From assembly GCA_021738565.1 (NCBI GenBank), contig JAIPBT010000002.1:71774-135773 (forward strand): DNA of 64,000 bases. The letters run 5' to 3'. The DNA comes from Bacteroidales bacterium. Lineage in GTDB: Bacteria; Bacteroidota; Bacteroidia; Bacteroidales; GCA-2748055. Below, piece by piece: positions 1 to 64,000 of the stretch (positions are counted from its first letter, which is position 1; each line of letters begins with the position of its first letter). Both the position numbers and the translations under genes were made by a program. The notes under the pieces are model-generated. The model was not told the origin of the DNA, made no database searches, and worked only from the letters and a program-made list of their open reading frames with translations.

Positions 1-371
1 CACGACAATGTAAAGATCCCGATCGAAGCTGCAAGCAATGATCCTGTAAGCAACAGTAAAAATAAGCCTGCAATGGAAAATGCGATCCCCACTATGATGG
101 CAGCCTTCAAGGATATACGACCAGAAGGCAATGGTCTGCCTTCAGTTCTCTGCATCAGCATGTCGGTCCTTCGCTCCTGGATCTGATTGAAGGTTGATGA
201 CCCCATGGCCATGAACAGGATGCCGAATATTGTGTAAAAAAACACCTCAGAAAAATCTCCTGAAGCGCGGTAATAGCCAAGAAAACCTGTCAGTGCGACC
301 GGGATTGATATCTTAATTTTTCCAAGCTGAAAGAGGGTTGTCAACCAGTCCTGTAGCGACCTTTTATTCAT
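1..371 (-). CDS. cyoE: Protoheme IX farnesyltransferase (heme O synthase), partial
   Basis: UbiA-family integral membrane prenyltransferase that would make heme O from heme B for the adjacent haem-copper oxidase. The first 123 codons are present; the C-terminal part lies beyond the window edge. Visible features are a first hydrophobic helix after residue 15 and the polyprenyl-diphosphate binding region NQIQERRTD followed by RTEGRPLPSG. The Asp-rich motif is usually NxxxDxxxD; here the first Asp is Glu. The ATG at 371 overlaps the end of coxB by 8 bases, so the two are probably translationally coupled. Other UbiA enzymes share this motif, but the context and the RPLP signature favour CyoE/CtaB. 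Confidence 0.85.
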   Translation of the reverse strand, partial: MNKRSLQDWLTTLFQLGKIKISIPVALTGFLGYYRASGDFSEVFFYTIFGILFMAMGSSTFNQIQERRTDMLMQRTEGRPLPSGRISLKAAIIVGIAFSIAGLFLLLLTGSLLAASIGIFTLS

Positions 372-1314
372 TAAGACTCCTGATATACTCGATGATCAAT
401 TCAATCTCCTCCTCACTAACCAAACCTTCATAGGAAAGCATCAGCCCCTTGTTGAAACCATCCGCGATTTCAGCATTTGGATCGTATATTGACTTGCGTA
501 TATATTCTTTATCGAACAGGACTTCCGTTTTTTCCCCCCCGGCCGTTACTTTGCGCATATTTCCCCAATTTCCAAGATATGAAGGACCTACAAGTTTTGA
601 ACCGTCAGAGGAATGGCAAGCGTTGCAGCCATTTTTCACCAGTACCTGGAATCCCCTGTCAGCCGGGGAAGCATCCTCTGCAACAACGGGGGCCACGGCA
701 GTAGTATCTTTTAACCATTCATCAAATTCGTCTTCATGCATTACGTGAACCCCGGTGTACATGTAGGAATGCTCGAGTCCGCAATATTCCGTGCAGAAAA
801 GATCATAGGATCCTACCTGGCCCGGGATGAACCACATTTGCTTTATATTCCCGGGTACCATATCCTCCTTGACCCTGAAAGCAGGGATGTACAGACTATG
901 AAGAACATCGAGTGCCACAAGGTCGAGGATCACCGGCTGGTTTAGCGGCACATAGAGGCTGTCTGTCAGTTTTCCGTTTTCATATTCAAATTTGAAGTTC
1001 CACATCCTCGCGATGGCCTTTACACGCATGGCATCCTCAGGGGGCGTTTTCATTGGTTTCCATCCCATCCAGCCGAAATAGAACATCACAAGCACAATCA
1101 AAAGCGGAATGACGGTCCAAATGATTTCGAGTTTCGTACTTCCTTCATTTTGTATTGCCTCAGGATGCTTTTCCCTATTGTATTTCCTGATAAAGATGAT
1201 CATTGCGGCAGTGATCGCAACAAGAAAAAATATGGAGACTCCCAGAATGATGAAGAAGGCCAGGTCAACGCCGGCGACAAAATTGGATGCATTTTCAGGG
1301 TTTATACTGTACAT
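364..1314 (-). CDS. coxB: Cytochrome c oxidase subunit II with fused cytochrome c domain (caa3 type)
   Basis: 316 aa. Electron-entry subunit of the oxidase. Two N-terminal membrane helices (about 17-43 and 63-82) are followed by the periplasmic cupredoxin domain with the full CuA ligand set: His139, Cys174, Glu176, Cys178, His182 and Met185 (CTEYCGLEHSYM). A C-terminal cytochrome c domain carries CNACH (Cys230, Cys233, His234) and a likely axial Met in GLMLSYEG near 292. This fusion defines caa3 oxidases, which take electrons directly without a separate cytochrome c. The gene lies after subunits I, III and IV rather than before subunit I, and its end overlaps cyoE. Confidence 0.95.
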   Translation of the reverse strand: MYSINPENASNFVAGVDLAFFIILGVSIFFLVAITAAMIIFIRKYNREKHPEAIQNEGSTKLEIIWTVIPLLIVLVMFYFGWMGWKPMKTPPEDAMRVKAIARMWNFKFEYENGKLTDSLYVPLNQPVILDLVALDVLHSLYIPAFRVKEDMVPGNIKQMWFIPGQVGSYDLFCTEYCGLEHSYMYTGVHVMHEDEFDEWLKDTTAVAPVVAEDASPADRGFQVLVKNGCNACHSSDGSKLVGPSYLGNWGNMRKVTAGGEKTEVLFDKEYIRKSIYDPNAEIADGFNKGLMLSYEGLVSEEEIELIIEYIRSLNE

Positions 1315-1333
1315 AGTCAGCTGTTTTTTCGGT

Positions 1334-1618
1334 TTATCGGAATAAGAAATCTAACATTGTGATGAAAATCACTACCACCAGCAGTGAAATGATCAATCCC
1401 ACCATCACTCTGAATATTCTGAGGTCGAATTTCAGGTGCATGAATACAAGTAGTACGAAAGTTGATTTTATACCTGCGATCAGAAGTGCAGCAACCGTAG
1501 CCCAGCGAGACAATTCAATCTGGGTAATGGTGACGGACAGCAGGGTAAAAATGATCAGAGCTACAAGTACCAGCAGGTAGGTCTTGTATGATGTAATATG
1601 ATGTTTTTCTTCTGCCAT
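1334..1618 (-). CDS. coxD: Cytochrome c oxidase subunit IV family protein
   Basis: 94 aa, three predicted membrane helices (about 12-32, 38-58 and 66-90). Size, hydrophobicity and the IKSTFVLLVFMHL stretch match the bacterial COX4_pro (CtaF/CoxD) family, which supports assembly and stability of the catalytic subunits. The ATG at 1618 (protein start MAEEKHH) is chosen over an in-frame upstream ATG at 1669 because the latter would overlap coxC by 40 bases and add a non-conserved leader. It starts 11 bases after coxC and is followed by coxB. Confidence 0.88.
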   Translation of the reverse strand: MAEEKHHITSYKTYLLVLVALIIFTLLSVTITQIELSRWATVAALLIAGIKSTFVLLVFMHLKFDLRIFRVMVGLIISLLVVVIFITMLDFLFR

Positions 1619-1629
1619 GATTCTTAAAT

Positions 1630-2229
1630 TTATGCAATGAGATAAAACAGTGGAAACAGAAAGATCCAAATGAGGTCAACCAGGTGCCAGTAAAGGCCCC
1701 CATTTTCCAGCAACTGAAAATTATCGAATGTCAACCTGTCAATTTTTACATAATAGAACATAAATCCAAGGACTGCCATACCGATAATGATGTGAAATGC
1801 GTGCAGTCCGGTCATAAAGAAATAGAGACCGAAGAACAGGACGTCACCGTAACCCAGTGAGTCGAGGTATTCTGATCCCGGGAATATGCCATGCTCAAAT
1901 TTAGCGCCCCATTCGAAGTACTTATTTATCAGGAATATAGCAGCAAGCACAATGGTCGAGGCGATCAGCCAGAGGGTAAGCTTCTTTTTCTTTTGTTGAA
2001 TGGCTGTAATAGACATTGCAATGGTAGCACTGCTGATCAGCAATATGATCGTGTTGATCGTACCAATGGGAACATCCAGTTCCTGGCTTGCCAGGTGAAA
2101 TGCTTCAGGGTGCAGGTACCTGTATACAGCGTATGTGATGAACAGGCCACCGAACAGAAGTATTTCTGTAAAAATGAACAACCACATACCCAGCTTTGAT
2201 CCAATATCGTCTCTGTGAACGTTTGACAT
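1630..2229 (-). CDS. coxC: Cytochrome c oxidase subunit III
   Basis: 199 aa with five predicted membrane helices, the short form typical of caa3 and quinol oxidases. Recognisable family features are the N-terminal LGMWLFIFTEILLFGG helix, the central GLHAFHIIIG segment and the C-terminal YWHLVDLIWIFLFPLFYL. It binds next to subunit I and helps sustain proton uptake. It starts 11 bases after coxA ends and is part of the same transcript. Confidence 0.94.
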   Translation of the reverse strand: MSNVHRDDIGSKLGMWLFIFTEILLFGGLFITYAVYRYLHPEAFHLASQELDVPIGTINTIILLISSATIAMSITAIQQKKKKLTLWLIASTIVLAAIFLINKYFEWGAKFEHGIFPGSEYLDSLGYGDVLFFGLYFFMTGLHAFHIIIGMAVLGFMFYYVKIDRLTFDNFQLLENGGLYWHLVDLIWIFLFPLFYLIA

Positions 2230-2240
2230 AGACTTAAGGT

Positions 2241-3851
2241 TTAGTCGTATTTATAAGTTGCTTTATCGATGGTTGGTATCTCATCAAAATTTTCAAGCGG
2301 GGGTGGTGAAGGTATTCTCCATTCCAGATTGGTTCCTCCCCACGGGTTCATTTCAGCTTTTTCCCCTGACCTGGCAGATTTGAAAAGATTAATGACAATG
2401 ATCACAAATCCTGTTACCATGACAAGGGCCCCCAGCGAGGAAATGATATTGGGTCCGTGGTAATCAGGGAGGTAATCAAAATACCTTCTGGGCATACCTC
2501 TAATTCCCAGGTAGAACATCGGTCCGTAAAGTGTTATGAAACCTATAAAGAAAATGATCCATCCTGTTTTGGCCCAGGCCCTGTCGTACATCCGGCCATA
2601 TATTTTCGGGAACCAGTAATGCAGCGCACCGAAAAATGCAAAACCTGTTCCGCCGAATACAATAAAATGAAAATGCCCCACCACAAATGCAGTATCATGG
2701 ACGTGCACATTGACTGCAAGTGCTCCAAGAATAAGTCCTGTCAAACCTCCTATCATGAAGACGAAAATAAATGAAGCGGCCCACAGGAACGGCACGTCGG
2801 CTGAAATGGATCCCTGGTGCATGGTCGAAACCCAGTTAAACACTTTAATGGCACTCGGGATGGCCACAATGAAGGTCAGTATTGAAAAAGTAAAAAGAGC
2901 TGTCCCGCTCATTCCTGATGTAAACATATGATGTCCCCAGACAAAGTATCCTACAAAAGCGATGGCCAGGGTTGAAACAATGATCGCCCTGTAGCCGAAT
3001 ATTGTTTTTCTTGCAAATGTGGGGATGATCTCTGAGATTGCCCCCATGGCTGGCAGGATCATTATATATACTGCAGGATGGGAATAGATCCAGAATAAAT
3101 GCTGGTAAAGAATGGGGTCGCCACCTTTTGCCGGATCAAAGAATCCAATATTAAAAATCCTTTCTCCAATAACCATCAGGAGGGTTATACCCACAATTGG
3201 GGTTGCCAGCAACTGTATCCAGGCAGTGCCATAAAGGGTCCAGGGAAAAACCGGCATTTTCAGCCATGTCATACCCGGTGCACGCAACCTGTGAATGGTA
3301 ACCAGGAAATTCAATCCTGTGAGAATGGAACTGAATCCCAGGACAAAGGCCCCGAGTACTGCAGGAAGCATATTTGTTCCTGTTTTGAAACTGTAGGGAG
3401 CATAAAATGTCCATCCCGTATCCGGTGGTCCGCCGCCTGCGAATAAGGATGAAACCACCAGGATGGATCCGGCAATATAGATGTACCAGGATAACAAATT
3501 CAGTTTTGGGAATGCCACATCTTTGGCACCGATCTGAATAGGCAGCATGAAATTACCGAATACGGCGGGTAATCCGGGTATCACGATAAGAAATATCATA
3601 ATAACACCATGTACTGTAAAAGTGGCATTGTAGGACTGGGCTCCCATGATGGTAATTCCTGGTGCGATCAATTCAAGTTTCATCAATACGCCAAGGGTAA
3701 CTCCAATGAAAAACCATGACATGATCGAATAGAGATATAGCAAACCTATTCTTTTGTGATCGGTGGACAGTATCCATTTAAAAATGCCCTTTCGGCCTCC
3801 TGTTTCTTCCAGGTAGCTCTTTTGGGCATCATGCTGTTTGTTTTCAGACAT
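2241..3851 (-). CDS. coxA: Cytochrome c oxidase subunit I, A2-type
   Basis: 536 aa from ATG 3851, which is preceded by AAAGGATT; a longer in-frame extension to 3917 would run into the sco gene. It is the catalytic subunit reducing O2 to water and pumping protons. Visible ligands: His81 and His395 (low-spin haem a), His393 (haem a3), His258, His307 and His308 (CuB), and Tyr262 for the His-Tyr cross-link. The active-site helix reads WIYSHPAVYIMILP: the Glu of the usual GHPEVY is Ala260 and Tyr256-Ser257 precede the His, the signature of A2-type haem-copper oxidases such as the Rhodothermus caa3 enzyme. Confidence 0.96.
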   Translation of the reverse strand: MSENKQHDAQKSYLEETGGRKGIFKWILSTDHKRIGLLYLYSIMSWFFIGVTLGVLMKLELIAPGITIMGAQSYNATFTVHGVIMIFLIVIPGLPAVFGNFMLPIQIGAKDVAFPKLNLLSWYIYIAGSILVVSSLFAGGGPPDTGWTFYAPYSFKTGTNMLPAVLGAFVLGFSSILTGLNFLVTIHRLRAPGMTWLKMPVFPWTLYGTAWIQLLATPIVGITLLMVIGERIFNIGFFDPAKGGDPILYQHLFWIYSHPAVYIMILPAMGAISEIIPTFARKTIFGYRAIIVSTLAIAFVGYFVWGHHMFTSGMSGTALFTFSILTFIVAIPSAIKVFNWVSTMHQGSISADVPFLWAASFIFVFMIGGLTGLILGALAVNVHVHDTAFVVGHFHFIVFGGTGFAFFGALHYWFPKIYGRMYDRAWAKTGWIIFFIGFITLYGPMFYLGIRGMPRRYFDYLPDYHGPNIISSLGALVMVTGFVIIVINLFKSARSGEKAEMNPWGGTNLEWRIPSPPPLENFDEIPTIDKATYKYD

Positions 3852-3861
3852 AATCCTTTTA

Positions 3862-4635
3862 TTAAGTAGTTTTCTTTCTCTTAGCAAATACAAGTACCAA
3901 AAATACGATAAGACCAATAAAAATGATCAGTGTGCCTGTAATCTTGGTGATGTTCAAAACATATTCCTGTCCTTCCGGGTCATAAGAATAACAATACTGC
4001 AATACTTTATTAATCGTCGGACCAGATTTTCCTTCATTGGCATCGAGGATGGACATCTTTAGTTCGAAAGGCAGAAAATATATACCGTTCATATACCTTG
4101 TGATCTTGCCATCGGGAGATGTAATAACAAGCGTTGCAGAATGTATGAAATCGTTGCCGACTGCCTTGTATCGGAATCCGACTGCATCAGTTAGCCTGGC
4201 AATATTGGCGCTGTCGGAAGTGTAAAATGTCCATCCTTTGCTTGCCTGTTCCGACTTTTCCATCAGGTTCTGGTAATTCTTCTTCTTTCTTTCTGCAAGC
4301 ATGCTGGATTCCCGGGGATCGAAGCTGATGGTTAATGCCTGGTAGTCTTCACCGATGACCAGGTCGGACTTATCTATAACCTCAGCGAGGCCATCCATCA
4401 GTGGTGAGCAAATGCCCGGACACCTGTAGTATACAAAATTCAGGATCGTCGGTTTGTTATAAAGATCCCTAAGGTACACTGTGTCACCCTCAATGTTAAA
4501 AACATAGGCATCGAGGGGTATGTACTCATTGAGTTTTTCCTCAACGCCAATTTCAAGTGACTGTGTTGTAAGATCCTGCCCGCCCAGATGTATAAAGAGA
4601 GAAACAAGAGAAAATAGGAGAAAATGCTTTTTCAT
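3862..4635 (-). CDS. SCO1/SenC family copper chaperone
   Basis: 257 aa. Thioredoxin-fold protein that delivers copper to, or keeps reduced, the CuA site of subunit II. The copper ligands are visible as RCPGIC (Cys72, Cys76) and His165 in DFIHSATL. It has an N-terminal signal sequence and, unusually for a SCO protein, a C-terminal membrane helix at about 232-250 followed by a positive tail, so it is probably held by its C-terminus with the domain outside. It is the first gene of the cox operon, downstream of a clear promoter at 4667-4695, and ends 10 bases before coxA. Confidence 0.92.
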   Translation of the reverse strand: MKKHFLLFSLVSLFIHLGGQDLTTQSLEIGVEEKLNEYIPLDAYVFNIEGDTVYLRDLYNKPTILNFVYYRCPGICSPLMDGLAEVIDKSDLVIGEDYQALTISFDPRESSMLAERKKKNYQNLMEKSEQASKGWTFYTSDSANIARLTDAVGFRYKAVGNDFIHSATLVITSPDGKITRYMNGIYFLPFELKMSILDANEGKSGPTINKVLQYCYSYDPEGQEYVLNITKITGTLIIFIGLIVFLVLVFAKRKKTT

Positions 4636-4666
4636 ACGGTTTGATTTCTGTTTGACTATGGAGTTG

Positions 4667-4695
4667 CAAATTTAATTGATGATGGGAAAATACAA
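4667..4695 (-). promoter_or_regulatory. Bacteroidota-type promoter for the sco-cox operon
   Basis: On the minus strand the sequence reads TTG, an 18-base spacer, then TAAATTTG, an exact match to the TTG-N17-23-TAnnTTTG consensus of the Bacteroidota primary sigma factor. Transcription would begin near 4660, about 25 bases before the sco ATG. Confidence 0.65.
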
Positions 4696-4871
4696 CTTTT
4701 ATCAGGTACTTTCATTCTATTTCGCGCGTCAGTTAATGAATTAAAAGTACTAAAAATGTTATATCGACAACTGATCGCACATATATTGAGTTACAGGCAG
4801 GAACTTATTTATAATCAGTACAAATAATTTACAATATGACTATTTTTAATCATACTATATTGCGGAGTTTT

Positions 4872-4879
4872 TATTTTTG
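4872..4879 (+). promoter_or_regulatory. Candidate -7 element upstream of the cyd operon
   Basis: TATTTTTG matches the TAnnTTTG -7 consensus 35 bases before the DUF4492 start codon. No TTG is present at the expected distance upstream, so only the -7 half is supported and an activator may be needed. The 278-base divergent gap between the cox and cyd operons (4636-4913) holds no gene. Confidence 0.35.
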
Positions 4880-4913
4880 TAAAGGTTCCATGTAATACAA
4901 CATCATTATTGTC

Positions 4914-5126
4914 ATGCTAAAGAAGGTCTTCATGTTCTATTATCAGGGATTCAAAACCATGACCTGGGGAAAATCATTATGGGCCATCATTCTGATCAAG
5001 CTGTTCATTATGTTTGTTATTCTCAAGGTGTTCTTCTTCCCGGATATCCTGCAGAAGGAGTTTGATTCGGATGCGGAGCGCAGTAATTATGTACTGGAAC
5101 AAATTACAAATTCAAATACAAAATGA
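4914..5126 (+). CDS. DUF4492 family protein, one-helix partner of cytochrome bd
   Basis: 70 aa. A short amphipathic N-terminus (FYYQGFKTMTWGKSLW) leads into one membrane helix (about 24-43) and a charged tail. Proteins of the DUF4492 family are found immediately before cydA in many Bacteroidota. The stop codon overlaps the cydA start (ATGA), so the two are translated together. The position and single helix suggest a small structural or assembly subunit of the bd oxidase, comparable in role to CydX or CydS, but I know of no direct demonstration. Family assignment is from recall of the sequence pattern. Confidence 0.85.
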   Translation: MLKKVFMFYYQGFKTMTWGKSLWAIILIKLFIMFVILKVFFFPDILQKEFDSDAERSNYVLEQITNSNTK

Positions 5127-6685
5127 TTGAGTCAATTGATACCTCATTAATAGATTGGTCGCGTGCGCAATTTGCGCTCACTGCCATGTTTCACTGGATT
5201 TTTGTGCCGCTTACGCTTGGACTGTCATTTATCATTGCCTTTATGGAGACGATCTATGTGAGAACAGGGAATGAGGAATGGAAGCGCATTACCAGGTTTT
5301 GGATGAAAATATTCGGGATCAATTTTGCGATCGGGGTTTCCACGGGGATCATCCTGGAATTTGAATTCGGGACCAACTGGTCGAACTACTCATGGTTTGT
5401 CGGTGATATTTTCGGGGCACCGCTTGCAATTGAGGGCATCATGGCATTTTTCATGGAATCTACATTTATTGCTGTGATGTTCTTCGGATGGAACAAAGTA
5501 AGCAAGCGGTTTCATTTGGCCAGCACTTGGTTGACCGCCATTGGGGCAAACCTGTCGGCAGTCTGGATCCTTGTGGCAAATGCCTGGATGCAAAACCCGG
5601 TCGGAACCATGTTCAATCCTGAAACAGCAAGGAATGAGATGACGAACTTCTGGGATGTTTTCCTTTCAGATATGGCCGTTAACAAGTTCTTGCATACGAT
5701 TACCTCCAGTTTCCTGCTGGCTTCCCTTGTGGTGATCGGGATCAGTGCCTATTTCCTCTTGAGAAACAAACATGTTCTATTTGCAAAAAGAAGCACGGTG
5801 GTAGGATCTGTATTTGGTGTCATAGCTGCGTTGGTAACAATTTTTACCGGAGATACTTCAGCCAGAATGGTTGCTCAAAAGCAGCCTATGAAATTTGCAG
5901 CCATGGAGGCGCTGTATGAAGGGCAAACGCATGCTCCGCTCGTGGTTATTGGCGCCATGAGAACCGATACCACAAGAATCCCCAATCCACGGGAAAATTT
6001 CATATTCAAGTTCGAAATACCGAATGCACTTTCCTATATGGTATTCCTCACACCCAGCGGGTTTGTGCCGGGTATTACTGATCTTGTTTATGGAAATGAG
6101 GAACAGGGGATCATGCCTTACAGTGAAAAGATCGATCGAGGTGCCGAGGCCATCGCGACCCTGAAGGATTTAAAAAAAGCAAAGGACAGGGGAGACCAGG
6201 CCCGGTATGCTTCGCTCATGGCAAAATTTGATAACAATGAATGGATGGGGGAACATTATGCACATTTTGGGTACGGATATTACAAAAACAGGCCATTGAA
6301 AGAATTGATACCCAATGTTAAACTGAATTTCTATTCTTTTCACATTATGGTGATCCTGGGGATGCATTTTCTTATCCTTACGGTTATAGCGCTTTACCTG
6401 AGCCTTAAAAACAAGTGGGGAAATCATAAATGGCTCCTGTGGGTTGCCCTTTTAACCATTCCGTTGCCGTGGGTGGCCAGTCAGGCGGGATGGGTGCTGG
6501 CTGAAGTTGGAAGGCAACCATGGGTTGTATATGAATTAATGCCAACAATCTCTGCGGTAACTAGGCTCAGTCCGGGAGCAGTTCAGCTGACTTTCTGGAT
6601 TTTCCTTGCAACATTTACCACGCTATTTATAGCTGAAATAAAGATCATGACAACACAAATTAAAAAAGGTCCGGAGGAAAAATAA
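5123..6685 (+). CDS. cydA: Cytochrome bd ubiquinol oxidase subunit I
   Basis: 520 aa, multi-helix membrane protein that oxidises quinol and carries all three haems. Visible ligands and key residues, by comparison with the E. coli enzyme: His24 (b595), His191 and Met409 (b558), Glu104 and Glu112 of the haem/proton pathway, and the quinol site Lys257 and Glu262 in KQPMKFAAME. GRQPWVVYE near 463-471 is the family signature. Length is close to the E. coli protein. A strong GGAGG lies in its last codons and serves cydB. This high-affinity oxidase would serve low-oxygen conditions while the divergent caa3 enzyme serves aerobic growth. Confidence 0.97.
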   Translation: MIESIDTSLIDWSRAQFALTAMFHWIFVPLTLGLSFIIAFMETIYVRTGNEEWKRITRFWMKIFGINFAIGVSTGIILEFEFGTNWSNYSWFVGDIFGAPLAIEGIMAFFMESTFIAVMFFGWNKVSKRFHLASTWLTAIGANLSAVWILVANAWMQNPVGTMFNPETARNEMTNFWDVFLSDMAVNKFLHTITSSFLLASLVVIGISAYFLLRNKHVLFAKRSTVVGSVFGVIAALVTIFTGDTSARMVAQKQPMKFAAMEALYEGQTHAPLVVIGAMRTDTTRIPNPRENFIFKFEIPNALSYMVFLTPSGFVPGITDLVYGNEEQGIMPYSEKIDRGAEAIATLKDLKKAKDRGDQARYASLMAKFDNNEWMGEHYAHFGYGYYKNRPLKELIPNVKLNFYSFHIMVILGMHFLILTVIALYLSLKNKWGNHKWLLWVALLTIPLPWVASQAGWVLAEVGRQPWVVYELMPTISAVTRLSPGAVQLTFWIFLATFTTLFIAEIKIMTTQIKKGPEEK

Positions 6686-6686
6686 C

Positions 6687-7823
6687 ATGTTCGAAAATCT
6701 ATCACATCTGGCTTTACAGCAATACTGGTTTGTAATCGTATCCCTTTTGGGAGCACTGCTGGTATTCCTGATGTTTGTCCAGGGCGGACAAACGTTCATT
6801 TTCAGCATTGGCAAGACCAAGACTCAGCGTACCATTATTGTGAATACGCTGGGCAGAAAATGGGAATTCACATTTACTACGCTGGTGACATTCGGTGGTG
6901 CATTTTTTGCTTCATTCCCACTTTTCTATGCAACCAGTTTCGGCGGCGCCTATTGGGTCTGGATGCTTATACTTTTTGCATTTGTTATCCAGGCTGTTTC
7001 CTATGAATACAGGTCAAAGGCCTCAAATTTCCTGGGTCAGAAAACCTTTGATGTCTTCCTGTTCACAAATGGCTTGGTCGGAACAGTCCTTATTGGCACC
7101 GCAGTGGCAACCTTCTTTTCCGGTTCACAATTCTCTCTGAACGAAATGAACAGCGTTACATGGGAAACAAATACAAGGGGACTTGAGGCTGCTCTGAATC
7201 CGTTCAATCTCAGTCTCGGACTGACGGTGTTTTTTCTTTCAAGGGTGCTGGGTCTGCTCTATTTCATGAATACCATTGAGCATGATGAGATCATTGAACG
7301 CACAAAAAAACAACTGTTTATCAACGCAGTTCCTTTCGTGGTATTCTTCCTGGTCTTTGTCATCTGGCTTATGCTTCGTGATGGATATGCTGTGGATCCG
7401 GAAACGGGAATTGTATCGCTTGAACCTTTCAAGTACTGGCATAACCTGACAGAAATGCCACTTGTTTTCGTTATGCTGCTTACAGGTGTATTGGGTGTAC
7501 TGGGTGGAATTGCCTGGTCACTTCTCAAAACCACTTCAAACGGCATATGGTTCTCCGGCGTGGGAACTGTACTCGTTGTCCTTAGCTTTTTCTTTCTTGC
7601 AGGATTTAACAATACAGCATTTTATCCCTCAAGTTATGACCTTCAGAGTTCACTGACCATTCAAAACAGTTCTTCAAGCAAGTTTACGCTCGTTACAATG
7701 AGCTATGTTTCTCTGGCAGTCCCGTTCATTCTGGCATACATCGCCTATGCCTGGCGATCCATTAACAACAAGAAAATTGATGAAACGGAAGTTACAGCCG
7801 GTGAGGATACGCATATTTATTGA
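6687..7823 (+). CDS. cydB: Cytochrome bd ubiquinol oxidase subunit II
   Basis: 378 aa with about nine predicted membrane helices. It pairs with CydA, as shown by its position one base after the cydA stop codon and a GGAGG ribosome binding site inside cydA. Sequence features of the family include the N-terminal QYWFVIVSLLGALLVFLMFVQGG helix with the conserved GG, and a long segment of Ser/Asn-rich sequence before the last helix. It is a structural half of the oxidase and carries no haem ligands in known enzymes. Confidence 0.95.
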   Translation: MFENLSHLALQQYWFVIVSLLGALLVFLMFVQGGQTFIFSIGKTKTQRTIIVNTLGRKWEFTFTTLVTFGGAFFASFPLFYATSFGGAYWVWMLILFAFVIQAVSYEYRSKASNFLGQKTFDVFLFTNGLVGTVLIGTAVATFFSGSQFSLNEMNSVTWETNTRGLEAALNPFNLSLGLTVFFLSRVLGLLYFMNTIEHDEIIERTKKQLFINAVPFVVFFLVFVIWLMLRDGYAVDPETGIVSLEPFKYWHNLTEMPLVFVMLLTGVLGVLGGIAWSLLKTTSNGIWFSGVGTVLVVLSFFFLAGFNNTAFYPSSYDLQSSLTIQNSSSSKFTLVTMSYVSLAVPFILAYIAYAWRSINNKKIDETEVTAGEDTHIY

Positions 7824-7877
7824 TCTGATGAAGCTGCTTGATGCAAAGGAATAATTAAAGAAAAAACACAGCATACA

Positions 7878-8006
7878 ATGTACATATCAAACATAATAGG
7901 ATACCTTACATGGCCCGCAATAATAATTTTGAGTTATTGGATGATAAGATGGGCTTTAAAAAGGTTTGAAAAGAAACTGGCTGAGGATTCAGAGAATCAG
8001 GGATAG
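7878..8006 (+). CDS. Short one-helix ORF after cydB, candidate small bd-oxidase subunit
   Basis: 42 codons (ATG 7878, TAG 8004). The product begins MYISNIIGYLTWPAIII, continues as a hydrophobic helix to about residue 26, and ends in a charged tail rich in Lys, Glu and Asp. This is the layout of CydX/CydS-type subunits: about 30-45 residues, one N-out helix and a hydrophilic C-terminus, encoded just after cydB. It lies 54 bases past the cydB stop on the same strand with no terminator in between. There is no close sequence match I can name, so the role is inferred from position and form; it could also be a chance ORF. Confidence 0.55.
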   Translation: MYISNIIGYLTWPAIIILSYWMIRWALKRFEKKLAEDSENQG

Positions 8007-8067
8007 TCTGCAGGATGCTGGTCAGCTTTTTTATTTGCGAAAGATGCAAAAGGAAAAACCCGGCGTT

Positions 8068-8099
8068 TTGATTTTGTGTCGACTTTCTTTCTAAATTTG
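8068..8099 (+). promoter_or_regulatory. Bacteroidota-type promoter for pssA
   Basis: TTG at 8068-8070, a 21-base spacer and TAAATTTG at 8092-8099 fit TTG-N17-23-TAnnTTTG. Start of transcription near 8107 would leave about 20 bases before the pssA ATG. Confidence 0.5.
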
Positions 8100-8127
8100 T
8101 TTCTTCAGGCAACCCAATGCAAGCAAC

Positions 8128-8844
8128 ATGAAGAAGCACATTCCCAATCTGATCACGCTTTTAAACCTGGCCGCCGGAACAACCGCAATTTATTTGGTCT
8201 TAAACGAAATGCCTGCGCTTGCGCTTGGATTCATCATGGCAGCCCTTGTTTTCGATTTCCTGGACGGGTTGGCAGCGCGTTTGTTGAATGCAGTTTCAGA
8301 GACCGGGAAACAACTTGATTCCCTGGCAGACCTGGTAAGTTTCGGACTGGTTCCGGCTGCCATGATCTTCATGTCTTTCAGGACATTGTCTTTTCCCGGA
8401 AAGGAATTGTATATGTGCGGCTTAACCTGGTATGCCAAACTGATGTTCTTTTCCATTCCCATTGTACCTTTATTTGCCGCTCTCAGGCTGGCAAAATTTA
8501 ACCAGCAGGTGAGTACCGAATTGTTCTACGGACTGCCGACACCGGCTTTTGCCATATTCTGGACAGGGATCTACTTCGACCTGTCCATTCATCAAAGTTA
8601 TTTCGGACATGAAGTCAATGCATGGTTCTTATGGGGGGTAATGCTAATGATGGCCCTGTTAATGATTGTTCCCCTTCCAATGATATCCTTAAAATTCAGG
8701 GACCTGAATTTAAAAAGGAATTTTTCCAGGTACCTCATTGTCATCCTGTCAATGGCAATTATCTTATTTACAGGAATTCCCGGATTTACGCTCGTTGTAT
8801 TGTCTTATGTTCTATTATCTCTTTTAAGGATATTGTTAACATAA
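8128..8844 (+). CDS. pssA: CDP-diacylglycerol-serine O-phosphatidyltransferase
   Basis: 238 aa membrane enzyme that makes phosphatidylserine, the precursor of phosphatidylethanolamine. The CDP-alcohol phosphotransferase motif is complete: Asp43, Asp46-Gly47, Ala50-Arg51, Gly60, Asp64 and Asp68 (DG-x2-AR-x8-G-x3-D-x3-D). About six to eight membrane helices follow. The N-terminal KKHIPNLITLLNL is typical of the bacterial PssA type II family rather than of phosphatidylglycerolphosphate synthases. It stands alone on its own promoter. Confidence 0.92.
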   Translation: MKKHIPNLITLLNLAAGTTAIYLVLNEMPALALGFIMAALVFDFLDGLAARLLNAVSETGKQLDSLADLVSFGLVPAAMIFMSFRTLSFPGKELYMCGLTWYAKLMFFSIPIVPLFAALRLAKFNQQVSTELFYGLPTPAFAIFWTGIYFDLSIHQSYFGHEVNAWFLWGVMLMMALLMIVPLPMISLKFRDLNLKRNFSRYLIVILSMAIILFTGIPGFTLVVLSYVLLSLLRILLT

Positions 8845-8897
8845 TGGCCATTTGATCGTTATATGTAAATATGCTCTGACATTATTTCAATTGTACT

Positions 8898-9737
8898 ATG
8901 GGTGATTACAGTAAATTTGCGAAACATTTAAGTTCCATGAACAGGGGCTATTGCATGGAAGCCCCATCGACGGTCAAAACACATACTTTTGTAGAGAACA
9001 TCGTGCATATTCTTTTTCCCATTAAGCTGGATTGTAAGATTGAGGAATCCGAAGTCGAACTTGAACTGGGAAGGTGTGCGCTGGAATTGAAAGAGTTACT
9101 GTATTCTATAAGGAACTCCATTCCTGATACACCGGAAAATATTACAGCAGCTTTTATGGACCAGTTGCCTGCCGCGTATGATACCATGATGGATGATGCA
9201 GTTTCCATAGCAAGGTTCGATCCGGCTTCAAGTTGCGTGGAAGAGGTCTTACTTGCATATCCCGGTTTCTATTGTATTGCGGTATACAGGATGGCACATA
9301 TTCTGTTTAAGTTGAAGGTTCCATTGCTCCCAAGGATAATGATGGAATTTGTGCACGGGCAGACAGGCATAGACATACATCCCGGGGCCAGCATTGATTC
9401 ACCTTTTTTCATTGATCATGGAACAGGAATCGTTATTGGAGAAACCGCCAGAATCGGTAAAAATGTTAAAATATACCAGGGAGTAACACTGGGAGCGCTG
9501 ACCGTAGAAAAAGATTTGGCCAGGACAAAACGCCATCCTACCATTGAGGACAATGTTGTTATATATGCAGGAAGTACGATCCTTGGCGGGAAAACGGTTA
9601 TTGGTCATGATACCATTGTCGGGGGAAATACCTGGATCACTGAAAGTGTCCTGCCGCATTCCAGGGTCTACAGGCAGCACAGGGTAATTGTAAAAGACAG
9701 CAAAGATTTTAACGCACCATTGGATTACGTAATATAA
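8898..9737 (+). CDS. cysE: Serine O-acetyltransferase
   Basis: 279 aa. Transfers acetyl from acetyl-CoA to serine, the first step of cysteine synthesis. An N-terminal helical domain (about 1-155) precedes a left-handed beta-helix of hexapeptide repeats. Catalytic elements are GIDIHPGA with His161 and [10 protein letters not shown] with His174. The protein ends in DYVI; the C-terminal Ile is the feature by which serine acetyltransferase docks into the active site of cysteine synthase. It is two bases upstream of the cysteine synthase gene, so both enzymes of the pathway are co-transcribed. Confidence 0.94.
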
Positions 9738-9739
9738 TT

Positions 9740-10648
9740 ATGAGATACAACAACATTTTGGAAACGATCGGAAATACCCCCCATATAAGATTGAGCAGGC
9801 TGTTTCCTGAACATGAGGTTTGGATGAAACTTGAAAAGAACAATCCCGGAGGAAGCATAAAGGATCGAATTGCACTTTCGATGATTGAGGATGCAGAGAA
9901 AAGGGGCTTGCTCAGAGAGGGCAGTGTAATTATTGAACCGACCTCTGGAAACACCGGGATTGGTCTTGCTATGGCTGGCGCTGTAAAAGGTTATCGCGTT
10001 ATCCTTGTAATGCCTGAATCGATGTCCATGGAACGCCAATGCATACTCAGGGCTTATGGCGCAGAAATTGAGCTTACCGACAGGGCAAAGGGAATGAAAG
10101 GTTCCATTGCAAAGGCACACGAGTTGAAGGCTGAACACGGGGATGCATGGATCCCTTCGCAATTTGAAAATGCGGCCAATCCCTCTGTACATGAGCAAAA
10201 AACGGCAATAGAGATATTAAAGGATTTCCCTGAAGGACTGGACTACATGATCACCGGTGTAGGGACAGGAGGTCATATCAGCGGTGTCGGCAGGGTCCTT
10301 AAAAAACACATGAAAAATCTTAAAGTATATGCCGTGGAACCCGAATCATCACAGGTGATCAAAGGGGCATCTCCAGAACCGCACCCGATCATGGGGATTG
10401 GACCCGGTTTTATACCTGATAATCTTGACACCTCCATCCTTGATGGGACCGTTGCCGTGGAGAATCAGGAAACATACCTATTTACAAGAAAGGCAGCACA
10501 GGAAGAAGGAATCTTTGCAGGCATATCAAGCGGGGCATCACTGGCAGCCGTATCCAAAATGCTCAAGGAGATCCCTGCCCGGGCGAAGGTCCTTACTTTC
10601 AACTATGATACCGGAGAAAGATATTTGTCGGTGAAAGACCTGTTTTAA
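9740..10648 (+). CDS. cysK: Cysteine synthase (O-acetylserine sulfhydrylase)
   Basis: 302 aa PLP enzyme of fold type II that converts O-acetylserine and sulphide to cysteine. The PLP lysine is Lys41 in NPGGSIKDR; the substrate loop TSGNTG is at 68-73 and the phosphate-binding [10 protein letters not shown] lies near 175. The length and the conserved core fit both CysK and CysM; the gene order after cysE supports the biosynthetic role, so the symbol is assigned at family level. Confidence 0.9.
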
Positions 10649-10740
10649 GCAGTTTTTCATAATTTTAACCCCTGTTTGTTGCACAAAACATTTCAAACAT
10701 CAGTTGGGTAATTGTGATTTCTTTGAAGAATAGATCATAC

Positions 10741-11832
10741 ATGAAGCCTGTAATCATTGCCATTGCATTACTTATAACCACTGTATACTCCGGCAGTTGT
10801 GACCGGAATACTGCTGCGGTTCAGAAAAAGAGACAGCAGGGGATCGTGAAAAACAAAGTTTCTGCAATGCTTAAGCCTGAACAGAATTCAAGATTTACAA
10901 TTGGTGATTCAATTGAAGTTAATGCGACACTCCCCGATTCATTGGCACCGGATTCCGTTGAGGTCTATTTTAAAGGGAAATTGTATGGATCCTACAGTGG
11001 CAATGGAGACATTATTATTACAACAGATGGAGCAAATCCCGGTAAAGCCGGGGTCAGGATCAAGCTGTTCTTTGCCGACAGCATATCAGAGAGCCACAGC
11101 CGGCAGGTAGAATTATTATCTGATGTTGTTCCGAAGCAATACCATTACAGGGTAATCAACAGCTATCCGCATGATGTGGGAGCTTATACACAGGGACTTG
11201 TCTATCATGAGGGCTGGTTGTATGAAGGGACTGGCAATTATAACCAGTCTACGTTGAGAAAGGTGCGGCTTGAGGATGGAGAGATCATTCAGATAAGAAA
11301 CAATGCATCTGACATTTTTGGTGAAGGGATCACCATTTACAATAAGCAAATATACCAGCTTACATACAAGGCCCAGATCTGTTTTGTGTATGACCTTCAT
11401 ACATTCGAAGAGATCAGAAAATACTATTTTCAAAACAAAGAGGGATGGGGCATTACAAACAGTGAAACGGAACTGATCATGAGCGACGGAACCCATATGT
11501 TGTATTTTATTGATCCCAATACGGATACAGTCATTCGTCAAATCGAAGTCTTTAACGATCAGGGGCCGGTTGAGGACCTGAATGAACTTGAATACATCAA
11601 TGGAAAAATCTATGCCAACCGCTACTATACCGATGAAATTGTAATAATTGATCCCGAAAACGGAAAGGAAGTGGGGAGGGTTAACATGAAAGGCATCCTG
11701 CCATTGAAAGACCGCAAGCCAGGTACGAATGTATTGAATGGCGTAGCCTGGGATCAGGAAGGTGAAAGGTTGTTTGTAACTGGAAAATACTGGCCAAGGT
11801 TATTTGAGATAGAACTTGTTCCGGCTGATTGA
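10741..11832 (+). CDS. Glutaminyl-peptide cyclotransferase (plant-type, PF05096), lipoprotein
   Basis: 363 aa from ATG 10741; a GTG at 10714 would add nine residues before the signal. The first 20 residues form a lipoprotein signal ending in YSGSC, with Cys20 as the lipid attachment site. After an Ig-like region of about 120 residues comes a five-bladed beta-propeller glutamine cyclotransferase domain, recognised from GAYTQGLVYHEGWLYEGTG and repeated YEGTG/IYQLT-type blades. These enzymes cyclise N-terminal Gln to pyroglutamate; in Bacteroidota this matters because many exported proteins begin with Gln after signal cleavage. Location would be the outer or inner membrane, facing out of the cytoplasm. 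Confidence 0.85.
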   Translation: MKPVIIAIALLITTVYSGSCDRNTAAVQKKRQQGIVKNKVSAMLKPEQNSRFTIGDSIEVNATLPDSLAPDSVEVYFKGKLYGSYSGNGDIIITTDGANPGKAGVRIKLFFADSISESHSRQVELLSDVVPKQYHYRVINSYPHDVGAYTQGLVYHEGWLYEGTGNYNQSTLRKVRLEDGEIIQIRNNASDIFGEGITIYNKQIYQLTYKAQICFVYDLHTFEEIRKYYFQNKEGWGITNSETELIMSDGTHMLYFIDPNTDTVIRQIEVFNDQGPVEDLNELEYINGKIYANRYYTDEIVIIDPENGKEVGRVNMKGILPLKDRKPGTNVLNGVAWDQEGERLFVTGKYWPRLFEIELVPAD

Positions 11833-11841
11833 AAGCTTGTT

Positions 11842-12774
11842 TCAGGCAGATATTCCGTTGGCGATCACTTTCAGGCTCCTGGGAATGATCTGGAATTCCA
11901 TGGGTGAATGTCCCAGCGTTTCACCATCGGTTTCAAGTTGCAGCAATGAGGGAGAATCCACATTGATGGTCTTTCCTGTGTACGACTCGACTTTTCTGTG
12001 CTGGGTGATCTTCCCGTTGTAAAGTTTGTTGATGTTGGCAATCACATTCAGTCTGCCAATTTTTTTGATAAGTGTAATGCTGTACAGCCCATCGTCAGCT
12101 ATTGCATGGGGGATCTGCATCATACCTCCACCATTGTATTTACCTATCCCAATATTCATACTGAAAACCTTGCGTTTGAAAGCATTGCCGTCAATTTCTA
12201 TCTTAGCCTTGATAGACCGGTAGCTCAACAGGCTAGTGAACAATGTGGTCATGTACAGACCTACACTGCTTTTTCCCCTCTCTTTCATTCGGTTGGTGCG
12301 GGCAACCACCTTTGCACCGAATCCCATTCCGGCAATATTGATAAAATATCTTTGCCAGTTTTTCCCGCTTCTCATATAGGTCACAACCCCTGCATCCTGT
12401 ACAAAGGTTTTCTGGTTTTTGATTGTTATAACTGCCTGTTCATAATCCTGGGGTATATTGAACATCTTTCCCCAGTCATTTCCGGTTCCCACTGTAATTA
12501 TTCCAAGCATAACCTCATTGGTGGGTATTCTTTGCTGGGCAAAGACACCATTGATCACTTCATTCATCGTGCCATCACCGCCCACAACAATGATCTTGTT
12601 GTATCCTTCATTGATCTTATTCCTGGAAATCAGCATGGCATGCAACCTGCGGCTGGTAAAAACAGGGTCGAACCTGAAATTATGTTTTTTAAGAAGCCCC
12701 TTGATAATGGGCCATGCTTTTTCTGCCTTACCTCCACCTGCTGCAGGATTAACAACTACAAGCCAATTCTTCAT
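11842..12774 (-). CDS. Diacylglycerol/lipid kinase family protein (YegS/DgkB-like)
   Basis: 310 aa from ATG 12774. It has the N-terminal NPAAGGGK (9-16) and GGDGTMNEV (65-73) motifs of the diacylglycerol kinase catalytic domain, which phosphorylates lipid hydroxyls with ATP, then a C-terminal beta-sandwich. The upstream in-frame ATG at 12801 is rejected because a good -7 element (12799-12806) overlaps it. Substrate is unknown; candidates are diacylglycerol or a sphingoid base, since many Bacteroidota make sphingolipids. It converges with the glutaminyl cyclase gene, 9 bases apart. Confidence 0.88.
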   Translation of the reverse strand: MKNWLVVVNPAAGGGKAEKAWPIIKGLLKKHNFRFDPVFTSRRLHAMLISRNKINEGYNKIIVVGGDGTMNEVINGVFAQQRIPTNEVMLGIITVGTGNDWGKMFNIPQDYEQAVITIKNQKTFVQDAGVVTYMRSGKNWQRYFINIAGMGFGAKVVARTNRMKERGKSSVGLYMTTLFTSLLSYRSIKAKIEIDGNAFKRKVFSMNIGIGKYNGGGMMQIPHAIADDGLYSITLIKKIGRLNVIANINKLYNGKITQHRKVESYTGKTINVDSPSLLQLETDGETLGHSPMEFQIIPRSLKVIANGISA

Positions 12775-12798
12775 TTTGATTTTACTAAGTTGTGAATG

Positions 12799-12832
12799 CA
12801 AAGATAAATGAAATTATAATTTGAATGATCAA
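12799..12832 (-). promoter_or_regulatory. Bacteroidota-type promoter for the lipid kinase gene
   Basis: Minus-strand TATCTTTG at 12806-12799 matches TAnnTTTG, with TTG at 12832-12830 and a 23-base spacer. Transcription would start near 12792, 18 bases before the ATG at 12774, and this fixes the start choice. Confidence 0.5.
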
Positions 12833-13110
12833 AATTTTTAGATTACAGAAGTAAATCGTTATTCCCGGCATGAGATTAGTTCGGGCAAATTAATGTAATT
12901 GATTGAGCAGAAATTTCTTTTAATTGACCTGGTGATTAAATATATAAATCCCGCAATAAAAAAATTATATTTGTAGTCTGTAGGAGTGTTAATAAACTGT
13001 TGACAAAGTTCATTTTAATTGTTTACAATAAAAACATGCCGGCCATAGCTGCCACAGTGAAAATAGTAACTTTGTTGATCTGTTTTTTATTCTAAATAAT
13101 AAACTTGCTG
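12833..13110 (+). other. Intergenic region upstream of parA with -7 elements
   Basis: No gene is visible. Two TAnnTTTG elements face parA: TATATTTG at 12966-12973 and TAACTTTG at 13067-13074, the latter 36 bases before the parA ATG. Neither has a TTG at the standard spacing. No palindromic parS site is seen. Confidence 0.45.
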
Positions 13111-13914
13111 ATGGGTAAAGTAATAGCTTTGGCAAACCAGAAGGGCGGTGTTGGAAAAACCACTTCCGCGATCAATCTTGGAGCCAGTCTTTCCATTCTC
13201 AATAAAAAAGTACTATTGATCGATGCTGATCCACAGGCAAATGCAACCTCAGGTACCGGATTTGACATTAAGAAAGTGAAAACAAGTATCTATGAATGCC
13301 TGATTGATGACATCGATCCCTCAAAGATCATATTGAACAGTGAGATCAAAGGATTCGACCTGGTTCCGTCACATATTGATCTTGTAGGTGCGGAAATTGA
13401 AATGCTGAATATGCCCGACAGGGAATACATGTTGAAGAATGTAGTAGATAAAGTCAGGGATAATTATGATTATGTACTGATCGATTGTTCTCCCTCGTTG
13501 GGGTTGATTACCGTAAATGCATTAACCGCCTCTGATTCTGTAATTATTCCGGTTCAATGCGAGTATTTTGCATTGGAAGGTCTTGGTAAATTGCTGAATA
13601 CCATCAATATTATACAAAAAGGACTCAATAAGGCACTGGCCATCGAGGGCTTTTTGCTTACCATGTATGATGCCAGGCTGAGGCTGTCTAACCAGGTTGT
13701 GGAAGAGGTACAGAAACATTTTCAGCAAATGGTATTTGACACGATCATTCAAAGGAACATAAGGCTCAGTGAAGCTCCCAGTTTCGGGAAGCCGGCCATA
13801 TTGTACGACGCTGATTCCAAGGGGGCCGTCAATTACCTGAACCTTGCCAGGGAGATCCTGCAAAGGAACGAGGAAACAGCATTGAAACAGGAAGACAAAA
13901 TTATTGATCCATAA
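13111..13914 (+). CDS. parA: ParA/Soj chromosome partitioning ATPase
   Basis: 267 aa from ATG 13111 (a TTG two codons earlier is less likely). A deviant Walker A motif KGGVGKTT is at 11-18, with the signature Lys11, followed by the Walker A' DADPQANAT and the Walker B IDCSPSLGL. ParA dimerises on ATP, binds DNA non-specifically and is driven by ParB to move origins apart. The short form without an N-terminal HTH is the chromosomal Soj type. parB follows after 13 bases. Confidence 0.95.
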   Translation: MGKVIALANQKGGVGKTTSAINLGASLSILNKKVLLIDADPQANATSGTGFDIKKVKTSIYECLIDDIDPSKIILNSEIKGFDLVPSHIDLVGAEIEMLNMPDREYMLKNVVDKVRDNYDYVLIDCSPSLGLITVNALTASDSVIIPVQCEYFALEGLGKLLNTINIIQKGLNKALAIEGFLLTMYDARLRLSNQVVEEVQKHFQQMVFDTIIQRNIRLSEAPSFGKPAILYDADSKGAVNYLNLAREILQRNEETALKQEDKIIDP

Positions 13915-13927
13915 TTATGAGCTAAAG

Positions 13928-14806
13928 ATGGCAGCACAGAAAAATGCATTAGGGAGAGGATTGGGAGCTTTGATAGAGGCTTCTGAAGACGATACGCATG
14001 AATTGATAGCTGCAGCAGCAGCCAATGAAATTCCGGTTGAAAATATTGAAGTGAACCCCTATCAGCCACGGACACATTTTGATGAGGAAACCCTTGATGA
14101 ACTGGTAACATCAATTAAAGAACTGGGTATTATACAACCCCTTACGGTTCGTAAAGTAGGGAAGGATAAATACCAGTTGATCACCGGGGAAAGAAGACTG
14201 AGAGCTGCCGCAAAGGCCGGTTTAAAGAAAGTTCCTGCATATATCAGGGATGCTGAGGATAAAAATATGCTCGAACTGGCACTGGTGGAAAACATACAAC
14301 GGGATGACCTGGATGCCATCGAAGTGGCACTTTCATACCAGCGCCTGATCGATGAGGTGAACCTTACCCAGGAAACACTTGGTGAAAGGGTTGGAAAGAA
14401 AAGGGCCACGGTGACCAATTACCTGAGGTTATTGAAACTGCCTGCCGATATCCAGGCCGGTATCAAGGATAGAAAATTATCAATGGGACAGGCAAAGGCA
14501 CTTATTACCATTGAGGACCCGGATCTGCAACTGGAAGTATACCAGCAGGTTATTGGACAGGATCTTTCAGTACGCCAGGTAGAGACACTTGTTCAGAAAT
14601 TAAAGAGAAAGCAGGATGGCAAGGAGAGAGAACCAGAAGAAAGAAACGATGAATATGATCGATTGAGAGATCATTTATCGAAATTCTTTGATGCAAAAAT
14701 TGATTTTAAGCGCAATAATAAAGGTTCCGGTAAGATCGTTATACCATTTGGTTCAGATGAGGATCTTCAAAGAATATTGAGCATCCTTGATAAACCGGAC
14801 GCATGA
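13928..14806 (+). CDS. parB: ParB/Spo0J chromosome partitioning CTPase
   Basis: 292 aa from ATG 13928. The N-terminus has the Arg-containing KNALGRGLGALIE segment that stimulates ParA. The CTP-binding motifs are visible: TGERR (86-90) and ENIQR (121-125). A helix-turn-helix lies at about 147-170, followed by a linker and a C-terminal dimerisation domain. It loads on parS and spreads as a sliding clamp. Its last codon overlaps the next gene by ATGA. A TTG at 13904 overlapping parA is a less likely start. Confidence 0.95.
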   Translation: MAAQKNALGRGLGALIEASEDDTHELIAAAAANEIPVENIEVNPYQPRTHFDEETLDELVTSIKELGIIQPLTVRKVGKDKYQLITGERRLRAAAKAGLKKVPAYIRDAEDKNMLELALVENIQRDDLDAIEVALSYQRLIDEVNLTQETLGERVGKKRATVTNYLRLLKLPADIQAGIKDRKLSMGQAKALITIEDPDLQLEVYQQVIGQDLSVRQVETLVQKLKRKQDGKEREPEERNDEYDRLRDHLSKFFDAKIDFKRNNKGSGKIVIPFGSDEDLQRILSILDKPDA

Positions 14807-15438
14807 AATCACTTTACAGGAAAATAATACCAACCAATAACTGGAGAATCTTATCTGTGATTCTCCTTTTTGCTTTATTGGATGCCTCTCTTTTTGCACA
14901 GGAGGAGGTGTTTGCCGTGGATTCAACCGGAAATGAAGTTGTTATCAGTAACGGAGGGACAAAGAATGACACCCTTTCATCCGCCCGCAGTGATACGGTG
15001 AAGAATGACGAAGATATGCTGGAACATTCACCCAGGAAGGCGATGATCTATTCTATGATCCTTCCGGGCCTGGGCCAGGCATACAATAATAAGTATTTTA
15101 AAATACCAATAGTATATGGTGTTCTTGGCACTGTTGGTTACTGGATATCTTATAATACAGAGGGTTATAGATTTTATGTAGATGAATATGAACAGGATCA
15201 GAGCCGTGAAAATGAGACGTTTCTGAGGGCGTGGAGAAGGAACCTTGAGCTGAGTTACATCACCCTTGCAGGGGCCTATGCCCTTCAGGTGCTTGACGCG
15301 TATGTTGACGCTCACCTTTTTTACTGGGATGTGAATCCTGATCTGACCCTCAGAATAGAACCTTCCGTTGAAACCTCCTCAATGCCGATCCATTTACCGG
15401 TGAATTACTATGGCCTCTCCTGCAAATTTACCTTTTAA
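14803..15438 (+). CDS. DUF5683 domain-containing membrane protein
   Basis: 211 aa. A leader with one hydrophobic segment (about 15-33) precedes a Ser/Asp-rich stretch and the conserved DUF5683 core, HSPRKAMIYSMILPGLGQAYN, with further hydrophobic segments around 98-118 and 145-165. Function is unknown. In Bacteroidota this family commonly sits directly after parB, as here with a 4-base overlap, and before a LysM transglycosylase, suggesting a link between chromosome segregation and the envelope, but that is inference. Confidence 0.85.
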   Translation: MKSLYRKIIPTNNWRILSVILLFALLDASLFAQEEVFAVDSTGNEVVISNGGTKNDTLSSARSDTVKNDEDMLEHSPRKAMIYSMILPGLGQAYNNKYFKIPIVYGVLGTVGYWISYNTEGYRFYVDEYEQDQSRENETFLRAWRRNLELSYITLAGAYALQVLDAYVDAHLFYWDVNPDLTLRIEPSVETSSMPIHLPVNYYGLSCKFTF

Positions 15439-15450
15439 AAACAATTGACG

Positions 15451-17007
15451 ATGAGGATAGTTGTACTCTTTCTTATGAGCTTATCATTATATACTTTTCA
15501 AAATACAGATGCACAGGATACACTTTTTATTGAAGAACCCGAAATTTCAAATTTTAAAGAGAATGTTGACAGTCTGTTAAATATCTATTACATCAATCAG
15601 GCACTTGAATCGATGATTGATGATGCGGATTTTGAAGTTTCTGATTCTCTGCTGCCTGATTTCCCTGATTCTGTATATATTGCCCGGTTGCGGGATATTC
15701 CTTCGGTTGTGGACCTGTCCTATAACCGCCTGGTTAAAAATTATATAAACGTTTACACGAAGAAAAGGAGGGAACAGATGCGCTATATGCTGGCTGTTTC
15801 CTCCTATTATTTTCCAATGATCGAAGGAATTTTTGACCTGTATGACATACCGTATGAGCTGAAATACCTGGCCATTATTGAATCAGCGTTAAACCCCAGG
15901 GCGGTCTCCCGTGCCGGAGCAGTGGGTACATGGCAGTTCATGTATGGTACGGCCAGGATGTATGGCTTGCGCATCAACTCACTGGCTGATGAGCGAAAAG
16001 ACCCTGTAAAATCTACCCATGCTGCTGCAAAATTTTTGAAGAACCTCTATGGTATATACAACGACTGGACACTTGCACTGGCTGCCTACAATTGTGGCCC
16101 GGGCAATGTAAATAAAGCGATCAGGAGATCAGGAGGAAAGCGTGATTTCTGGGAAATTTACTATTTCCTGCCACGTGAAACCAGGGGATATGTTCCGGCA
16201 TTCATTGCTGCGACCTATACCATGAATTATCACCGGGAGCATAATTTGTTGCCTGACTCTGTGGATATCGTAGTGCATGCCGATACCATTATGCTGAATC
16301 AACGGCTGCATTTACAACAAGTATCAGAAGTGTTGGATATTCCTGTAAAGTACCTTAGGGATCTGAATCCGCAATACCGGTATGATATCATTCCCGGCTC
16401 TTTGAAGAATGCATACGCCCTCGCAATACCGGTCAAAAAAGTAGGGGAATTCATCGAACTCAGGGATTCGGTTATTGCCTATAAGGATTCCGTTTACTTT
16501 AGCGATGAAAAATTGATCACATCACCCAGCAGGGTGGACCGGAATTACCAGGTTGACCTGCCGGCTGATAAATATGATAAGATTTATTACACTGTAAAAT
16601 CAGGGGATTCTCCGGGCCTCATTGCCGATTGGTATGATGTCAGGTTGTCGGATCTTCGGTACTGGAACAACATCCGCAGAAACCTGATCCGCAGCGGGCA
16701 AAAACTTGTTGTATACAAACCCAAAGGGAATTCAGAACGCTACATGGGGCTTGACGGAATGACTTTTTCAGAAAAGCAAAGGTTCGCAGGCAGAGAGGTG
16801 AGGGAAGAAACGGAAGAACCTGAGATAGCATCCGATGGCAATCAGACTCTGGAATTTTTCTATTATACGGTCAGACCCGGGGATACACTTTGGGAAATTG
16901 CACAAAAGTACCCGGGGGTAACAGATACCGATATCTCGAAATGGAACAACCTTACCGACAGCAACAGGATCAAACCGGGACAAAAGATCAGGATCAAAAG
17001 GATGTAA
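15451..17007 (+). CDS. MltD-like lytic transglycosylase with two LysM repeats
   Basis: 518 aa from ATG 15451, with a signal peptide ending near residue 22. The SLT domain (about 125-235) contains the catalytic Glu144 in AIIESALNP, then GAVGTWQFM and AAYNCGPGN. Two LysM peptidoglycan-binding repeats follow, at about 379-424 and 469-518. It cleaves glycan strands with formation of 1,6-anhydro-MurNAc. It starts 12 bases after the DUF5683 gene and probably belongs to the par transcript. E. coli MltD is lipid-anchored and of similar layout; no lipobox is visible here. Confidence 0.92.
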   Translation: MRIVVLFLMSLSLYTFQNTDAQDTLFIEEPEISNFKENVDSLLNIYYINQALESMIDDADFEVSDSLLPDFPDSVYIARLRDIPSVVDLSYNRLVKNYINVYTKKRREQMRYMLAVSSYYFPMIEGIFDLYDIPYELKYLAIIESALNPRAVSRAGAVGTWQFMYGTARMYGLRINSLADERKDPVKSTHAAAKFLKNLYGIYNDWTLALAAYNCGPGNVNKAIRRSGGKRDFWEIYYFLPRETRGYVPAFIAATYTMNYHREHNLLPDSVDIVVHADTIMLNQRLHLQQVSEVLDIPVKYLRDLNPQYRYDIIPGSLKNAYALAIPVKKVGEFIELRDSVIAYKDSVYFSDEKLITSPSRVDRNYQVDLPADKYDKIYYTVKSGDSPGLIADWYDVRLSDLRYWNNIRRNLIRSGQKLVVYKPKGNSERYMGLDGMTFSEKQRFAGREVREETEEPEIASDGNQTLEFFYYTVRPGDTLWEIAQKYPGVTDTDISKWNNLTDSNRIKPGQKIRIKRM

Positions 17008-17082
17008 GGGATCGCTTCGCTCCTGCCAGGTGAACTTCCTCCGTCGGACCGACAGAAGCAGAATGTTATTTGCCGGTCTTTT

Positions 17083-17090
17083 TACATTTG
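17083..17090 (+). promoter_or_regulatory. Candidate -7 element for the GDSL gene
   Basis: TACATTTG matches TAnnTTTG 23 bases before the ATG at 17114. No TTG lies at the standard spacing, so support is partial. Confidence 0.3.
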
Positions 17091-17113
17091 CTTTTATCTT
17101 ATATCTTTAACTC

Positions 17114-18571
17114 ATGAACCCTTTGAAGGTATTCATATTCTTCATCGCAGTGTTAGGATTCCTGTTTCTCCTTTCCATTGTATTTCCACCGGAAGGAATT
17201 ACGCTGGGAGAAGATGCAGAACTTCGCTTTGCTTCAGCCGATAAGCTGATTAAAAAAGAGATGGAAATTTCAGGCTATACCGATAGCCTTATTTCACATG
17301 CAGATGTATCTGAGGATCCTGAATATAAAGAGGAAAGCATTTCTGTGTCGGTAAAAGATACGATCAGTAAGATATTGAATGATTCTGTCATTCAGGCGCG
17401 GATTGACAGCATTAGCAGAAATGTTTATCCGCTCTATTTCTCCGGTGAATCAGAAGAATTGCTTTATGGTTTTTTTAAAAGGGCGGAGCTGAGCCGGGAA
17501 ACCGGGAAGCTGATACGAATTTTGCATTACGGCGATTCCCAGATCGAAAATGACAGGATGACATCTTTATTAAGGTACAGGTTTCAGCAACTTTTTGGTG
17601 GTTCCGGATGTGGTTTGATCCCCGCGGTACCTCTGTATTCCGGGAATCTTGCATTCAGACAGGATATCCGTGGGGAATGGATGCGCTATACGGGATTCGG
17701 AGATCGCGACACCACACTGGACCATTCATCCTACGGCGTCATGGCCTGCTTTACCTCGGTTCCTCCCCCGGATGAAGAATTACCGGGTTTGCATTTTGAA
17801 TTTCGTAAAAACCGACGTGCCTCCCGGTTCAGCAAAGTCAGTGTGTTTTTACATGCATATTCCGACAGTGGCTACATAGCTATCAATGTGAATGATACGA
17901 TTCAGGATACACTGCAGCATATTCAGGGAGGATATCAGTTACTGCAATACCAACCGGAACCCAATGTAACCGATATAAGCTTTGACTTCCATTTGAGGGA
18001 AGGTGGCAGGATCTATGGTATCAGTTTTGATCCGGCATCCGGAGTGCAGGTGGACAATATTGCAATGAGGGGAAGTGCCGGGCTTGAATTCAGCAGATTC
18101 GACCGAACCCTGACAGAAACTATGCTGGCTGATCTGAACCCTGGTATGGTCATCCTGCAATTTGGAGGGAACGTTGTGCCATATATTCAAAATGTTGACC
18201 TGTATAACCAGTACTTTGTTCGTGAACTTAATTACATCAGGTCATTATGTCCTTCAGTACCTGTTATTGTAATCGGACCATCAGATATGTCCATGAAGAA
18301 AAACGGACAATTTCAGACCTATGAAAATCTGCAGGCTGTCAGGGATGCTCTTTACCTTGCTGCAATGAAAACAGGATGCGGCTTCTGGGATATGTTTGAG
18401 GCGATGGGAGGCGTCAATTCAATTCGTCATTTTGTCCTGGCCGATCCTCCGCTTGCCAATCCTGATCACATTCATTTTACCCCGCGTGGTGCAAATTTAA
18501 TGGCAGGATTGTTCTTTGATGCAGTTATGGTTGAATATCAGAAATATAAATTGAGTGCAAATAATCCTTAA
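17114..18571 (+). CDS. SGNH/GDSL hydrolase family protein, probable O-acetyl transfer partner
   Basis: 485 aa. One N-terminal membrane helix (about 4-24) and a linker place the domain in the periplasm. SGNH blocks are visible: HYGDSQIEND with Ser142 (block I), a glycine in QFGGNVVPY (block III), and DHIHFTPRG with Asp451 and His454 (block V). The insert between blocks I and III resembles the carbohydrate-binding insert of this subfamily. It is followed by a MBOAT gene, the usual partner that supplies acetyl groups across the membrane. The substrate could be peptidoglycan, given the adjacent transglycosylase gene, or a surface glycan. Confidence 0.8.
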   Translation: MNPLKVFIFFIAVLGFLFLLSIVFPPEGITLGEDAELRFASADKLIKKEMEISGYTDSLISHADVSEDPEYKEESISVSVKDTISKILNDSVIQARIDSISRNVYPLYFSGESEELLYGFFKRAELSRETGKLIRILHYGDSQIENDRMTSLLRYRFQQLFGGSGCGLIPAVPLYSGNLAFRQDIRGEWMRYTGFGDRDTTLDHSSYGVMACFTSVPPPDEELPGLHFEFRKNRRASRFSKVSVFLHAYSDSGYIAINVNDTIQDTLQHIQGGYQLLQYQPEPNVTDISFDFHLREGGRIYGISFDPASGVQVDNIAMRGSAGLEFSRFDRTLTETMLADLNPGMVILQFGGNVVPYIQNVDLYNQYFVRELNYIRSLCPSVPVIVIGPSDMSMKKNGQFQTYENLQAVRDALYLAAMKTGCGFWDMFEAMGGVNSIRHFVLADPPLANPDHIHFTPRGANLMAGLFFDAVMVEYQKYKLSANNP

Positions 18572-18606
18572 TTCTATTGTTCAGAAACTAATAAAACACA
18601 CATACA

Positions 18607-18825
18607 ATGGCCCTTATTAAATCAGTCAGAGGATTTATTCCCCGGATCGGAAAGAACTGTTACCTGTCAGAAAATGCCACGATCATTGGCGATGTTGAGA
18701 TCGGTGATGGTTGTTCCATTTGGTTCAATGCGGTGTTGAGAGGGGATGTGAATCCGATCAGGATAGGCAACAAGGTGAACATCCAGGATAACAGTATGCT
18801 AATATTTATGCTATGCCATGGCTGA
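18607..18825 (+). pseudogene. Truncated gamma-carbonic anhydrase-like gene
   Basis: 72 codons. The product matches the first third of the gamma-carbonic anhydrase/YrdA hexapeptide family (IPRIGKNCYLSENATIIGDV, then WFNAVLRGD and NKVNIQDNS). Full-length relatives are about 170 residues and have their three metal-binding His residues after this point, so all are missing. The match breaks off near 18795-18800 and the frame runs nine more codons to TGA, overlapping the start of the MBOAT gene by 13 bases. No remainder is found in other frames. It looks like a deletion scar. Confidence 0.8.
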
Positions 18826-20327
18826 GTGACATATTTTTGTTCAATCCGGAAAAACCGCTTCTTTTTACACAGCTCTATTTCTGGTTGTTCTATGGAGTGG
18901 TATTGTTGGTTTTTTCAATAGTCTACAAGAACAGGGCAGTCAGGAATTCCTACCTCTTCCTGGTTAGTTTGTTTTTCTACTGGAAGACTTCAGGTTTGTT
19001 CTTTCTGCTCCTGATCTTTTCCACCATAGTCAACTATTTTATCGGAAACTGGATATACCGTTCGGAAAACAAAAAAGTACGAAAATTCGGAGTATTCCTG
19101 AGTGTCTTCATAAACCTATTTCTGCTGTCCTATTTCAAGTACACCTATTTATTCGTTGATACACTGAATTCAGTTTTCAATACAAACATTGAAGTTGTCA
19201 ACCACCTTGCCCTCTGGTCGAACAACCTTACAGGTACACATTTCGATGTTTCAGCCATACTGTTGCCTGTAGGCATTTCATTCTACACATTCCAGGTGAT
19301 GTCTTACATAATAGATATTTACAGGAGAAAGGTGGGTCCGGTGAAGAATATTATGGACTTCGGCTTCTATGTTTCCTTTTTCCCCCAATTGGTTGCAGGT
19401 CCCATTGTCAGGGCCTCAGAATTCGTTCCCCAGATAGATAAAAGATACAATCTCAGAAAAGAAGAATTTGGTTATGCCATATTCATTATCATGAAAGGGC
19501 TGTTTAAGAAAGTTTTTATTGGTGATTACCTGGCTGTGAATTTCATTGACAGGATATTTGCCAATCCGGGAGGGTTTTCAGGTTTTGAAAATCTCATGGC
19601 CCTTTATGGTTATTCCCTGCAGGTCTATGTCGATTTCAGCGGGTACACGGATATAGCGATCGGTGTCGCTCTGTTGATGGGATTCAGGATACCCAGGAAT
19701 TTCAATTCTCCTTACAAGGCGACCAACGTGGGTAATTTCTGGAAACGGTGGCACATATCATTGTCTAGCTGGTTAAAGGACTATCTCTATATACCACTTG
19801 GGGGCAACAGGAAAGGAAGGTTTATGACCGATGTGAACCTGATGATCACCATGTTGCTGGGAGGTTTGTGGCACGGTGCCAGTTGGCAATTCCTTATCTG
19901 GGGGGGAATTAACGGGATCGGACTTGTAGTTTACAAGCAATGGAAAAAGATCAGTCCGTATGAGCACAGCAAACACTGGGCAGCGCGATTGTGGAAGATC
20001 TTTATTACCTTCCAGTTCATCACCTTCACACGCATATGGTTCCGGTCTGATTCTATGGAACATGCCAGTGAACTTATTCACCAGGTTGTTCATTCGTTCA
20101 ATGCATCTGTCATTACCGATGTGCTTGTGTCATACAAGTGGGTGTTCCTGGTAATGTTGCTTGGTTACTTTACGCACTGGGTATCAAATAAATGGAAGCT
20201 TGCCCTGTTGAACTGGTATATCGCTACAAAAATGTGGATGAAGGTGGTAATTGCAGTGGTTGTGGTATTTATCATTTACCAGTCATGGTCAGCAGACTTG
20301 CAGCCTTTTATCTATTTTCAATTTTGA
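18813..20327 (+). CDS. MBOAT family membrane O-acyltransferase
   Basis: 504 aa, about ten or more membrane helices. Family landmarks are LPVGISFYTFQ (151-161), PQLVAGPIVR (191-200), FWKRWHISLSSW with His314 and GGLWHGASW with the near-invariant catalytic His354. It is of the AlgI/PatA/DltB group, which passes acyl groups from the cytoplasm to an extracytoplasmic glycan together with an SGNH partner, probably the product of the gene at 17114. The start MPWLSDIF at 18813 lies inside the carbonic anhydrase remnant, so its upstream sequence may have changed recently. Confidence 0.92.
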   Translation: MPWLSDIFLFNPEKPLLFTQLYFWLFYGVVLLVFSIVYKNRAVRNSYLFLVSLFFYWKTSGLFFLLLIFSTIVNYFIGNWIYRSENKKVRKFGVFLSVFINLFLLSYFKYTYLFVDTLNSVFNTNIEVVNHLALWSNNLTGTHFDVSAILLPVGISFYTFQVMSYIIDIYRRKVGPVKNIMDFGFYVSFFPQLVAGPIVRASEFVPQIDKRYNLRKEEFGYAIFIIMKGLFKKVFIGDYLAVNFIDRIFANPGGFSGFENLMALYGYSLQVYVDFSGYTDIAIGVALLMGFRIPRNFNSPYKATNVGNFWKRWHISLSSWLKDYLYIPLGGNRKGRFMTDVNLMITMLLGGLWHGASWQFLIWGGINGIGLVVYKQWKKISPYEHSKHWAARLWKIFITFQFITFTRIWFRSDSMEHASELIHQVVHSFNASVITDVLVSYKWVFLVMLLGYFTHWVSNKWKLALLNWYIATKMWMKVVIAVVVVFIIYQSWSADLQPFIYFQF

Positions 20328-20347
20328 TTAAAAAGGTCCGGGCTGAC

Positions 20348-21301
20348 CTATTTCCCGAATTTCAGCTCTTTTAAGTTCTGGTTGATATCCTCCATCAGTT
20401 TTCTCTGCTGTTTGATCAGTTCTCCGATGATCCCCAGGAAAATGCTGAAAATACCTATAAAAGAGAATATTGCCAGTAATATGAGGGAAGGAATATAGGT
20501 CCTTTCCGGATCCGACTCAGGGGTTATGAAAACAAGGTATATGAACCTGATTCCGAGTATAAGTGCAGGGATCAGGAAGAGGGAGGCTATGATAGAAAAA
20601 AATCGCCCCGGCCTGTAAAGGACAAACATATTCATTATTGTGGCACTTGATTTACTCACATGCTCAAAACTATTCCTGAAAAGCCTGGATTTCCTTGTTT
20701 TCTGGTTTACCCTTACGTCCACGGATCTGACCCGCATGTTTGAGTTCCCTGCCTGTATCAGGGTTTCCATCGTGTATGAAAATCTTGAATATACATAGGT
20801 CTGGAAACAGGCCTTTCGCGACATGGCCCTGAATCCCGAAGGAGCATCCTTGATCTTCGTTTTGGATATCAGACGAAGGGTCATACTGCCAAGCAGTTGC
20901 AGGATCTTTTTTCCTAAAGAGAATTCCTTGTGCTTCATTATGGGTCTGCTGCCTACCACAATGTCTGCTTTGTCATCCAGGATGGGTTGTACAAGCCTGG
21001 CTATGTCTTCTCCTTTATACTGGTTGTCACCATCAGTGTTTACAACAATATCGGCCCCGTGTTCAAGACAGTAATTAAGTCCCGACATAAAAGCATAGGC
21101 GAGGCCCCTGTTTGTACCGAGTTTTACAATATGCCTGACGCCCAGGTTTTCAGCTGTTTTTAACGTGTTATCAGTGCTCCCGTCATCTATTACCAGGACC
21201 TGGATATCATCGATTCCGTCAATTTTATTTGGGAGATCATTGATCACCAAGGGCAGGGTTTCTTCCTCGTTCAGGCAGGGTATTTGAATGAAAAGTTTCA
21301 A
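20348..21301 (-). CDS. Family 2 glycosyltransferase, polyprenyl-phosphate type (DPM1-like) with C-terminal helices
   Basis: 317 aa from TTG 21301, which begins LKLFIQIPCLNEE and aligns with the usual start of the family; an ATG at 21388 would overlap the upstream gene by 29 bases and add an AT-rich, poorly conserved leader. GT-A motifs: VIDDGSTDNT, NTDGDNQY (metal-binding DxD-like) and SGFRAMSR. Two C-terminal membrane helices follow at about 236-260 and 272-300. Enzymes of this kind transfer a sugar from its nucleotide to undecaprenyl or dolichyl phosphate. It is last in a minus-strand operon and converges with the MBOAT gene, 20 bases apart. Confidence 0.85.
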   Translation of the reverse strand: MKLFIQIPCLNEEETLPLVINDLPNKIDGIDDIQVLVIDDGSTDNTLKTAENLGVRHIVKLGTNRGLAYAFMSGLNYCLEHGADIVVNTDGDNQYKGEDIARLVQPILDDKADIVVGSRPIMKHKEFSLGKKILQLLGSMTLRLISKTKIKDAPSGFRAMSRKACFQTYVYSRFSYTMETLIQAGNSNMRVRSVDVRVNQKTRKSRLFRNSFEHVSKSSATIMNMFVLYRPGRFFSIIASLFLIPALILGIRFIYLVFITPESDPERTYIPSLILLAIFSFIGIFSIFLGIIGELIKQQRKLMEDINQNLKELKFGK

Positions 21302-21359
21302 GTTTTTATATTGATGGTTGCTAAAATATGAAATTTTATTTTTGGGAATCAACAGAATC

Positions 21360-22946
21360 TCATAAAAGATTATAGATCGTTGTGACAACGGCTTTTTTGT
21401 CTTTTCTGATTATTGTCTCAGCCGGAACAGCAATTGTATTCAATAAAAAATCCTCCCTGTGCCATGAATCTGCACTTGCCACATGCCTTTTGGATGCCCT
21501 GGGGGCCCTGTAAAGATGTAACTTTTTATCAATTTCACTTATGGTATCAGTGATGATGAGTGCATCACTTCCAATATCTATTTTTCTGTGAAATCTAATG
21601 CCTGATGTTTTTGATTTGTAAATTAAGATATTTCGCAGGATCCTGGTGAGGTTTCCACCTGGCACCAATCCGAACACCCGGAGCCAGAAGTGTAAAAAAG
21701 GTGTGCTTTTTTTCTCCCGGTGGGGGAAAAGTGCCCCGCGGATCTCTATGGAATTTTCATCCTGCAGTATTTCCCATGTATCCGACCACCAATGATTTAC
21801 AAATTGTTTTTTACCATGTACCGCGATCCATCCATAGTCCGAAAACAATGTTTTCTCATTGCTGAAAACGGATAGAATTCCACCCTTTTTTGTTGCAACT
21901 ACCAACCTTTTCTTTGCTTCAGGCAGGTCCCTGAAAATATATCCCGATTCAAGAAATGTATGATCGGGTTCCGGGTGATCTTTACCGGCTGATTTTAGGG
22001 TCTTCACGCCCAGCATGGTTAGTGTTGCTCTTGCTACGGAATGACCAATGTAATGGATCCAGTAACGGTCGTCGATGCCATGAAAAAAATGCTCCATGTC
22101 GTCTGTATCAGGAAACAGAATGCCCATGATATCCTTGCTTTTTTCCCGGGTTTTCATGTCGGAATGTTCCAGGAACCTGGTAATCCCGTAAGGAACAATA
22201 TAATCTGTGTTACGAGCATTTTGCATCCCTGCACCGTTGCCTCGCCTCAGGACAAATCCATGGATGAAGTCAAGCGCTTTTTCGGCAGATCGTAAAAAAT
22301 CATTATCTGATGTATGGTCATACAGATCCCAGAGGCAATCAAGTGTTACGGAGAGGTACCCGAGGTCAGGCCCCCCGTATTCAGCAAACCACCCCTCCTC
22401 ACGTTGCAGTTGGAGGGTTCTTTTTTTGATCGCCTTGAAATTGTCTTCGTTTACAAGTTCAGGAGAGATTTTTCTTATGACAGCCAGGGCTGCAAGGCCG
22501 GCTACTTGTTGATTCCCTGCCTGGGATTCAAATCTTCCCTGTAGTTGCCGTGAGGCTTTTTTTAACCCACCAAGAATTTCATCGCTGTATACAATACCTT
22601 CTGAAACCAGTTTTGCCATTGCAAGCGTGGAAAATACAAGCGGGGGATATCCCCTTTCCCGGGGATAATATTCTTCGAAAGCGCCATGCTTTAATGCTTT
22701 CTGGTTCCAGAACAAAGCAGATGCGCGGGCGAGTTTTTTAAGCTGCTGCTTATAATTTTTATAGTCTTCAAGTTTTGAATATAAAAAAGCAAAATACCCA
22801 CCCTGTTGCAGCATATCAGAGGAATAGTCCCGGATCCGGTAATGCCACCAGTTCCTGTCAAAGCAACCATAGAATGGCGAATATTTATCCCTGCATGCCT
22901 GCGTGAGCATCCTCGGGAACTGTTTTTTCAAAATTTTATCAAACAT
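21360..22946 (-). CDS. Heparinase II/III-like protein of a surface-glycan locus (putative)
   Basis: 528 aa, no signal peptide. The first ~330 residues are helical with repeated aromatic/Gly patterns, consistent with an alpha/alpha toroid, and the rest is rich in beta strands (IRFHRKIDIGSDALIITDTI), like the C-terminal domain of heparinase II/III lyases. Cytoplasmic proteins of this layout occur inside O-antigen and capsule clusters, where their reaction is not established. It starts three bases after the FrhB-like gene and is followed by the GT2 gene, so it probably acts on the same glycan. Confidence 0.6.
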   Translation of the reverse strand: MFDKILKKQFPRMLTQACRDKYSPFYGCFDRNWWHYRIRDYSSDMLQQGGYFAFLYSKLEDYKNYKQQLKKLARASALFWNQKALKHGAFEEYYPRERGYPPLVFSTLAMAKLVSEGIVYSDEILGGLKKASRQLQGRFESQAGNQQVAGLAALAVIRKISPELVNEDNFKAIKKRTLQLQREEGWFAEYGGPDLGYLSVTLDCLWDLYDHTSDNDFLRSAEKALDFIHGFVLRRGNGAGMQNARNTDYIVPYGITRFLEHSDMKTREKSKDIMGILFPDTDDMEHFFHGIDDRYWIHYIGHSVARATLTMLGVKTLKSAGKDHPEPDHTFLESGYIFRDLPEAKKRLVVATKKGGILSVFSNEKTLFSDYGWIAVHGKKQFVNHWWSDTWEILQDENSIEIRGALFPHREKKSTPFLHFWLRVFGLVPGGNLTRILRNILIYKSKTSGIRFHRKIDIGSDALIITDTISEIDKKLHLYRAPRASKRHVASADSWHREDFLLNTIAVPAETIIRKDKKAVVTTIYNLL

Positions 22947-22949
22947 TTG

Positions 22950-24284
22950 TCATATTCTTTTTATCTGGTAAGTATCAAGTCCTTTTCTCTTGGCGGGTTT
23001 GCTGATCTTTTTCCATCTTAGACGCATGTAGTTAAAAGCCGGTCCGATCATTTTTTCCGGGATGATGGTCATTATTGCCCTTGAAAACCTGTTTCCTGCC
23101 AGCAATAAGATAAAAGAAATTACCATTTCTGTCAATTTTCTTGAAAAAGAAATGTAAATGGGACGGTAACCATGGTCCGGAACCGGGTGCCCGAAAAATG
23201 CCCGCATCCTGTTCCTAAGGTAGCTGCCGCGTTTTTTAAAATCCAGCATATGTCCGTGCATGGCAATGGATTTTTCTTCCGCAACATCTTCCGCATTAAT
23301 TAGATGCTGATCATTCATATCACTGATTATTGATTCCATTTTTTTTGTTCGGGTAATGAAAACAGAAAATCCTTTTCCCTGGCTTTCATATTCAGGAGAC
23401 CATGCATCTCCCACCGAGAGATCTGCAAATTCATTGACAAAGTCCATGCTTCGCAGGCTGGTATGTGTGATGAAAAAAGGAATTAAATAATTGTAATATA
23501 CCTTTTTTGACGTTACCACCTTGCCCGACCGGGTTTTGATCTCAAGATGACCGGGCCAGTCACCTTCTCTCCATTTGAGTGAAGTGACCGGATCTTTTTT
23601 TGAAATTCTTTTTGAGCGAAGAAAAGCATGGATTGCAGCAGGGTAAAGCGCTGTGCCGGTATAAGGACCGAGAATATATTGTACTTGCAGGGCGGCGGGA
23701 TGTTTCAGAGATTGAAGCTTTCTAAGCGCAGCAGACTGTTCCGGCAGGCAAACCATGGCATATTTTTCACCAGGTTTGAAATCCTTTAACCGGTCCAGTG
23801 TAGAAACCGGTATATAGACCGATTGCATGGAACCTTTGATCTCTTCCTCCGATCGGGCTATGAATGATGATGCTTCCAGTGGTTCGGGCATGCCCTGTTT
23901 TACGCAAACGGCACCATCAATGTATCCTTTTTGTAATAGATAAATAAGGGTTGCTGTAATAATACCACCGGATGCACTTTTGTTTCTGATCCCTTCCGAG
24001 GCGCTGTGCCCGATCCTTACTTTCTGAATATGTCCGTAAAGCAGGTTTTCAGGTAAATTTCCATAGTGCGTTTCATAGAGTTCGGGGTAGCTGATACCGA
24101 TTCCGGGACAGACCTCCAATGCTTCTTGTGTAAATTCTCCGGATGAAAGGTCCGGTACCGGTCCATGCGGGGTAGGGATCATCTTTGACGAACCATTTGA
24201 AAAAAGGATGCATGCTCCGCATCCTGCACAGTTTTTGTGTTTGATCACCTGTTCCAGCTTATGCTCTGTTTCTTCGGATGCCAT
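22950..24284 (-). CDS. FrhB/FdhB-like iron-sulphur protein (F420 hydrogenase beta subunit family) in a glycan operon
   Basis: 444 aa from ATG 24284; a TTG at 24302 falls inside a -7 promoter element and is rejected. A Cys cluster (NCAGCGAC, counted from the ATG as about Cys19, Cys22, Cys25, plus CPG at about 59) can hold an Fe-S cluster. NKSASGGIITATLIYLL and WREGDWPG, with FADLSVGDAW, are hallmarks of the family's N- and C-terminal domains. Members outside methanogens are frequent in polysaccharide clusters and are thought to be flavin-dependent oxidoreductases or act with pyruvyl transfer; the reaction here is unknown. It is first in the operon. Confidence 0.82.
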   Translation of the reverse strand: MASEETEHKLEQVIKHKNCAGCGACILFSNGSSKMIPTPHGPVPDLSSGEFTQEALEVCPGIGISYPELYETHYGNLPENLLYGHIQKVRIGHSASEGIRNKSASGGIITATLIYLLQKGYIDGAVCVKQGMPEPLEASSFIARSEEEIKGSMQSVYIPVSTLDRLKDFKPGEKYAMVCLPEQSAALRKLQSLKHPAALQVQYILGPYTGTALYPAAIHAFLRSKRISKKDPVTSLKWREGDWPGHLEIKTRSGKVVTSKKVYYNYLIPFFITHTSLRSMDFVNEFADLSVGDAWSPEYESQGKGFSVFITRTKKMESIISDMNDQHLINAEDVAEEKSIAMHGHMLDFKKRGSYLRNRMRAFFGHPVPDHGYRPIYISFSRKLTEMVISFILLLAGNRFSRAIMTIIPEKMIGPAFNYMRLRWKKISKPAKRKGLDTYQIKRI

Positions 24285-24299
24285 ATGCCCAGCTTTATT

Positions 24300-24333
24300 C
24301 AAATGTAAGGTTTTTCTTTATTGGTGCTTGCAA
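24300..24333 (-). promoter_or_regulatory. Bacteroidota-type promoter for the FrhB-like/heparinase-like/GT2 operon
   Basis: Minus-strand TACATTTG (24307-24300) with TTG at 24333-24331 and a 23-base spacer fits the consensus. Transcription would start near 24293, nine bases before ATG 24284. Confidence 0.45.
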
Positions 24334-24573
24334 GAAAAAGCCAATAGCTTTGCTCTTAATGCTTTTTTATCAAGCACTGTGCTTAATAATATGAGTTTTC
24401 TTTCTGAAACTAATTAGTGCTTGTCAATAAAGTCGGGTGATAAAAAGATCTATGAGGCGCATAATTCAGGCTGCAGAATATAATGGTTCACAGGGGATTA
24501 TTTTAAGCCTATTCACTATATTAGCTACCTGTTTTTTGTTGGGATTTTATATGTTTTGTTCAAGATTTTCCGA

Positions 24574-26190
24574 ATGGAAAAAATTACCGTTCAAAATATT
24601 TTTAAGAATAGGAGCCTTCCTTTGTTGGCATTGGTTTTCATTGGACTGTTTTATGCTTCGACAAATTTTGTTCATCATAATTGGACGAAAACCAATCCTG
24701 CAAATTCGGGTGTTATTAAATATGATATAAAGCATTATTATGCCTATCTGACTGCCGGAATCATACATGGTGATTTGAAGATGGAGTTTCTTTCGGATCC
24801 TGATTTTCAATATGGGAATCGATACTACAGGACAAGGCATGAAGGCGGAAACTTTTTGATTATTACATCGATGGGATTGGCCTTTTTATATTTGCCCTTT
24901 TTTCTAATGGCTCATTTTCTTGCCATTATTTTTGGATTGCCTCATGATGGGTATGGTTCCATATATCAATTTTTTATTGTTTTTGGCGGATGGACATATG
25001 CATTATTAGGATTATTTATACTTAAGAATCTTCTGCTTGATTTTTTTTCAAATTTAACTACAGTAATTACACTGATACTGATTGCATTGGGTACCAATTT
25101 GTATTATTATTCAACCTTTGAAGCTGCAATGCCCCATGTATACAATTTCTTTCTTCTTATACTTTTCGTGAGGCAGGTAATCCGCTGGTTTGATAAACCC
25201 GGATGGGGAAATGCGATGCTGATAGGTAGCCTGCTTGGACTGATAAGTCTTATAAGACCGACAAATATTCTCATCTTTTTTGTTTTATTCTTTTGGAATA
25301 TAAAAACGTTTCGTGAGTTGAAAGAAAGGATTAACTTCTTTATTGGAAAATTCCAGCTTGTATTATTGATGTTAGCATCATTTGCTATAGTTTGGTTGCC
25401 ACAGGTATTATACTGGAAAATGGTTACCGGCAACTTTTTTTATTTTTCTTACGGGGCTGCCGGTGCTTCGTTTTATTTTTCAAGCCCGCAGGTTTTAGGC
25501 AGTCTCTTTAGCTTTATTAAAGGTTGGTACATCTACACACCTGTTATGTTTGTAGCTACCTTAGGAATTATTTGTCTGTATAAAAACTACAGAAAAATAT
25601 TTCTACCGGTATTACTTCTCTATATTTCCATGGTATATGTGCTCAGCTCCTGGTGGTCCTGGTGGTTTGGAGGTGGTTTTGGACTGAGAGCATATATTGA
25701 TATATACGGAATAATGGCATTACCACTGGCAGCCATTACAGAGGAAGCATTGAAATGGAACAAAGTCTGGATTAAACGAATTTTCTTTGCTGTTCTCTTA
25801 TTTTTTCTATACCTCAGTTGGCATCAAACCTATCAATATTACAAAGGAATGATTCATTACTGCGGGATGACCAAAGAGTCGTACAGGATAAATTTTTTGA
25901 AGTTTAAACGAGGAGATAGATATTGGCAAAGTCTTGGATTACCTGATCATTTATTGGCACGCCAGGGTATCTATTATTATTATGATACTGGTGAAGATAC
26001 CAATAGATTCATTGAAATATCCTGGCAAGAAGCTTTTTCAGATATCAGGGAGGAGGTAACTTCGGATAAAAAACTCATGCGATCCATTCACAGGCATGCC
26101 AGGAGAGAGGGAATTTCTGATCAGGAAGCGCTGGAGATGGTCATCCAAACGATCTATGAAAAGAAAAGTGCAGGAAAGAACCTGAAATGA
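24574..26190 (+). CDS. Large multi-helix membrane protein, probable GT-C-type glycosyltransferase
   Basis: 538 aa from ATG 24574, about ten to twelve predicted helices. An acidic/aromatic segment after the first helix (KYDIKHYYAYL) and later RPTNILIFF, QVLYWKMVTGNFF and SWWSWWFGGGFG are the pattern of the large Bacteroidota membrane proteins that resemble GT39/RgtABCD enzymes, which use polyprenyl-phosphate sugars on the outer side of the inner membrane. The C-terminal ~90 residues are hydrophilic. The gene is visibly more AT-rich than its neighbours, hinting at transfer. The exact donor and acceptor are unknown. Confidence 0.65.
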   Translation: MEKITVQNIFKNRSLPLLALVFIGLFYASTNFVHHNWTKTNPANSGVIKYDIKHYYAYLTAGIIHGDLKMEFLSDPDFQYGNRYYRTRHEGGNFLIITSMGLAFLYLPFFLMAHFLAIIFGLPHDGYGSIYQFFIVFGGWTYALLGLFILKNLLLDFFSNLTTVITLILIALGTNLYYYSTFEAAMPHVYNFFLLILFVRQVIRWFDKPGWGNAMLIGSLLGLISLIRPTNILIFFVLFFWNIKTFRELKERINFFIGKFQLVLLMLASFAIVWLPQVLYWKMVTGNFFYFSYGAAGASFYFSSPQVLGSLFSFIKGWYIYTPVMFVATLGIICLYKNYRKIFLPVLLLYISMVYVLSSWWSWWFGGGFGLRAYIDIYGIMALPLAAITEEALKWNKVWIKRIFFAVLLFFLYLSWHQTYQYYKGMIHYCGMTKESYRINFLKFKRGDRYWQSLGLPDHLLARQGIYYYYDTGEDTNRFIEISWQEAFSDIREEVTSDKKLMRSIHRHARREGISDQEALEMVIQTIYEKKSAGKNLK

Positions 26191-26201
26191 CCATATGCCT
26201 T

Positions 26202-26224
26202 CTGCACGGGGCAGTGTTTTTTTT
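26202..26224 (+). terminator. Possible rho-independent terminator
   Basis: A short stem CTGC-ACGGG-GCAG is followed by TG and eight T between two convergent genes. The four-base stem is weak, so support is modest. Confidence 0.35.
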
Positions 26225-26232
26225 GTTTTACA

Positions 26233-27204
26233 TTATTCAGCCGTAGAAATTTCCTTCAGCCTGAAATGTTTCCTGAACCATATCAAATAGGATAACCCTC
26301 CTAATACCATGGATCCAAGATAATTGCATATAAAATATGCCGTGGAAATGGTAATGGCCGATTCGGTTGAATGTTCCAGGATTTTCCAGACTTCGGAGAA
26401 TACCAGTTCGCGTGTGCCAAAACCACCAATGGTAACCGGAAGAAATGCCAACATATTTGAGATCGACACAGCACTGACGGAATGTATGATCCCGATATCC
26501 TGACCGATCCTGCTGGTAAAAATAAGCGGAATCAGCGCAAGCAGCAGGAAAGCTGTTAAAGTTGTAAAGAAACCGGGGAAAAAAAGGCGCAAAGCATTTG
26601 ATTTCCAGTCTGTATGTACTTTTTCAAGGTCATCTTTCAGTTGACCTTTCTTTCTAAATAGATACAGTAGGGGGACAAAAACCAGGGAAGGAAACAGTAT
26701 GATGGCAATAGCTATAAGAAAGAGTGCCCCGGTAAGGACAATAGTCAGTGCGCTGGTATCAAATCCTCCAAATATCATGATGAAGCTGATGCCACCAAGC
26801 AGACTCAGCACCAAAATGTCCCATATTCGGTCGAGCACCACGGAGGAAGTGATGATGGCAGCCGGCGCAGAAGTTTTCCTTCGTATAAAAAATATCCTGG
26901 AAAATTCTCCCAGTCTTCCGGGGGTAATGACACTGAGGAACCCTGAAACAATAAAGAATATCAGTGTTGTGCCATAATTGATCCTGATTCCGAAAATACT
27001 ATTGATCATCAACCATCGAAATGATTTAATGATGTAGACCATTATAAGCAGGATGAACCCAAATATGAAATCCCATATTTTAAATGATGCAAATAATTGT
27101 GAAAACCCCTGCCAGTCAAAATCTTTCAGGATGAAATACAACAGAACAAAACCTGTTGCATGAAGCAGGTAATAAACGATCTTTCCCAAATATCCTTTTT
27201 CCAT
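26233..27204 (-). CDS. Lysylphosphatidylglycerol synthase-type flippase-like membrane protein (UPF0104)
   Basis: 323 aa from ATG 27204 (a GTG at 27222 is possible). About eight helices with the family's core motifs: SFRWLMINS after the second helix, TPGRLGEFSR, DRIWDILVL and LPVTIGGFGTRELVF. This is the membrane domain found at the N-terminus of MprF and in AglD-like proteins. Stand-alone members lie in glycan clusters and are suspected to move or present lipid-linked sugars; no synthase domain is present. A second member of the same family is encoded at 31001-31894. Confidence 0.85.
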   Translation of the reverse strand: MEKGYLGKIVYYLLHATGFVLLYFILKDFDWQGFSQLFASFKIWDFIFGFILLIMVYIIKSFRWLMINSIFGIRINYGTTLIFFIVSGFLSVITPGRLGEFSRIFFIRRKTSAPAAIITSSVVLDRIWDILVLSLLGGISFIMIFGGFDTSALTIVLTGALFLIAIAIILFPSLVFVPLLYLFRKKGQLKDDLEKVHTDWKSNALRLFFPGFFTTLTAFLLLALIPLIFTSRIGQDIGIIHSVSAVSISNMLAFLPVTIGGFGTRELVFSEVWKILEHSTESAITISTAYFICNYLGSMVLGGLSYLIWFRKHFRLKEISTAE

Positions 27205-27233
27205 CCGGTCATATTGGTTCACGAAGGTAATAA

Positions 27234-27267
27234 TTTGAACAGATTAGTGGAAATAATTGTATTTTCG
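27234..27267 (+). promoter_or_regulatory. Probable promoter for the GT2-MBOAT-SGNH operon
   Basis: TTTG at 27234-27237 and TATTTTCG at 27260-27267, 22 bases apart, match the Bacteroidota consensus with one mismatch in the -7 box. The ATG at 27289 lies 21 bases further on. Confidence 0.4.
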
Positions 27268-27288
27268 TGTGTCATTAAGATTAGCTCC

Positions 27289-28389
27289 ATGTTAAATAAC
27301 AAGACCATAGCCGTAGTAGTCCCTGCTTATAATGAAGGAAAACAGATCGAGATGGTATTGCGGAATATGCCCGGTTTCGTTGACAGGATCATTGTTGTAA
27401 ATGATGCCTCAACGGATGAGACCGGAAAGATCGTCCGGGAAGTTGCAGATAGCGATGATAAGGACCATTCCAGTGACCGGATCGGCCAGTTGAAAATCAA
27501 ATCGGATCTTTATAACCAGGCTGAGATCATGATGGAGAAACTGGATAAAGAGCGGTCGAAGGCTCTTACTGCCTCGGATATATGGAATAAATCCCCGGAA
27601 AAAAACAGAATTATTCTGATCGAACACCAGGAAAACGCCGGTGTAGGAGCAGCAATAGCAACGGGGTACAACTGGTGCAGGGATAACAATGTCGATTGTA
27701 CAACTGTGATGGCAGGAGATGGACAGATGGATCCCGCTGAACTCAAAAGCATATGCCTGCCGGTTGTGAAGGATGGAATCGACTATGTTAAGGGCAACAG
27801 GCTGATCCATCGCAGTGCCAAGTATATGATACCAAAGACGAGGTACATAGGAAATTCAATACTGTCTATAATGACAAAAATTGCATCCGGTTATTGGAGG
27901 GTTTCAGACACACAGACAGGGTATACGGCCATTTCCCTTCATGCATTGAAAAAGATTGATATCAGCCGGATATATAAAAGATACGGGATGCCCAATGATC
28001 TACTTGTAAAACTCAACCTGGCCAAATGCACACTCAAGGAGGTGGAGATCAAGCCGGTTTACCGGGTAGGGGAACAATCGAAAATGAAGATCTATAAACT
28101 GATCCCCAGGATCTCATGGTTATTGTACAAAGCATTCTACAAAAGGATATGGATCCGATACTTTAAAAAAGATTTTCATCCGCTTTTCCTGCTATACATG
28201 CTTTCGTTTGTATTGTTTGCAGTATCTATTCCTTTCCTGGTCATTATCCTGGAAAATATGTTCACTCCCGGTGCTGCCACCCCGAACAGCATCTTAATGA
28301 TCTATATATTTCTTGTTATTTCCGGTTTCCAGTCGCTTTTCTTTGCCATGTGGATGGATATACAGGATAATGACAGGCTGCAGAAATAG
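27289..28389 (+). CDS. Family 2 glycosyltransferase, polyprenyl-phosphate type, with internal insert
   Basis: 366 aa from ATG 27289. GT-A motifs are VVVPAYNEG (9-17), VVNDASTDET (36-45), GVGAAIATGYNW (118-129) and AGDGQMDP (metal site). Between the second and third motif there is an extra charged segment at about residues 53-105, absent from ordinary DPM-type enzymes. Two C-terminal helices are at about 300-325 and 332-357. It starts the plus-strand operon GT2-MBOAT-SGNH and would load a sugar on a polyprenyl phosphate. Longer in-frame extension upstream runs through the divergent gene and is rejected. Confidence 0.85.
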   Translation: MLNNKTIAVVVPAYNEGKQIEMVLRNMPGFVDRIIVVNDASTDETGKIVREVADSDDKDHSSDRIGQLKIKSDLYNQAEIMMEKLDKERSKALTASDIWNKSPEKNRIILIEHQENAGVGAAIATGYNWCRDNNVDCTTVMAGDGQMDPAELKSICLPVVKDGIDYVKGNRLIHRSAKYMIPKTRYIGNSILSIMTKIASGYWRVSDTQTGYTAISLHALKKIDISRIYKRYGMPNDLLVKLNLAKCTLKEVEIKPVYRVGEQSKMKIYKLIPRISWLLYKAFYKRIWIRYFKKDFHPLFLLYMLSFVLFAVSIPFLVIILENMFTPGAATPNSILMIYIFLVISGFQSLFFAMWMDIQDNDRLQK

Positions 28390-28397
28390 AAACAGGG

Positions 28398-29816
28398 ATG
28401 GTTTTTTCAAGCACCATATTTTTACTTTATTTCTTTCCTCTATTTCTTTTAGGTTATTTTCTTACAGCCGACAGGTACAGGAATTATGTGCTCCTGGCAG
28501 CCAGCCTTGTTTTCTATGCCTGGGGGGCTCCTGAATTTGTATTTATACTGGTTGGTTCTACAATCATAACTTTTTACCTGATCAGAAAGATGTACCGGAT
28601 TCCGGATCCCAACACCAAAAAATGGTTGCTGGTTGCATCGATCGTATTGAACGTCGGGATCCTGGCTTATTTCAAATATGCCAATTTCTTTGTGGATAAT
28701 TTTAACTCGGTTTTGCTTTCTTTGGGATTTAGCGGCGTTGAATGGACAAATGTGGCGCTCCCCATTGGAATTTCATTTTATACCTTTCAGTGTTTGTCTT
28801 ATTGCATTGACGTTTACCGGGGAGTGAGTCCTCCATTAAGAAAACCCACTGACTTTTTGCTGTATATAAGTATGTTTCCACAGTTGATCGCTGGTCCGAT
28901 CGTCAGGTTCAATACCATTTCAGAACAGATTACGAAGCGGGAATCCAGGGGTTCCGACACGATCCTCGGCTTCTACAGGTTTGCGATTGGACTTGCAAAG
29001 AAGGTGCTTATTGCAAACGTAATGGGGAAACATGCAGACATTATTATGTCAATGAACCTGGCGGAAATAAGCACCAATGAAGCCTGGATCGGATTGTTTG
29101 CGTATGCTTTTCAGATCTATTTCGATTTTGCAGGATACTCCGATATGGCCATCGGCATCGGACGTATGCTGGGATTCAGGTTCCCCGAAAATTTTAACAA
29201 TCCTTACATTTCAAGAAGCATTACGGAATTCTGGCGTCGCTGGCACATGACGCTCAGCGCCTGGATGAAGGACTACCTTTATATCCCTTTGGGAGGGAAC
29301 AGGGTTGGCAGGTACAGATTGTTTTTTAATCTATGGATCGTTTTCCTGATATCAGGTCTCTGGCACGGTGCCTCATGGAATTTTGTGATCTGGGGAGCCT
29401 ACCATGGGTTATTTCTTGTTCTTGACAGGCTTTTTCTTAAGAAATTGCTTGAAAAGTCGGGTAAAATATTTGCCATTCCATTCACCTTCCTGGTGGCAGT
29501 TCTAGGCTGGGTGTTTTTCAGACTGGATACTTTTGAACAGGCAATGACATATTTCGGACGTCTATTTGCATTCGAATTTGAACCTTTATATATATTACAG
29601 AAACTGGATCTGCTGATCATCATGATGGTATCATTCTTTTTCTCATTTATAACTGTCACCAGGCTGGGACGCAGACTGGAGTCACTGGTATTCTATAAGG
29701 ATTATACAACAGGGAGGTACATACTGGTGGGCGTTATAATTATCCTGTTATTTATCATGTCAGTAGGAGCCACCACAGCATCAGGTTTTAACCCTTTTAT
29801 CTATTTTAGGTTCTGA
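28398..29816 (+). CDS. MBOAT family membrane O-acyltransferase (AlgI-like), second copy
   Basis: 472 aa, about ten or more helices. It begins MVFSSTIFLLYFFPLF as typical AlgI-like proteins do. Landmarks: LPIGISFYTFQ (121-131), PQLIAGPIVR (161-170), FWRRWHMTLSAW with His283 and SGLWHGASW with catalytic His323. It starts eight bases after the GT2 gene and ends two bases before the SGNH-like gene, so the three are one unit. It differs clearly from the MBOAT at 18813, so the two are not a recent duplication. Confidence 0.93.
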   Translation: MVFSSTIFLLYFFPLFLLGYFLTADRYRNYVLLAASLVFYAWGAPEFVFILVGSTIITFYLIRKMYRIPDPNTKKWLLVASIVLNVGILAYFKYANFFVDNFNSVLLSLGFSGVEWTNVALPIGISFYTFQCLSYCIDVYRGVSPPLRKPTDFLLYISMFPQLIAGPIVRFNTISEQITKRESRGSDTILGFYRFAIGLAKKVLIANVMGKHADIIMSMNLAEISTNEAWIGLFAYAFQIYFDFAGYSDMAIGIGRMLGFRFPENFNNPYISRSITEFWRRWHMTLSAWMKDYLYIPLGGNRVGRYRLFFNLWIVFLISGLWHGASWNFVIWGAYHGLFLVLDRLFLKKLLEKSGKIFAIPFTFLVAVLGWVFFRLDTFEQAMTYFGRLFAFEFEPLYILQKLDLLIIMMVSFFFSFITVTRLGRRLESLVFYKDYTTGRYILVGVIIILLFIMSVGATTASGFNPFIYFRF

Positions 29817-29818
29817 GT

Positions 29819-30946
29819 ATGGACAGGAAATTGAACATAGCATTCTGGGTGATCGTGGGTCTTTTAATCTTACCAATGGTTCAGCAGTTTACAGGCATCG
29901 TGCATGAAAGAAAGCTCAGGGGGGCGGTAGCAAAAGCTGATTATCCTGAATTTGAATTGAGCAACTGGTTTAATGGATCATTCCAGCAGCAGTTTGAATC
30001 TGCCCTGAATGACAGAATAGGGTTCAGGCCCTTTTTTATCAGGGTGAACAACCAGGTTGCATTCAGTTTGTACAGGAAAGCACTTGCCAGTGGTGTGATC
30101 ATAGGGAAGAAAAATTACATGTATGAGAAGAACTATATCCTTGCAGTTCAGGGAGAGGATTTTCTGGGTGATACGGTGATTGAAACACGATCCAGGCGGC
30201 TTAAGGAGATACAGGATTATTTCGGACAAAAGGGTAAGCATTTGATGGTGACTTTTGCTGCCGGGAAGGGGAGCTTTTACCCTGAATTCATACCGGAGCA
30301 GTATAAAAAAGAACCAGGCAGGACCAACCTTGAAGCATATCGGGAACATTTTGACAGCATGGGAGTCAACTATATTGATTTTAACAAATGGTTCCTTGCG
30401 ATGAAAGATACCTCCCGGTATTGTCTCTACCCGAAAACAGGGATACACTGGAGTTATTATGGTATGGTGCTGGTGATCGATTCATTGAGAAACTATCTTC
30501 AAAAAGAGAGAGGCGTTACAATGCCAGAATTCGAATGGGATGGCATTGAATTAACATCGAAATACCGGAGCAGCGATGACGATATTGAAAAAGGGATGAA
30601 CATCCTCTTCCGTGTCAATTACGAAAAGCTTGCTTATCCGCGGGTAGCATTTTATGATGAGGGAATTAAGAAGTTGCATGGGGTCGTTATTTCAGATTCC
30701 TTTTACTGGGGACTGCACAACATCGGATTCAGCAACAGGATATTGAAGGAAGGGGAATTCTGGTATTATTTCAACCGGATCTACGGCAATCACCTTGATG
30801 AGGTAATCCAGATTGATGAAATTGATGCATTGGAAAGGATTGAAAAAAACGATATTATCATACTGATGGCCACAGAGGCAACGCTTCCCGATTTCCCTTT
30901 TGGCTTCACTGACAGGATCTATCCTGAGATTAAAGTGACTGAATGA
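29819..30946 (+). CDS. AlgX/AlgJ-like SGNH-type acetyltransferase-related protein
   Basis: 375 aa. One N-terminal membrane helix (about 7-24) then a periplasmic domain starting with NDRIGFRPFFIRVNN, a typical opening of AlgJ/AlgX-like proteins. The probable catalytic elements are His210 in KTGIHWSYYG and Ser294 in ISDSFYWG. In AlgX the His is preceded by an Asp two residues earlier (DTH); here that position is Gly208, so the triad may be completed by another acid or be altered. Its role would be to move acyl groups delivered by the MBOAT partner to a glycan. Confidence 0.72.
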   Translation: MDRKLNIAFWVIVGLLILPMVQQFTGIVHERKLRGAVAKADYPEFELSNWFNGSFQQQFESALNDRIGFRPFFIRVNNQVAFSLYRKALASGVIIGKKNYMYEKNYILAVQGEDFLGDTVIETRSRRLKEIQDYFGQKGKHLMVTFAAGKGSFYPEFIPEQYKKEPGRTNLEAYREHFDSMGVNYIDFNKWFLAMKDTSRYCLYPKTGIHWSYYGMVLVIDSLRNYLQKERGVTMPEFEWDGIELTSKYRSSDDDIEKGMNILFRVNYEKLAYPRVAFYDEGIKKLHGVVISDSFYWGLHNIGFSNRILKEGEFWYYFNRIYGNHLDEVIQIDEIDALERIEKNDIIILMATEATLPDFPFGFTDRIYPEIKVTE

Positions 30947-31000
30947 ATATTCAGTATGATCAGATCAATATATTTCATAGAATAAAGAAAGATATCAATT

Positions 31001-31894
31001 TCAGGTGTTAGATTTTATCGAAGGCTTGGTAAGTAATCTTGAAACCAATGCCAGTAAAAAAATAAAACCTTCCCCCGTGATGAAAGCCAACCGGTTCAGG
31101 AAGGAAATAGTCGTGGCCGTTTCAACATCCATGCCTGCGAGAACCAGGTAACCTATAATAATACCTTCACGCAGTCCCAGTCCACCAGGCAGCAAAATGG
31201 CGATCAATCCGAAACATACACTGAGGGGAAATGCAAAAGCCATAATAGGGGTTACCTGTTCTGAGAAAGTTCTGATAAAAAAATAGAATGCCAGGGTCCA
31301 GCAGAGCCAGATCAATGAAGTGGCCATGATCATGGGCAGTGATTTTCGAAAAGGAATGACCGGTACATCGAATTCACGCCGGATGATCCTGTGGATGCTT
31401 TTCATTGCCAGGTTGTGAACCGGAGGTATGAACAGGAACAGGGTAATGATGAAGATCATTGCCAGAAGGATCAATGAAAGCCAGTGGATCCCATAGAAAA
31501 TAAAGGTAGGTATGGCACTGATGATAAATCCCACCCAGGTGTAAATGATCTGTTCCTTGAATGAAATGAACGATGTGTTTTTCAGCTCCTTCTTGCTTTT
31601 TGAAATATAACTGGCACGTCCCAGTATTACCCAAATTTTACCAGGGATGTATTTGGAGAATATTGACTGGCCGTGTGAGATCAGTGCATTTCTGCCTGAG
31701 ATGTTCAAATTATGGGTTGACAGTGCAACTCTCCAACTGACGGTACTTATGTAGAAACCTGCGAACAAAAGGAGCATTGAGGGAATCAGCCATATTGGGT
31801 GGGGAAGTTCAGGAATTATAAAATCCTGCCTGACCAGGTAGATGAACAGGAATATGAATGAAAGAAATACCAGCAAATTGAATAGTTTCTTCAT
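31001..31894 (-). CDS. Lysylphosphatidylglycerol synthase-type flippase-like membrane protein, second copy
   Basis: 297 aa from ATG 31894; a TTG 16 codons upstream is less likely. About eight helices with the motifs SWRVALST, IPGKIWVILGRASY, and LLPGGLGLREGIIIGYL, the last being the most conserved part of the UPF0104/AglD-like family. It lacks the soluble synthase domain of MprF. It lies between an O-acylation operon and a transposase gene, facing the other way. Confidence 0.83.
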   Translation of the reverse strand: MKKLFNLLVFLSFIFLFIYLVRQDFIIPELPHPIWLIPSMLLLFAGFYISTVSWRVALSTHNLNISGRNALISHGQSIFSKYIPGKIWVILGRASYISKSKKELKNTSFISFKEQIIYTWVGFIISAIPTFIFYGIHWLSLILLAMIFIITLFLFIPPVHNLAMKSIHRIIRREFDVPVIPFRKSLPMIMATSLIWLCWTLAFYFFIRTFSEQVTPIMAFAFPLSVCFGLIAILLPGGLGLREGIIIGYLVLAGMDVETATTISFLNRLAFITGEGFIFLLALVSRLLTKPSIKSNT

Positions 31895-32111
31895 TTGTAG
31901 CGCCTGTAATTTTTCATAAAGATAGGATATGAGAGGTAACAAATGGATTTTGCGGGTTAATTCTTCATGGCCTAATCTGAAATGTTGATATTAATTGGAA
32001 ATACATTCATTGCAGATACCTTTTCAGATAATTAGATCCGATCCGTTTCAATATGCAGGTTGTATGAAACAATAATTTATGGATTGCAATATTCATAATT
32101 ATTTGCACGGT

Positions 32112-32795
32112 TTATCTGATCCAATTCATTGGATTGCTGATAATATATTTTCTAATTCGCTGAAATGATTGTTCGTCGCGGATGATATGATCATAAAAAC
32201 CGGATTGCCATTTGAATTCAATATCATGCATTCGCGCATATTTTGTAACGCCGGTTTTATAACCACGTACGATCGATGCCAAATTTTGTGATTGTGGACC
32301 GAATGCATTTTTTGGTTGGTTGGTTGATAGAGACGCAAAATTTTGCGTCTCTACCTGCCCATCTGCGCCCCCCTGCCCATCCGCACCCCCCTGCCCATCC
32401 GCACCCCCCTGCCCATCTGCACCCCCCTGTCCATCCGCAATCCCTATCCCATTTTCATCATTTATATCATTTCGTCTATTTCCGTCATTCGCATCATTAA
32501 CCAAATGACCTGGTTTATCAATAATAATTATACCGTGAACATGGTCTGGCATTATGATATGCGCATCCAATTTTACAAACGGAAAATGGTTCGGGATTTC
32601 TATCCAATATTTATGCGCCATTTTTCCAATTTCCGACAATATCATTTTTGTGTTTAGGATGTTGCCAAAACAGGGAACGCGGTTTTTTGTACAGATGGTG
32701 ATAAAATATGCTGCATTCGATCCATAATCCCAGGATTGAAGGCGTGCCGGTTCGATACGATATTTTTTTCTGAATTTTTTTCTGAAATTCACCAT
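32112..32795 (-). CDS. REP-associated tyrosine transposase (RAYT, IS200-like HUH family)
   Basis: 227 aa. The HUH metal-binding motif is MPDHVHG with His85 and His87; the N-terminus SWDYGSNAAYFITICTKNR and the C-terminal FYDHIIRDEQSF are typical of RAYTs from Bacteroidota. The catalytic Tyr is probably within YKTGVTKYARM. Between the HUH motif and the C-terminal part is a low-complexity insert of GGADGQ repeats (18-bp DNA repeats at 32355-32444), directly followed by a stretch encoded by a 26-bp palindrome. RAYTs are single-copy domesticated transposases that act on palindromic REP sequences. No terminal repeats of an IS are visible. Confidence 0.85.
   Translation of the reverse strand: MVNFRKKFRKKYRIEPARLQSWDYGSNAAYFITICTKNRVPCFGNILNTKMILSEIGKMAHKYWIEIPNHFPFVKLDAHIIMPDHVHGIIIIDKPGHLVNDANDGNRRNDINDENGIGIADGQGGADGQGGADGQGGADGQGGADGQVETQNFASLSTNQPKNAFGPQSQNLASIVRGYKTGVTKYARMHDIEFKWQSGFYDHIIRDEQSFQRIRKYIISNPMNWIR
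32328..32353. repeat. 26-bp perfect palindrome inside the RAYT gene (REP-like)
   Basis: The half-site TAGAGACGCAAAA is followed at once by its exact reverse complement. Sequences of this GAGACGCAAAATTTTGCGTCTC type are frequent dispersed repeats in some bacterial genomes (from general knowledge). Here it lies in frame in the RAYT coding region. Confidence 0.85.
32355..32444. repeat. Tandem 18-bp repeats (about five units)
   Basis: Units of the form CTGCCCATCCGCACCCCC start at 32355, 32373, 32391, 32409 and 32427; the first and last are divergent. On the coding (minus) strand they encode GGADGQ hexapeptides in the RAYT. The region is much richer in GC than its surroundings. Confidence 0.9.
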
Positions 32796-32978
32796 ATTGT
32801 TTATTAATGTTTGTGACTACATGGAATAATTAAATCATATATTCAGTTCATTAATGTCCCCGCCAATAATTAAATCGTCATGTTGTGTAAAATTCCTGTT
32901 GTTTTGGTTTTAAACGGCTCCCCGGGTTGAAACTCTTTAGAAATAAATTAAATTTGATCTTTTGGAAATTTTTCGGTT
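32796..32978. other. Intergenic region with promoter for the 32979 gene
   Basis: No gene is visible. TTG at 32927-32929, a 19-base spacer and TAAATTTG at 32949-32956 form a good Bacteroidota-type promoter on the plus strand. Confidence 0.5.
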
Positions 32979-34613
32979 ATGTTTTCCTGTCCTTTGGTAC
33001 GTGCTTCCATGATTATTTATCCATGGCTTGTTAAGCGTGAAAAATACATATTCCTGCTTTTCCTGTTTATTGCCATGCTGCAGTTATGGCTGACGCGCTA
33101 TGTTCCTTCACTTGACGGCCCGCAGCACCTCTACAATGCAAATGTGCTGGCTGAGATGATCAGTGGAAATGAATTTATCCGTTCATTCTTCCGGGTGAAT
33201 GACGTTATCGTGGGATATTGGACAGGTCATTTTTTCCTTGCTTTCTTCAAAATTTTCCTGCCAGCATGGCTCGCTGAAAAATTCTTTCTTTCTGCATATG
33301 TTATTGCCATGGTATTCTCTTTCCGATATTTTGTCAGCGGACTGAATCCAATGAAGGGGAATTTTGTGTCTTACCTTGTGTTTCCATTTATATATCACAG
33401 CTATTTATTACTGGGGTACTACACGTTCAGCATTGCGGCAATTTTCTTCTTCCTGGCTTTCGGGTACTGGACCAGGTATGGTGAAAATTTTTCATGGCGA
33501 AGGACAGGGGTATTTGCATTGATATTGACCGGACTGTTCCTGTCGCACGGACTGGTTTATGTGTTGTTTGGTTATGCTTTCATTATTTATCTCCTCGTGA
33601 CGTTCTTATATGAAAGGTTGAACAAAGAGATTGATTTCAGCCTGACCGGATGGCTTGTGAAGCTTTTGAAGATTGCAGCAGCCACAGTGCCATCAGGGGT
33701 ACTGTGCGCAATTTATATCAGGTCAGTAATGTCTGTTAACAATACAATCATTGAGCCTTCCTATACGTTTGCTGAGCTTGTTAAATTTTTGATGAGGATC
33801 CGGCAACTGGTTGGTTTTCATCATGAAATGGAGTCTGTAGGATACATTCTCTTATTCATTCTGATGGCGGTACTTTCGGTCGGATTTCTTATACTGTTTG
33901 TGCCAAAGCTCCTGGACGGGTCAAAGAAATATTTGGATCTTCTGAATTACCGAAATGCATTGTTGTTTGTAGCAATTGGGATGCTGGGACTTTACTTTTT
34001 TGCTCCTGACAGGTTCTCAGCGGGGAACCTCACGAACAGGTTCGGACTCTTCTTTTACCTTGCATTGATCAGCTGGTTGTCTGTACAGAAATTTCCCAGG
34101 ACTTTACAACTGATTTCCCTGTTGGTTATCCTGACGGGTTTTTCTTATACCCGGTTTATTCAACAGCGATTTTACCAGGGGCTGAATAAAGATATTATTG
34201 CGATAGAAGAACTGGCTGAAAGAATTGAACCCAATTCTGTTGTCCATTACCTGCAATCCTCCAATAACTGGGCGCACGTTCATTTCCAGCTGTATGCAGC
34301 GGTTGACCGCCCTTTAGTCCATCTTAAGAACCCTCAATGCCAGGGACAGTTCCCTGTAGTATGGAATTATGTAAAGCTTCCGGTCTGTTATGCCGGGAAC
34401 CATGAGGTAAGGCCTGCAGGTGCATTGGAAAGACATGAAGAGAACGGGTCATTACCGGTTGATTACATTACCGTATTTCAATATGAAAGATACATGGCAG
34501 ACAGCACCAATGCAGATTGGCACCGGATATTGAAAGAAAATTATGATCTGGTAAAATTAAGCAAAGACGAAAAAGCTGCCTTGTTTAGAAATATCAGTAT
34601 GCAGGCTGATTGA
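32979..34613 (+). CDS. Large multi-helix membrane protein of unknown function, GT-C-like
   Basis: 544 aa, about ten helices. After the first helix comes RYVPSLDGPQHLYNANVL, an acidic/His loop in the place where GT-C enzymes keep their catalytic Asp, and a hydrophilic C-terminal domain of about 130 residues follows the last helix. I cannot place it in a named family. Its position at the end of a glycan region and its similarity in layout to the protein at 24574 suggest a membrane glycosyltransferase. A later ATG at 33009 gives a 534-aa product and leaves more room after the promoter at 32927-32956. Its last 20 bases overlap the convergent NPD gene. Confidence 0.6.
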   Translation: MFSCPLVRASMIIYPWLVKREKYIFLLFLFIAMLQLWLTRYVPSLDGPQHLYNANVLAEMISGNEFIRSFFRVNDVIVGYWTGHFFLAFFKIFLPAWLAEKFFLSAYVIAMVFSFRYFVSGLNPMKGNFVSYLVFPFIYHSYLLLGYYTFSIAAIFFFLAFGYWTRYGENFSWRRTGVFALILTGLFLSHGLVYVLFGYAFIIYLLVTFLYERLNKEIDFSLTGWLVKLLKIAAATVPSGVLCAIYIRSVMSVNNTIIEPSYTFAELVKFLMRIRQLVGFHHEMESVGYILLFILMAVLSVGFLILFVPKLLDGSKKYLDLLNYRNALLFVAIGMLGLYFFAPDRFSAGNLTNRFGLFFYLALISWLSVQKFPRTLQLISLLVILTGFSYTRFIQQRFYQGLNKDIIAIEELAERIEPNSVVHYLQSSNNWAHVHFQLYAAVDRPLVHLKNPQCQGQFPVVWNYVKLPVCYAGNHEVRPAGALERHEENGSLPVDYITVFQYERYMADSTNADWHRILKENYDLVKLSKDEKAALFRNISMQAD

Positions 34614-35685
34614 TCCTTTTGGCAGCAAGTTTAAATTCACTGATCAGTTCGTTAAAGACTTCACGTACAGAAGAGATCTTATTGATTTTTCCGGCATTGG
34701 CTCCTGTAAAAACAAATCCATTTAAAAGATTTCCCTGGTATGCTTCAATCAAGGCCTGTGCTATACAATATGAAGTGGTTTTTGGATCACATGATTTGAT
34801 GCAATGATATTTACATACTTTCGGCCGCCTGTTTCCCTTGATGGCTTCGTCCAGGAATTGATTAAATATCGTTCTTCCCGGCATACCAACCGGGCTTTTA
34901 ATAATTTTAATATCTTCCTCCCTGGCCTGCACAAAAGCATTTTTAAATTCGTTTGAGGCATCGCACTCATCGGTGGCTACAAACCTTGTTCCCAGCTGAA
35001 CAGCGGAGGCGCCCTTTTTCATGATTTCGTACATGTCGTCTCCACTGTATATACCTCCTGCGGCGATTACGGGGATATCCTTTTTGAATTTTACCTTGAT
35101 CTCCTTTGTCACCTGAACAACTTCCATAACAAGATTTTCAAGCGTATTACCTATATCATCAAGTGCATTTGCCTTAAAACCAAGGTGTCCACCTGCTTTG
35201 GGACCTTCAACTACGAATGCATCAGGCAGATAATCATAGTTCTGTTTCCATTTTGTGGCGAGGATATTGGCAGCTCTTCCGGAGGAAACAATAGGGACAA
35301 GCTTTGTTTTTGCTCCTGATTTCAGGTACCGGGGAAGGTCCAAAGGCAGTCCGGCGCCAGAAAATATTACATCAATACCTTCTTCGATTGAGGTTTGTAC
35401 CATATCGGAAAAGTCTGTGATAACGGACATGATATTGACTCCCAGCACTCCGCTGGTAAGTTCTTTTGCCTTACGGATCTCTTTGCGGAGGACTTCAATG
35501 TTTCTTTTCCTGTAATTCACTATTGGCAGGTTATCTGTGAGGCCAATGGCTACTGTTGATATCACGCCAATTCCTCCCATATTTGCCACGGCAGATGCCA
35601 GTCCTGACATTGAAATGCCCACTCCCATACCACCTTGGATAATGGGGATTCGGATCTTCAGATCACCAATTTTTAATGTTTTCAA
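34594..35685 (-). CDS. NAD(P)H-dependent flavin oxidoreductase, NPD/nitronate monooxygenase family
   Basis: 363 aa TIM-barrel FMN protein. Opening motif RIPIIQGGMGVGIS and GPKAGGHLG (with the family His) and AAGGIYSGDDM (phosphate-binding loop) are characteristic. The family includes nitronate monooxygenases and FabK-type enoyl-ACP reductases; the version with the C-terminal Cys-rich segment (HCIKSCDPKTTSYC) is common in anaerobes and I cannot say which substrate it uses. It is encoded alone and converges with the preceding gene with a 20-base overlap. Confidence 0.85.
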   Translation of the reverse strand: MKTLKIGDLKIRIPIIQGGMGVGISMSGLASAVANMGGIGVISTVAIGLTDNLPIVNYRKRNIEVLRKEIRKAKELTSGVLGVNIMSVITDFSDMVQTSIEEGIDVIFSGAGLPLDLPRYLKSGAKTKLVPIVSSGRAANILATKWKQNYDYLPDAFVVEGPKAGGHLGFKANALDDIGNTLENLVMEVVQVTKEIKVKFKKDIPVIAAGGIYSGDDMYEIMKKGASAVQLGTRFVATDECDASNEFKNAFVQAREEDIKIIKSPVGMPGRTIFNQFLDEAIKGNRRPKVCKYHCIKSCDPKTTSYCIAQALIEAYQGNLLNGFVFTGANAGKINKISSVREVFNELISEFKLAAKRINQPAY

Positions 35686-35822
35686 AGATGAGATACTGTT
35701 AGTTGAAAATCATTTTTCCGTGTAAAATATAGGGAGGAATTCGATCAACGAATATATGATCGTGGTGAAAAGGGATGAAAAGATAATATTAGGTATAACC
35801 GGGGTGAATGGCGCCTGTAAAA

Positions 35823-36989
35823 TTACTTTGATATGGGCATGGCGAATGCCTTGACATCCTTGCCTTCGATCTTATGATCGCACAAGATCACCAGGCGTTC
35901 AAGTACATTCCTGAATTCACGTATGTTTCCGGTCCACCTGATCTTTTTGAATGCTTCGATGGCATCGTCAGTGATTTGCAAGGGGGCGGTTCCGTATTCG
36001 GCACATATCTGTTCGTTGAAATGATCTGCCAGCAAGGGAATGTCTTCCAGTCTATCATTTAATTCAGGAACATTGATCAGAATGACACTCAGCCTGTGGT
36101 AAAGATCCTCTCTGAAACTGCTCTTCTCAATTTCAGCCTTTAGGTCTTTATTTGTAGCAGCAATAATACGCACATCCACATGAATGTCTTTATCACTGCC
36201 TACCCGGGAAATCCTGTTTTCCTGCAGGGCACGCAGGACTTTTGCCTGTGCTGACAGGCTCATGTCACCGATCTCATCCAGGAAAATGGTACCTCCGTCT
36301 GCTTGCTCAAACTTACCTTTTCTTTGCTTAATTGCCGATGTGAAAGCACCTTTTTCGTGTCCGAATAATTCACTTTCAATTAGTTCGGAAGGTATGGCTG
36401 CGCAATTTACTTCAATGAAAGATTCTGAGGCCCGGCTGCTTTTTTCGTGAAGAGATCGTGCAACCAGCTCCTTCCCTGTTCCGTTCTTACCTGTGATCAG
36501 TACCCTGGCATCTGTCGGGGCCACACGATCGATCATCTCCTTCACCTTTTTTATTGCAGTAGATTCCCCGACCATCTCATAGGCTTTGCTGACTTTCTTT
36601 TTCAAGACCTTGTTTTCAATAGTCAGGGAAGATTTATCAAGTGCATTTCTTATGGTGATTAGCAGCCTGTTCAGATCGAGCGGTTTCTCAATGAAGTCAA
36701 ACGCACCTTTTTTAATGGCTTCCACTGCATTTTCAACATTCCCGTGTCCGGATATCATGATTACCTGGACATCTTTTCCTGTTTCAAAGACCTTTTCCAG
36801 CACTTCGATACCATCCATTTCCGGCATCTTGATGTCGCAAAGAACAACATCGAATTGGTCCGAAGAAAATTTCTCCAGTCCTTCAGGACCATTTTCAGCA
36901 AGCACTACCTCATACTTCTCGTATTCCAGGATCTCAAGCAGGGCATTTCTGATGCTTTTTTCATCGTCGATAACAAGTATTTTTGTCAT
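35823..36989 (-). CDS. Sigma-54-dependent response regulator without a DNA-binding domain
   Basis: 388 aa. A receiver domain (about 1-118) has Asp8, Asp9, phosphoacceptor Asp52 and Lys102. The AAA+ sigma-54 activator domain follows with Walker A GKNGTGKE (167-174), Walker B DEIGD (Asp238, Glu239) and loop GAFTSA (214-219) where GAFTGA is usual. The protein ends at the sensor-II/R-finger region (WTGNIREFRNVLERLV), so the C-terminal Fis-type HTH of NtrC proteins is absent. It would contact sigma-54 from solution or through a partner. It is the last gene of the grpE operon. No histidine kinase gene is adjacent. Confidence 0.9.
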   Translation of the reverse strand: MTKILVIDDEKSIRNALLEILEYEKYEVVLAENGPEGLEKFSSDQFDVVLCDIKMPEMDGIEVLEKVFETGKDVQVIMISGHGNVENAVEAIKKGAFDFIEKPLDLNRLLITIRNALDKSSLTIENKVLKKKVSKAYEMVGESTAIKKVKEMIDRVAPTDARVLITGKNGTGKELVARSLHEKSSRASESFIEVNCAAIPSELIESELFGHEKGAFTSAIKQRKGKFEQADGGTIFLDEIGDMSLSAQAKVLRALQENRISRVGSDKDIHVDVRIIAATNKDLKAEIEKSSFREDLYHRLSVILINVPELNDRLEDIPLLADHFNEQICAEYGTAPLQITDDAIEAFKKIRWTGNIREFRNVLERLVILCDHKIEGKDVKAFAMPISK

Positions 36990-36995
36990 ATTTTT

Positions 36996-37922
36996 TTACT
37001 GATTTGATCTTACCAGTTCTGACATTACCCCTTCTTTTAAAGCAAAACCGGATTGAATGAATGTTTGCAGCCCGTATCTGATTAAAACAAAATTAATAAA
37101 AATTGATGCAGGAACGATCATTTCTACCCTTACTGGTTCCATGCCCGGCATCAAAAGTCTTTCTTCGGCAGTTGAATGGATCAATGTATTGTGGATATCG
37201 GCAAAATGGGCAAGATCAATATGCAGGAATGATTCATGACTGGCAGGAAGATCATACCTGTATTTTGCAATGGACGCTATGGTATCAAAGGATCCTGATG
37301 CCCCGATCAGGATTTTTGGTTTGTACTGTTTTACTTTTCCGCTGAGCAGTTTTAGTTCGGATCTAAAATACGTTTCCAGTTCCTTGATCTCAGTGGCTTG
37401 TATTGGATCAGATATTTTGAACTTTTCAATAATTCTTGCCATCCCCAGTTCAAAACTGTGCTTCCAGAGCAATGCATTCCGATTGCAGATAATGAATTCA
37501 TTACTGCCACCACCAATATCCAGTATCAATGCATTTTCATCACCCGGATCAACAGATGTCAGGATACCTTCATAGATCAGCCGGGCCTCCTCATCACCAT
37601 CAATGATGCGGGTTGAAAAGCCAAATTTCTTATTGATCAGCTCAGCGAATGCCCTGCCATTTTCAGCATTTCTGAAAGCCGAGGTTGCATAGGCATGAAT
37701 GTCAGCAACATTGAACTTTCGTATTGTTTCCATATGCGCGGAAATCGCCGAAAATCCGCGTTCCATGGCATCGCCGGTGATTTTGTGTTTGTTGATCCCC
37801 CCTTTTCCGAGTTTTACCGCTTGTTTCCCGGTATACAATGTTTTGAAGGAGTCCCCTGATTTTTCTGCGATAAGCAGGTTGAATGTATTGGTTCCGAAAT
37901 CAAGAATTGCAACAGGTTGCAT
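36996..37922 (-). CDS. Ppx/GppA phosphatase family protein (exopolyphosphatase-like)
   Basis: 308 aa from ATG 37922, which overlaps the stop of the upstream permease gene in TGATG; longer starts lie inside that gene. It belongs to the actin-like ATPase fold: phosphate-1 loop LDFGTNTFNLLI near the start and DIGGGSNEF in the middle. It hydrolyses polyphosphate or pppGpp; the short single-module form (without the HD and C-terminal domains of E. coli Ppx) is common in Bacteroidota. Which substrate is used cannot be read from the sequence. Confidence 0.88.
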   Translation of the reverse strand: MQPVAILDFGTNTFNLLIAEKSGDSFKTLYTGKQAVKLGKGGINKHKITGDAMERGFSAISAHMETIRKFNVADIHAYATSAFRNAENGRAFAELINKKFGFSTRIIDGDEEARLIYEGILTSVDPGDENALILDIGGGSNEFIICNRNALLWKHSFELGMARIIEKFKISDPIQATEIKELETYFRSELKLLSGKVKQYKPKILIGASGSFDTIASIAKYRYDLPASHESFLHIDLAHFADIHNTLIHSTAEERLLMPGMEPVRVEMIVPASIFINFVLIRYGLQTFIQSGFALKEGVMSELVRSNQ

Positions 37923-39298
37923 CAGTTGTTGTATTTTAGCCATTTCCACAATTCCTTGTAGTTAACTTTCTTTCCATACATCAATATCCCTGTGCGGTAG
38001 ATCTTTCCTGCCATCCATACCGAACCCAGGATGGTAAAGATAAGCAAACCTGCCGAGAGCAGCACTTCCCAGAGCGGAACTTCAAATGGTATTCGAACCA
38101 TCATGATCACGGGTGAGGTCAGGGGGAACATACTGAACCAAAAAGCCAGCGGCCCGTCAGGATTGTTCATCACGTTGGCCATGAGAATGATTCCGAGAAC
38201 CAGTGGTAAAGTAACAGGAAGCATGAACTGCTGGGTTTCCGTTTCATTATCGACAGCAGATCCTATGATCGCAAAAAGTGAACCGTACATCAGGTAACCA
38301 AACAGGAAGAAAAATATGAAAGCTATCAGGATCCTGAATGGCTCAATGGATTCAAATGATCCGATAATATCATAAAGGAATTGCTTGTCATCGGCCATTT
38401 CCTGAACCGGGGCAGGAGTTTCAATCCGTTCTGAAAAAAGTTCATTGCCTGCTGTCTGTGTAACAGCATTCTCCTGGCCCTGCATTCCGGGCCCCATGAA
38501 AGCGGAGGTCCCTGCTACCAGCACCCCGGTAAATATGACCCATATCAGGAATTGCGTAAGACCAACCATTCCCACACCAATGATCTTCCCCATCATCAGC
38601 TGGAACGGTTTCACGGAACTTACTATGATCTCTACGATTCGGCTTGTCTTTTCTTCTATCACACCACGCATTACCATCGAGCCATAGATGAAAATGAACA
38701 TGTAGATCATCAGTCCTGATGCATACCCGATCCCCATTACCAGTCCGGTATTGCTCTTTTTTTCTTTCCCTTCCCTGGTCCACTTAATGTTCGAAACATG
38801 AATGCTGGTCTCGATATTCCGGAGGATCTCTTCGAGGTTATCGATGTCGTGGGCCACCAGTTTCATATTCTCCATTTCCCTTTCCAGTTCATTTTCGATG
38901 TGTGATGAGACATCCAGGCTTGGCTGTTTGTTTGAATACAGGATCGCTCTCTCAGAGTTGAAGATGTTCTCGGGAATATATAAAACAGCGTAATATCCTG
39001 TATTGTCAAAATTTTCCCTTAGGGAATCTAGGTCAGCGTTGTTGAGGTTGATAAACTTCATGTACTCGGTTTCCGGAATAACAGACTTCGGGGGGGAAAC
39101 CGCGTATGAAGTAAAAATGGTTGTTTTGTCAATTACAGCGATTTTTTTGACTTCTTTATCCTCAATTGATGCCAGGATTGCAGGCATGATCATGAGTCCC
39201 GCAAAAAGCAGCGGCCCAAGGATGGACATGATAATAAATGACCTTTTTCTGACCCTGCTGAGATACTCCCTTTTTATGATGAGTGCAATTTTATTCAT
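37922..39298 (-). CDS. ABC-2 type transporter permease (NatB-like)
   Basis: 458 aa from ATG 39298. One helix near the N-terminus (FIIMSILGPLLFAGLMI), a large extracytoplasmic domain (about 45-180) and five or six C-terminal helices including GIGYASGLMIYMFIFIYGSMVMRGVIEEK. This layout and the pairing with an ATPase gene that overlaps by eight bases fit the NatAB-type exporters (Na+ or drug). Substrate unknown. Confidence 0.87.
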   Translation of the reverse strand: MNKIALIIKREYLSRVRKRSFIIMSILGPLLFAGLMIMPAILASIEDKEVKKIAVIDKTTIFTSYAVSPPKSVIPETEYMKFINLNNADLDSLRENFDNTGYYAVLYIPENIFNSERAILYSNKQPSLDVSSHIENELEREMENMKLVAHDIDNLEEILRNIETSIHVSNIKWTREGKEKKSNTGLVMGIGYASGLMIYMFIFIYGSMVMRGVIEEKTSRIVEIIVSSVKPFQLMMGKIIGVGMVGLTQFLIWVIFTGVLVAGTSAFMGPGMQGQENAVTQTAGNELFSERIETPAPVQEMADDKQFLYDIIGSFESIEPFRILIAFIFFFLFGYLMYGSLFAIIGSAVDNETETQQFMLPVTLPLVLGIILMANVMNNPDGPLAFWFSMFPLTSPVIMMVRIPFEVPLWEVLLSAGLLIFTILGSVWMAGKIYRTGILMYGKKVNYKELWKWLKYNN

Positions 39299-40226
39299 AG
39301 CCTGTTTTTTTTCCTGAAGCAGATTCCACGGCCCGGATGAAAATGTCATTCATACCAGGAATCACTTCGTTGAAGGAATGAATTTCTGTCAGATATGACA
39401 GTTCAGTGATCAGTTCATTGGGTCTGCATCCTTCCGGCAATTTTATCATTGCCGTGCTGATCCGGTTTTCATTGATTTCTTGTATCTCAAATCGCTTATT
39501 GAGGTGACTCCTAAGATGTTTTGGATCTCCTTCAAATCCTACCTGTATTAAATTTGTACTGAACTGACTCCTAATATCACTTACTTTTCCGGAAAGGAGG
39601 GTTTCGGATTTATTGATCAGGCAAATATGGTCGCATAATTCCTCAACGGACGCCATGTTGTGTGTTGAAAAAATGATGGTAGCGCCCTTATCTTTTAGCC
39701 TGAAGATCTCGTGCTTGAGCAAATTCACATTGATCGGGTCAAATCCACTGAAAGGTTCATCGAAGATCAGCAATTCAGGTTCATGAAGCACTGTAATAAT
39801 GAACTGAACTTTTTGCTGCATTCCTTTGGAAAGTTCCTCAACCCTTTTGTTCCACCAACTGTCGATTTCAAATTTTTCGAACCAGGAACGCAGTTTTTTT
39901 CGCGCCTCCGCATGGCTCATACCTTTGAGTTGTGCGAGGTAAAGGGTCTGTTCTCCCACTTTCATTTTTTTATACAGGCCCCTTTCTTCTGGAAGGTACC
40001 CGATCCTGAATATGTGGTTCCGGGTAAGTTTTTTACCATTGAAAAGGATTTCACCGGAATCCGGGGCAGTGATCTGGTTGATGATCCTTATCAGGGTAGT
40101 CTTTCCGGCCCCGTTGGGTCCAAGAAGTCCGAAAATACTGCCCGTTGGCACGTCCATTGAAACTTTGTTCAGCGCCCTGTGGTTTTGAAAATCCTTTACA
40201 ACCTCTTTGACATTTAATAAATGCAT
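39291..40226 (-). CDS. ABC transporter ATP-binding protein (NatA-like)
   Basis: 311 aa. Walker A GPNGAGKTT (36-44), signature LSKGMQQ (132-138) and Walker B LLIFDEP (Asp156, Glu157), then a C-terminal DUF4162-like domain. The signature Lys-Gly-Met-Gln variant is usual for this ABC-2 class. It works with the permease encoded immediately downstream. It starts 10 bases after dnaJ and shares its operon. Confidence 0.93.
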   Translation of the reverse strand: MHLLNVKEVVKDFQNHRALNKVSMDVPTGSIFGLLGPNGAGKTTLIRIINQITAPDSGEILFNGKKLTRNHIFRIGYLPEERGLYKKMKVGEQTLYLAQLKGMSHAEARKKLRSWFEKFEIDSWWNKRVEELSKGMQQKVQFIITVLHEPELLIFDEPFSGFDPINVNLLKHEIFRLKDKGATIIFSTHNMASVEELCDHICLINKSETLLSGKVSDIRSQFSTNLIQVGFEGDPKHLRSHLNKRFEIQEINENRISTAMIKLPEGCRPNELITELSYLTEIHSFNEVIPGMNDIFIRAVESASGKKTGYE

Positions 40227-40236
40227 ACAGAAGCAA

Positions 40237-41382
40237 TTAGAATAAGTCCTTCATCCTGTTAAAGATATTTTTCTCGGATTTGATCGGTTGCGGTTCAAAA
40301 TTGGAAGATGAAGCGAGTTTTTCAACCATTTTCTTTTCTTCACTGCTTATGGTCCTTGGGATCCAGATATTGGCATGAACAAGCAGGTCGCCTTTTCCGT
40401 AACCGTTGACATCGGGGATGCCTTTTCCCCTGAGCCTTAATATCTTTCCGGGCTGTGTGCCAGGATCAATTTTGATCTTTACCCGTGATTCAATGGTCGG
40501 GATCTCAACGGTATCACCCATTATGGCCTGGGGAATGCTCAGGTAAAGGTTGTATACAAGGTCGTTTCCCTCGCGAACAAGTTCAGAATGGTTCTCTTCC
40601 CTTATAACCACGATGAGGTCTCCATTGATACCGCCCCGCCTGGCTGCATTTCCCTTGCCGCTCATCTTTAATTGCATGCCCTCGGTAACACCGGCGGGAA
40701 TATTTATTTTTATTACCTCATCACTTTTCAGCATGCCCTCCCCGTAACATTGCTCACATTTCTCACTGATGATCTTTCCTTCACCCCTGCAGGTCGGACA
40801 GGTAGACTGTGTCTGCATCTGCCCGAGAAACGTATTGGTCACCTGGGTAACGTGGCCTGTGCCACGACATGTGCTGCAGGTTGCTGTGGCACTTCCGTTT
40901 TTTGCACCGTTTCCACCACAGGCATCGCAGGCAATGTATTTCTTTACCTTGATCTTCTTCTCTACCCCTTTTGAAATTTCACTCAGATTGAGTTTGACCG
41001 TTACGCGAAGATTTGAACCTTTATTAACACCCCTTCTTCCGGTAGACCCTCCAAATCCGCCGAATCCCCCAAATCCGCCGAACCCGCTGAATATATCCCC
41101 GAATTGTGCAAAAATATCATCCATGGTCATACCTCCACCACCAAATCCTCCAGCACCGTCAAATGCGGAATGGCCAAACCTGTCGTATTTGCTCCTTTTT
41201 TCAGGATCCCGAAGAACCTCGTAAGCTTCAGCCGCCTCCTTGAATTTTTCCTCGGCTTTCTTGTCGCCGGGGTTCTTATCAGGATGGTATTTTAGTGCCT
41301 GTTTCCTATAAGCTTTTTTAATTTCATCCTGGGAAGCATCTTTTGAAACCTCGAGTATTTCGTAATAATCTTTTTTCGACAT
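40237..41382 (-). CDS. dnaJ: Chaperone protein DnaJ
   Basis: 381 aa class A J-protein. J domain with HPD at 33-35, Gly/Phe-rich region ([11 protein letters not shown], about 78-112), four zinc-binding CxxCxGxG repeats ([32 protein letters not shown], about 150-215) and C-terminal substrate-binding domains. It delivers clients to DnaK and stimulates ATP hydrolysis. dnaK itself is not in this window. It follows grpE after 5 bases. Confidence 0.97.
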
Positions 41383-41387
41383 TCTGT

Positions 41388-41972
41388 TTATTCCCCTATT
41401 ACAACTTTAGCAAATCTTATGACTCTCTCTTTCAGCATGTAACCTTTCTCAATAACGTCAACCACCTTCCCTTTTTTCTTTTTGCTCTCAACACTGATCT
41501 TTGTAACAGCTTCATGCTGATCGGTATTCAATTCTTTCCCAAGTGCATCAATTTCCTTAACACCCTGTTGGTTCAGAAAATTGGTGAATTTTATGTAGAT
41601 CAGATCCATTCCCTGTTTTACTGCTTCAATTTCCTTTGCAGATTCGATGGATTCGAGTGCCCGCTCCAGGTCATCAATCACAGGCAGGATCTTTACAAAA
41701 ACATCTTCCTTCACAGCTTCCTGCATGTCAATTTTCTCTTTCAGGGTCCTTTTCCTGTAATTGTCGTATTCTGCTGACAGGCGAAGGTATTTGTCCTGCA
41801 AATCTGCCAGTTTTTCCTCTAATTCATCTTCCCTGGTCTTTTTTTGTGCAGGTTCTTCCTGTTCCATTTGGTTCTTTTCCTCTGACGGGGTTTCTTTTTC
41901 ATGAACACTTTCAACCACCTCCTTGTCTTTTATTTCTTCCTGTTTATCAGTCTTTTTCGTGTTTTTAGCCAT
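41388..41972 (-). CDS. grpE: Nucleotide exchange factor GrpE
   Basis: 194 aa. A long charged, Lys/Glu-rich N-terminal tail (about 1-60) leads to a coiled coil and the conserved [12 protein letters not shown] segment, then the beta-domain ending in [18 protein letters not shown]. It releases ADP from DnaK. It heads the operon grpE-dnaJ-ABC ATPase-ABC permease-ppx-response regulator. No CIRCE inverted repeat (TTAGCACTC-N9-GAGTGCTAA) is seen upstream and hrcA is not adjacent. Confidence 0.95.
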
Positions 41973-42063
41973 TTTTCAAACCATTTATATCTTTTTCATT
42001 ATCACTAATCCCTGTCAAATACTCTGCCATTGTGTTCAAATTGACAAATTGACATACTTCCTG

Positions 42064-42783
42064 TTAATCCTCATTCAGCGGAGGTATGATATCATTGATC
42101 CGCGCCTTTTTCACCTTTCTTTTCCTGTAGTATAAGATCACAATTACCAGGGCAATAACTGCCAGGGCTGCAGTAGAGATTAAAATGCTTACCAAATCTT
42201 TCTGAGGTGCTGTAAGCAGGATTATCTGGTTTTTTAGCAAATAACCTGTTGTGACATTGATAAAGGATTCCGGGATCAGTCCCATCATGGTTCCGTTGAA
42301 GTATTGGCGAAGGGTGATCCTGCTTAAGGGGAAGCTGAAATTGATGATGTTGGTGGGTATGATGTAAATGCTTCGTGAAAGGGCCACTGTCCATAAACCA
42401 TATTTTTTAATTCTTTTGTTGATCTTCTTCATCATTTTTTTGCTGCCGTATCTTTCTTTGATGTTCCGGGAAAAAACAGACTTGACCATGTAAAAGGTAG
42501 TCATGACCGATATCAGGCTGATGAACCAGGCAATGCCGACTGCAGGTAAATAGGGAATAAAGACCCCAAGGGCTACACCCAGGTAAAGTACCGGAAGTCC
42601 AGCAAGGGTGCTGAACAATGTCAGTCCGAATATGATCAGGACGATCCAGATGTAGGCGGTTTCAAGTTTTTCAAGAAACTGAATAAGTTCGGACTGTAAG
42701 TCGTATTCCGCGGAGATCATGAAGAATCCGCCAAGAAAAAGCAGGATGATGATTACTATGGTTATGCGGAAAAATCTTACCAT
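42064..42783 (-). CDS. VTT-domain membrane protein (TVP38/TMEM64 family)
   Basis: 239 aa, about five to six helices. The VTT/SNARE-associated Golgi protein pattern is seen in FSTLAGLPVLYLGVALGVFIP and RSIYIIPTNIINFSFPLSRIT, with a positively charged C-terminus. Members of this superfamily (DedA, TMEM41/VMP1) scramble or flip phospholipids and undecaprenyl phosphate; this gene's own substrate is not known. It starts 23 bases after the CHU_C gene and may share its transcript. Confidence 0.82.
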   Translation of the reverse strand: MVRFFRITIVIIILLFLGGFFMISAEYDLQSELIQFLEKLETAYIWIVLIIFGLTLFSTLAGLPVLYLGVALGVFIPYLPAVGIAWFISLISVMTTFYMVKSVFSRNIKERYGSKKMMKKINKRIKKYGLWTVALSRSIYIIPTNIINFSFPLSRITLRQYFNGTMMGLIPESFINVTTGYLLKNQIILLTAPQKDLVSILISTAALAVIALVIVILYYRKRKVKKARINDIIPPLNED

Positions 42784-42806
42784 TCCCGGGAGTTACATTT
42801 ACTCTG

Positions 42807-44327
42807 TTATTGACCCTTTTTCCTGAACAGGTAGATCCAGCCTGTATAAAGGTTTTGCACCGGTTCATTGTCATCGTTACCTGCAGCCGGATCGGTATTT
42901 CCCCCTATACCGGAACCATTACTTTCCCGCTGATTCTTTAGTCTTTCAAGATAATTGGGGTCCTTGAACTCTTTGTTATCATACCCGGTTCCTTCCACAA
43001 CATAGTAGTATTGTCCTACCGGTGCATCAATGTCAGTATTAAGAATTGTACCCCTCCATCCTTCCCATTCATAGATGTTATCGATATCCATGCGGTAAAC
43101 CACCCTCCCGGTCCTGTCTGCAATGGTTATCCTGCATTGCTTCAGAGACTGATGTTTAAACAGGAAAACATCGTTGATTTCATCACCATTGGGGGTGAAA
43201 ACATTGGGTATAAGCAGTTCAGATGCTACGACCTGGATTCCATCTTCCAGCATGAAGGTATCCCTGCATGGCTGATCCTCAGGGTTGATTACTTTACCAA
43301 ATGAGATGAGGTAAGGATAATAGTATCTGTCGGCCGTATAATAGGTAAACTCAGGCTGGTAATTATAATCACTTGTAAACTCCACTTCTTTTGTAACCAC
43401 TCCAAGTTCCTCGTCAGGGACAGTGTCCAGAAGGATCCATACATACTCAAATCCGTTCACTGATTTATTTATGAAACGCACACTGAGGGGAGCATCCAGG
43501 CTTCCTTTATCTTTACTCCATTCAGTATTCAGGTCATTGTCCCATTCCATGGTTACCTTGTCATAATATTCAACGGTGAATTCGGCTTTCGTAAATGGAG
43601 AAACAAAGAAAACAGAATCGGTTTCTGTCATGCCGAGGCTGTCGGTAGCGGTCAGGATAAACCAGGTATCTTCAACCGGTGGAGATTCTGTTGTGTTGAA
43701 TTGCATGGCATACTTGTTTGTGCGGTTTGGAATGAAAAGGTCCGGATCATCACTGCTCCATTCAATGTTGAAGTCATTTTCATACCAAAGCGTGTCATGT
43801 GTGATGGGGTCAAAGTAGTATAAAGAGTCTATTTCAACATTTCCAATGAGTGTCAATGTGTTAATTTCTGAGCAGTTGGATTGCACCGATGGAATGTTGC
43901 CCTCAGGATCTTTCTTGTTCCAAACCCTTAGGTTGTCCAGCATTACCCATGCAAGGAATGTGGTATCAAAACCGCTTCCATCGGTAATGCTCATCCGGTA
44001 CCCTCCATCGTCCAGTCCGGAAATGGTTGATGATTGCACTCCTGTTTCCGTGAGAATGGGAATGGTAAAACCATCGGTTTCAGGATCATATTTGTTCCAA
44101 AGAAAATCATAATCTCCGGTCCCGGGTCCGTCTGCAGACAGTGAACCGGGACTGTACACCCCTTCCGTCTGGTAGAAAACAAAGAGCTGGTCATCCCCCG
44201 TGTAGGAATCATAGGTTATATCTTTAACTGCATCGGCAGTGGATGAATAGATCTGTGCACTTGCAATGCAGGATAAGAGAAACAGGTTAATCAGGACGGC
44301 CGGCAGATATTTATTCAAAGATTCCAA
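42807..44327 (-). CDS. Secreted protein with gliding-motility-associated C-terminal domain (T9SS type B sorting domain)
   Basis: 506 aa from a TTG at 44327; no in-frame ATG is close, so the start is uncertain. An N-terminal signal peptide ends near SCIASAQ. Two or three Ig/PKD-like domains follow (WSSDDPDLFIP, LTATDSLGMTETDSV). From about residue 375 the CHU_C sorting domain appears: LLIPNVFTPNGDEINDVF, RTGRVVYRM, WRGT and PVGQYYYVVEGT. The C-terminus carries a further Gly/Asn-rich linker and YTGWIYLFRKK. Such proteins are exported by the type IX secretion system and attached to the surface. The rest of the T9SS is not in the window. Confidence 0.85.
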   Translation of the reverse strand: MESLNKYLPAVLINLFLLSCIASAQIYSSTADAVKDITYDSYTGDDQLFVFYQTEGVYSPGSLSADGPGTGDYDFLWNKYDPETDGFTIPILTETGVQSSTISGLDDGGYRMSITDGSGFDTTFLAWVMLDNLRVWNKKDPEGNIPSVQSNCSEINTLTLIGNVEIDSLYYFDPITHDTLWYENDFNIEWSSDDPDLFIPNRTNKYAMQFNTTESPPVEDTWFILTATDSLGMTETDSVFFVSPFTKAEFTVEYYDKVTMEWDNDLNTEWSKDKGSLDAPLSVRFINKSVNGFEYVWILLDTVPDEELGVVTKEVEFTSDYNYQPEFTYYTADRYYYPYLISFGKVINPEDQPCRDTFMLEDGIQVVASELLIPNVFTPNGDEINDVFLFKHQSLKQCRITIADRTGRVVYRMDIDNIYEWEGWRGTILNTDIDAPVGQYYYVVEGTGYDNKEFKDPNYLERLKNQRESNGSGIGGNTDPAAGNDDNEPVQNLYTGWIYLFRKKGQ

Positions 44328-44718
44328 TAATATTCTATTTCAGTAATAACGCAAAATGGATATAAAATAATATGTATTCCGGGATCGGGCACAAAAATGC
44401 AATTTTTCAATGAAAGGAACAATTTTCTTTATTCGCAATTGTGAGGTCAGTCATCAAAATGAAAATTGTCATTTTTGCATTTGAATGGAAAGTCGGGCAG
44501 AGCAATTCAAAAAAACATTGTTGTTATGTTTTGACTCGCAGGGATCTTGAAATATTAGAAGACTTCAGGAATTGATTTCACTTTATTTGAAAAGAAGAAA
44601 GCATGACCAGGATTAATCTCAAATAACGGTTGAATACTTCGTTGATAAAAATGTGGAATTATATTTAGACTTCCTCTTGTCAAATAGTATATTAGGTCGC
44701 TCAAATAACAGCACTGTT
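44328..44718. other. Intergenic region upstream of the uvrD-like helicase gene
   Basis: 391 bases, AT-rich, with no coding potential, tRNA or clean Bacteroidota-type promoter that I can see. TATATTTA at 44659-44666 is one base off the -7 consensus. Confidence 0.6.
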
Positions 44719-47013
44719 TTGAAGGAGATACTGAAAGATCTGAATGAGGCTCAGCGGATGGCAGTTGAGCACTACAAGGGGCCATCGCTTGTTGTTGCGG
44801 GTGCGGGATCAGGCAAAACACGTGTACTTACCTACAGGATTGCCCATTTGCTTCAGAAGGGAGTTATGCCACACCGGATACTTGCACTTACCTTCACGAA
44901 CAAAGCTGCCAGGGAAATGAAGGAACGGATCGCGGAACTGGTATCCTATAATCTTGCAAGACAGCTTTGGATGGGCACTTTTCATAGTCTTTTCGCCAGG
45001 ATACTCAGAAGGGAGGCGAAAGTCATAGGATATCCGGCAGATTTTGTTATTTATGACACGATCGATTCAAGGAACCTGGTGAAACAGATCATAAAGGACC
45101 TGAAACTTGACGATAAATTGTACAAGCCAGCCGAGGTCTTTGGCCGGATTTCCTATGCCAAGAACAACCTCATCACCCCGGATGTATACATGAACAGCAA
45201 TGAGATCCGAACAAAGGACATGGCCACAAGAAGGCCCCGCATGGGGGAGATCTACCTGCATTATGCCAGGCGATGCAAGAAGTTTGGGGCCATGGATTTC
45301 GATGACCTGCTGTTACAGATAAACCTGCTTTTTCGCGACCATCCTGAAGTGCTTGACAAATACAGGAAGACTTTTGATTTTGTCCTTGTGGATGAATACC
45401 AGGACACCAATTATTCACAGTACCTTATCCTGAAAGGGCTGTCTTCCGGCCACAGGAATATCTGTGTTGTTGGTGATGATGCGCAAAGCATATATTCATT
45501 TAGGGGAGCGAGGATCGAAAACATATTGAACTTCAGGAAGGACTATTCCGATTACAGGTTGTTCAAGCTGGAAAGAAATTACAGGTCGACACAGATGATC
45601 GTTAAGGCAGCCAACAGCGTTATAAGCAAAAACAAGGATCAGATCGAAAAAACCCTCTACTCAAAACAGGAAGACGGCGAAAAAGTCAAGGTTGTGCGTT
45701 TGCAGGATGACAGGGAAGAAGGATTCTTTGTTGCCAGGTCCATTTCAGAACTGAGGTTCAACGAGCATTTGGAATATAAGAATTTTGCCGTTTTGTACCG
45801 CACCAATGCACAATCCAGGATCTTTGAGGAAAGCCTCAGGAAAATGAACATACCCTACAAGGTATACGGATCCCTTTCATTTTACCAGCGCAAGGAGATC
45901 AAGGACCTCCTGGCTTATTTCAGGTTTGTTGTCAATTCATCGGATGATGAATCGCTGAAAAGGATCATCAATTACCCCCTGAGAGGGATAGGTAAGACCA
46001 CCGTTGAAAAACTCGCTGCATATGCTGAAAAACTGGATACCCCCATCTGGAACATTCTCGTACACCTGGATCAATCGAATCCCGGACTGAACCAGGGAAC
46101 TGTTAATAAATTAAATAAGTTCACTTCCATGATAAAGGAGTTCATGCGGGATGTCCCCCGCATGGAGGCATTTGATATTGCATACACCATTGCGACGCGA
46201 TCGGGGATCATGGACGACTTGAAAACTGAAAAGACCCCGGAAGCAGTAAGCCGGTATGAAAACATAGAAGAGCTCCTGAATGGGATCAAGGATTATACTG
46301 ATAATATGGACAATGAGGGAGAGGTTACACTGGCAACCTTCCTTCAGGATGTAACCCTGATGACAGATGCGGATAACGAAAACAAAGAAGACATCAACAA
46401 GGTAAGCATCATGACGGTACATGCCAGCAAAGGGTTGGAATTCAAGCACGTATTTATTGCGGGTATGGAGGAGGAGCTGTTTCCATCTGCAATGAGTACC
46501 GGTGAGATGAAAGGACTCGAGGAGGAAAGAAGACTTTTCTATGTTGCGCTTACAAGGTCGGGGAAAAGCGCCACTATAACTTACGCCAGCTCAAGATACA
46601 GGTGGGGACTTCTGACATACACAACGCCAAGCAGGTTTATTAAGGAGATCAACAGGGAATTCGTTGATCTTCCCCACGATTTCTACCCCGTTATTCCACA
46701 GGTAAATGAAGAAATGGAAACCCCAAGGACAGCCAGGAATGATTCCCATCCTTTTCCTGGCCTTCAAAAAAGGAGACGCGAAACTGTCGGAAGCAAAAAA
46801 TTACTGAAGATGGAAAGTGCCGCTCAAAGCATAGGAGTGTCAGCCGGTGGTGAAAATATTGAAACAGGTATGAAAGTGGAGCATGCCCGTTTTGGCATTG
46901 GAGTGGTTGAGCAGATCGAAGGTGCCCCCCCGAACATCAAAGCTACCGTTCATTTTCCCATTGGCAGAAAGCAATTGCTGCTCAAATTTGCTAAGCTGCG
47001 GATCATACAATAG
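44719..47013 (+). CDS. uvrD: UvrD/PcrA-type superfamily 1A DNA helicase
   Basis: 764 aa from TTG 44719, where the product begins LKEILKDLNEAQR as its relatives begin with Met; a GTG at 44653 is an alternative. Helicase motifs in order: Q-motif LNEAQRMAV, Walker A GAGSGKT (28-34), motif Ia LALTFTNKAA, II VDEYQDT, III VGDDAQSIY, IV LERNYRST, V VHASKGLEF and VI VALTRS. A C-terminal domain of the UvrD/PcrA kind (MKVEHARFGIGVVEQIEG) ends the protein. It unwinds DNA 3' to 5' in repair and replication restart. UvrD, PcrA and Rep cannot be told apart from sequence alone here. Confidence 0.92.
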   Translation: MKEILKDLNEAQRMAVEHYKGPSLVVAGAGSGKTRVLTYRIAHLLQKGVMPHRILALTFTNKAAREMKERIAELVSYNLARQLWMGTFHSLFARILRREAKVIGYPADFVIYDTIDSRNLVKQIIKDLKLDDKLYKPAEVFGRISYAKNNLITPDVYMNSNEIRTKDMATRRPRMGEIYLHYARRCKKFGAMDFDDLLLQINLLFRDHPEVLDKYRKTFDFVLVDEYQDTNYSQYLILKGLSSGHRNICVVGDDAQSIYSFRGARIENILNFRKDYSDYRLFKLERNYRSTQMIVKAANSVISKNKDQIEKTLYSKQEDGEKVKVVRLQDDREEGFFVARSISELRFNEHLEYKNFAVLYRTNAQSRIFEESLRKMNIPYKVYGSLSFYQRKEIKDLLAYFRFVVNSSDDESLKRIINYPLRGIGKTTVEKLAAYAEKLDTPIWNILVHLDQSNPGLNQGTVNKLNKFTSMIKEFMRDVPRMEAFDIAYTIATRSGIMDDLKTEKTPEAVSRYENIEELLNGIKDYTDNMDNEGEVTLATFLQDVTLMTDADNENKEDINKVSIMTVHASKGLEFKHVFIAGMEEELFPSAMSTGEMKGLEEERRLFYVALTRSGKSATITYASSRYRWGLLTYTTPSRFIKEINREFVDLPHDFYPVIPQVNEEMETPRTARNDSHPFPGLQKRRRETVGSKKLLKMESAAQSIGVSAGGENIETGMKVEHARFGIGVVEQIEGAPPNIKATVHFPIGRKQLLLKFAKLRIIQ

Positions 47014-47078
47014 ACTCCGGATGATCATCCTGCCGGCATTAACTTTTTGAAAAAGTTTTTCTTATGAGGATAAAAGTT

Positions 47079-47086
47079 TACTTTTG
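47079..47086 (+). promoter_or_regulatory. Candidate -7 element for the DUF4290-murA operon
   Basis: TACTTTTG matches TAnnTTTG 18 bases before the ATG at 47105. The position of the -33 box has TTT in place of TTG. Confidence 0.4.
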
Positions 47087-47104
47087 TCCTGTAATAAAAT
47101 AACA

Positions 47105-47704
47105 ATGGAATACGATTACAATTCAAGAAGAAATAAGCTTGTTCTTCCCGAATACGGCAGGAACATACAGATCATGGTGGAACACCTTTTGAGCATCGAG
47201 GACCGGGAGGAGCGAAACAAGGCGGCAAAGGCCGTAATTGCAGTCATGGGAAATCTGAATCCGCATTTAAGGGATGTAAGTGATTTTAAACATAAATTGT
47301 GGGATCACCTGGCGATCATATCCGATTTTAAGCTGGATATTGACTCTCCCTATGAAACTCCCGCAATAGAATTGCTGAACGAAAAACCAAAGAAGATTGG
47401 TTACAACCAGAAGAAGATCAGGTACAAGCATTACGGACATTCTATTTTTCTGATGATACAGAAAGCTGTTGAAATGGAGGATGGTGAGGAAAAGCGGGAC
47501 CTCATCAAAATGATTGCCAACCACATGAAAAAATCATACCTTACATGGAACAGGGAAGCAGTGGATAACAGGGAGATCATAGAAGACCTGAGAACGTTAT
47601 CGAATAACAGGCTGGAAATAGATCCCGACATGGAACTTTCTGAAACCAGGGATATTCTGGCCAAGAATGTCAGGAAAAAGAAAGGTGGAGGTAAAAAGAG
47701 ATAG
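47105..47704 (+). CDS. DUF4290 family protein
   Basis: 199 aa from ATG 47105, soluble, largely helical with high charge and no signal. The N-terminus YNSRRNKLVLPEYGRNIQ is the conserved opening of this Bacteroidota-specific family; the C-terminus is basic (KKKGGGKKR). The function is unknown. It precedes murA by 10 bases, the same order I recall from other Bacteroidota, so a role in envelope or division biology is plausible, not shown. Confidence 0.85.
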   Translation: MEYDYNSRRNKLVLPEYGRNIQIMVEHLLSIEDREERNKAAKAVIAVMGNLNPHLRDVSDFKHKLWDHLAIISDFKLDIDSPYETPAIELLNEKPKKIGYNQKKIRYKHYGHSIFLMIQKAVEMEDGEEKRDLIKMIANHMKKSYLTWNREAVDNREIIEDLRTLSNNRLEIDPDMELSETRDILAKNVRKKKGGGKKR

Positions 47705-47714
47705 CAGTTCTGCT

Positions 47715-49019
47715 ATGAGCAAATTTATTATCGAGGGTGGAAAGCAGCTGTCGGGTGCAATTACTCCCCAGGGAGCAAAGAATGAAGCACTGCAGGTTAT
47801 CTGTGCCACCCTGCTGACTCCTCAAAAGGTAATTATAAGGAATATTCCGGTGATAAGGGATGTGATCAAGCTCATTGAGATGATGGCAGACCTCGGAGTT
47901 GAAATTGAGCAGCTCGATGAGCATTCCTATTCTTTCCAGGCAGCTACAGTTGATCTAAACTACATGCAAAGTGAGCAATGCTTCCGCCAGTCTGCTGAAC
48001 TGAGAGGTTCCGTGATGATGGTCGGCCCATTGCTTGCAAGGTTTGGCAGGGCCTACATCCCCAAACCCGGAGGCGATAAAATCGGGCGCCGCAGACTGGA
48101 CACGCATTTCATTGGTTTCAGGGAACTCGGGGCTTCATTTGATTATAACCAGGACAGGTCGTGTTTCGATGTGACTGCAGAGAACCTGAAAGGCAAATAC
48201 ATGCTACTTGATGAAGCCTCAGTCACAGGGACGGCCAATATTGTAATGGCCGCCGTACTCGCAAAGGGGACAACTACGATATACAATGCAGCCTGCGAGC
48301 CCTACCTGCAACAACTGTGCAATATGCTTGTAAGTATGGGAGCAAGGATACAAGGGATAGGATCCAACCTACTTACCATTGAAGGAGTTGATGCATTGGT
48401 GGGAACCGATCATACGATTTTGCCGGATATGATCGAAATCGGAAGTTTCATTGGCATGGCCGCAATGACCGGTTCGGAATTAATGATCAGGAATGTAGTT
48501 TACGATCAGTTGGGAATCATACCGGCATCATTCAGGCGTTTGGGAATCAAGCTTGAGAGGAAGGATGATGATCTTTTTATACCGGCGATGGACCACTACG
48601 AAATCGAGACATTCATAGATGGTGCGATCATGACGATTTCCGATGCACCCTGGCCCGGGCTGACACCGGACCTGCTGAGTGTGATCCTCGTTACTGCCAC
48701 GCAGGCAAAGGGAAGCGTGCTTATCCACCAGAAAATGTTTGAAAGCCGGCTGTTTTTTGTAGATAAGCTGATCGATATGGGGGCCCAGATCATTCTGTGT
48801 GATCCCCACCGGGCAACAGTTATTGGACAGGATCGCAGGTTCAGACTGAGAGCAACCAATATGAGTTCTCCTGACATAAGGGCAGGTGTGGCATTGCTCA
48901 TTGCAGCAATGAATGCTGAAGGGACCAGCGTAATTCATAATATTGAGCAGATTGATCGCGGGTATGAAAGAATTGACGAAAGGTTGAACTCCCTGGGTGC
49001 ATCCATAGAAAGGGCTTAG
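47715..49019 (+). CDS. murA: UDP-N-acetylglucosamine 1-carboxyvinyltransferase, Asp-type active site
   Basis: 434 aa from ATG 47715. Transfers enolpyruvate from PEP to UDP-GlcNAc, the first committed step of peptidoglycan synthesis. Conserved features: KNEALQVICATLL (22-34), RGSVMMVGPLLARFG and the C-terminal LIAAMNAEG. In the active-site loop the usual GGCTIGARP reads GGDKIGRRR: Asp121 replaces the catalytic Cys (C115 in E. coli). Asp-type MurA enzymes are known from mycobacteria and chlamydiae, are active and are naturally insensitive to fosfomycin, which alkylates the Cys. This predicts intrinsic resistance. Confidence 0.94.
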   Translation: MSKFIIEGGKQLSGAITPQGAKNEALQVICATLLTPQKVIIRNIPVIRDVIKLIEMMADLGVEIEQLDEHSYSFQAATVDLNYMQSEQCFRQSAELRGSVMMVGPLLARFGRAYIPKPGGDKIGRRRLDTHFIGFRELGASFDYNQDRSCFDVTAENLKGKYMLLDEASVTGTANIVMAAVLAKGTTTIYNAACEPYLQQLCNMLVSMGARIQGIGSNLLTIEGVDALVGTDHTILPDMIEIGSFIGMAAMTGSELMIRNVVYDQLGIIPASFRRLGIKLERKDDDLFIPAMDHYEIETFIDGAIMTISDAPWPGLTPDLLSVILVTATQAKGSVLIHQKMFESRLFFVDKLIDMGAQIILCDPHRATVIGQDRRFRLRATNMSSPDIRAGVALLIAAMNAEGTSVIHNIEQIDRGYERIDERLNSLGASIERA

Positions 49020-49037
49020 GTTATTATTTTATTGGAA

Positions 49038-49613
49038 ATGAGAAATATAAATATTGTATTCAGTATTCTTTTGTTTGTTGTATGTACTTCATGTAACTCA
49101 AAGAAGTCAGTTGATGATCCGGATCAGGGTTACGAATTGCCCCCTGAGATCGAACAGGTGCCTTTTGGTACTACGCTCGGATTGCGGGCCCCTGAAATTG
49201 AATTGCCTGATGTAAATGGCGAGACCAAAAGGCTCTCTGACCTTCGGGGCAAAGTCGTGCTGCTTGATTTCTGGGCATCGTGGTGCAATCCCTGCCGGAG
49301 GGAAAATCCACATCTCGTTGATGTATATGATGCTTATAACGATAAAACCTTTACGGCAGGGAACGGATTTGAAATAGTTTCCGTGTCGCTTGACAGAAAC
49401 GAAACAGCATGGAGGGAAGCGATAAGGAATGATAAAATGCAGTGGTCCTATCAGCTCGGTGACATGGAAGGTGCCCGGACCCAACCGGCCCTGGATTATA
49501 AAATTCAAATGATCCCGATAAATTTCCTACTGGACAGGAACGGTGTAATCATTGCTACGAACCTGAGGGGAGGGGCTCTGGAAGAGAAATTGGAGAGTTT
49601 GTCGGATAAATAG
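49038..49613 (+). CDS. TlpA-like thioredoxin-family lipoprotein
   Basis: 191 aa from ATG 49038. The lipoprotein signal ends in VCTSC with Cys19 as the lipidation site. The AhpC/TSA-Redoxin-like domain has the active site WASWCNPC (Cys83, Cys86), an inserted loop with YNDKTFTAGNGFEIVSV and the cis-Pro in IPINF. It is a periplasmic thiol-disulphide oxidoreductase; in Bacteroidota such proteins reduce cytochrome c or envelope disulphides. It lies 18 bases after murA. Confidence 0.88.
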   Translation: MRNINIVFSILLFVVCTSCNSKKSVDDPDQGYELPPEIEQVPFGTTLGLRAPEIELPDVNGETKRLSDLRGKVVLLDFWASWCNPCRRENPHLVDVYDAYNDKTFTAGNGFEIVSVSLDRNETAWREAIRNDKMQWSYQLGDMEGARTQPALDYKIQMIPINFLLDRNGVIIATNLRGGALEEKLESLSDK

Positions 49614-49814
49614 CAAAGACACCGTCCCCCCGTCTCATCTTCTAATTGCGACACTATAATATATATATTATTGGCTATTTTAATGCGATAGTTTAAAATA
49701 AAGTGCATTAGTAAGTATAATTCAGATATATATATTTATATGGCTAAATAAATATATATTTCATCGTTTGCGATTTGTATTCACTTTATTATTAACACAT
49801 TTCAATAACGAGCA

Positions 49815-49955
49815 ATCCCTCGACTGCGCTTCTCGGGAACCGGCGGGTTGGGGTGTGAGGTGGGGAGATCGAGCTTGTCGAGATCGGTTCCTGACAATAA
49901 AGACCGGTTCCCGAGCGAAGCGTTGCACTGAAGCAGAGTCGAAGTGTCGAGGGAT
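49815..49955. repeat. 141-bp imperfect inverted repeat, MITE- or REP-like
   Basis: Outer arms ATCCCTCGAC (49815-49824) and GTCGAGGGAT (49946-49955) are exact inverse copies, as are the inner CGGGAACCGG (49834-49843) and CCGGTTCCCG (49904-49913). Between the inner arms is a further short palindromic GATCGAGCTTGTCGAGATC. The block is GC-rich within AT-rich sequence. It has no gene and no obvious target-site duplication. Confidence 0.7.
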
Positions 49956-50089
49956 ATATCTCACTAGAACAGGAAGTAAAAATTATTACATAAAATAAGC
50001 GTAATATATTAGACCAGCCCCATTTTAATATATATATTTTTTTCTGCGGTAAAATATTTTAGTTCAGAGCGGTTAAAATATATGTATAC

Positions 50090-50117
50090 AAAAAAAACTG
50101 TCCCCTGTTGGAGACAG
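50090..50117 (-). terminator. Rho-independent terminator of the EF-G-like gene
   Basis: On the minus strand CTGTCTCC, loop AACA and GGGGACAG form an 8-bp stem with one G-U pair, followed by eight T. It lies 33 bases past the stop codon at 50151. Confidence 0.85.
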
Positions 50118-50150
50118 CCTTTATATAAATCCTGAAAAACCGTTCTGAAT

Positions 50151-52307
50151 TTACTCCTCCTCCTGCTCTGCTTCGTATGCTTTCAATAGTTCATCCTGGA
50201 GTTCACCGGGAATAGGAGCATATTCATCAAAGTCCATGGAATACATTGCCCTTCCGTTGGTCAGCGAGCTCAGCGCTGTTGAATATTTGGACAATTCAGC
50301 CAGCGGAACTTTCGCAGAGATCTTTTCAAATCCTTTTTCGCTGGACATGCCCAGGACGATGGCCCTGCGTCCCTGAAGGTCACTCATAACATCTCCCATC
50401 CGGTCGGAAGGAACAAACACATCTACATTATATATGGGTTCCATAATCTTCGGACCTGCATTCTTGAATGCTGTCCTGAATGCATTTCGACCGGCCAGCA
50501 TGAAAGAGATCTCATTGGAATCCACCGGGTGCATCTTACCATCATACACATATACACGAATGTCACGCGCGTATGATCCTGTCAGCGGTCCTTCCTCCAT
50601 TTTTTCCATGATCCCTTTAAGGATGGCAGGCATGAACCTGGCATCAATGGATCCACCCACAATACAATTGATGAAGTGAAGTTTACCGCCCCATGACAAG
50701 GGATGTTCTTCCTCTCCGCGAACGGAAAGTTTGTAATCTTTTCCATTGATCTTGAGAGCAGTTTTTGGTGCGCTGCCTTCCTGGTAAGGTTCAATGATCA
50801 TGTGTACCTCTCCAAACTGTCCGGCCCCACCTGATTGCTTTTTGTGCCTGTAATCCGATTGTGCAGCCCTGGTGATCGTTTCCCGGTAAGGGATCCTGGG
50901 CGGAAGGTACTCAGCTTCAACCTTGAACTGTTGGTCAAGTTGCCACTTGACAATGTTTAAGTGATGTTCACCCTGGCCGTGTATGATAATTTGCCTCAGT
51001 TCCTTGCTATATTCTATGATAATCGTCGGATCTTCATCATGTATCCTGCCAAGTGCTTCTCCAAGTTTTTCTTCATCACCTTCACTAACAGGCCTGATCG
51101 CAGTCCTGTATTTTGGATTTGGAAACGGGATCCCGGGGAATTTGAAACTTGCACCGGGACCAGTCAGTGTATCATTGGTTGTAGTATTCTTCATTTTTAC
51201 TGTACAACCGATATCTCCTGCAGATAGCTTTGTTACTTTTGACCTGTTCCTGCCGTAAGGTGCGAAGAGTTGTGAGAATCTTTCTTTGTTCTGGGTTCTG
51301 GAATTGGTCAGGTCCATGCCCTCGGAAACTTCTCCCGACATAACCTTGAAATAGTTCACTTCACCTATATGCGATTCAACCGATGTCTTAAAAACAAACA
51401 ATGAAGCAGTTCCGGAGGCATCAACAGCGATCTCTTCACCATCGCTGGTTTTTGTTGCAGGAGCTTGATCTGCTGAGGGCACTACATTTGAAATGAATTC
51501 AAGCAACCTGCCTACCCCCATATTTTTATCACCTGAGCCACAGAAAACGGGAAACAATCCCCTCAAGATCAAACCTTTTGTAATTCCCGACCGCATTTCC
51601 TCCTCGGTAAGGCCATCATTTTCAAAAAAGAGTTCCATCAGCTGTTCATCATTTTCAGCCGCTTTCTCTATTAGTTCATTCCTCAATTCATCGGCCCTCT
51701 CCTGGTATTCGGCATCAATATCAGTGATTTCAGGTTTTCCACCGTCAGCACTGTACTTGTATTGTTTCATCTGAATGATATCAATAATGGTATTGAAACC
51801 GGGTCCTGTATTACCGGGAAACTGAGCCAGAACGACCGGGCTGCCAAAATTTTCCCTGACCGATTCAAAAGCTTTTTCAAAATTGGCCTTGTCGTGATCA
51901 CACTGGTTGAGGTACAGAACTGTTGGTTTGTTGAACCTGTCAACCCACCTGTTGTGGATCTCAGTGCCAACTTCCACACCGTGCTGGACATTGATCACCA
52001 TGACTGCAGCATCAGACATATAGATACTTGATACCGTACCTCCCACAAAATCATCAGCTCCGGGTGCATCAAGGATATTGATCTTACTGTCGTTGTACTC
52101 GGTGTACATCACGCTTCCATAAACAGAAGATTTATTTTCATGCTCAAGTGTTGTGTGATCTGAAACTGTATTTTTTGAGTCCACATCCCCTCTGCGCTCA
52201 ATAACCCCGCCTTCGAACAACATTGACTCTGCAAGTGTTGTTTTGCCACCGCCTGCATTGCCTACCAGGGCAACATTTTTGATCTGATCGGTTGTATAAT
52301 TTTTCAT
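50151..52307 (-). CDS. EF-G-like translational GTPase with altered G domain
   Basis: 718 aa with the five-domain order of elongation factor G. The G1 motif is GNAGGGKTT (16-24) in place of [10 protein letters not shown]3 is DAPGADDF (80-87) where canonical EF-G has DTPGHVDF, so the catalytic His is Ala84; G4 is NQCD (134-137) in place of NKxD. The domain IV/V sequence (YRHKKQSGGAGQFGEVHM and GEEEHPL) is clearly EF-G-like. Such EF-G paralogues (EF-G II or FusA2 group) occur in many bacteria; their function is not settled. The loss of the His suggests a slow or regulated GTPase. Confidence 0.9.
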   Translation of the reverse strand: MKNYTTDQIKNVALVGNAGGGKTTLAESMLFEGGVIERRGDVDSKNTVSDHTTLEHENKSSVYGSVMYTEYNDSKINILDAPGADDFVGGTVSSIYMSDAAVMVINVQHGVEVGTEIHNRWVDRFNKPTVLYLNQCDHDKANFEKAFESVRENFGSPVVLAQFPGNTGPGFNTIIDIIQMKQYKYSADGGKPEITDIDAEYQERADELRNELIEKAAENDEQLMELFFENDGLTEEEMRSGITKGLILRGLFPVFCGSGDKNMGVGRLLEFISNVVPSADQAPATKTSDGEEIAVDASGTASLFVFKTSVESHIGEVNYFKVMSGEVSEGMDLTNSRTQNKERFSQLFAPYGRNRSKVTKLSAGDIGCTVKMKNTTTNDTLTGPGASFKFPGIPFPNPKYRTAIRPVSEGDEEKLGEALGRIHDEDPTIIIEYSKELRQIIIHGQGEHHLNIVKWQLDQQFKVEAEYLPPRIPYRETITRAAQSDYRHKKQSGGAGQFGEVHMIIEPYQEGSAPKTALKINGKDYKLSVRGEEEHPLSWGGKLHFINCIVGGSIDARFMPAILKGIMEKMEEGPLTGSYARDIRVYVYDGKMHPVDSNEISFMLAGRNAFRTAFKNAGPKIMEPIYNVDVFVPSDRMGDVMSDLQGRRAIVLGMSSEKGFEKISAKVPLAELSKYSTALSSLTNGRAMYSMDFDEYAPIPGELQDELLKAYEAEQEEE

Positions 52308-52377
52308 ATTTGCATCAAATAATTAGGTATGTTATGAAATTAAGTAATTCAAAATTAGCGTGTTCAGATTCGGAGTG

Positions 52378-52406
52378 CAAAAGTAATAAAATTTTGAATA
52401 AATCAA
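52378..52406 (-). promoter_or_regulatory. Bacteroidota-type promoter for the EF-G-like gene
   Basis: Minus-strand TTG (52406-52404), 18-base spacer and TACTTTTG (52385-52378), an exact consensus match. Transcription would start near 52371, leaving a leader of about 64 bases. Confidence 0.6.
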
Positions 52407-52469
52407 TGAGTTACCTGTTCTCAAATGGCATGAAGAAAAATGAAACTTTTAAGAATAAAAAACACATTA

Positions 52470-52500
52470 TTGAATGAAGGAATATGGTTTTTTACGTTTG
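52470..52500 (+). promoter_or_regulatory. Upstream (second) promoter for the ribosomal operon
   Basis: TTG at 52470-52472, 20-base spacer and TACGTTTG at 52493-52500, matching the consensus. It would give a longer leader than the promoter at 52567. Confidence 0.4.
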
Positions 52501-52566
52501 GAAAGTACCCCCCCGACAATTGATAAATTAAATCTTAAACAGATCAAATTATTCATGAAATATTTA

Positions 52567-52595
52567 TTGTTTTTTTAAAAAAAAGAATACCTTTG
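52567..52595 (+). promoter_or_regulatory. Main Bacteroidota-type promoter of the rpsL-fusA-S10-spc operon
   Basis: TTG at 52567-52569, an 18-base spacer of mostly T and A runs and TACCTTTG at 52588-52595. Transcription would start near 52603, 44 bases before the rpsL ATG. The A/T-tract spacer is expected to strengthen the promoter. Confidence 0.7.
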
Positions 52596-52646
52596 CAACC
52601 CGATTTTGAGCAGAAAATTGTAATTAAACCAAAGAAATCAGCATAA

Positions 52647-53024
52647 ATGCCTACAATACAACAGTTAGTACGCAAAGGTAGAAAGGAGATGGTCGACAAG
52701 AGTAAATCTCCTGCACTTGACTCATGTCCGCAGCGTCGCGGAGTTTGTGTCAGGGTTTATACAACGACCCCGAAAAAGCCCAACTCAGCGATGAGGAAGG
52801 TGGCGCGTGTCAGGCTGACCAATCAGAAAGAGGTAAATGCCTACATACCGGGAGAGGGACATAATCTGCAGGAGCACTCGATCGTGCTTATCCGCGGGGG
52901 AAGGGTAAAGGATCTTCCGGGAGTTAGGTATCACCTGATCCGTGGTGCACTTGACACTTCCGGTGTTGAAGGGCGTACACAAAGGAGATCGAAATACGGA
53001 ACCAAAAGACCAAAGAAGAAATAA
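52647..53024 (+). CDS. rpsL: 30S ribosomal protein S12
   Basis: 125 aa. Decoding-centre protein; contains [10 protein letters not shown] with the Lys43-type residue whose change gives streptomycin resistance, and [12 protein letters not shown] with the second such site. Both are wild-type here, so streptomycin sensitivity is expected at this level. First gene of the str cluster. Confidence 0.98.
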
Positions 53025-53045
53025 TTTGTTTTATCGCAACAGATA

Positions 53046-53522
53046 ATGAGAAAGTCCAAACCAAAAAAGCGAATAATCTTACCGGATCCGAGATACAATG
53101 ATCCGTTTGTCAGTCAGTTTGTTAACAACCTCATGCTGGAAGGCAAAAAGAGCGTTGCATTTGATATTTTCTACGGCGCCATGGACATCGTGGAGGAGAA
53201 AACGAAAAAAGAAGAGAAATCAGCCCTTGAGGTTTTCAAAGAGGCGCTTGTTAACATCACTCCGCAGGTGGAAGTGAAAAGTCGCAGGGTTGGTGGAGCA
53301 ACTTTCCAGGTTCCCATGGAGGTACGTACGGAAAGGAAAGTTTCCATCTCAATGAAAAATATGATCCTTTTTGCAAGGAAGCGCCCGGGCCGTTCCATGA
53401 GTGAAAAACTGGCTGCAGAAATTATTGCAGCATACAACAATGAAGGAGGAGCTTTCAAGAGGAAGGAAGAGACACACAGAATGGCAGAGTCAAACAAAGC
53501 ATTTGCGCATTTTAGGTTTTAA
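53046..53522 (+). CDS. rpsG: 30S ribosomal protein S7
   Basis: 158 aa. Head-nucleating protein of the small subunit that binds the 3' major domain of 16S rRNA and forms part of the exit site. Recognised by the basic N-terminus [21 protein letters not shown] and the C-terminal [15 protein letters not shown]. It starts 21 bases after rpsL; S7 often regulates the str operon. Confidence 0.98.
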
Positions 53523-53578
53523 AAAGAATATATAAGAGAACAAACACAGAGTATTAAAAGGTAAGTGTGCATCATTTA

Positions 53579-55666
53579 ATGAACCCAGGACTTAAAAATA
53601 CAAGGAACATTGGGATCATGGCGCACATCGATGCCGGGAAAACAACCACCACAGAACGCATTCTGTTCTACACAGGTATTACCCATCGCATTGGTGAAGT
53701 CCATGACGGAGCAGCAACTATGGACTGGATGGTTCAGGAGCAGGAGCGGGGCATCACCATCACATCTGCTGCAACTACCACCTTCTGGAAGTACAACGAT
53801 ACAGAACATAAGATCAATATCATTGACACACCGGGGCACGTTGATTTCACCGTTGAGGTGGAACGTTCGCTTCGAGTTTTAGACGGTGCCATCGCTGTTT
53901 TTTGTGCGGTTGGTGGCGTTGAACCCCAATCTGAAACAGTCTGGAGGCAGGCCGACAAATACAAGGTTCCGCGCATTGCTTTCATCAATAAAATGGACCG
54001 GGTTGGGTCCGACTTTTTTGGTGTTGTAGGTGAGATCAGGGACAAGCTGAAGGCCAATCCAGTTCCGCTTCAATTGCCCATGGGTTCCGAAGATAACTTT
54101 ACAGGCATTGTTGACCTAATCGAGAGAAGGGCCATCGTGTGGAAAGAAGACGAAACCCTTGGAATGAAATATGAATACTGTCCGATTCCCGATGACATGG
54201 TAGACCTCGTGGAGGAGTGGAGAGAAAAGCTTGTTGAGGCAGTCTGCGTTTCAGATGATGGCCTCCTGGATCGTTTTCTCGAGGACCGTACCTCCATTTC
54301 AGTGGAGGAATTCATGGAATATGCGAGGCGTGCAACCATTAATATGGATATCATCCCCGTTTTTTGCGGATCAGCATTCAAGAACAAAGGCATCCAGCGT
54401 TTGCTTGATGGTGTTGCAGCCCTTATGCCAAGTCCGCTTGATGTAGGATCAATTAAAGGACTCAATCCTCATACTGAAAAGGAAGAAGTTCGGAACCCAA
54501 CCATTGAAGATCCACTTGCCGGACTTGTTTTTAAAATTGCCACAGATCCTTATGTCGGCCGACTGGCCTATGTGCGCGTCTATTCAGGACTTCTGAAAGA
54601 AGGGGTGATGGTCCTCAATAACAGGACCGGCAAAAAAGAGCGGATCTCAAGGATCTACCAGATGCATGCCAACAAACAAAATCCAAAAAAAGAAATTGAA
54701 GCGGGAGATATTTGTGCAGTTGTGGGATTGAAGCAATTGCGTACCGGAGATACGATAACCGCGGTGAACAAGCCGCTGGTCCTTGAGGCCATCGAATTCC
54801 CGGAACCCGTTATCGGTGTTGCTATTGAGCCAAAAACACAGGTGGATATTGATAAGCTCGGGCTTGCACTCAACAAACTTGCAGAGGAGGACCCTACTTT
54901 CCAGATACGTACCGACGAAGATACCGGACAGACCATTATCAGCGGAATGGGTGAATTGCACCTGGAAATACTGATGGACAGACTGAAAAGAGAATTCAAG
55001 GTTGAATGCAATATAGGCTCTCCACAAGTCAATTACAAGGAATCCATCACTACTGAAGTCCATCACAGGGAGATCTTTAAGAAACAGACTGGTGGAAGGG
55101 GTAAATTTGCTGATATTGACATATATATTTCCCCAGCCGATGAGGGTGTAAAAGGTTTGCAATTCATCAATGAGATCAAGGGAGGGAACATACCAAGGGA
55201 ATACATTCCTTCGGTTGAGAAAGGTTTTACCAATGCAATGTTAAATGGTCCCCTTGCAGGTTATGCAATTGATTCACTAAAGGTTCGCCTGATTGACGGA
55301 TCCTATCACCCGGTGGATTCAGACCAGCTTTCGTTTGAAATTGCGGCCCGGGGTGCATTAAGAAATGCGGGCAAAAAGGCAAATCCGGTCCTCATGGAAC
55401 CCATTATGTCGATCGAGGTGGTAACACCTGAAGAATACATGGGTGACGTGATATCCGATCTCAACAAGCGCCGCGGCCAGGTTGAAGGAATGGATTCAAA
55501 AGCAGGGGCAAGAATCATTAAGGCAAAGGTTCCTCTTGCAGAGCAGGTGGGATATGTAACAGCATTGAGGACACTTTCGTCAGGACGTGCAAGTTCAACA
55601 ATGGAATTCAGCCATTATGAGCAGATCCCTCCAAATATTGAAGCAGAAATCTTAAATAAAGCATAG
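53579..55666 (+). CDS. fusA: Elongation factor G
   Basis: 695 aa from ATG 53579 (a GTG at 53567 is possible). Canonical translocase. G1 AHIDAGKTT (15-23), G3 DTPGHVDF (83-90) with catalytic His87, and G4 NKMD are all intact, in contrast to the paralogue at 50151. Domains II-V follow. tuf does not follow as in proteobacteria; rpsJ comes next after 27 bases. Confidence 0.98.
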
Positions 55667-55693
55667 ATAATTATTTTATAACAACAGAAAATA

Positions 55694-55999
55694 ATGAGCC
55701 AAAAGATCAGAATTAAGTTAAAATCTTACGACCACAATCTGGTGGATAAATCTGCTGAGAAGATCGTTAAGACGGTTAAGTCAACAGGTGCAGTAGTAAG
55801 TGGCCCGGTGCCTCTTCCAACACATAAGAGGGTATATACCGTGTTACGTTCTCCTTTTGTGAATAAAAAAGCGAGGGAGCAATTTCAGCTTAGTTCATTT
55901 AAACGACTGCTGGATATTTACAGCTCAACGCCAAAAACCATTGATGCATTGATGAAACTGGAATTGCCAAGTGGTGTTGAAGTAGAAATCAAAGTTTAA
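55694..55999 (+). CDS. rpsJ: 30S ribosomal protein S10
   Basis: 101 aa. Head protein and, as NusE, part of transcription antitermination complexes. The long loop ([19 protein letters not shown]) and [11 protein letters not shown] end are typical. Begins the S10 part of the cluster with no intervening tuf. Confidence 0.97.
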
Positions 56000-56019
56000 C
56001 CAAGGAAAAATTAAATAAG

Positions 56020-56637
56020 ATGCCAGGATTAATTGGTAAAAAAGTCGGAATGACCTCTATTTATGATGCAGAAGGAAAGAATATTCCCTGTACCGTAATT
56101 CAGGCGGGTCCTTGTGTTGTTACACAGGTGAAAACAAAGGATTCAGACGGGTATGCAGCTGTTCAGTTAGCATTTGATGACAAGAAGGAAAAGAACACCC
56201 CGGCCGCCATGAAGGGACATTTTGCAAAGGCAAAAACGACTCCTAAGAGGAAGGTGATAGAATTAAAGGGATTTGTTAAGGACTGGAAACCCGGTGACGT
56301 CATAACTGTTGATTATTTCCATGATGATACATGGCTGGATGTTTCGGGAATGACCAAGGGAAAAGGTTTTCAGGGCGTTGTAAAACGCCATAACTTCAGT
56401 GGTGTTAACGATGCTACACATGGTCAGCACAACAGGGAACGTGCCCCGGGTTCACTCGGAGCTTCTTCTTATCCTTCAAGAGTATTCAAGGGCATGCGCA
56501 TGGCAGGCCGCACGGGTGGAAAGAAGGTGAAGATCCTTAACCTCAGGGTGATGAAAATTATCCCCGAGAACAATCTTCTCATTTTGAAAGGTTCAGTACC
56601 TGGATCCAATGGTTCATATTTAATAATTGAGAAATAA
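56020..56637 (+). CDS. rplC: 50S ribosomal protein L3
   Basis: 205 aa. Early assembly protein whose extension ([18 protein letters not shown], then [16 protein letters not shown]) reaches the peptidyl transferase centre. The last base of its stop overlaps the rplD ATG. Confidence 0.97.
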
Positions 56638-57260
56638 TGGAATTAGAAGTATTAGATATTACAGGAAAAGGTACCGGGAAAAAGGTAAAACTTGATACAA
56701 GTATTTTTGGTATCGAACCAAACGATCACGCAATTTACCTTGATGTAAAGCAATACCTTACTCATCAGCGCCAGGGTACACATAAAACCAAGGAGCGTGC
56801 TGAAATTCAGGGCAGCAGGAGAAAAATAAAAAGGCAGAAAGGTACCGGCACGGCACGATTTGGTGATATCAAAAACCCTATTTTCAGGGGCGGAGGAAGG
56901 ACATTTGGTCCAAGACCCAAAACCTACCATATCAAGCTGAATAAGAAAGTGAAGGAACTTGCCCGTAAATCGGCACTTTCATACAAGGTTAAAAACAAAC
57001 AGGTAATGATCGTTCAGGATTTTAACCTGGAACAGCCTAAAACCAAGGATTTCACAGACATTCAGAAAAACCTGAAAGTCGAAGATAAAAAATCAGTTTT
57101 CGTTTTAAATGAACGAAATAAAAATGTATATTTGTCGTCGCGAAATTTACGGAACTCAAAGGTCGTAACAATTTCAGAATTAAATACTTACGATATAATG
57201 AACGCAACAGCCCTGCTGTTTGAAGAGAGTTCTCTTGACGTTTTGCAAAAAAAATCTTAA
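56637..57260 (+). CDS. rplD: 50S ribosomal protein L4
   Basis: 207 aa. Exit-tunnel protein with the loop [22 protein letters not shown], which lines the tunnel constriction. In E. coli L4 represses the S10 operon; whether this applies here is not known. Overlaps rplC by one base. Confidence 0.96.
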
Positions 57261-57281
57261 GAATTGGATTAGATCAATATC

Positions 57282-57572
57282 ATGAATATTTTAATAAAGC
57301 CAATAGTAACAGAAAAGATGACAGCCCAGGGCGAGGCTTTGAACCGTTATGGGTTTATAGTTGATAAGCATGCAAATAAATTGCAGATCAAAAAGGCTGT
57401 TGAAGATTTATACGAGGTAACAGTGGTTGATGTGAATACCATGCGTTATGCTGGTAAGTTGAAGACACGTTATACACGATCCGGTATTTTATCGGGCCGT
57501 ACCAATGCCTATAAGAAAGCAGTTGTTACTGTTGCTGAAGGCGAAGTAATTGATTTTTACAGCAATATATAG
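57282..57572 (+). CDS. rplW: 50S ribosomal protein L23
   Basis: 96 aa. Tunnel-exit protein, docking site of trigger factor and SRP. The IVTEKMTAQ start and YAGKLKTRYTRSGILSGRTN loop support the family, with the usual C-terminal valine-rich strand. Confidence 0.95.
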   Translation: MNILIKPIVTEKMTAQGEALNRYGFIVDKHANKLQIKKAVEDLYEVTVVDVNTMRYAGKLKTRYTRSGILSGRTNAYKKAVVTVAEGEVIDFYSNI

Positions 57573-57578
57573 GAAATT

Positions 57579-58406
57579 ATGCCAGTAAAGAAGTATAAAC
57601 CTGTAACACCAGGACAGCGGACAAAGCTTATTCCTTCATTTGAGGAAATCTCCACCTCGAAGCCGGAAAAATCTTTGATCAGGCCGATGAAAAAGTCAGG
57701 CGGAAGGAACAACCAGGGTAGAATGACCACGAGATACCTGGGTGGAGGACATAAGAAAAGATACCGCCTGATCGATTTCAAGCGCGACAAGGACAATTTG
57801 AACGCTACAGTGAAAAGCATTGAGTATGATCCGAACAGGTCAGCATACATAGCTCTTGTGGTTTATGAGGATGGAGAGAAGAGGTATATACTTGCTCCGG
57901 AAAAGATCAAAATCGGGGACAAGGTGCAATCAGGTAAGGATGTTGCCCCGGAAGTAGGCAATTGCCTTCCACTCGGTAAGATCCCCCTTGGAACCGACAT
58001 TCACAACATCGAGTTAAAACCGGGCCAGGGTGGAAAGATTGTCAGAAGTGCAGGTTCCTCTGCAACACTGACTTCCAGGGATGGAAAGTATGCCATTGTC
58101 AAATTGCCAAGCGGAGAATCACGGATGGTCCTTACAACCTGCCGTGCAACTGTTGGAGAACTCTCCAATAAGGATTTTGCACTGACAAATTCAGGTAAAG
58201 CGGGCAGAAGCAGGTGGCTTGGTCGCAGACCCCGCGTCCGTGGTGTAGCCATGAATCCGGTTGATCACCCAATGGGAGGTGGAGAAGGTCGTGCGTCCGG
58301 AGGCCATCCGAGGTCAAGGACAGGCGTGATCGCAAAAGGATATAAAACACGACCGAAAAAGAGATCCGATAAATACATTGTTGAAAGGAGAAAAACAAAA
58401 AAATAA
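57579..58406 (+). CDS. rplB: 50S ribosomal protein L2
   Basis: 275 aa. Essential for subunit association and peptidyl transferase activity. Contains [19 protein letters not shown] and, near the C-terminus, [13 protein letters not shown] with the conserved His close to the catalytic centre. It begins six bases after rplW. Confidence 0.98.
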
Positions 58407-58412
58407 GAATAT

Positions 58413-58679
58413 ATGAGCCGTTCATTAAAAAAAGGTCCTTTTATTGATTATAAGCTGGAGAAACGCATCCTTGTGATGAATGATTCAGGCAAAAAGTCAG
58501 TTCTGAAAACATGGTCGAGAAGATCTGTTATTTCTCCTGATTTTGTAGGGCATACAATTGCAGTTCATAACGGAAATAAATTCATCCCTGTATACATCAC
58601 GGAAAATATGGTAGGACATAAACTCGGTGAATTTGCACCTACGCGTATTTTCAGGGGACACGGTGGAAAACAGAAATAA
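58413..58679 (+). CDS. rpsS: 30S ribosomal protein S19
   Basis: 88 aa. Head protein that forms a complex with S13 near the A site. [17 protein letters not shown] and the C-terminal [14 protein letters not shown] are fully typical. Six bases after rplB. Confidence 0.97.
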
Positions 58680-58703
58680 AAATCTTTAATACCATAAATA
58701 ATA

Positions 58704-59129
58704 ATGGGTGCCAGAAAAAGAAAAAGAGCCGAACAGATTAAGGAGGCAAAAAAGAGCCAGTATTACGCTGTGTTGAGAAATTTTCCTACATCGCCGCGAA
58801 AAATGAGACTGGTTACCGATATGATCAAAGGTGTGGAAATCAACAAGGCGCTGGATATGCTTAAACATAGTCCGAAAGAAGCATCACATTCCGTTGAAAA
58901 ATTACTTCTTTCTGCAATAGCGAACTGGCAGGCGAAGAATGAAGGAGCCAGGATAGAAGAAAATCACCTTGTGGTAAAGGAGGCCTATGTGGATCAGTCC
59001 AGGACATTGAAGAGGATTCAGCCTGCACCACAGGGAAGGGCTCACAGGATAAGAAAGCGTTCTAATCATGTTACCATCGTGCTTGGCAGCGACCATGTGG
59101 TAGAAGAAGTTGAATCTCAAGAAAATTAG
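58704..59129 (+). CDS. rplV: 50S ribosomal protein L22
   Basis: 141 aa. Tunnel protein with the extended hairpin ([21 protein letters not shown]) opposite L4. N-terminal basic extension and an acidic C-terminal tail ([10 protein letters not shown]). Confidence 0.96.
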
Positions 59130-59134
59130 TATAA

Positions 59135-59842
59135 ATGGGACAAAAAGTAAATCCAATAGGCAATCGTTTAGGGATCATCAAGGGTTGGGATTCCAACTGG
59201 TTTGGCGGTAAGGACTATTCAACCAAACTTGTTGAGGACAACAGGATAAGGGAATACCTGAATGCCAGGCTTGCCAAAGCAAGCATCTCTAAAATTATTA
59301 TAGAAAGAACGTTGAAGCTTATTACAGTTACTGTAAATACAGCAAGGCCGGGGATAATTATCGGGAAAGGAGGACAGGAGGTTGATAAACTGAAAGAGGA
59401 GTTGAAGAAGATTACCAGCAAGGAGGTCCAGATCAACATCTTTGAAGTGAAAAGACCAGAGCTTGATGCAACGATCGTTGCAAACAATGTTGCGCGTCAA
59501 CTGGAAGGTAAGGTATCTTACAGGAGGGCCATTAAGATGGCAATAGCTTCTACAATGAGAATGGGAGCAGAGGGCATCAAAGTATTGATCAGCGGACGTC
59601 TTGGCGGTGCAGAAATGGCACGGTCTGAAACATACAAGGATGGAAGGATACCTTTACATACGTTGCGTGCTGATATTGACTATGCGCTGGCAGAGGCCCA
59701 TACAAAAGTCGGCGTGATCGGAATCAAGGTCTGGATCTGCAATGGCGAAGTTTTCGGAAAGAGGGACCTGTCCCCGAACATTGGTGCAAAAAATGTGAAG
59801 CCCAAAGGAGGCGGAGCCGGATACCGAAATAAAAGAAAGTAA
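59135..59842 (+). CDS. rpsC: 30S ribosomal protein S3
   Basis: 235 aa. Two KH domains; [17 protein letters not shown] at the start and [16 protein letters not shown] at the GXXG loop of the type II KH domain. Part of the mRNA entry channel and helicase. Lysine-rich C-terminus. Confidence 0.97.
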
Positions 59843-59869
59843 ATCAGAACACAGTAATATTTTGAAATA

Positions 59870-60292
59870 ATGTTACAACCGAAAAAGACAAAGTACAGGA
59901 GAATGCAGAAAGGACGCATGAAGGGTAATGCCCAGAAGGGAGCAACCCTTGCATTCGGTTCCTTCGGCATGAAGTCACTGGAGTCAGCCTGGATTACGAG
60001 CCGTCAGTTAGAAGCTGCTCGTCAGTCAGTTACAAGGCACATGAAAAGAGAGGGACAACTCTGGATCAGGATTTTTCCCGACAAACCCATAACAAAAAAG
60101 CCTGCAGAGGTAAGGATGGGTAAGGGAAAGGGGGCACCGGAAGGATTTGTGTACCCCATTACCCCGGGGAGAATAATATTTGAATTGGAAGGGGTTCCCT
60201 TTGATGTAGCAAAAGAAGCCATCAGAATTGGTTCGCAGAAATTTCCTGTGAAGACCAAATTTGTTGTCAGACATGATTATGAAATGAAATAA
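59870..60292 (+). CDS. rplP: 50S ribosomal protein L16
   Basis: 140 aa. Binds near the A-site tRNA elbow. [15 protein letters not shown] and [16 protein letters not shown] are typical. In many bacteria its Arg is hydroxylated; no information here. Confidence 0.96.
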
Positions 60293-60303
60293 AATATACA
60301 CTG

Positions 60304-60510
60304 ATGAAGATTTCAGAGATCAGAGAATTAGCCACCAACGAGATCGAAGAGAGGATTGATAATGAAGAGAATATGCTGGTTCGAATGAAAATGAACCACG
60401 CTGTTTCTCCGCTTGACAATCCAAACAAGATCCGTGTGACCCGCAGAATAATTGCACGATTAAAAACAGAACTGAGGTCCAGAAAATCAGCTGAACAGAA
60501 AGAAAGTTAG
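60304..60510 (+). CDS. rpmC: 50S ribosomal protein L29
   Basis: 68 aa, helical hairpin at the tunnel exit with [17 protein letters not shown] and the [14 protein letters not shown]-type second helix. It ends one base before rpsQ. Confidence 0.94.
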
Positions 60511-60511
60511 A

Positions 60512-60781
60512 ATGGAAATGGAAGAGATTACAAGAAATAACAGGAGAGAGCGTGTCGGTGTTGTTGTAAGCAACAGCATGGACAAGTCTATCATAGTTGT
60601 TGTAAAACGTAAGGTCAAGCACCCTATATACGGGAAATTTGTGAACAAAAGCTCCAGGTTCATGGCTCATGACGAAGAAAATTCAGCCAATGCAGGGGAT
60701 ACCGTTAAGATATCTGAGACCAGGCCATTAAGTAAAAATAAAAGGTGGAGATTAATAGAAATTATTGAAAGAGCCAGATAG
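60512..60781 (+). CDS. rpsQ: 30S ribosomal protein S17
   Basis: 89 aa (ATG 60512; an ATG two codons later is also possible). Early-binding OB-fold protein; [19 protein letters not shown] and [12 protein letters not shown] are conserved. Confidence 0.96.
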
Positions 60782-60783
60782 TC

Positions 60784-61149
60784 ATGATACAACAAGAGAG
60801 TAAATTATCAGTAGCGGATAACAGTGGTGCACGTGAAGTGCTTTGTGTGCGTGTTCTCGGTGGTACCAAAAAAAGGTATGCATCTATTGGTGACCAGGTG
60901 ATCGTAACTGTAAAAAGCGCCATCCCATCTGGTGAAATTAAAAAAGGAACAGTTACCAAAGCCGTGGTAGTCAGAACAAGAAAAGAGGTCAGACGGTCAG
61001 ACGGATCCTATATCAGGTTTGATGACAATGCAGTTGTGTTACTGAACAATATGGATGAAATGAGGGGTACCCGTATTTTCGGACCTGTTGCCAGGGAGCT
61101 TCGTGATAAGCATATGAAGATCGTTTCACTGGCACCAGAAGTACTTTAA
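60784..61149 (+). CDS. rplN: 50S ribosomal protein L14
   Basis: 121 aa. Subunit-interface protein and site of RsfS binding. [19 protein letters not shown] and [14 protein letters not shown] are near-invariant. First gene of the spc section. Confidence 0.98.
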
Positions 61150-61167
61150 AGCAAAAATATTAAGCGA

Positions 61168-61491
61168 ATGCAAAAAAAGTTACATATCAAAAAAGGCGAC
61201 ATAGTTTATGTCAATTCCGGGGAATACAAGGGGCAGCAAGGCCGTGTCCTTGAAATTGACAGAAAGAAAATGCGTGCCATCGTTGAAGGTGTCAATATGC
61301 TTTCAAAACATACGAAGCCCAATGCAGAGAGTCCGCAGGGTGGAATCATAAAAAAGGAAGGTCCGGTTCATATTTCCAACCTGAACCCGGTCGATCCTTC
61401 CACAGGCGAAGCCACCAGGATCGGAAGACGTCTTAATGATAATAATAAATTAGTCAGGTTTTCAAAAAAATCAGGTGAGGAGATCAAGTAA
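61168..61491 (+). CDS. rplX: 50S ribosomal protein L24
   Basis: 107 aa. KOW-motif protein ([20 protein letters not shown]) that starts 50S assembly and lies at the tunnel exit. Its stop codon and the rplE ATG overlap by one base. Confidence 0.95.
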
Positions 61492-62045
61492 TGGAATATG
61501 TACCATCATTAAAACAAAAGTACCGGGAGGAAATCATTCCTGTGCTGACCGACAAATTTGGATACAGTACCGTAATGCAGGTACCCAGGCTAAAGAAGAT
61601 TGTGATTAACCGCGGTGTGGGGCAGGCTATCGCAGATAAAAAAATGATCGATACGGCCCAGGAGGAATTATCAGAGATATCCGGACAGAAAGCTGTACAG
61701 ACTTTTTCAAAGAAGGATATATCAAATTTTAAACTGAGAAGAGGAATGCCCATCGGTGTGAAGGTCACTCTCAGGAGAGAAAGAATGTATGAATTCCTTG
61801 AGCGTCTGATTCATGTTGCAATCCCGCGGATCCGTGATTTCAGGGGGGTGTCTGCAAAACTTGATGGACGCGGAAATTATACACTAGGGATAACAGAGCA
61901 GATCATTTTTCCTGAAATTGATATAGATAAGGTCAATAAGATCAGTGGTATGGATATTACCTTTGTAACGACTGCTGATTCTGATGAAGAGGCATTTGCT
62001 TTATTGAAAGAATTTGGTTTGCCGTTTAAAAACGAAAAAAAATAG
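61491..62045 (+). CDS. rplE: 50S ribosomal protein L5
   Basis: 184 aa. Binds 5S rRNA and contacts the P-site tRNA and S13. [20 protein letters not shown] and [20 protein letters not shown] are typical. Confidence 0.97.
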
Positions 62046-62049
62046 AATT

Positions 62050-62319
62050 ATGGCCAAAGAATCAATGAAAGCTCGTGAAGTTAAGCGTCAAAAATTGGTT
62101 GATAAATACGCTGAGAAACGGGCAAGGTTAAAAGCTGAAGGCGATTATGTCGGATTAAGTCGACTGCCCAGGAATTCAAACCCTATCAGGCTGCACAACC
62201 GCTGTAAACTTACCGGACGACCAAAAGGTTATATGCGCCAGTTTGGTATCAGCCGGATCACTTTCAGGGAAATGGCATCTTCCGGACTTATCCCCGGGAT
62301 AAAGAAAGCCAGCTGGTAA
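62050..62319 (+). CDS. rpsN: 30S ribosomal protein S14 (zinc-independent form)
   Basis: 89 aa from ATG 62050; an upstream GTG at 62014 lies inside rpl[24 protein letters not shown] contains one Cys rather than the paired CxxC motifs, so this is the long, zinc-free S14 rather than the short zinc-ribbon type. Confidence 0.95.
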
Positions 62320-62351
62320 ATGTTGAACAGAAGAAATTTAAAGAGATAAAA

Positions 62352-62747
62352 ATGACAGATCCTATTGCAGATTATTTGACCCGTTTGAGGAATGCAGTGA
62401 TGGCAAATCACAAAATAGTTGATATTCCTGCTTCCAATATCAAAAAGGATATAACGCGTATACTTTTTGAGAAGGGATATATTCTGAACTACAAATTCGA
62501 GGACAAAGGTCCGCAGGGCAGTATTAAAATTGCATTGAAATACCATCCTGAAACTAAGATCCCGGCAATAAAGAAGGTCGGCCGGGTAAGCCGTCCGGGT
62601 TTGCGAAAATATGCAGGCAGTAATGGTACACCTCGGGTGCTCAACGGACTCGGAATTTCAATTATTTCAACTTCGCAGGGTGTAATGACCGATAAGGAAG
62701 CCAGGAAACTGGGAATCGGTGGCGAGGTTTTATGTTATGTTTATTAA
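62352..62747 (+). CDS. rpsH: 30S ribosomal protein S8
   Basis: 131 aa. Binds the 16S central domain; in E. coli represses spc. DPIADYLTRLRNA and the C-terminal STSQGVMTDKEARKLGIGGE are typical. Confidence 0.97.
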   Translation: MTDPIADYLTRLRNAVMANHKIVDIPASNIKKDITRILFEKGYILNYKFEDKGPQGSIKIALKYHPETKIPAIKKVGRVSRPGLRKYAGSNGTPRVLNGLGISIISTSQGVMTDKEARKLGIGGEVLCYVY

Positions 62748-62768
62748 TTAGTTAGAAAGATTTTTACC

Positions 62769-63323
62769 ATGTCAAGGATTGGAATATTACCAGTAAAGAT
62801 ACCACAGGGGGTTACAGTTAGCGTCGGACAGGATAACGTTGTTTCGGTTAAGGGTCCCAAGGGGGAACTCAACCAGAAAGTAGACGCTTCACTGGTTGTA
62901 AAGGTAGATGATGGTCAACTGACGGTTGCAAGGCCCAATGATGAACAGACAACCAAGTCGTTGCACGGCTTGTACCGGTCCCTGATTTACAATATGGTGT
63001 TGGGTGTATCTGAAGGATATACCATTCAGCTGGAGCTGGTTGGTGTTGGTTATCGCGCTGAGTCAAAAGGACAGGTGCTGGAGCTGAGCCTCGGATTTTC
63101 CCATGACATTCAGGTTAAGCTGCCACAGGAAGTTAGCGTTGAAGCAAAAACAGAGAGGCGTTCCAATCCTGTTATTACCTTTATCAGTGCCGATAAACAA
63201 CTGATCGGTCAGGTTGCGGCAAAGATCAGATCGCTGCGACCGCCGGAGCCTTACAAGGGAAAAGGGATCAAGTTCGTCGGAGAACAACTCAGGAGAAAAA
63301 CTGGCAAATCAGCTGCAGTATAA
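62769..63323 (+). CDS. rplF: 50S ribosomal protein L6
   Basis: 184 aa, two similar domains near the L7/L12 stalk base. SRIGILPVKIPQGV at the start and KVRSLRPPEPYKGKGI-type end (RSLRPPEPYKGKGIKFVGE) confirm it. Confidence 0.97.
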   Translation: MSRIGILPVKIPQGVTVSVGQDNVVSVKGPKGELNQKVDASLVVKVDDGQLTVARPNDEQTTKSLHGLYRSLIYNMVLGVSEGYTIQLELVGVGYRAESKGQVLELSLGFSHDIQVKLPQEVSVEAKTERRSNPVITFISADKQLIGQVAAKIRSLRPPEPYKGKGIKFVGEQLRRKTGKSAAV

Positions 63324-63362
63324 AAATATATTTAATAAGAAATATTTGAAAATTATATAAAG

Positions 63363-63719
63363 ATGGCTTTAACTAAGCAGAAAAGAAGAAGCAGGATAAA
63401 AAGCAGGATAAGAAAGAGGTTATCCGGAACTGCAGAAATTCCCCGTTTGTCTGTTTACAGGAGCAACAAACAGATCTATGCACAGATCATCAATGATGTT
63501 ACCGGGGAGACCATTATTGCGGCTTCTTCAAAAGAGAAAGGCATTGCTGATCAGAAGGTAAATAAAATCGAACAGGCGAAGCTTGTTGGAGCATCTATCG
63601 CCGGAAAAGCCAAAGAGAAAGGCGTTGAAACAGTGAAATTCGACAGAAACGGATATTTATACCATGGCAGGGTAAAAAGTTTAGCGGATGCTGCCAGGGA
63701 AAACGGACTCAAATTTTAA
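63363..63719 (+). CDS. rplR: 50S ribosomal protein L18
   Basis: 118 aa. 5S rRNA binder with a basic N-terminus ([19 protein letters not shown]), [18 protein letters not shown] and the C-terminal [22 protein letters not shown]. Confidence 0.96.
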
Positions 63720-63728
63720 AACATTGCT

Positions 63729-64000
63729 ATGTCAACAAATAGTAGTATTAGAAAAGTAAAAACAAGTGACCTTGAACTCAAGGATCGCCTCGTCAGCATT
63801 CAGCGTGTAACAAAAGTTACCAAAGGAGGGAGAACGTTCAGTTTCTCAGCCATTGTGGTGGTTGGTAATGAAGATGGAATCGTGGGACATGGGCTTGGTA
63901 AGGCAAATGAAGTTACCACTGCAATTGCCAAGGGTGTTGAAGACGCTAAGAAAAACCTGATAAAAGTCCCGGTCATTAACGGAACCATTCCGCACGAACA
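63729..64000 (+). CDS. rpsE: 30S ribosomal protein S5, partial
   Basis: First 90 codons before the window edge. The N-terminal RNA-binding fold with [21 protein letters not shown] and [10 protein letters not shown] is clear. S5 shapes the mRNA entry and decoding accuracy. The C-terminal domain is cut off. Confidence 0.95.

Follow-up and report, generated by a model that had tools for sequence, protein, structure and literature searches.

Gene content of the locus

The window, a 64,000-nucleotide stretch of a Bacteroidales bacterium of the family GCA-2748055 (assembly GCA_021738565.1, contig JAIPBT010000002.1), carries a group of predicted glycan and acyl-transfer genes between positions 17114 and 36989. 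The group begins on the plus strand with SGNH1 (17114..18571), which codes for an Ape1-type SGNH protein with an N-terminal anchor, and MBOAT1 (18813..20327), which codes for a PatA-like membrane O-acyltransferase (PF03062, E 1.4e-30). On the minus strand follow GT2a (20348..21388), a polyprenyl-phosphate-type GT2 glycosyltransferase (PF00535, E 5.2e-24), a soluble 528-aa protein (21360..22946) with no match in Pfam or NCBIfam, and an FrhB/FdhB-type protein (22950..24302; PF04432/PF04422). The plus-strand gene big1 (24574..26190, from the ATG; the ORF is listed from a TTG at 24556) is, by model, a GT-C membrane glycosyltransferase, and the minus-strand LPG1 (26233..27222) codes for a flippase-like protein of 329 aa that matches PF03706 alone (E 1.7e-33).

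Further downstream, the plus strand holds GT2b (27289..28389), a second polyprenyl-phosphate-type GT2 (PF00535, E 2.9e-15), MBOAT2 (28398..29816), an AlgI-like acyltransferase (PF03062, E 3.4e-33), and SGNH2 (29819..30946), an anchored SGNH protein of AlgX/AlgJ type (PF16822, ALGX, E 2.4e-8). The listed GT2b ORF begins at 27160; the ATG at 27289 was preferred because, with this start, the alignment of all seven sequences of the family spans 366 columns. LPG2 (31001..31942, minus strand) codes for a flippase-like protein of 313 aa that matches PF03706 (E 2.1e-14) and, below threshold, SecE. It is followed by a transposase-like ORF of no sure family (32112-32795), by big2 (32979..34613, plus strand), a second GT-C candidate, and by the gene for a sigma-54-type response regulator (35823..36989, minus strand; PF00158/PF00072). 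MBOAT1 and MBOAT2 are the sole MBOAT matches genome-wide, and a third PF03706 gene lies on contig C20 of the same genome.

The initial annotation had sorted ten of these genes into two parallel sets of divergent copies, passing over the 528-aa protein, the FrhB-like protein and the transposase-like ORF. All ten ORFs exist, and the classes were borne out by profile matches for MBOAT, GT2, PF03706 and ALGX and by a model for big1; SGNH1 stays below threshold for GDSL_2 but is Ape1-like. Divergent copies is an apt description of MBOAT1 and MBOAT2 (36-40% identity) and of GT2a and GT2b (21%). Within the SGNH, LPG and large-membrane pairs BLASTP gave no meaningful match, and for these three of the five pairs "copies" is a misnomer. 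LPG1 and LPG2 compare at 14.9%, though both match PF03706, and a profile comparison of big1 with big2 gave a probability of 0.2%. Two modules related by shared ancestry were rejected, since three of the five pairs are dissimilar in sequence.

The core pair of predicted O-acetylation genes and the dock beside it

MBOAT1 is adjoined by SGNH1 in all 23 family genomes with a visible site, and a lytic transglycosylase adjoins the pair in 21 of 22. Against GDSL_2, SGNH1 scores 31.9 bits, slightly below the Pfam cut-off of 32.9, while its profile matches Ape1 (4k3u) with an E-value of 1.6e-19. A Foldseek search with an AF2 model of SGNH1 (pLDDT 76.6) returned Ape1 in each of the top five rows, at TM(target) 0.78-0.84, with the sixth row at 0.33; against 4k3u the model reaches 0.83-0.84, as for an Ape1 fold. 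A beta-rich insert separates the GDS (140) from the GGN (351), in keeping with the carbohydrate-binding-like domain that is inserted in Ape1. MBOAT1 contains FWKRWH and ends in FIYFQF, which conforms to the F.Y..F tyrosine motif of PatA-type MBOAT proteins. Among homologues of at least 50% identity, this C-terminus is found in 56 of 58 for MBOAT1 and in 5 of 7 for MBOAT2, and in PatA the tyrosine of this kind of motif carries the acetyl group (PMC12148441). The MBOAT1 clade is separate from the MBOAT2 clade in a quick tree, with the caveat of long-branch joins. As the model gives SGNH1 the fold of Ape1, a peptidoglycan O-acetylesterase, SGNH1-MBOAT1 is assigned to the known O-acetylpeptidoglycan (pat/ape) cluster.

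Published levels of peptidoglycan O-acetylation are 69.4% in B. fragilis and 27.0% in B. thetaiotaomicron, and in the ape1b-ape1c-pat cluster of Bacteroides and Porphyromonas a PatA-like MBOAT is likewise preceded by an SGNH gene of Ape1 type (PMC1199599). Outside the window's family the MBOAT often follows a pair of Ape1-like genes, as in the published order (PMC1199599). In contrast to that cluster, no second Ape1-like gene was found in the window's family, and the profile of this gene, searched across the genome, finds SGNH1 only; the likeness to the Bacteroides genes is one of type and order. Clusters with one SGNH gene have been published for Ape3 types. The name ape1c, given by gene order alone to the second of the Ape1-like genes seen in other families, does not fit by the criterion of the insert: by alignment about 205 residues lie between its GxS and GTND motifs, whereas the published Ape1c is described as having no insert after motif I.

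The interval from MBOAT1 to the conserved regulator gene, which lies at a convergent-gene junction, is referred to here as the dock. Both borders are present in 14 family genomes, where the dock is filled in 11 and empty in three, the MBOAT1-to-regulator gap at the empty sites measuring 3 bp (G002 and G015) and 44 bp (G011). SGNH1-MBOAT1 is retained at each of these empty docks. A GT-C or big1-like/big2 gene is present in all 11 filled docks, including those of G022 and G023, in which no GT2 was recognised. Dock contents differ between species and fall into separable cassettes. Among the direct repeat families (20 of 56) and inverted pairs (25 of 74) listed for positions 17000-36000, there is no long flanking pair. 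Peptidoglycan was also considered as the acceptor of the glycan cassettes, given the place of the dock beside pat/ape and the lytic transglycosylase; no evidence for it was found.

Predicted donor, GT-C and acylation genes within the dock

GT2b has two C-terminal hydrophobic segments by hydropathy, resembles AglJ (58.5 bits, far below the NCBIfam equivalog cut-off) and compares at 66-70% with six family orthologues. In all seven family genomes with GT2b, LPG2 is also found on the examined contigs, side by side with GT2b in five and with MBOAT2-SGNH2 in between in two. Across 197 genomes of the order, tested outside the window's own, the two genes occur together in six (6/12 GT2b carriers, 6/10 LPG2 carriers; p=2.3e-6), on the same contig in every case and with gaps of 16-66 bp in five. 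In the other six GT2b carriers LPG2 gave no match at the threshold applied: either it is dispensable for GT2b or its match was missed. Distances within the pair are correlated (r=0.85 over 13 pairs, 0/5000); with one pair per family the correlation is not significant (r=0.64, 350/5000). GT2b and LPG2 are seen to be co-inherited, and a GT2-PF03706 pair was found in seven of the families sampled.

The genome, which is 98.47% complete, has no match to GtrA (PF04138), and PF03706 has a putative role here in flipping a polyprenyl-phosphate sugar. The best-known PF03706 case, MprF, is a phospholipid flippase (PMC5898192). In MprF, or LPG synthase, the PF03706 domain is fused to an aminoacyl-lipid synthase domain, a fusion that is absent from LPG1 and LPG2.

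Neither big1 nor big2 belongs to a Pfam family, and sequence-profile searches of the PDB returned nothing useful for either; big1 was therefore judged by its fold. The AF2 model of big1 (pLDDT 87) aligns with ALG12 (VIA Z 23.7, rmsd 4.0, 350 aligned) and with ArnT (VIA Z 21.1, rmsd 4.2, 346 aligned), and a GT-C fold is supported by this model. For big2, six or nine hydrophobic segments are predicted, depending on the threshold. The same GT2b-LPG2 pair is accompanied by big1 upstream in G016, G010 and G026, and by big2 downstream in G017 and G012.

Sequences of big1 cluster according to the kind of donor unit next to them and not according to species. Identity is 0.61 within and 0.46 between donor-unit kinds, compared with 0.82 and 0.80 for MBOAT1, and this grouping is reached by 3 of 5000 label shuffles (0 of 5000 in a repeat). 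G003 was assigned by its GT2 and 250-aa neighbours, which match those of G007 at 83-91% and 75%, rather than by a flippase gene; without G003 the count is again 3/5000, and with GT2b- and LPG1-linked copies only it is 2/70. How the parts pair up is in doubt: the window's big1 is nearest to the GT2b-linked copy of G026 (0.60) and compares at 0.44-0.47 with the four LPG1-linked copies, but G026 belongs to the same genus, and the other three GT2b-linked copies reach only 0.47-0.49. Among the 197 order genomes, linkage of GT2b to big1 is weak (7/12, p=0.097), and linkage to big2 is absent (0/12).

These patterns bear on whether the dock is merely a tolerated insertion site that gathers unrelated surface-glycan genes, with no functional unit beyond single gene pairs. 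Convergent gene ends are harmless places for insertion, and the contents vary widely, down to efflux genes in G024 and the transposase-like ORF of the window. We nevertheless give this reading only a small, if not negligible, chance, because it fits poorly with the GT2b-LPG2 association, with the donor-wise grouping of big1 and with the GT-C or big1-like/big2 gene in every filled dock.

The same last two observations also speak against a rather unlikely alternative, that GT2b and LPG2 make and flip a glycosylated phospholipid while the GT-C genes serve other pathways. Making and flipping such a lipid was proposed for gpgSDF of Pseudomonas aeruginosa, in which a UPF0104/COG0392 protein stands beside a glycosyltransferase (PMC12713373), and the alternative would accommodate both the GT2b carriers without LPG2 and the weak linkage of big1. 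However, GpgS is described as a family 4 glycosyltransferase (PMC12713373), whereas GT2b is AglJ-like with its two C-terminal hydrophobic segments.

MBOAT2 ends in FIYFRF, forms its own clade in the quick tree and lies 2 bp from SGNH2, an MBOAT adjoining an anchored ALGX-type SGNH gene. The alginate O-acetylation pair AlgI-AlgJ/AlgX likewise combines an MBOAT with an anchored ALGX-type SGNH protein and an F.Y..F C-terminus. SGNH2 adjoins MBOAT2 in G026, G027 and G024, and also in G136, at 33% identity. It is highly improbable that the locus holds two co-inherited five-part modules, each with an SGNH, MBOAT, GT2, flippase and GT-C gene serving one glycan, even though ten genes fall into fitting classes, the set of big1, GT2b, LPG2, MBOAT2 and an SGNH2-like gene recurs outside the family in G136 (L134; big1 at 33% identity), and big1 occurs together with MBOAT2 among genomes of the order (33 genomes, p=6e-4): the persistence of SGNH1-MBOAT1 at empty docks refutes the first set, MBOAT2 does not track GT2b across the 197 genomes (3/12, p=0.78), G027 has MBOAT2-SGNH2 with no GT2b on a contig that ends 4.7 kb further on, and SGNH1 is Ape1-like whereas SGNH2 is AlgX-like. 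SGNH1-MBOAT1 thus occurs independently of the other components, as MBOAT2-SGNH2 largely does; what remains of the modular proposal is a recurring trio of GT2, PF03706 and GT-C genes and the co-inheritance of GT2b with LPG2, not two whole sets.

The remaining genes, LPG1, the FrhB-type gene and GT2a, seem to belong to a second donor unit, which is incomplete in the window. GT2a has two C-terminal hydrophobic segments by hydropathy and an AglJ-like score of 99 bits, far below the equivalog cut-off of 325, and an FrhB-type gene adjoins LPG1 in three relatives (G009, G014 and G013). A homologue of the 528-aa protein adjoins LPG2 in G026 (L005:12737-14317, 58%). This protein has one weak PDB match, to an alpha-1,6-mannanase (E 0.093), and a Wzx label was dropped because no TM segment is predicted.

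A candidate decoration pathway and its known relatives

Taken as a whole, the region is probably a place where exchangeable cassettes of envelope-glycan genes dock between the core peptidoglycan O-acetylation pair and the core regulator gene. Its main cassette would encode a three-component decoration system in which PF03706 replaces GtrA and O-acylation is optional. In such a pathway GT2b would load polyprenyl phosphate with one sugar on the cytoplasmic side, LPG2 would help to bring the sugar, still on its lipid, to the outer leaflet, and the GT-C enzyme, big1 and possibly big2, would move the sugar onto a glycan outside. The GT-C enzyme would be the exchanged component that gives specificity. 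MBOAT2-SGNH2, inserted between GT2b and LPG2, may O-acylate a glycan, with MBOAT2 taking the acyl group onto its own C-terminal tyrosine and passing it to the SGNH protein. LPG1-FrhB-GT2a would supply a portion of another donor unit, and SGNH1-MBOAT1 would act on peptidoglycan, outside the cassettes.

More tentatively, a family of Bacteroidota may swap GT-C enzymes behind a constant GT2-PF03706 pair at a fixed dock, with PF03706 flipping polyprenyl-phosphate monosaccharides in genomes that lack GtrA. Among the steps of extracytoplasmic glycosylation, the flippases that act on polyprenyl-phosphate sugars are poorly established, and a GT2-PF03706 pair in a genome with no GtrA match is a clean test case for this role of PF03706. 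The docks that are empty in some relatives could serve as natural controls when asking which gene determines the structure of the glycan.

Within the literature searched, which was covered in part, we found no report of PF03706/UPF0104 in a bacterial three-component system. The same trio of classes occurs in archaea, where a PF03706 protein (arCOG00899), for which a flippase role was proposed, neighbours an AglD-like glycosyltransferase and an STT3/PMT-like protein (PMC5898192). Unlike that neighbourhood, the window has a Bacteroidota host, an exchangeable GT-C gene and a dock beside pat/ape, with no S-layer N-glycosylation context seen. As predicted here, GtrA-GtrB-Gtr*, CsbB-GtcA-YfhO and the GT136 system of Citrobacter youngae combine a GT2-type lipid-sugar synthase with a flippase candidate and a GT-C enzyme (PMC11127046, PMC8035078). 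Compared with these three-component systems, the candidate system described here has a PF03706 flippase candidate in place of GtrA/SMR or MATE/Wzx, and its genes are encoded together, with the GT-C gene as the variable part.

Gene content of the region and similarity within pairs

The initial annotation had described this region as two parallel modules, each made up of an SGNH protein, an MBOAT protein, a GT2, a flippase-like protein and a GT-C-like membrane protein. All ten genes were found at the locus, and the concentration of envelope genes is real. The two-fold five-part symmetry did not hold. It is apparent because a core pair, SGNH1 (17114-18571, +) and MBOAT1 (18813-20327, +), adjoins exchangeable cassettes, and what stood of the modules is one trio. 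Meaningful BLASTP similarity among the five pairs was limited to the MBOAT proteins (36–40% identity), the only two MBOAT matches in the genome, and the GT2 proteins (21%). The two SGNH proteins, the flippase-like proteins LPG1 and LPG2 (both PF03706) and the large membrane proteins big1 and big2 were not recognizable by sequence as copies of one another. A third PF03706 gene is located away from this region (contig C20:63822-64742), and a search of the genome for GtrA gave no match.

Additionally, the region contains three genes that the initial annotation had not mentioned: a 528-aa soluble protein (21360-22946, -), which matched no family, an FrhB-like protein (22950-24302, -) and a transposase-like ORF (32112-32795, -). 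The soluble protein lies between GT2a and FrhB, and has a counterpart beside LPG2 in the relative G026 (L005:12737-14317). The only Pfam match of the transposase-like ORF was sub-threshold and unrelated; its MPDHVH stretch presumably resembles REP-associated tyrosine transposases, and an in-frame 18-bp tandem repeat lies inside it at about 32354-32452.

A conserved SGNH1–MBOAT1 core pair

Among 28 genomes of the family, 25 gave an MBOAT match at E<=1e-30 (none at this threshold in G006, G018 and G025), and window genes were mapped onto the surrounding contigs. SGNH1 directly adjoins MBOAT1 in all 23 genomes whose contig continues (the window plus 8 and 14 mapped loci), a count outside which G010 and G012 fall because their MBOAT1 is truncated by the contig end. 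A lytic transglycosylase SLT lies on the other side of the pair in 21 of 22 genomes, the exception being G024; the contig of G009, outside this count, stops before the SLT position. In a quick tree of 61 rows, which carries a long-branch warning, MBOAT1 sequences from across the family form one clade of 22 rows (support 99), and MBOAT2 sequences form a separate one of 5 rows (support 100).

A profile of 14 SGNH1 sequences matches the Ape1 structures 4k3u (Neisseria, E 1.6e-19) and 8gld (Campylobacter jejuni, E 5e-13). For the AF2 model of SGNH1 (mean pLDDT 76.6), the five best Foldseek rows were all Ape1 structures, with TM-scores by target of 0.78–0.84, followed by a row at 0.33 and lower single-domain rows of up to 0.54. 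MBOAT1 ends in FIYFQF, and a tyrosine of this C-terminal motif type is described for PatA as carrying the acetyl group (PMC12148441). Across the class, 118 of 247 genomes have an SGNH1 match at E<=1e-20. Among the best 80 named SGNH1 loci, some of which are family genomes again, at least 63 have an MBOAT1 match, at least 55 of these within 600 bp, and at least 49 have SLT within 600 bp; these are lower bounds owing to many short contigs. The order ape1b–ape1c–pat is described for Bacteroides and Porphyromonas, and O-acetylated peptidoglycan for B. fragilis and B. thetaiotaomicron (PMC1199599). Taken together, the Ape1-like SGNH1, the motif-bearing MBOAT1 and the published order make SGNH1–MBOAT1 a gene pair of an already known kind, outside the proposed module, which in this genome would act on peptidoglycan.

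Many relatives from outside the family carry two Ape1-like genes, the second lying between SGNH1 and MBOAT1 (L060, L062, L063, L067, L068, L072 and other loci). Of the 44 candidate ORFs for this second gene, three or more are in fact SGNH1 (about 30% identity); the profile of the second gene matches Ape1 at 1.1e-38. In the window's genome this profile matches SGNH1 alone. Across the family it matches in 24 of 28 genomes, the main match being the mapped SGNH1 by coordinates in 23 of the 24; the match in G010 is on a contig outside the fetched set, and three genomes show an extra short, weak match. The absence of the second gene in the family leaves MBOAT1 with one neighboring SGNH partner.

A dock with exchangeable contents

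To the right of MBOAT1, up to a sigma-54-type response regulator (35823-36989, -), lies a dock, beyond which follow ppx, ABC genes and, where seen, dnaJ. Both borders are visible in 14 genomes. Three docks are empty, with 3, 44 and 3 bp between the convergent genes (G002, G011 and G015), and 11 are filled (G000, the window's own genome, G008, G010, G012, G014, G019, G020, G022, G023, G024 and G026).

The window's dock combines a unit of GT2b (27289-28389, +) and LPG2 (31001-31942, -) with big1 (24574-26190, +) and big2 (32979-34613, +), MBOAT2 (28398-29816, +) and the AlgX-like SGNH2 (29819-30946, +) between GT2b and LPG2, and a group of LPG1 (26233-27222, -), FrhB and GT2a (20348-21388, -). 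The docks of G010 and G026, and that of G016 with one border, hold big1–GT2b–LPG2, and those of G012 and, with one border, G017 hold GT2b–LPG2–big2. G014 carries big1–LPG1–FrhB, additional GT2-like genes and a methyltransferase-like gene. Contents are similar in G009 and the truncated G013; the G009 and G014 versions of the methyltransferase-like gene are 69% identical, and the former has a Pfam match. G008, G019 and G020 hold big1-like genes (31–42% identity) and a short GT2-like gene. G022 and G023 hold a GT-C gene, with a PMT_2 match in G022, and a 759-aa gene without known family; no GT2 was recognized in either dock. Their GT-C genes are 69% identical to each other and about 48% identical to a gene present in G019 and G020. 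G024 holds big1–GT2b–MBOAT2–SGNH2–LPG2 with big2, efflux genes and outer-membrane genes, the efflux-type HlyD, AcrB and OEP lying between big2 and LPG2 (L009:9478-15377). MBOAT2–SGNH2 was seen in four family genomes (G000, G024, G026 and G027), in G027 directly after MBOAT1 on a contig without GT2b. On a second contig of G012, a broken GT2b lies beside the MBOAT1 gene end (L039:9533-11445), possibly reflecting strain variation or an assembly artifact; the GT2b on L038 is unbroken.

The dock may also be used beyond the family: in G144 (L128) GT2b is one gene removed from the regulator, in L118 the regulator and MBOAT1 are about 1.5 kb apart, and in L108 MBOAT1 is followed by a GT2-like and a big1-like gene.

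A donor-matched GT-C candidate and comparison with known systems

Set match thresholds per gene were applied to 198 genomes of the order, giving matches for GT2b in 13, LPG2 in 11, big1 in 73, big2 in 20 and MBOAT2 in 62. With the window's genome left out, 12 genomes have GT2b and 10 have LPG2; the two co-occur in 6 (p=2.3e-6) and share a contig in each of these, with gaps of 16–66 bp in five and 1986 bp in one. GT2b shares 3 genomes with MBOAT2 (p=0.78), 7 with big1 (p=0.097) and none with big2, while big1 associates with big2 (14 genomes, p=6e-4) and with MBOAT2 (33 genomes, p=6e-4). Among 12 fetched GT2b contigs, four are without LPG2 and two are too short to judge; one (G136, L134) is the only one to unite SGNH2-like, MBOAT2, LPG2, GT2b and big1.

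The big1 protein models as a GT-C enzyme: its model (pLDDT 87) has structural matches to ALG12 (Z 23.7), yeast OST (21.5) and ArnT (21.1), and weaker ones by Foldseek alone (best E 4.5e-5, PglB). Identity between big1 proteins is 0.61 over the 15 pairs in which the donor unit, the GT2 and flippase-like set, is of the same kind and 0.46 over the other 40 pairs, compared with 0.82 and 0.80 for the MBOAT1 control in genomes with the whole gene (9 and 27 pairs). The big1 difference was reached in 3 of 5000 label shuffles, in 0 of 5000 upon repetition, and in 3 of 5000 without G003, whose label came from GT2 and 250-aa neighbors and not from a flippase gene. For GT2b-linked versus LPG1-linked big1 alone, the result was 2/70, the least possible. 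With an identity of 0.60, the window's big1 is closest to its counterpart in G026, a genome of the same genus that has GT2b–LPG2 as its donor unit.

From these data we infer every enzyme step of the following cassette pathway. GT2b would most likely make a polyprenyl-phosphate sugar, LPG2 would most likely move this lipid-linked sugar outward, and big1 or big2 would most likely transfer the sugar onto an envelope glycan, which, once decorated, MBOAT2–SGNH2 may O-acylate. Alternatively, the GT2b–LPG2 product could be a phospholipid, for which gpgSDF, as described in PMC12713373, offers a precedent. Read as a polyprenyl-phosphate sugar pathway, the trio of GT2b, LPG2 and a GT-C candidate fits three-component glycosylation systems as they are described in PMC11127046 and PMC8035078; those have GtrA, whereas here PF03706 stands in its place. 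In archaea, a trio of GT, PF03706 and GT-C type has been proposed from gene neighborhoods, according to PMC5898192. Within this already known kind of system, the dock and the donor-matched GT-C set the locus apart.
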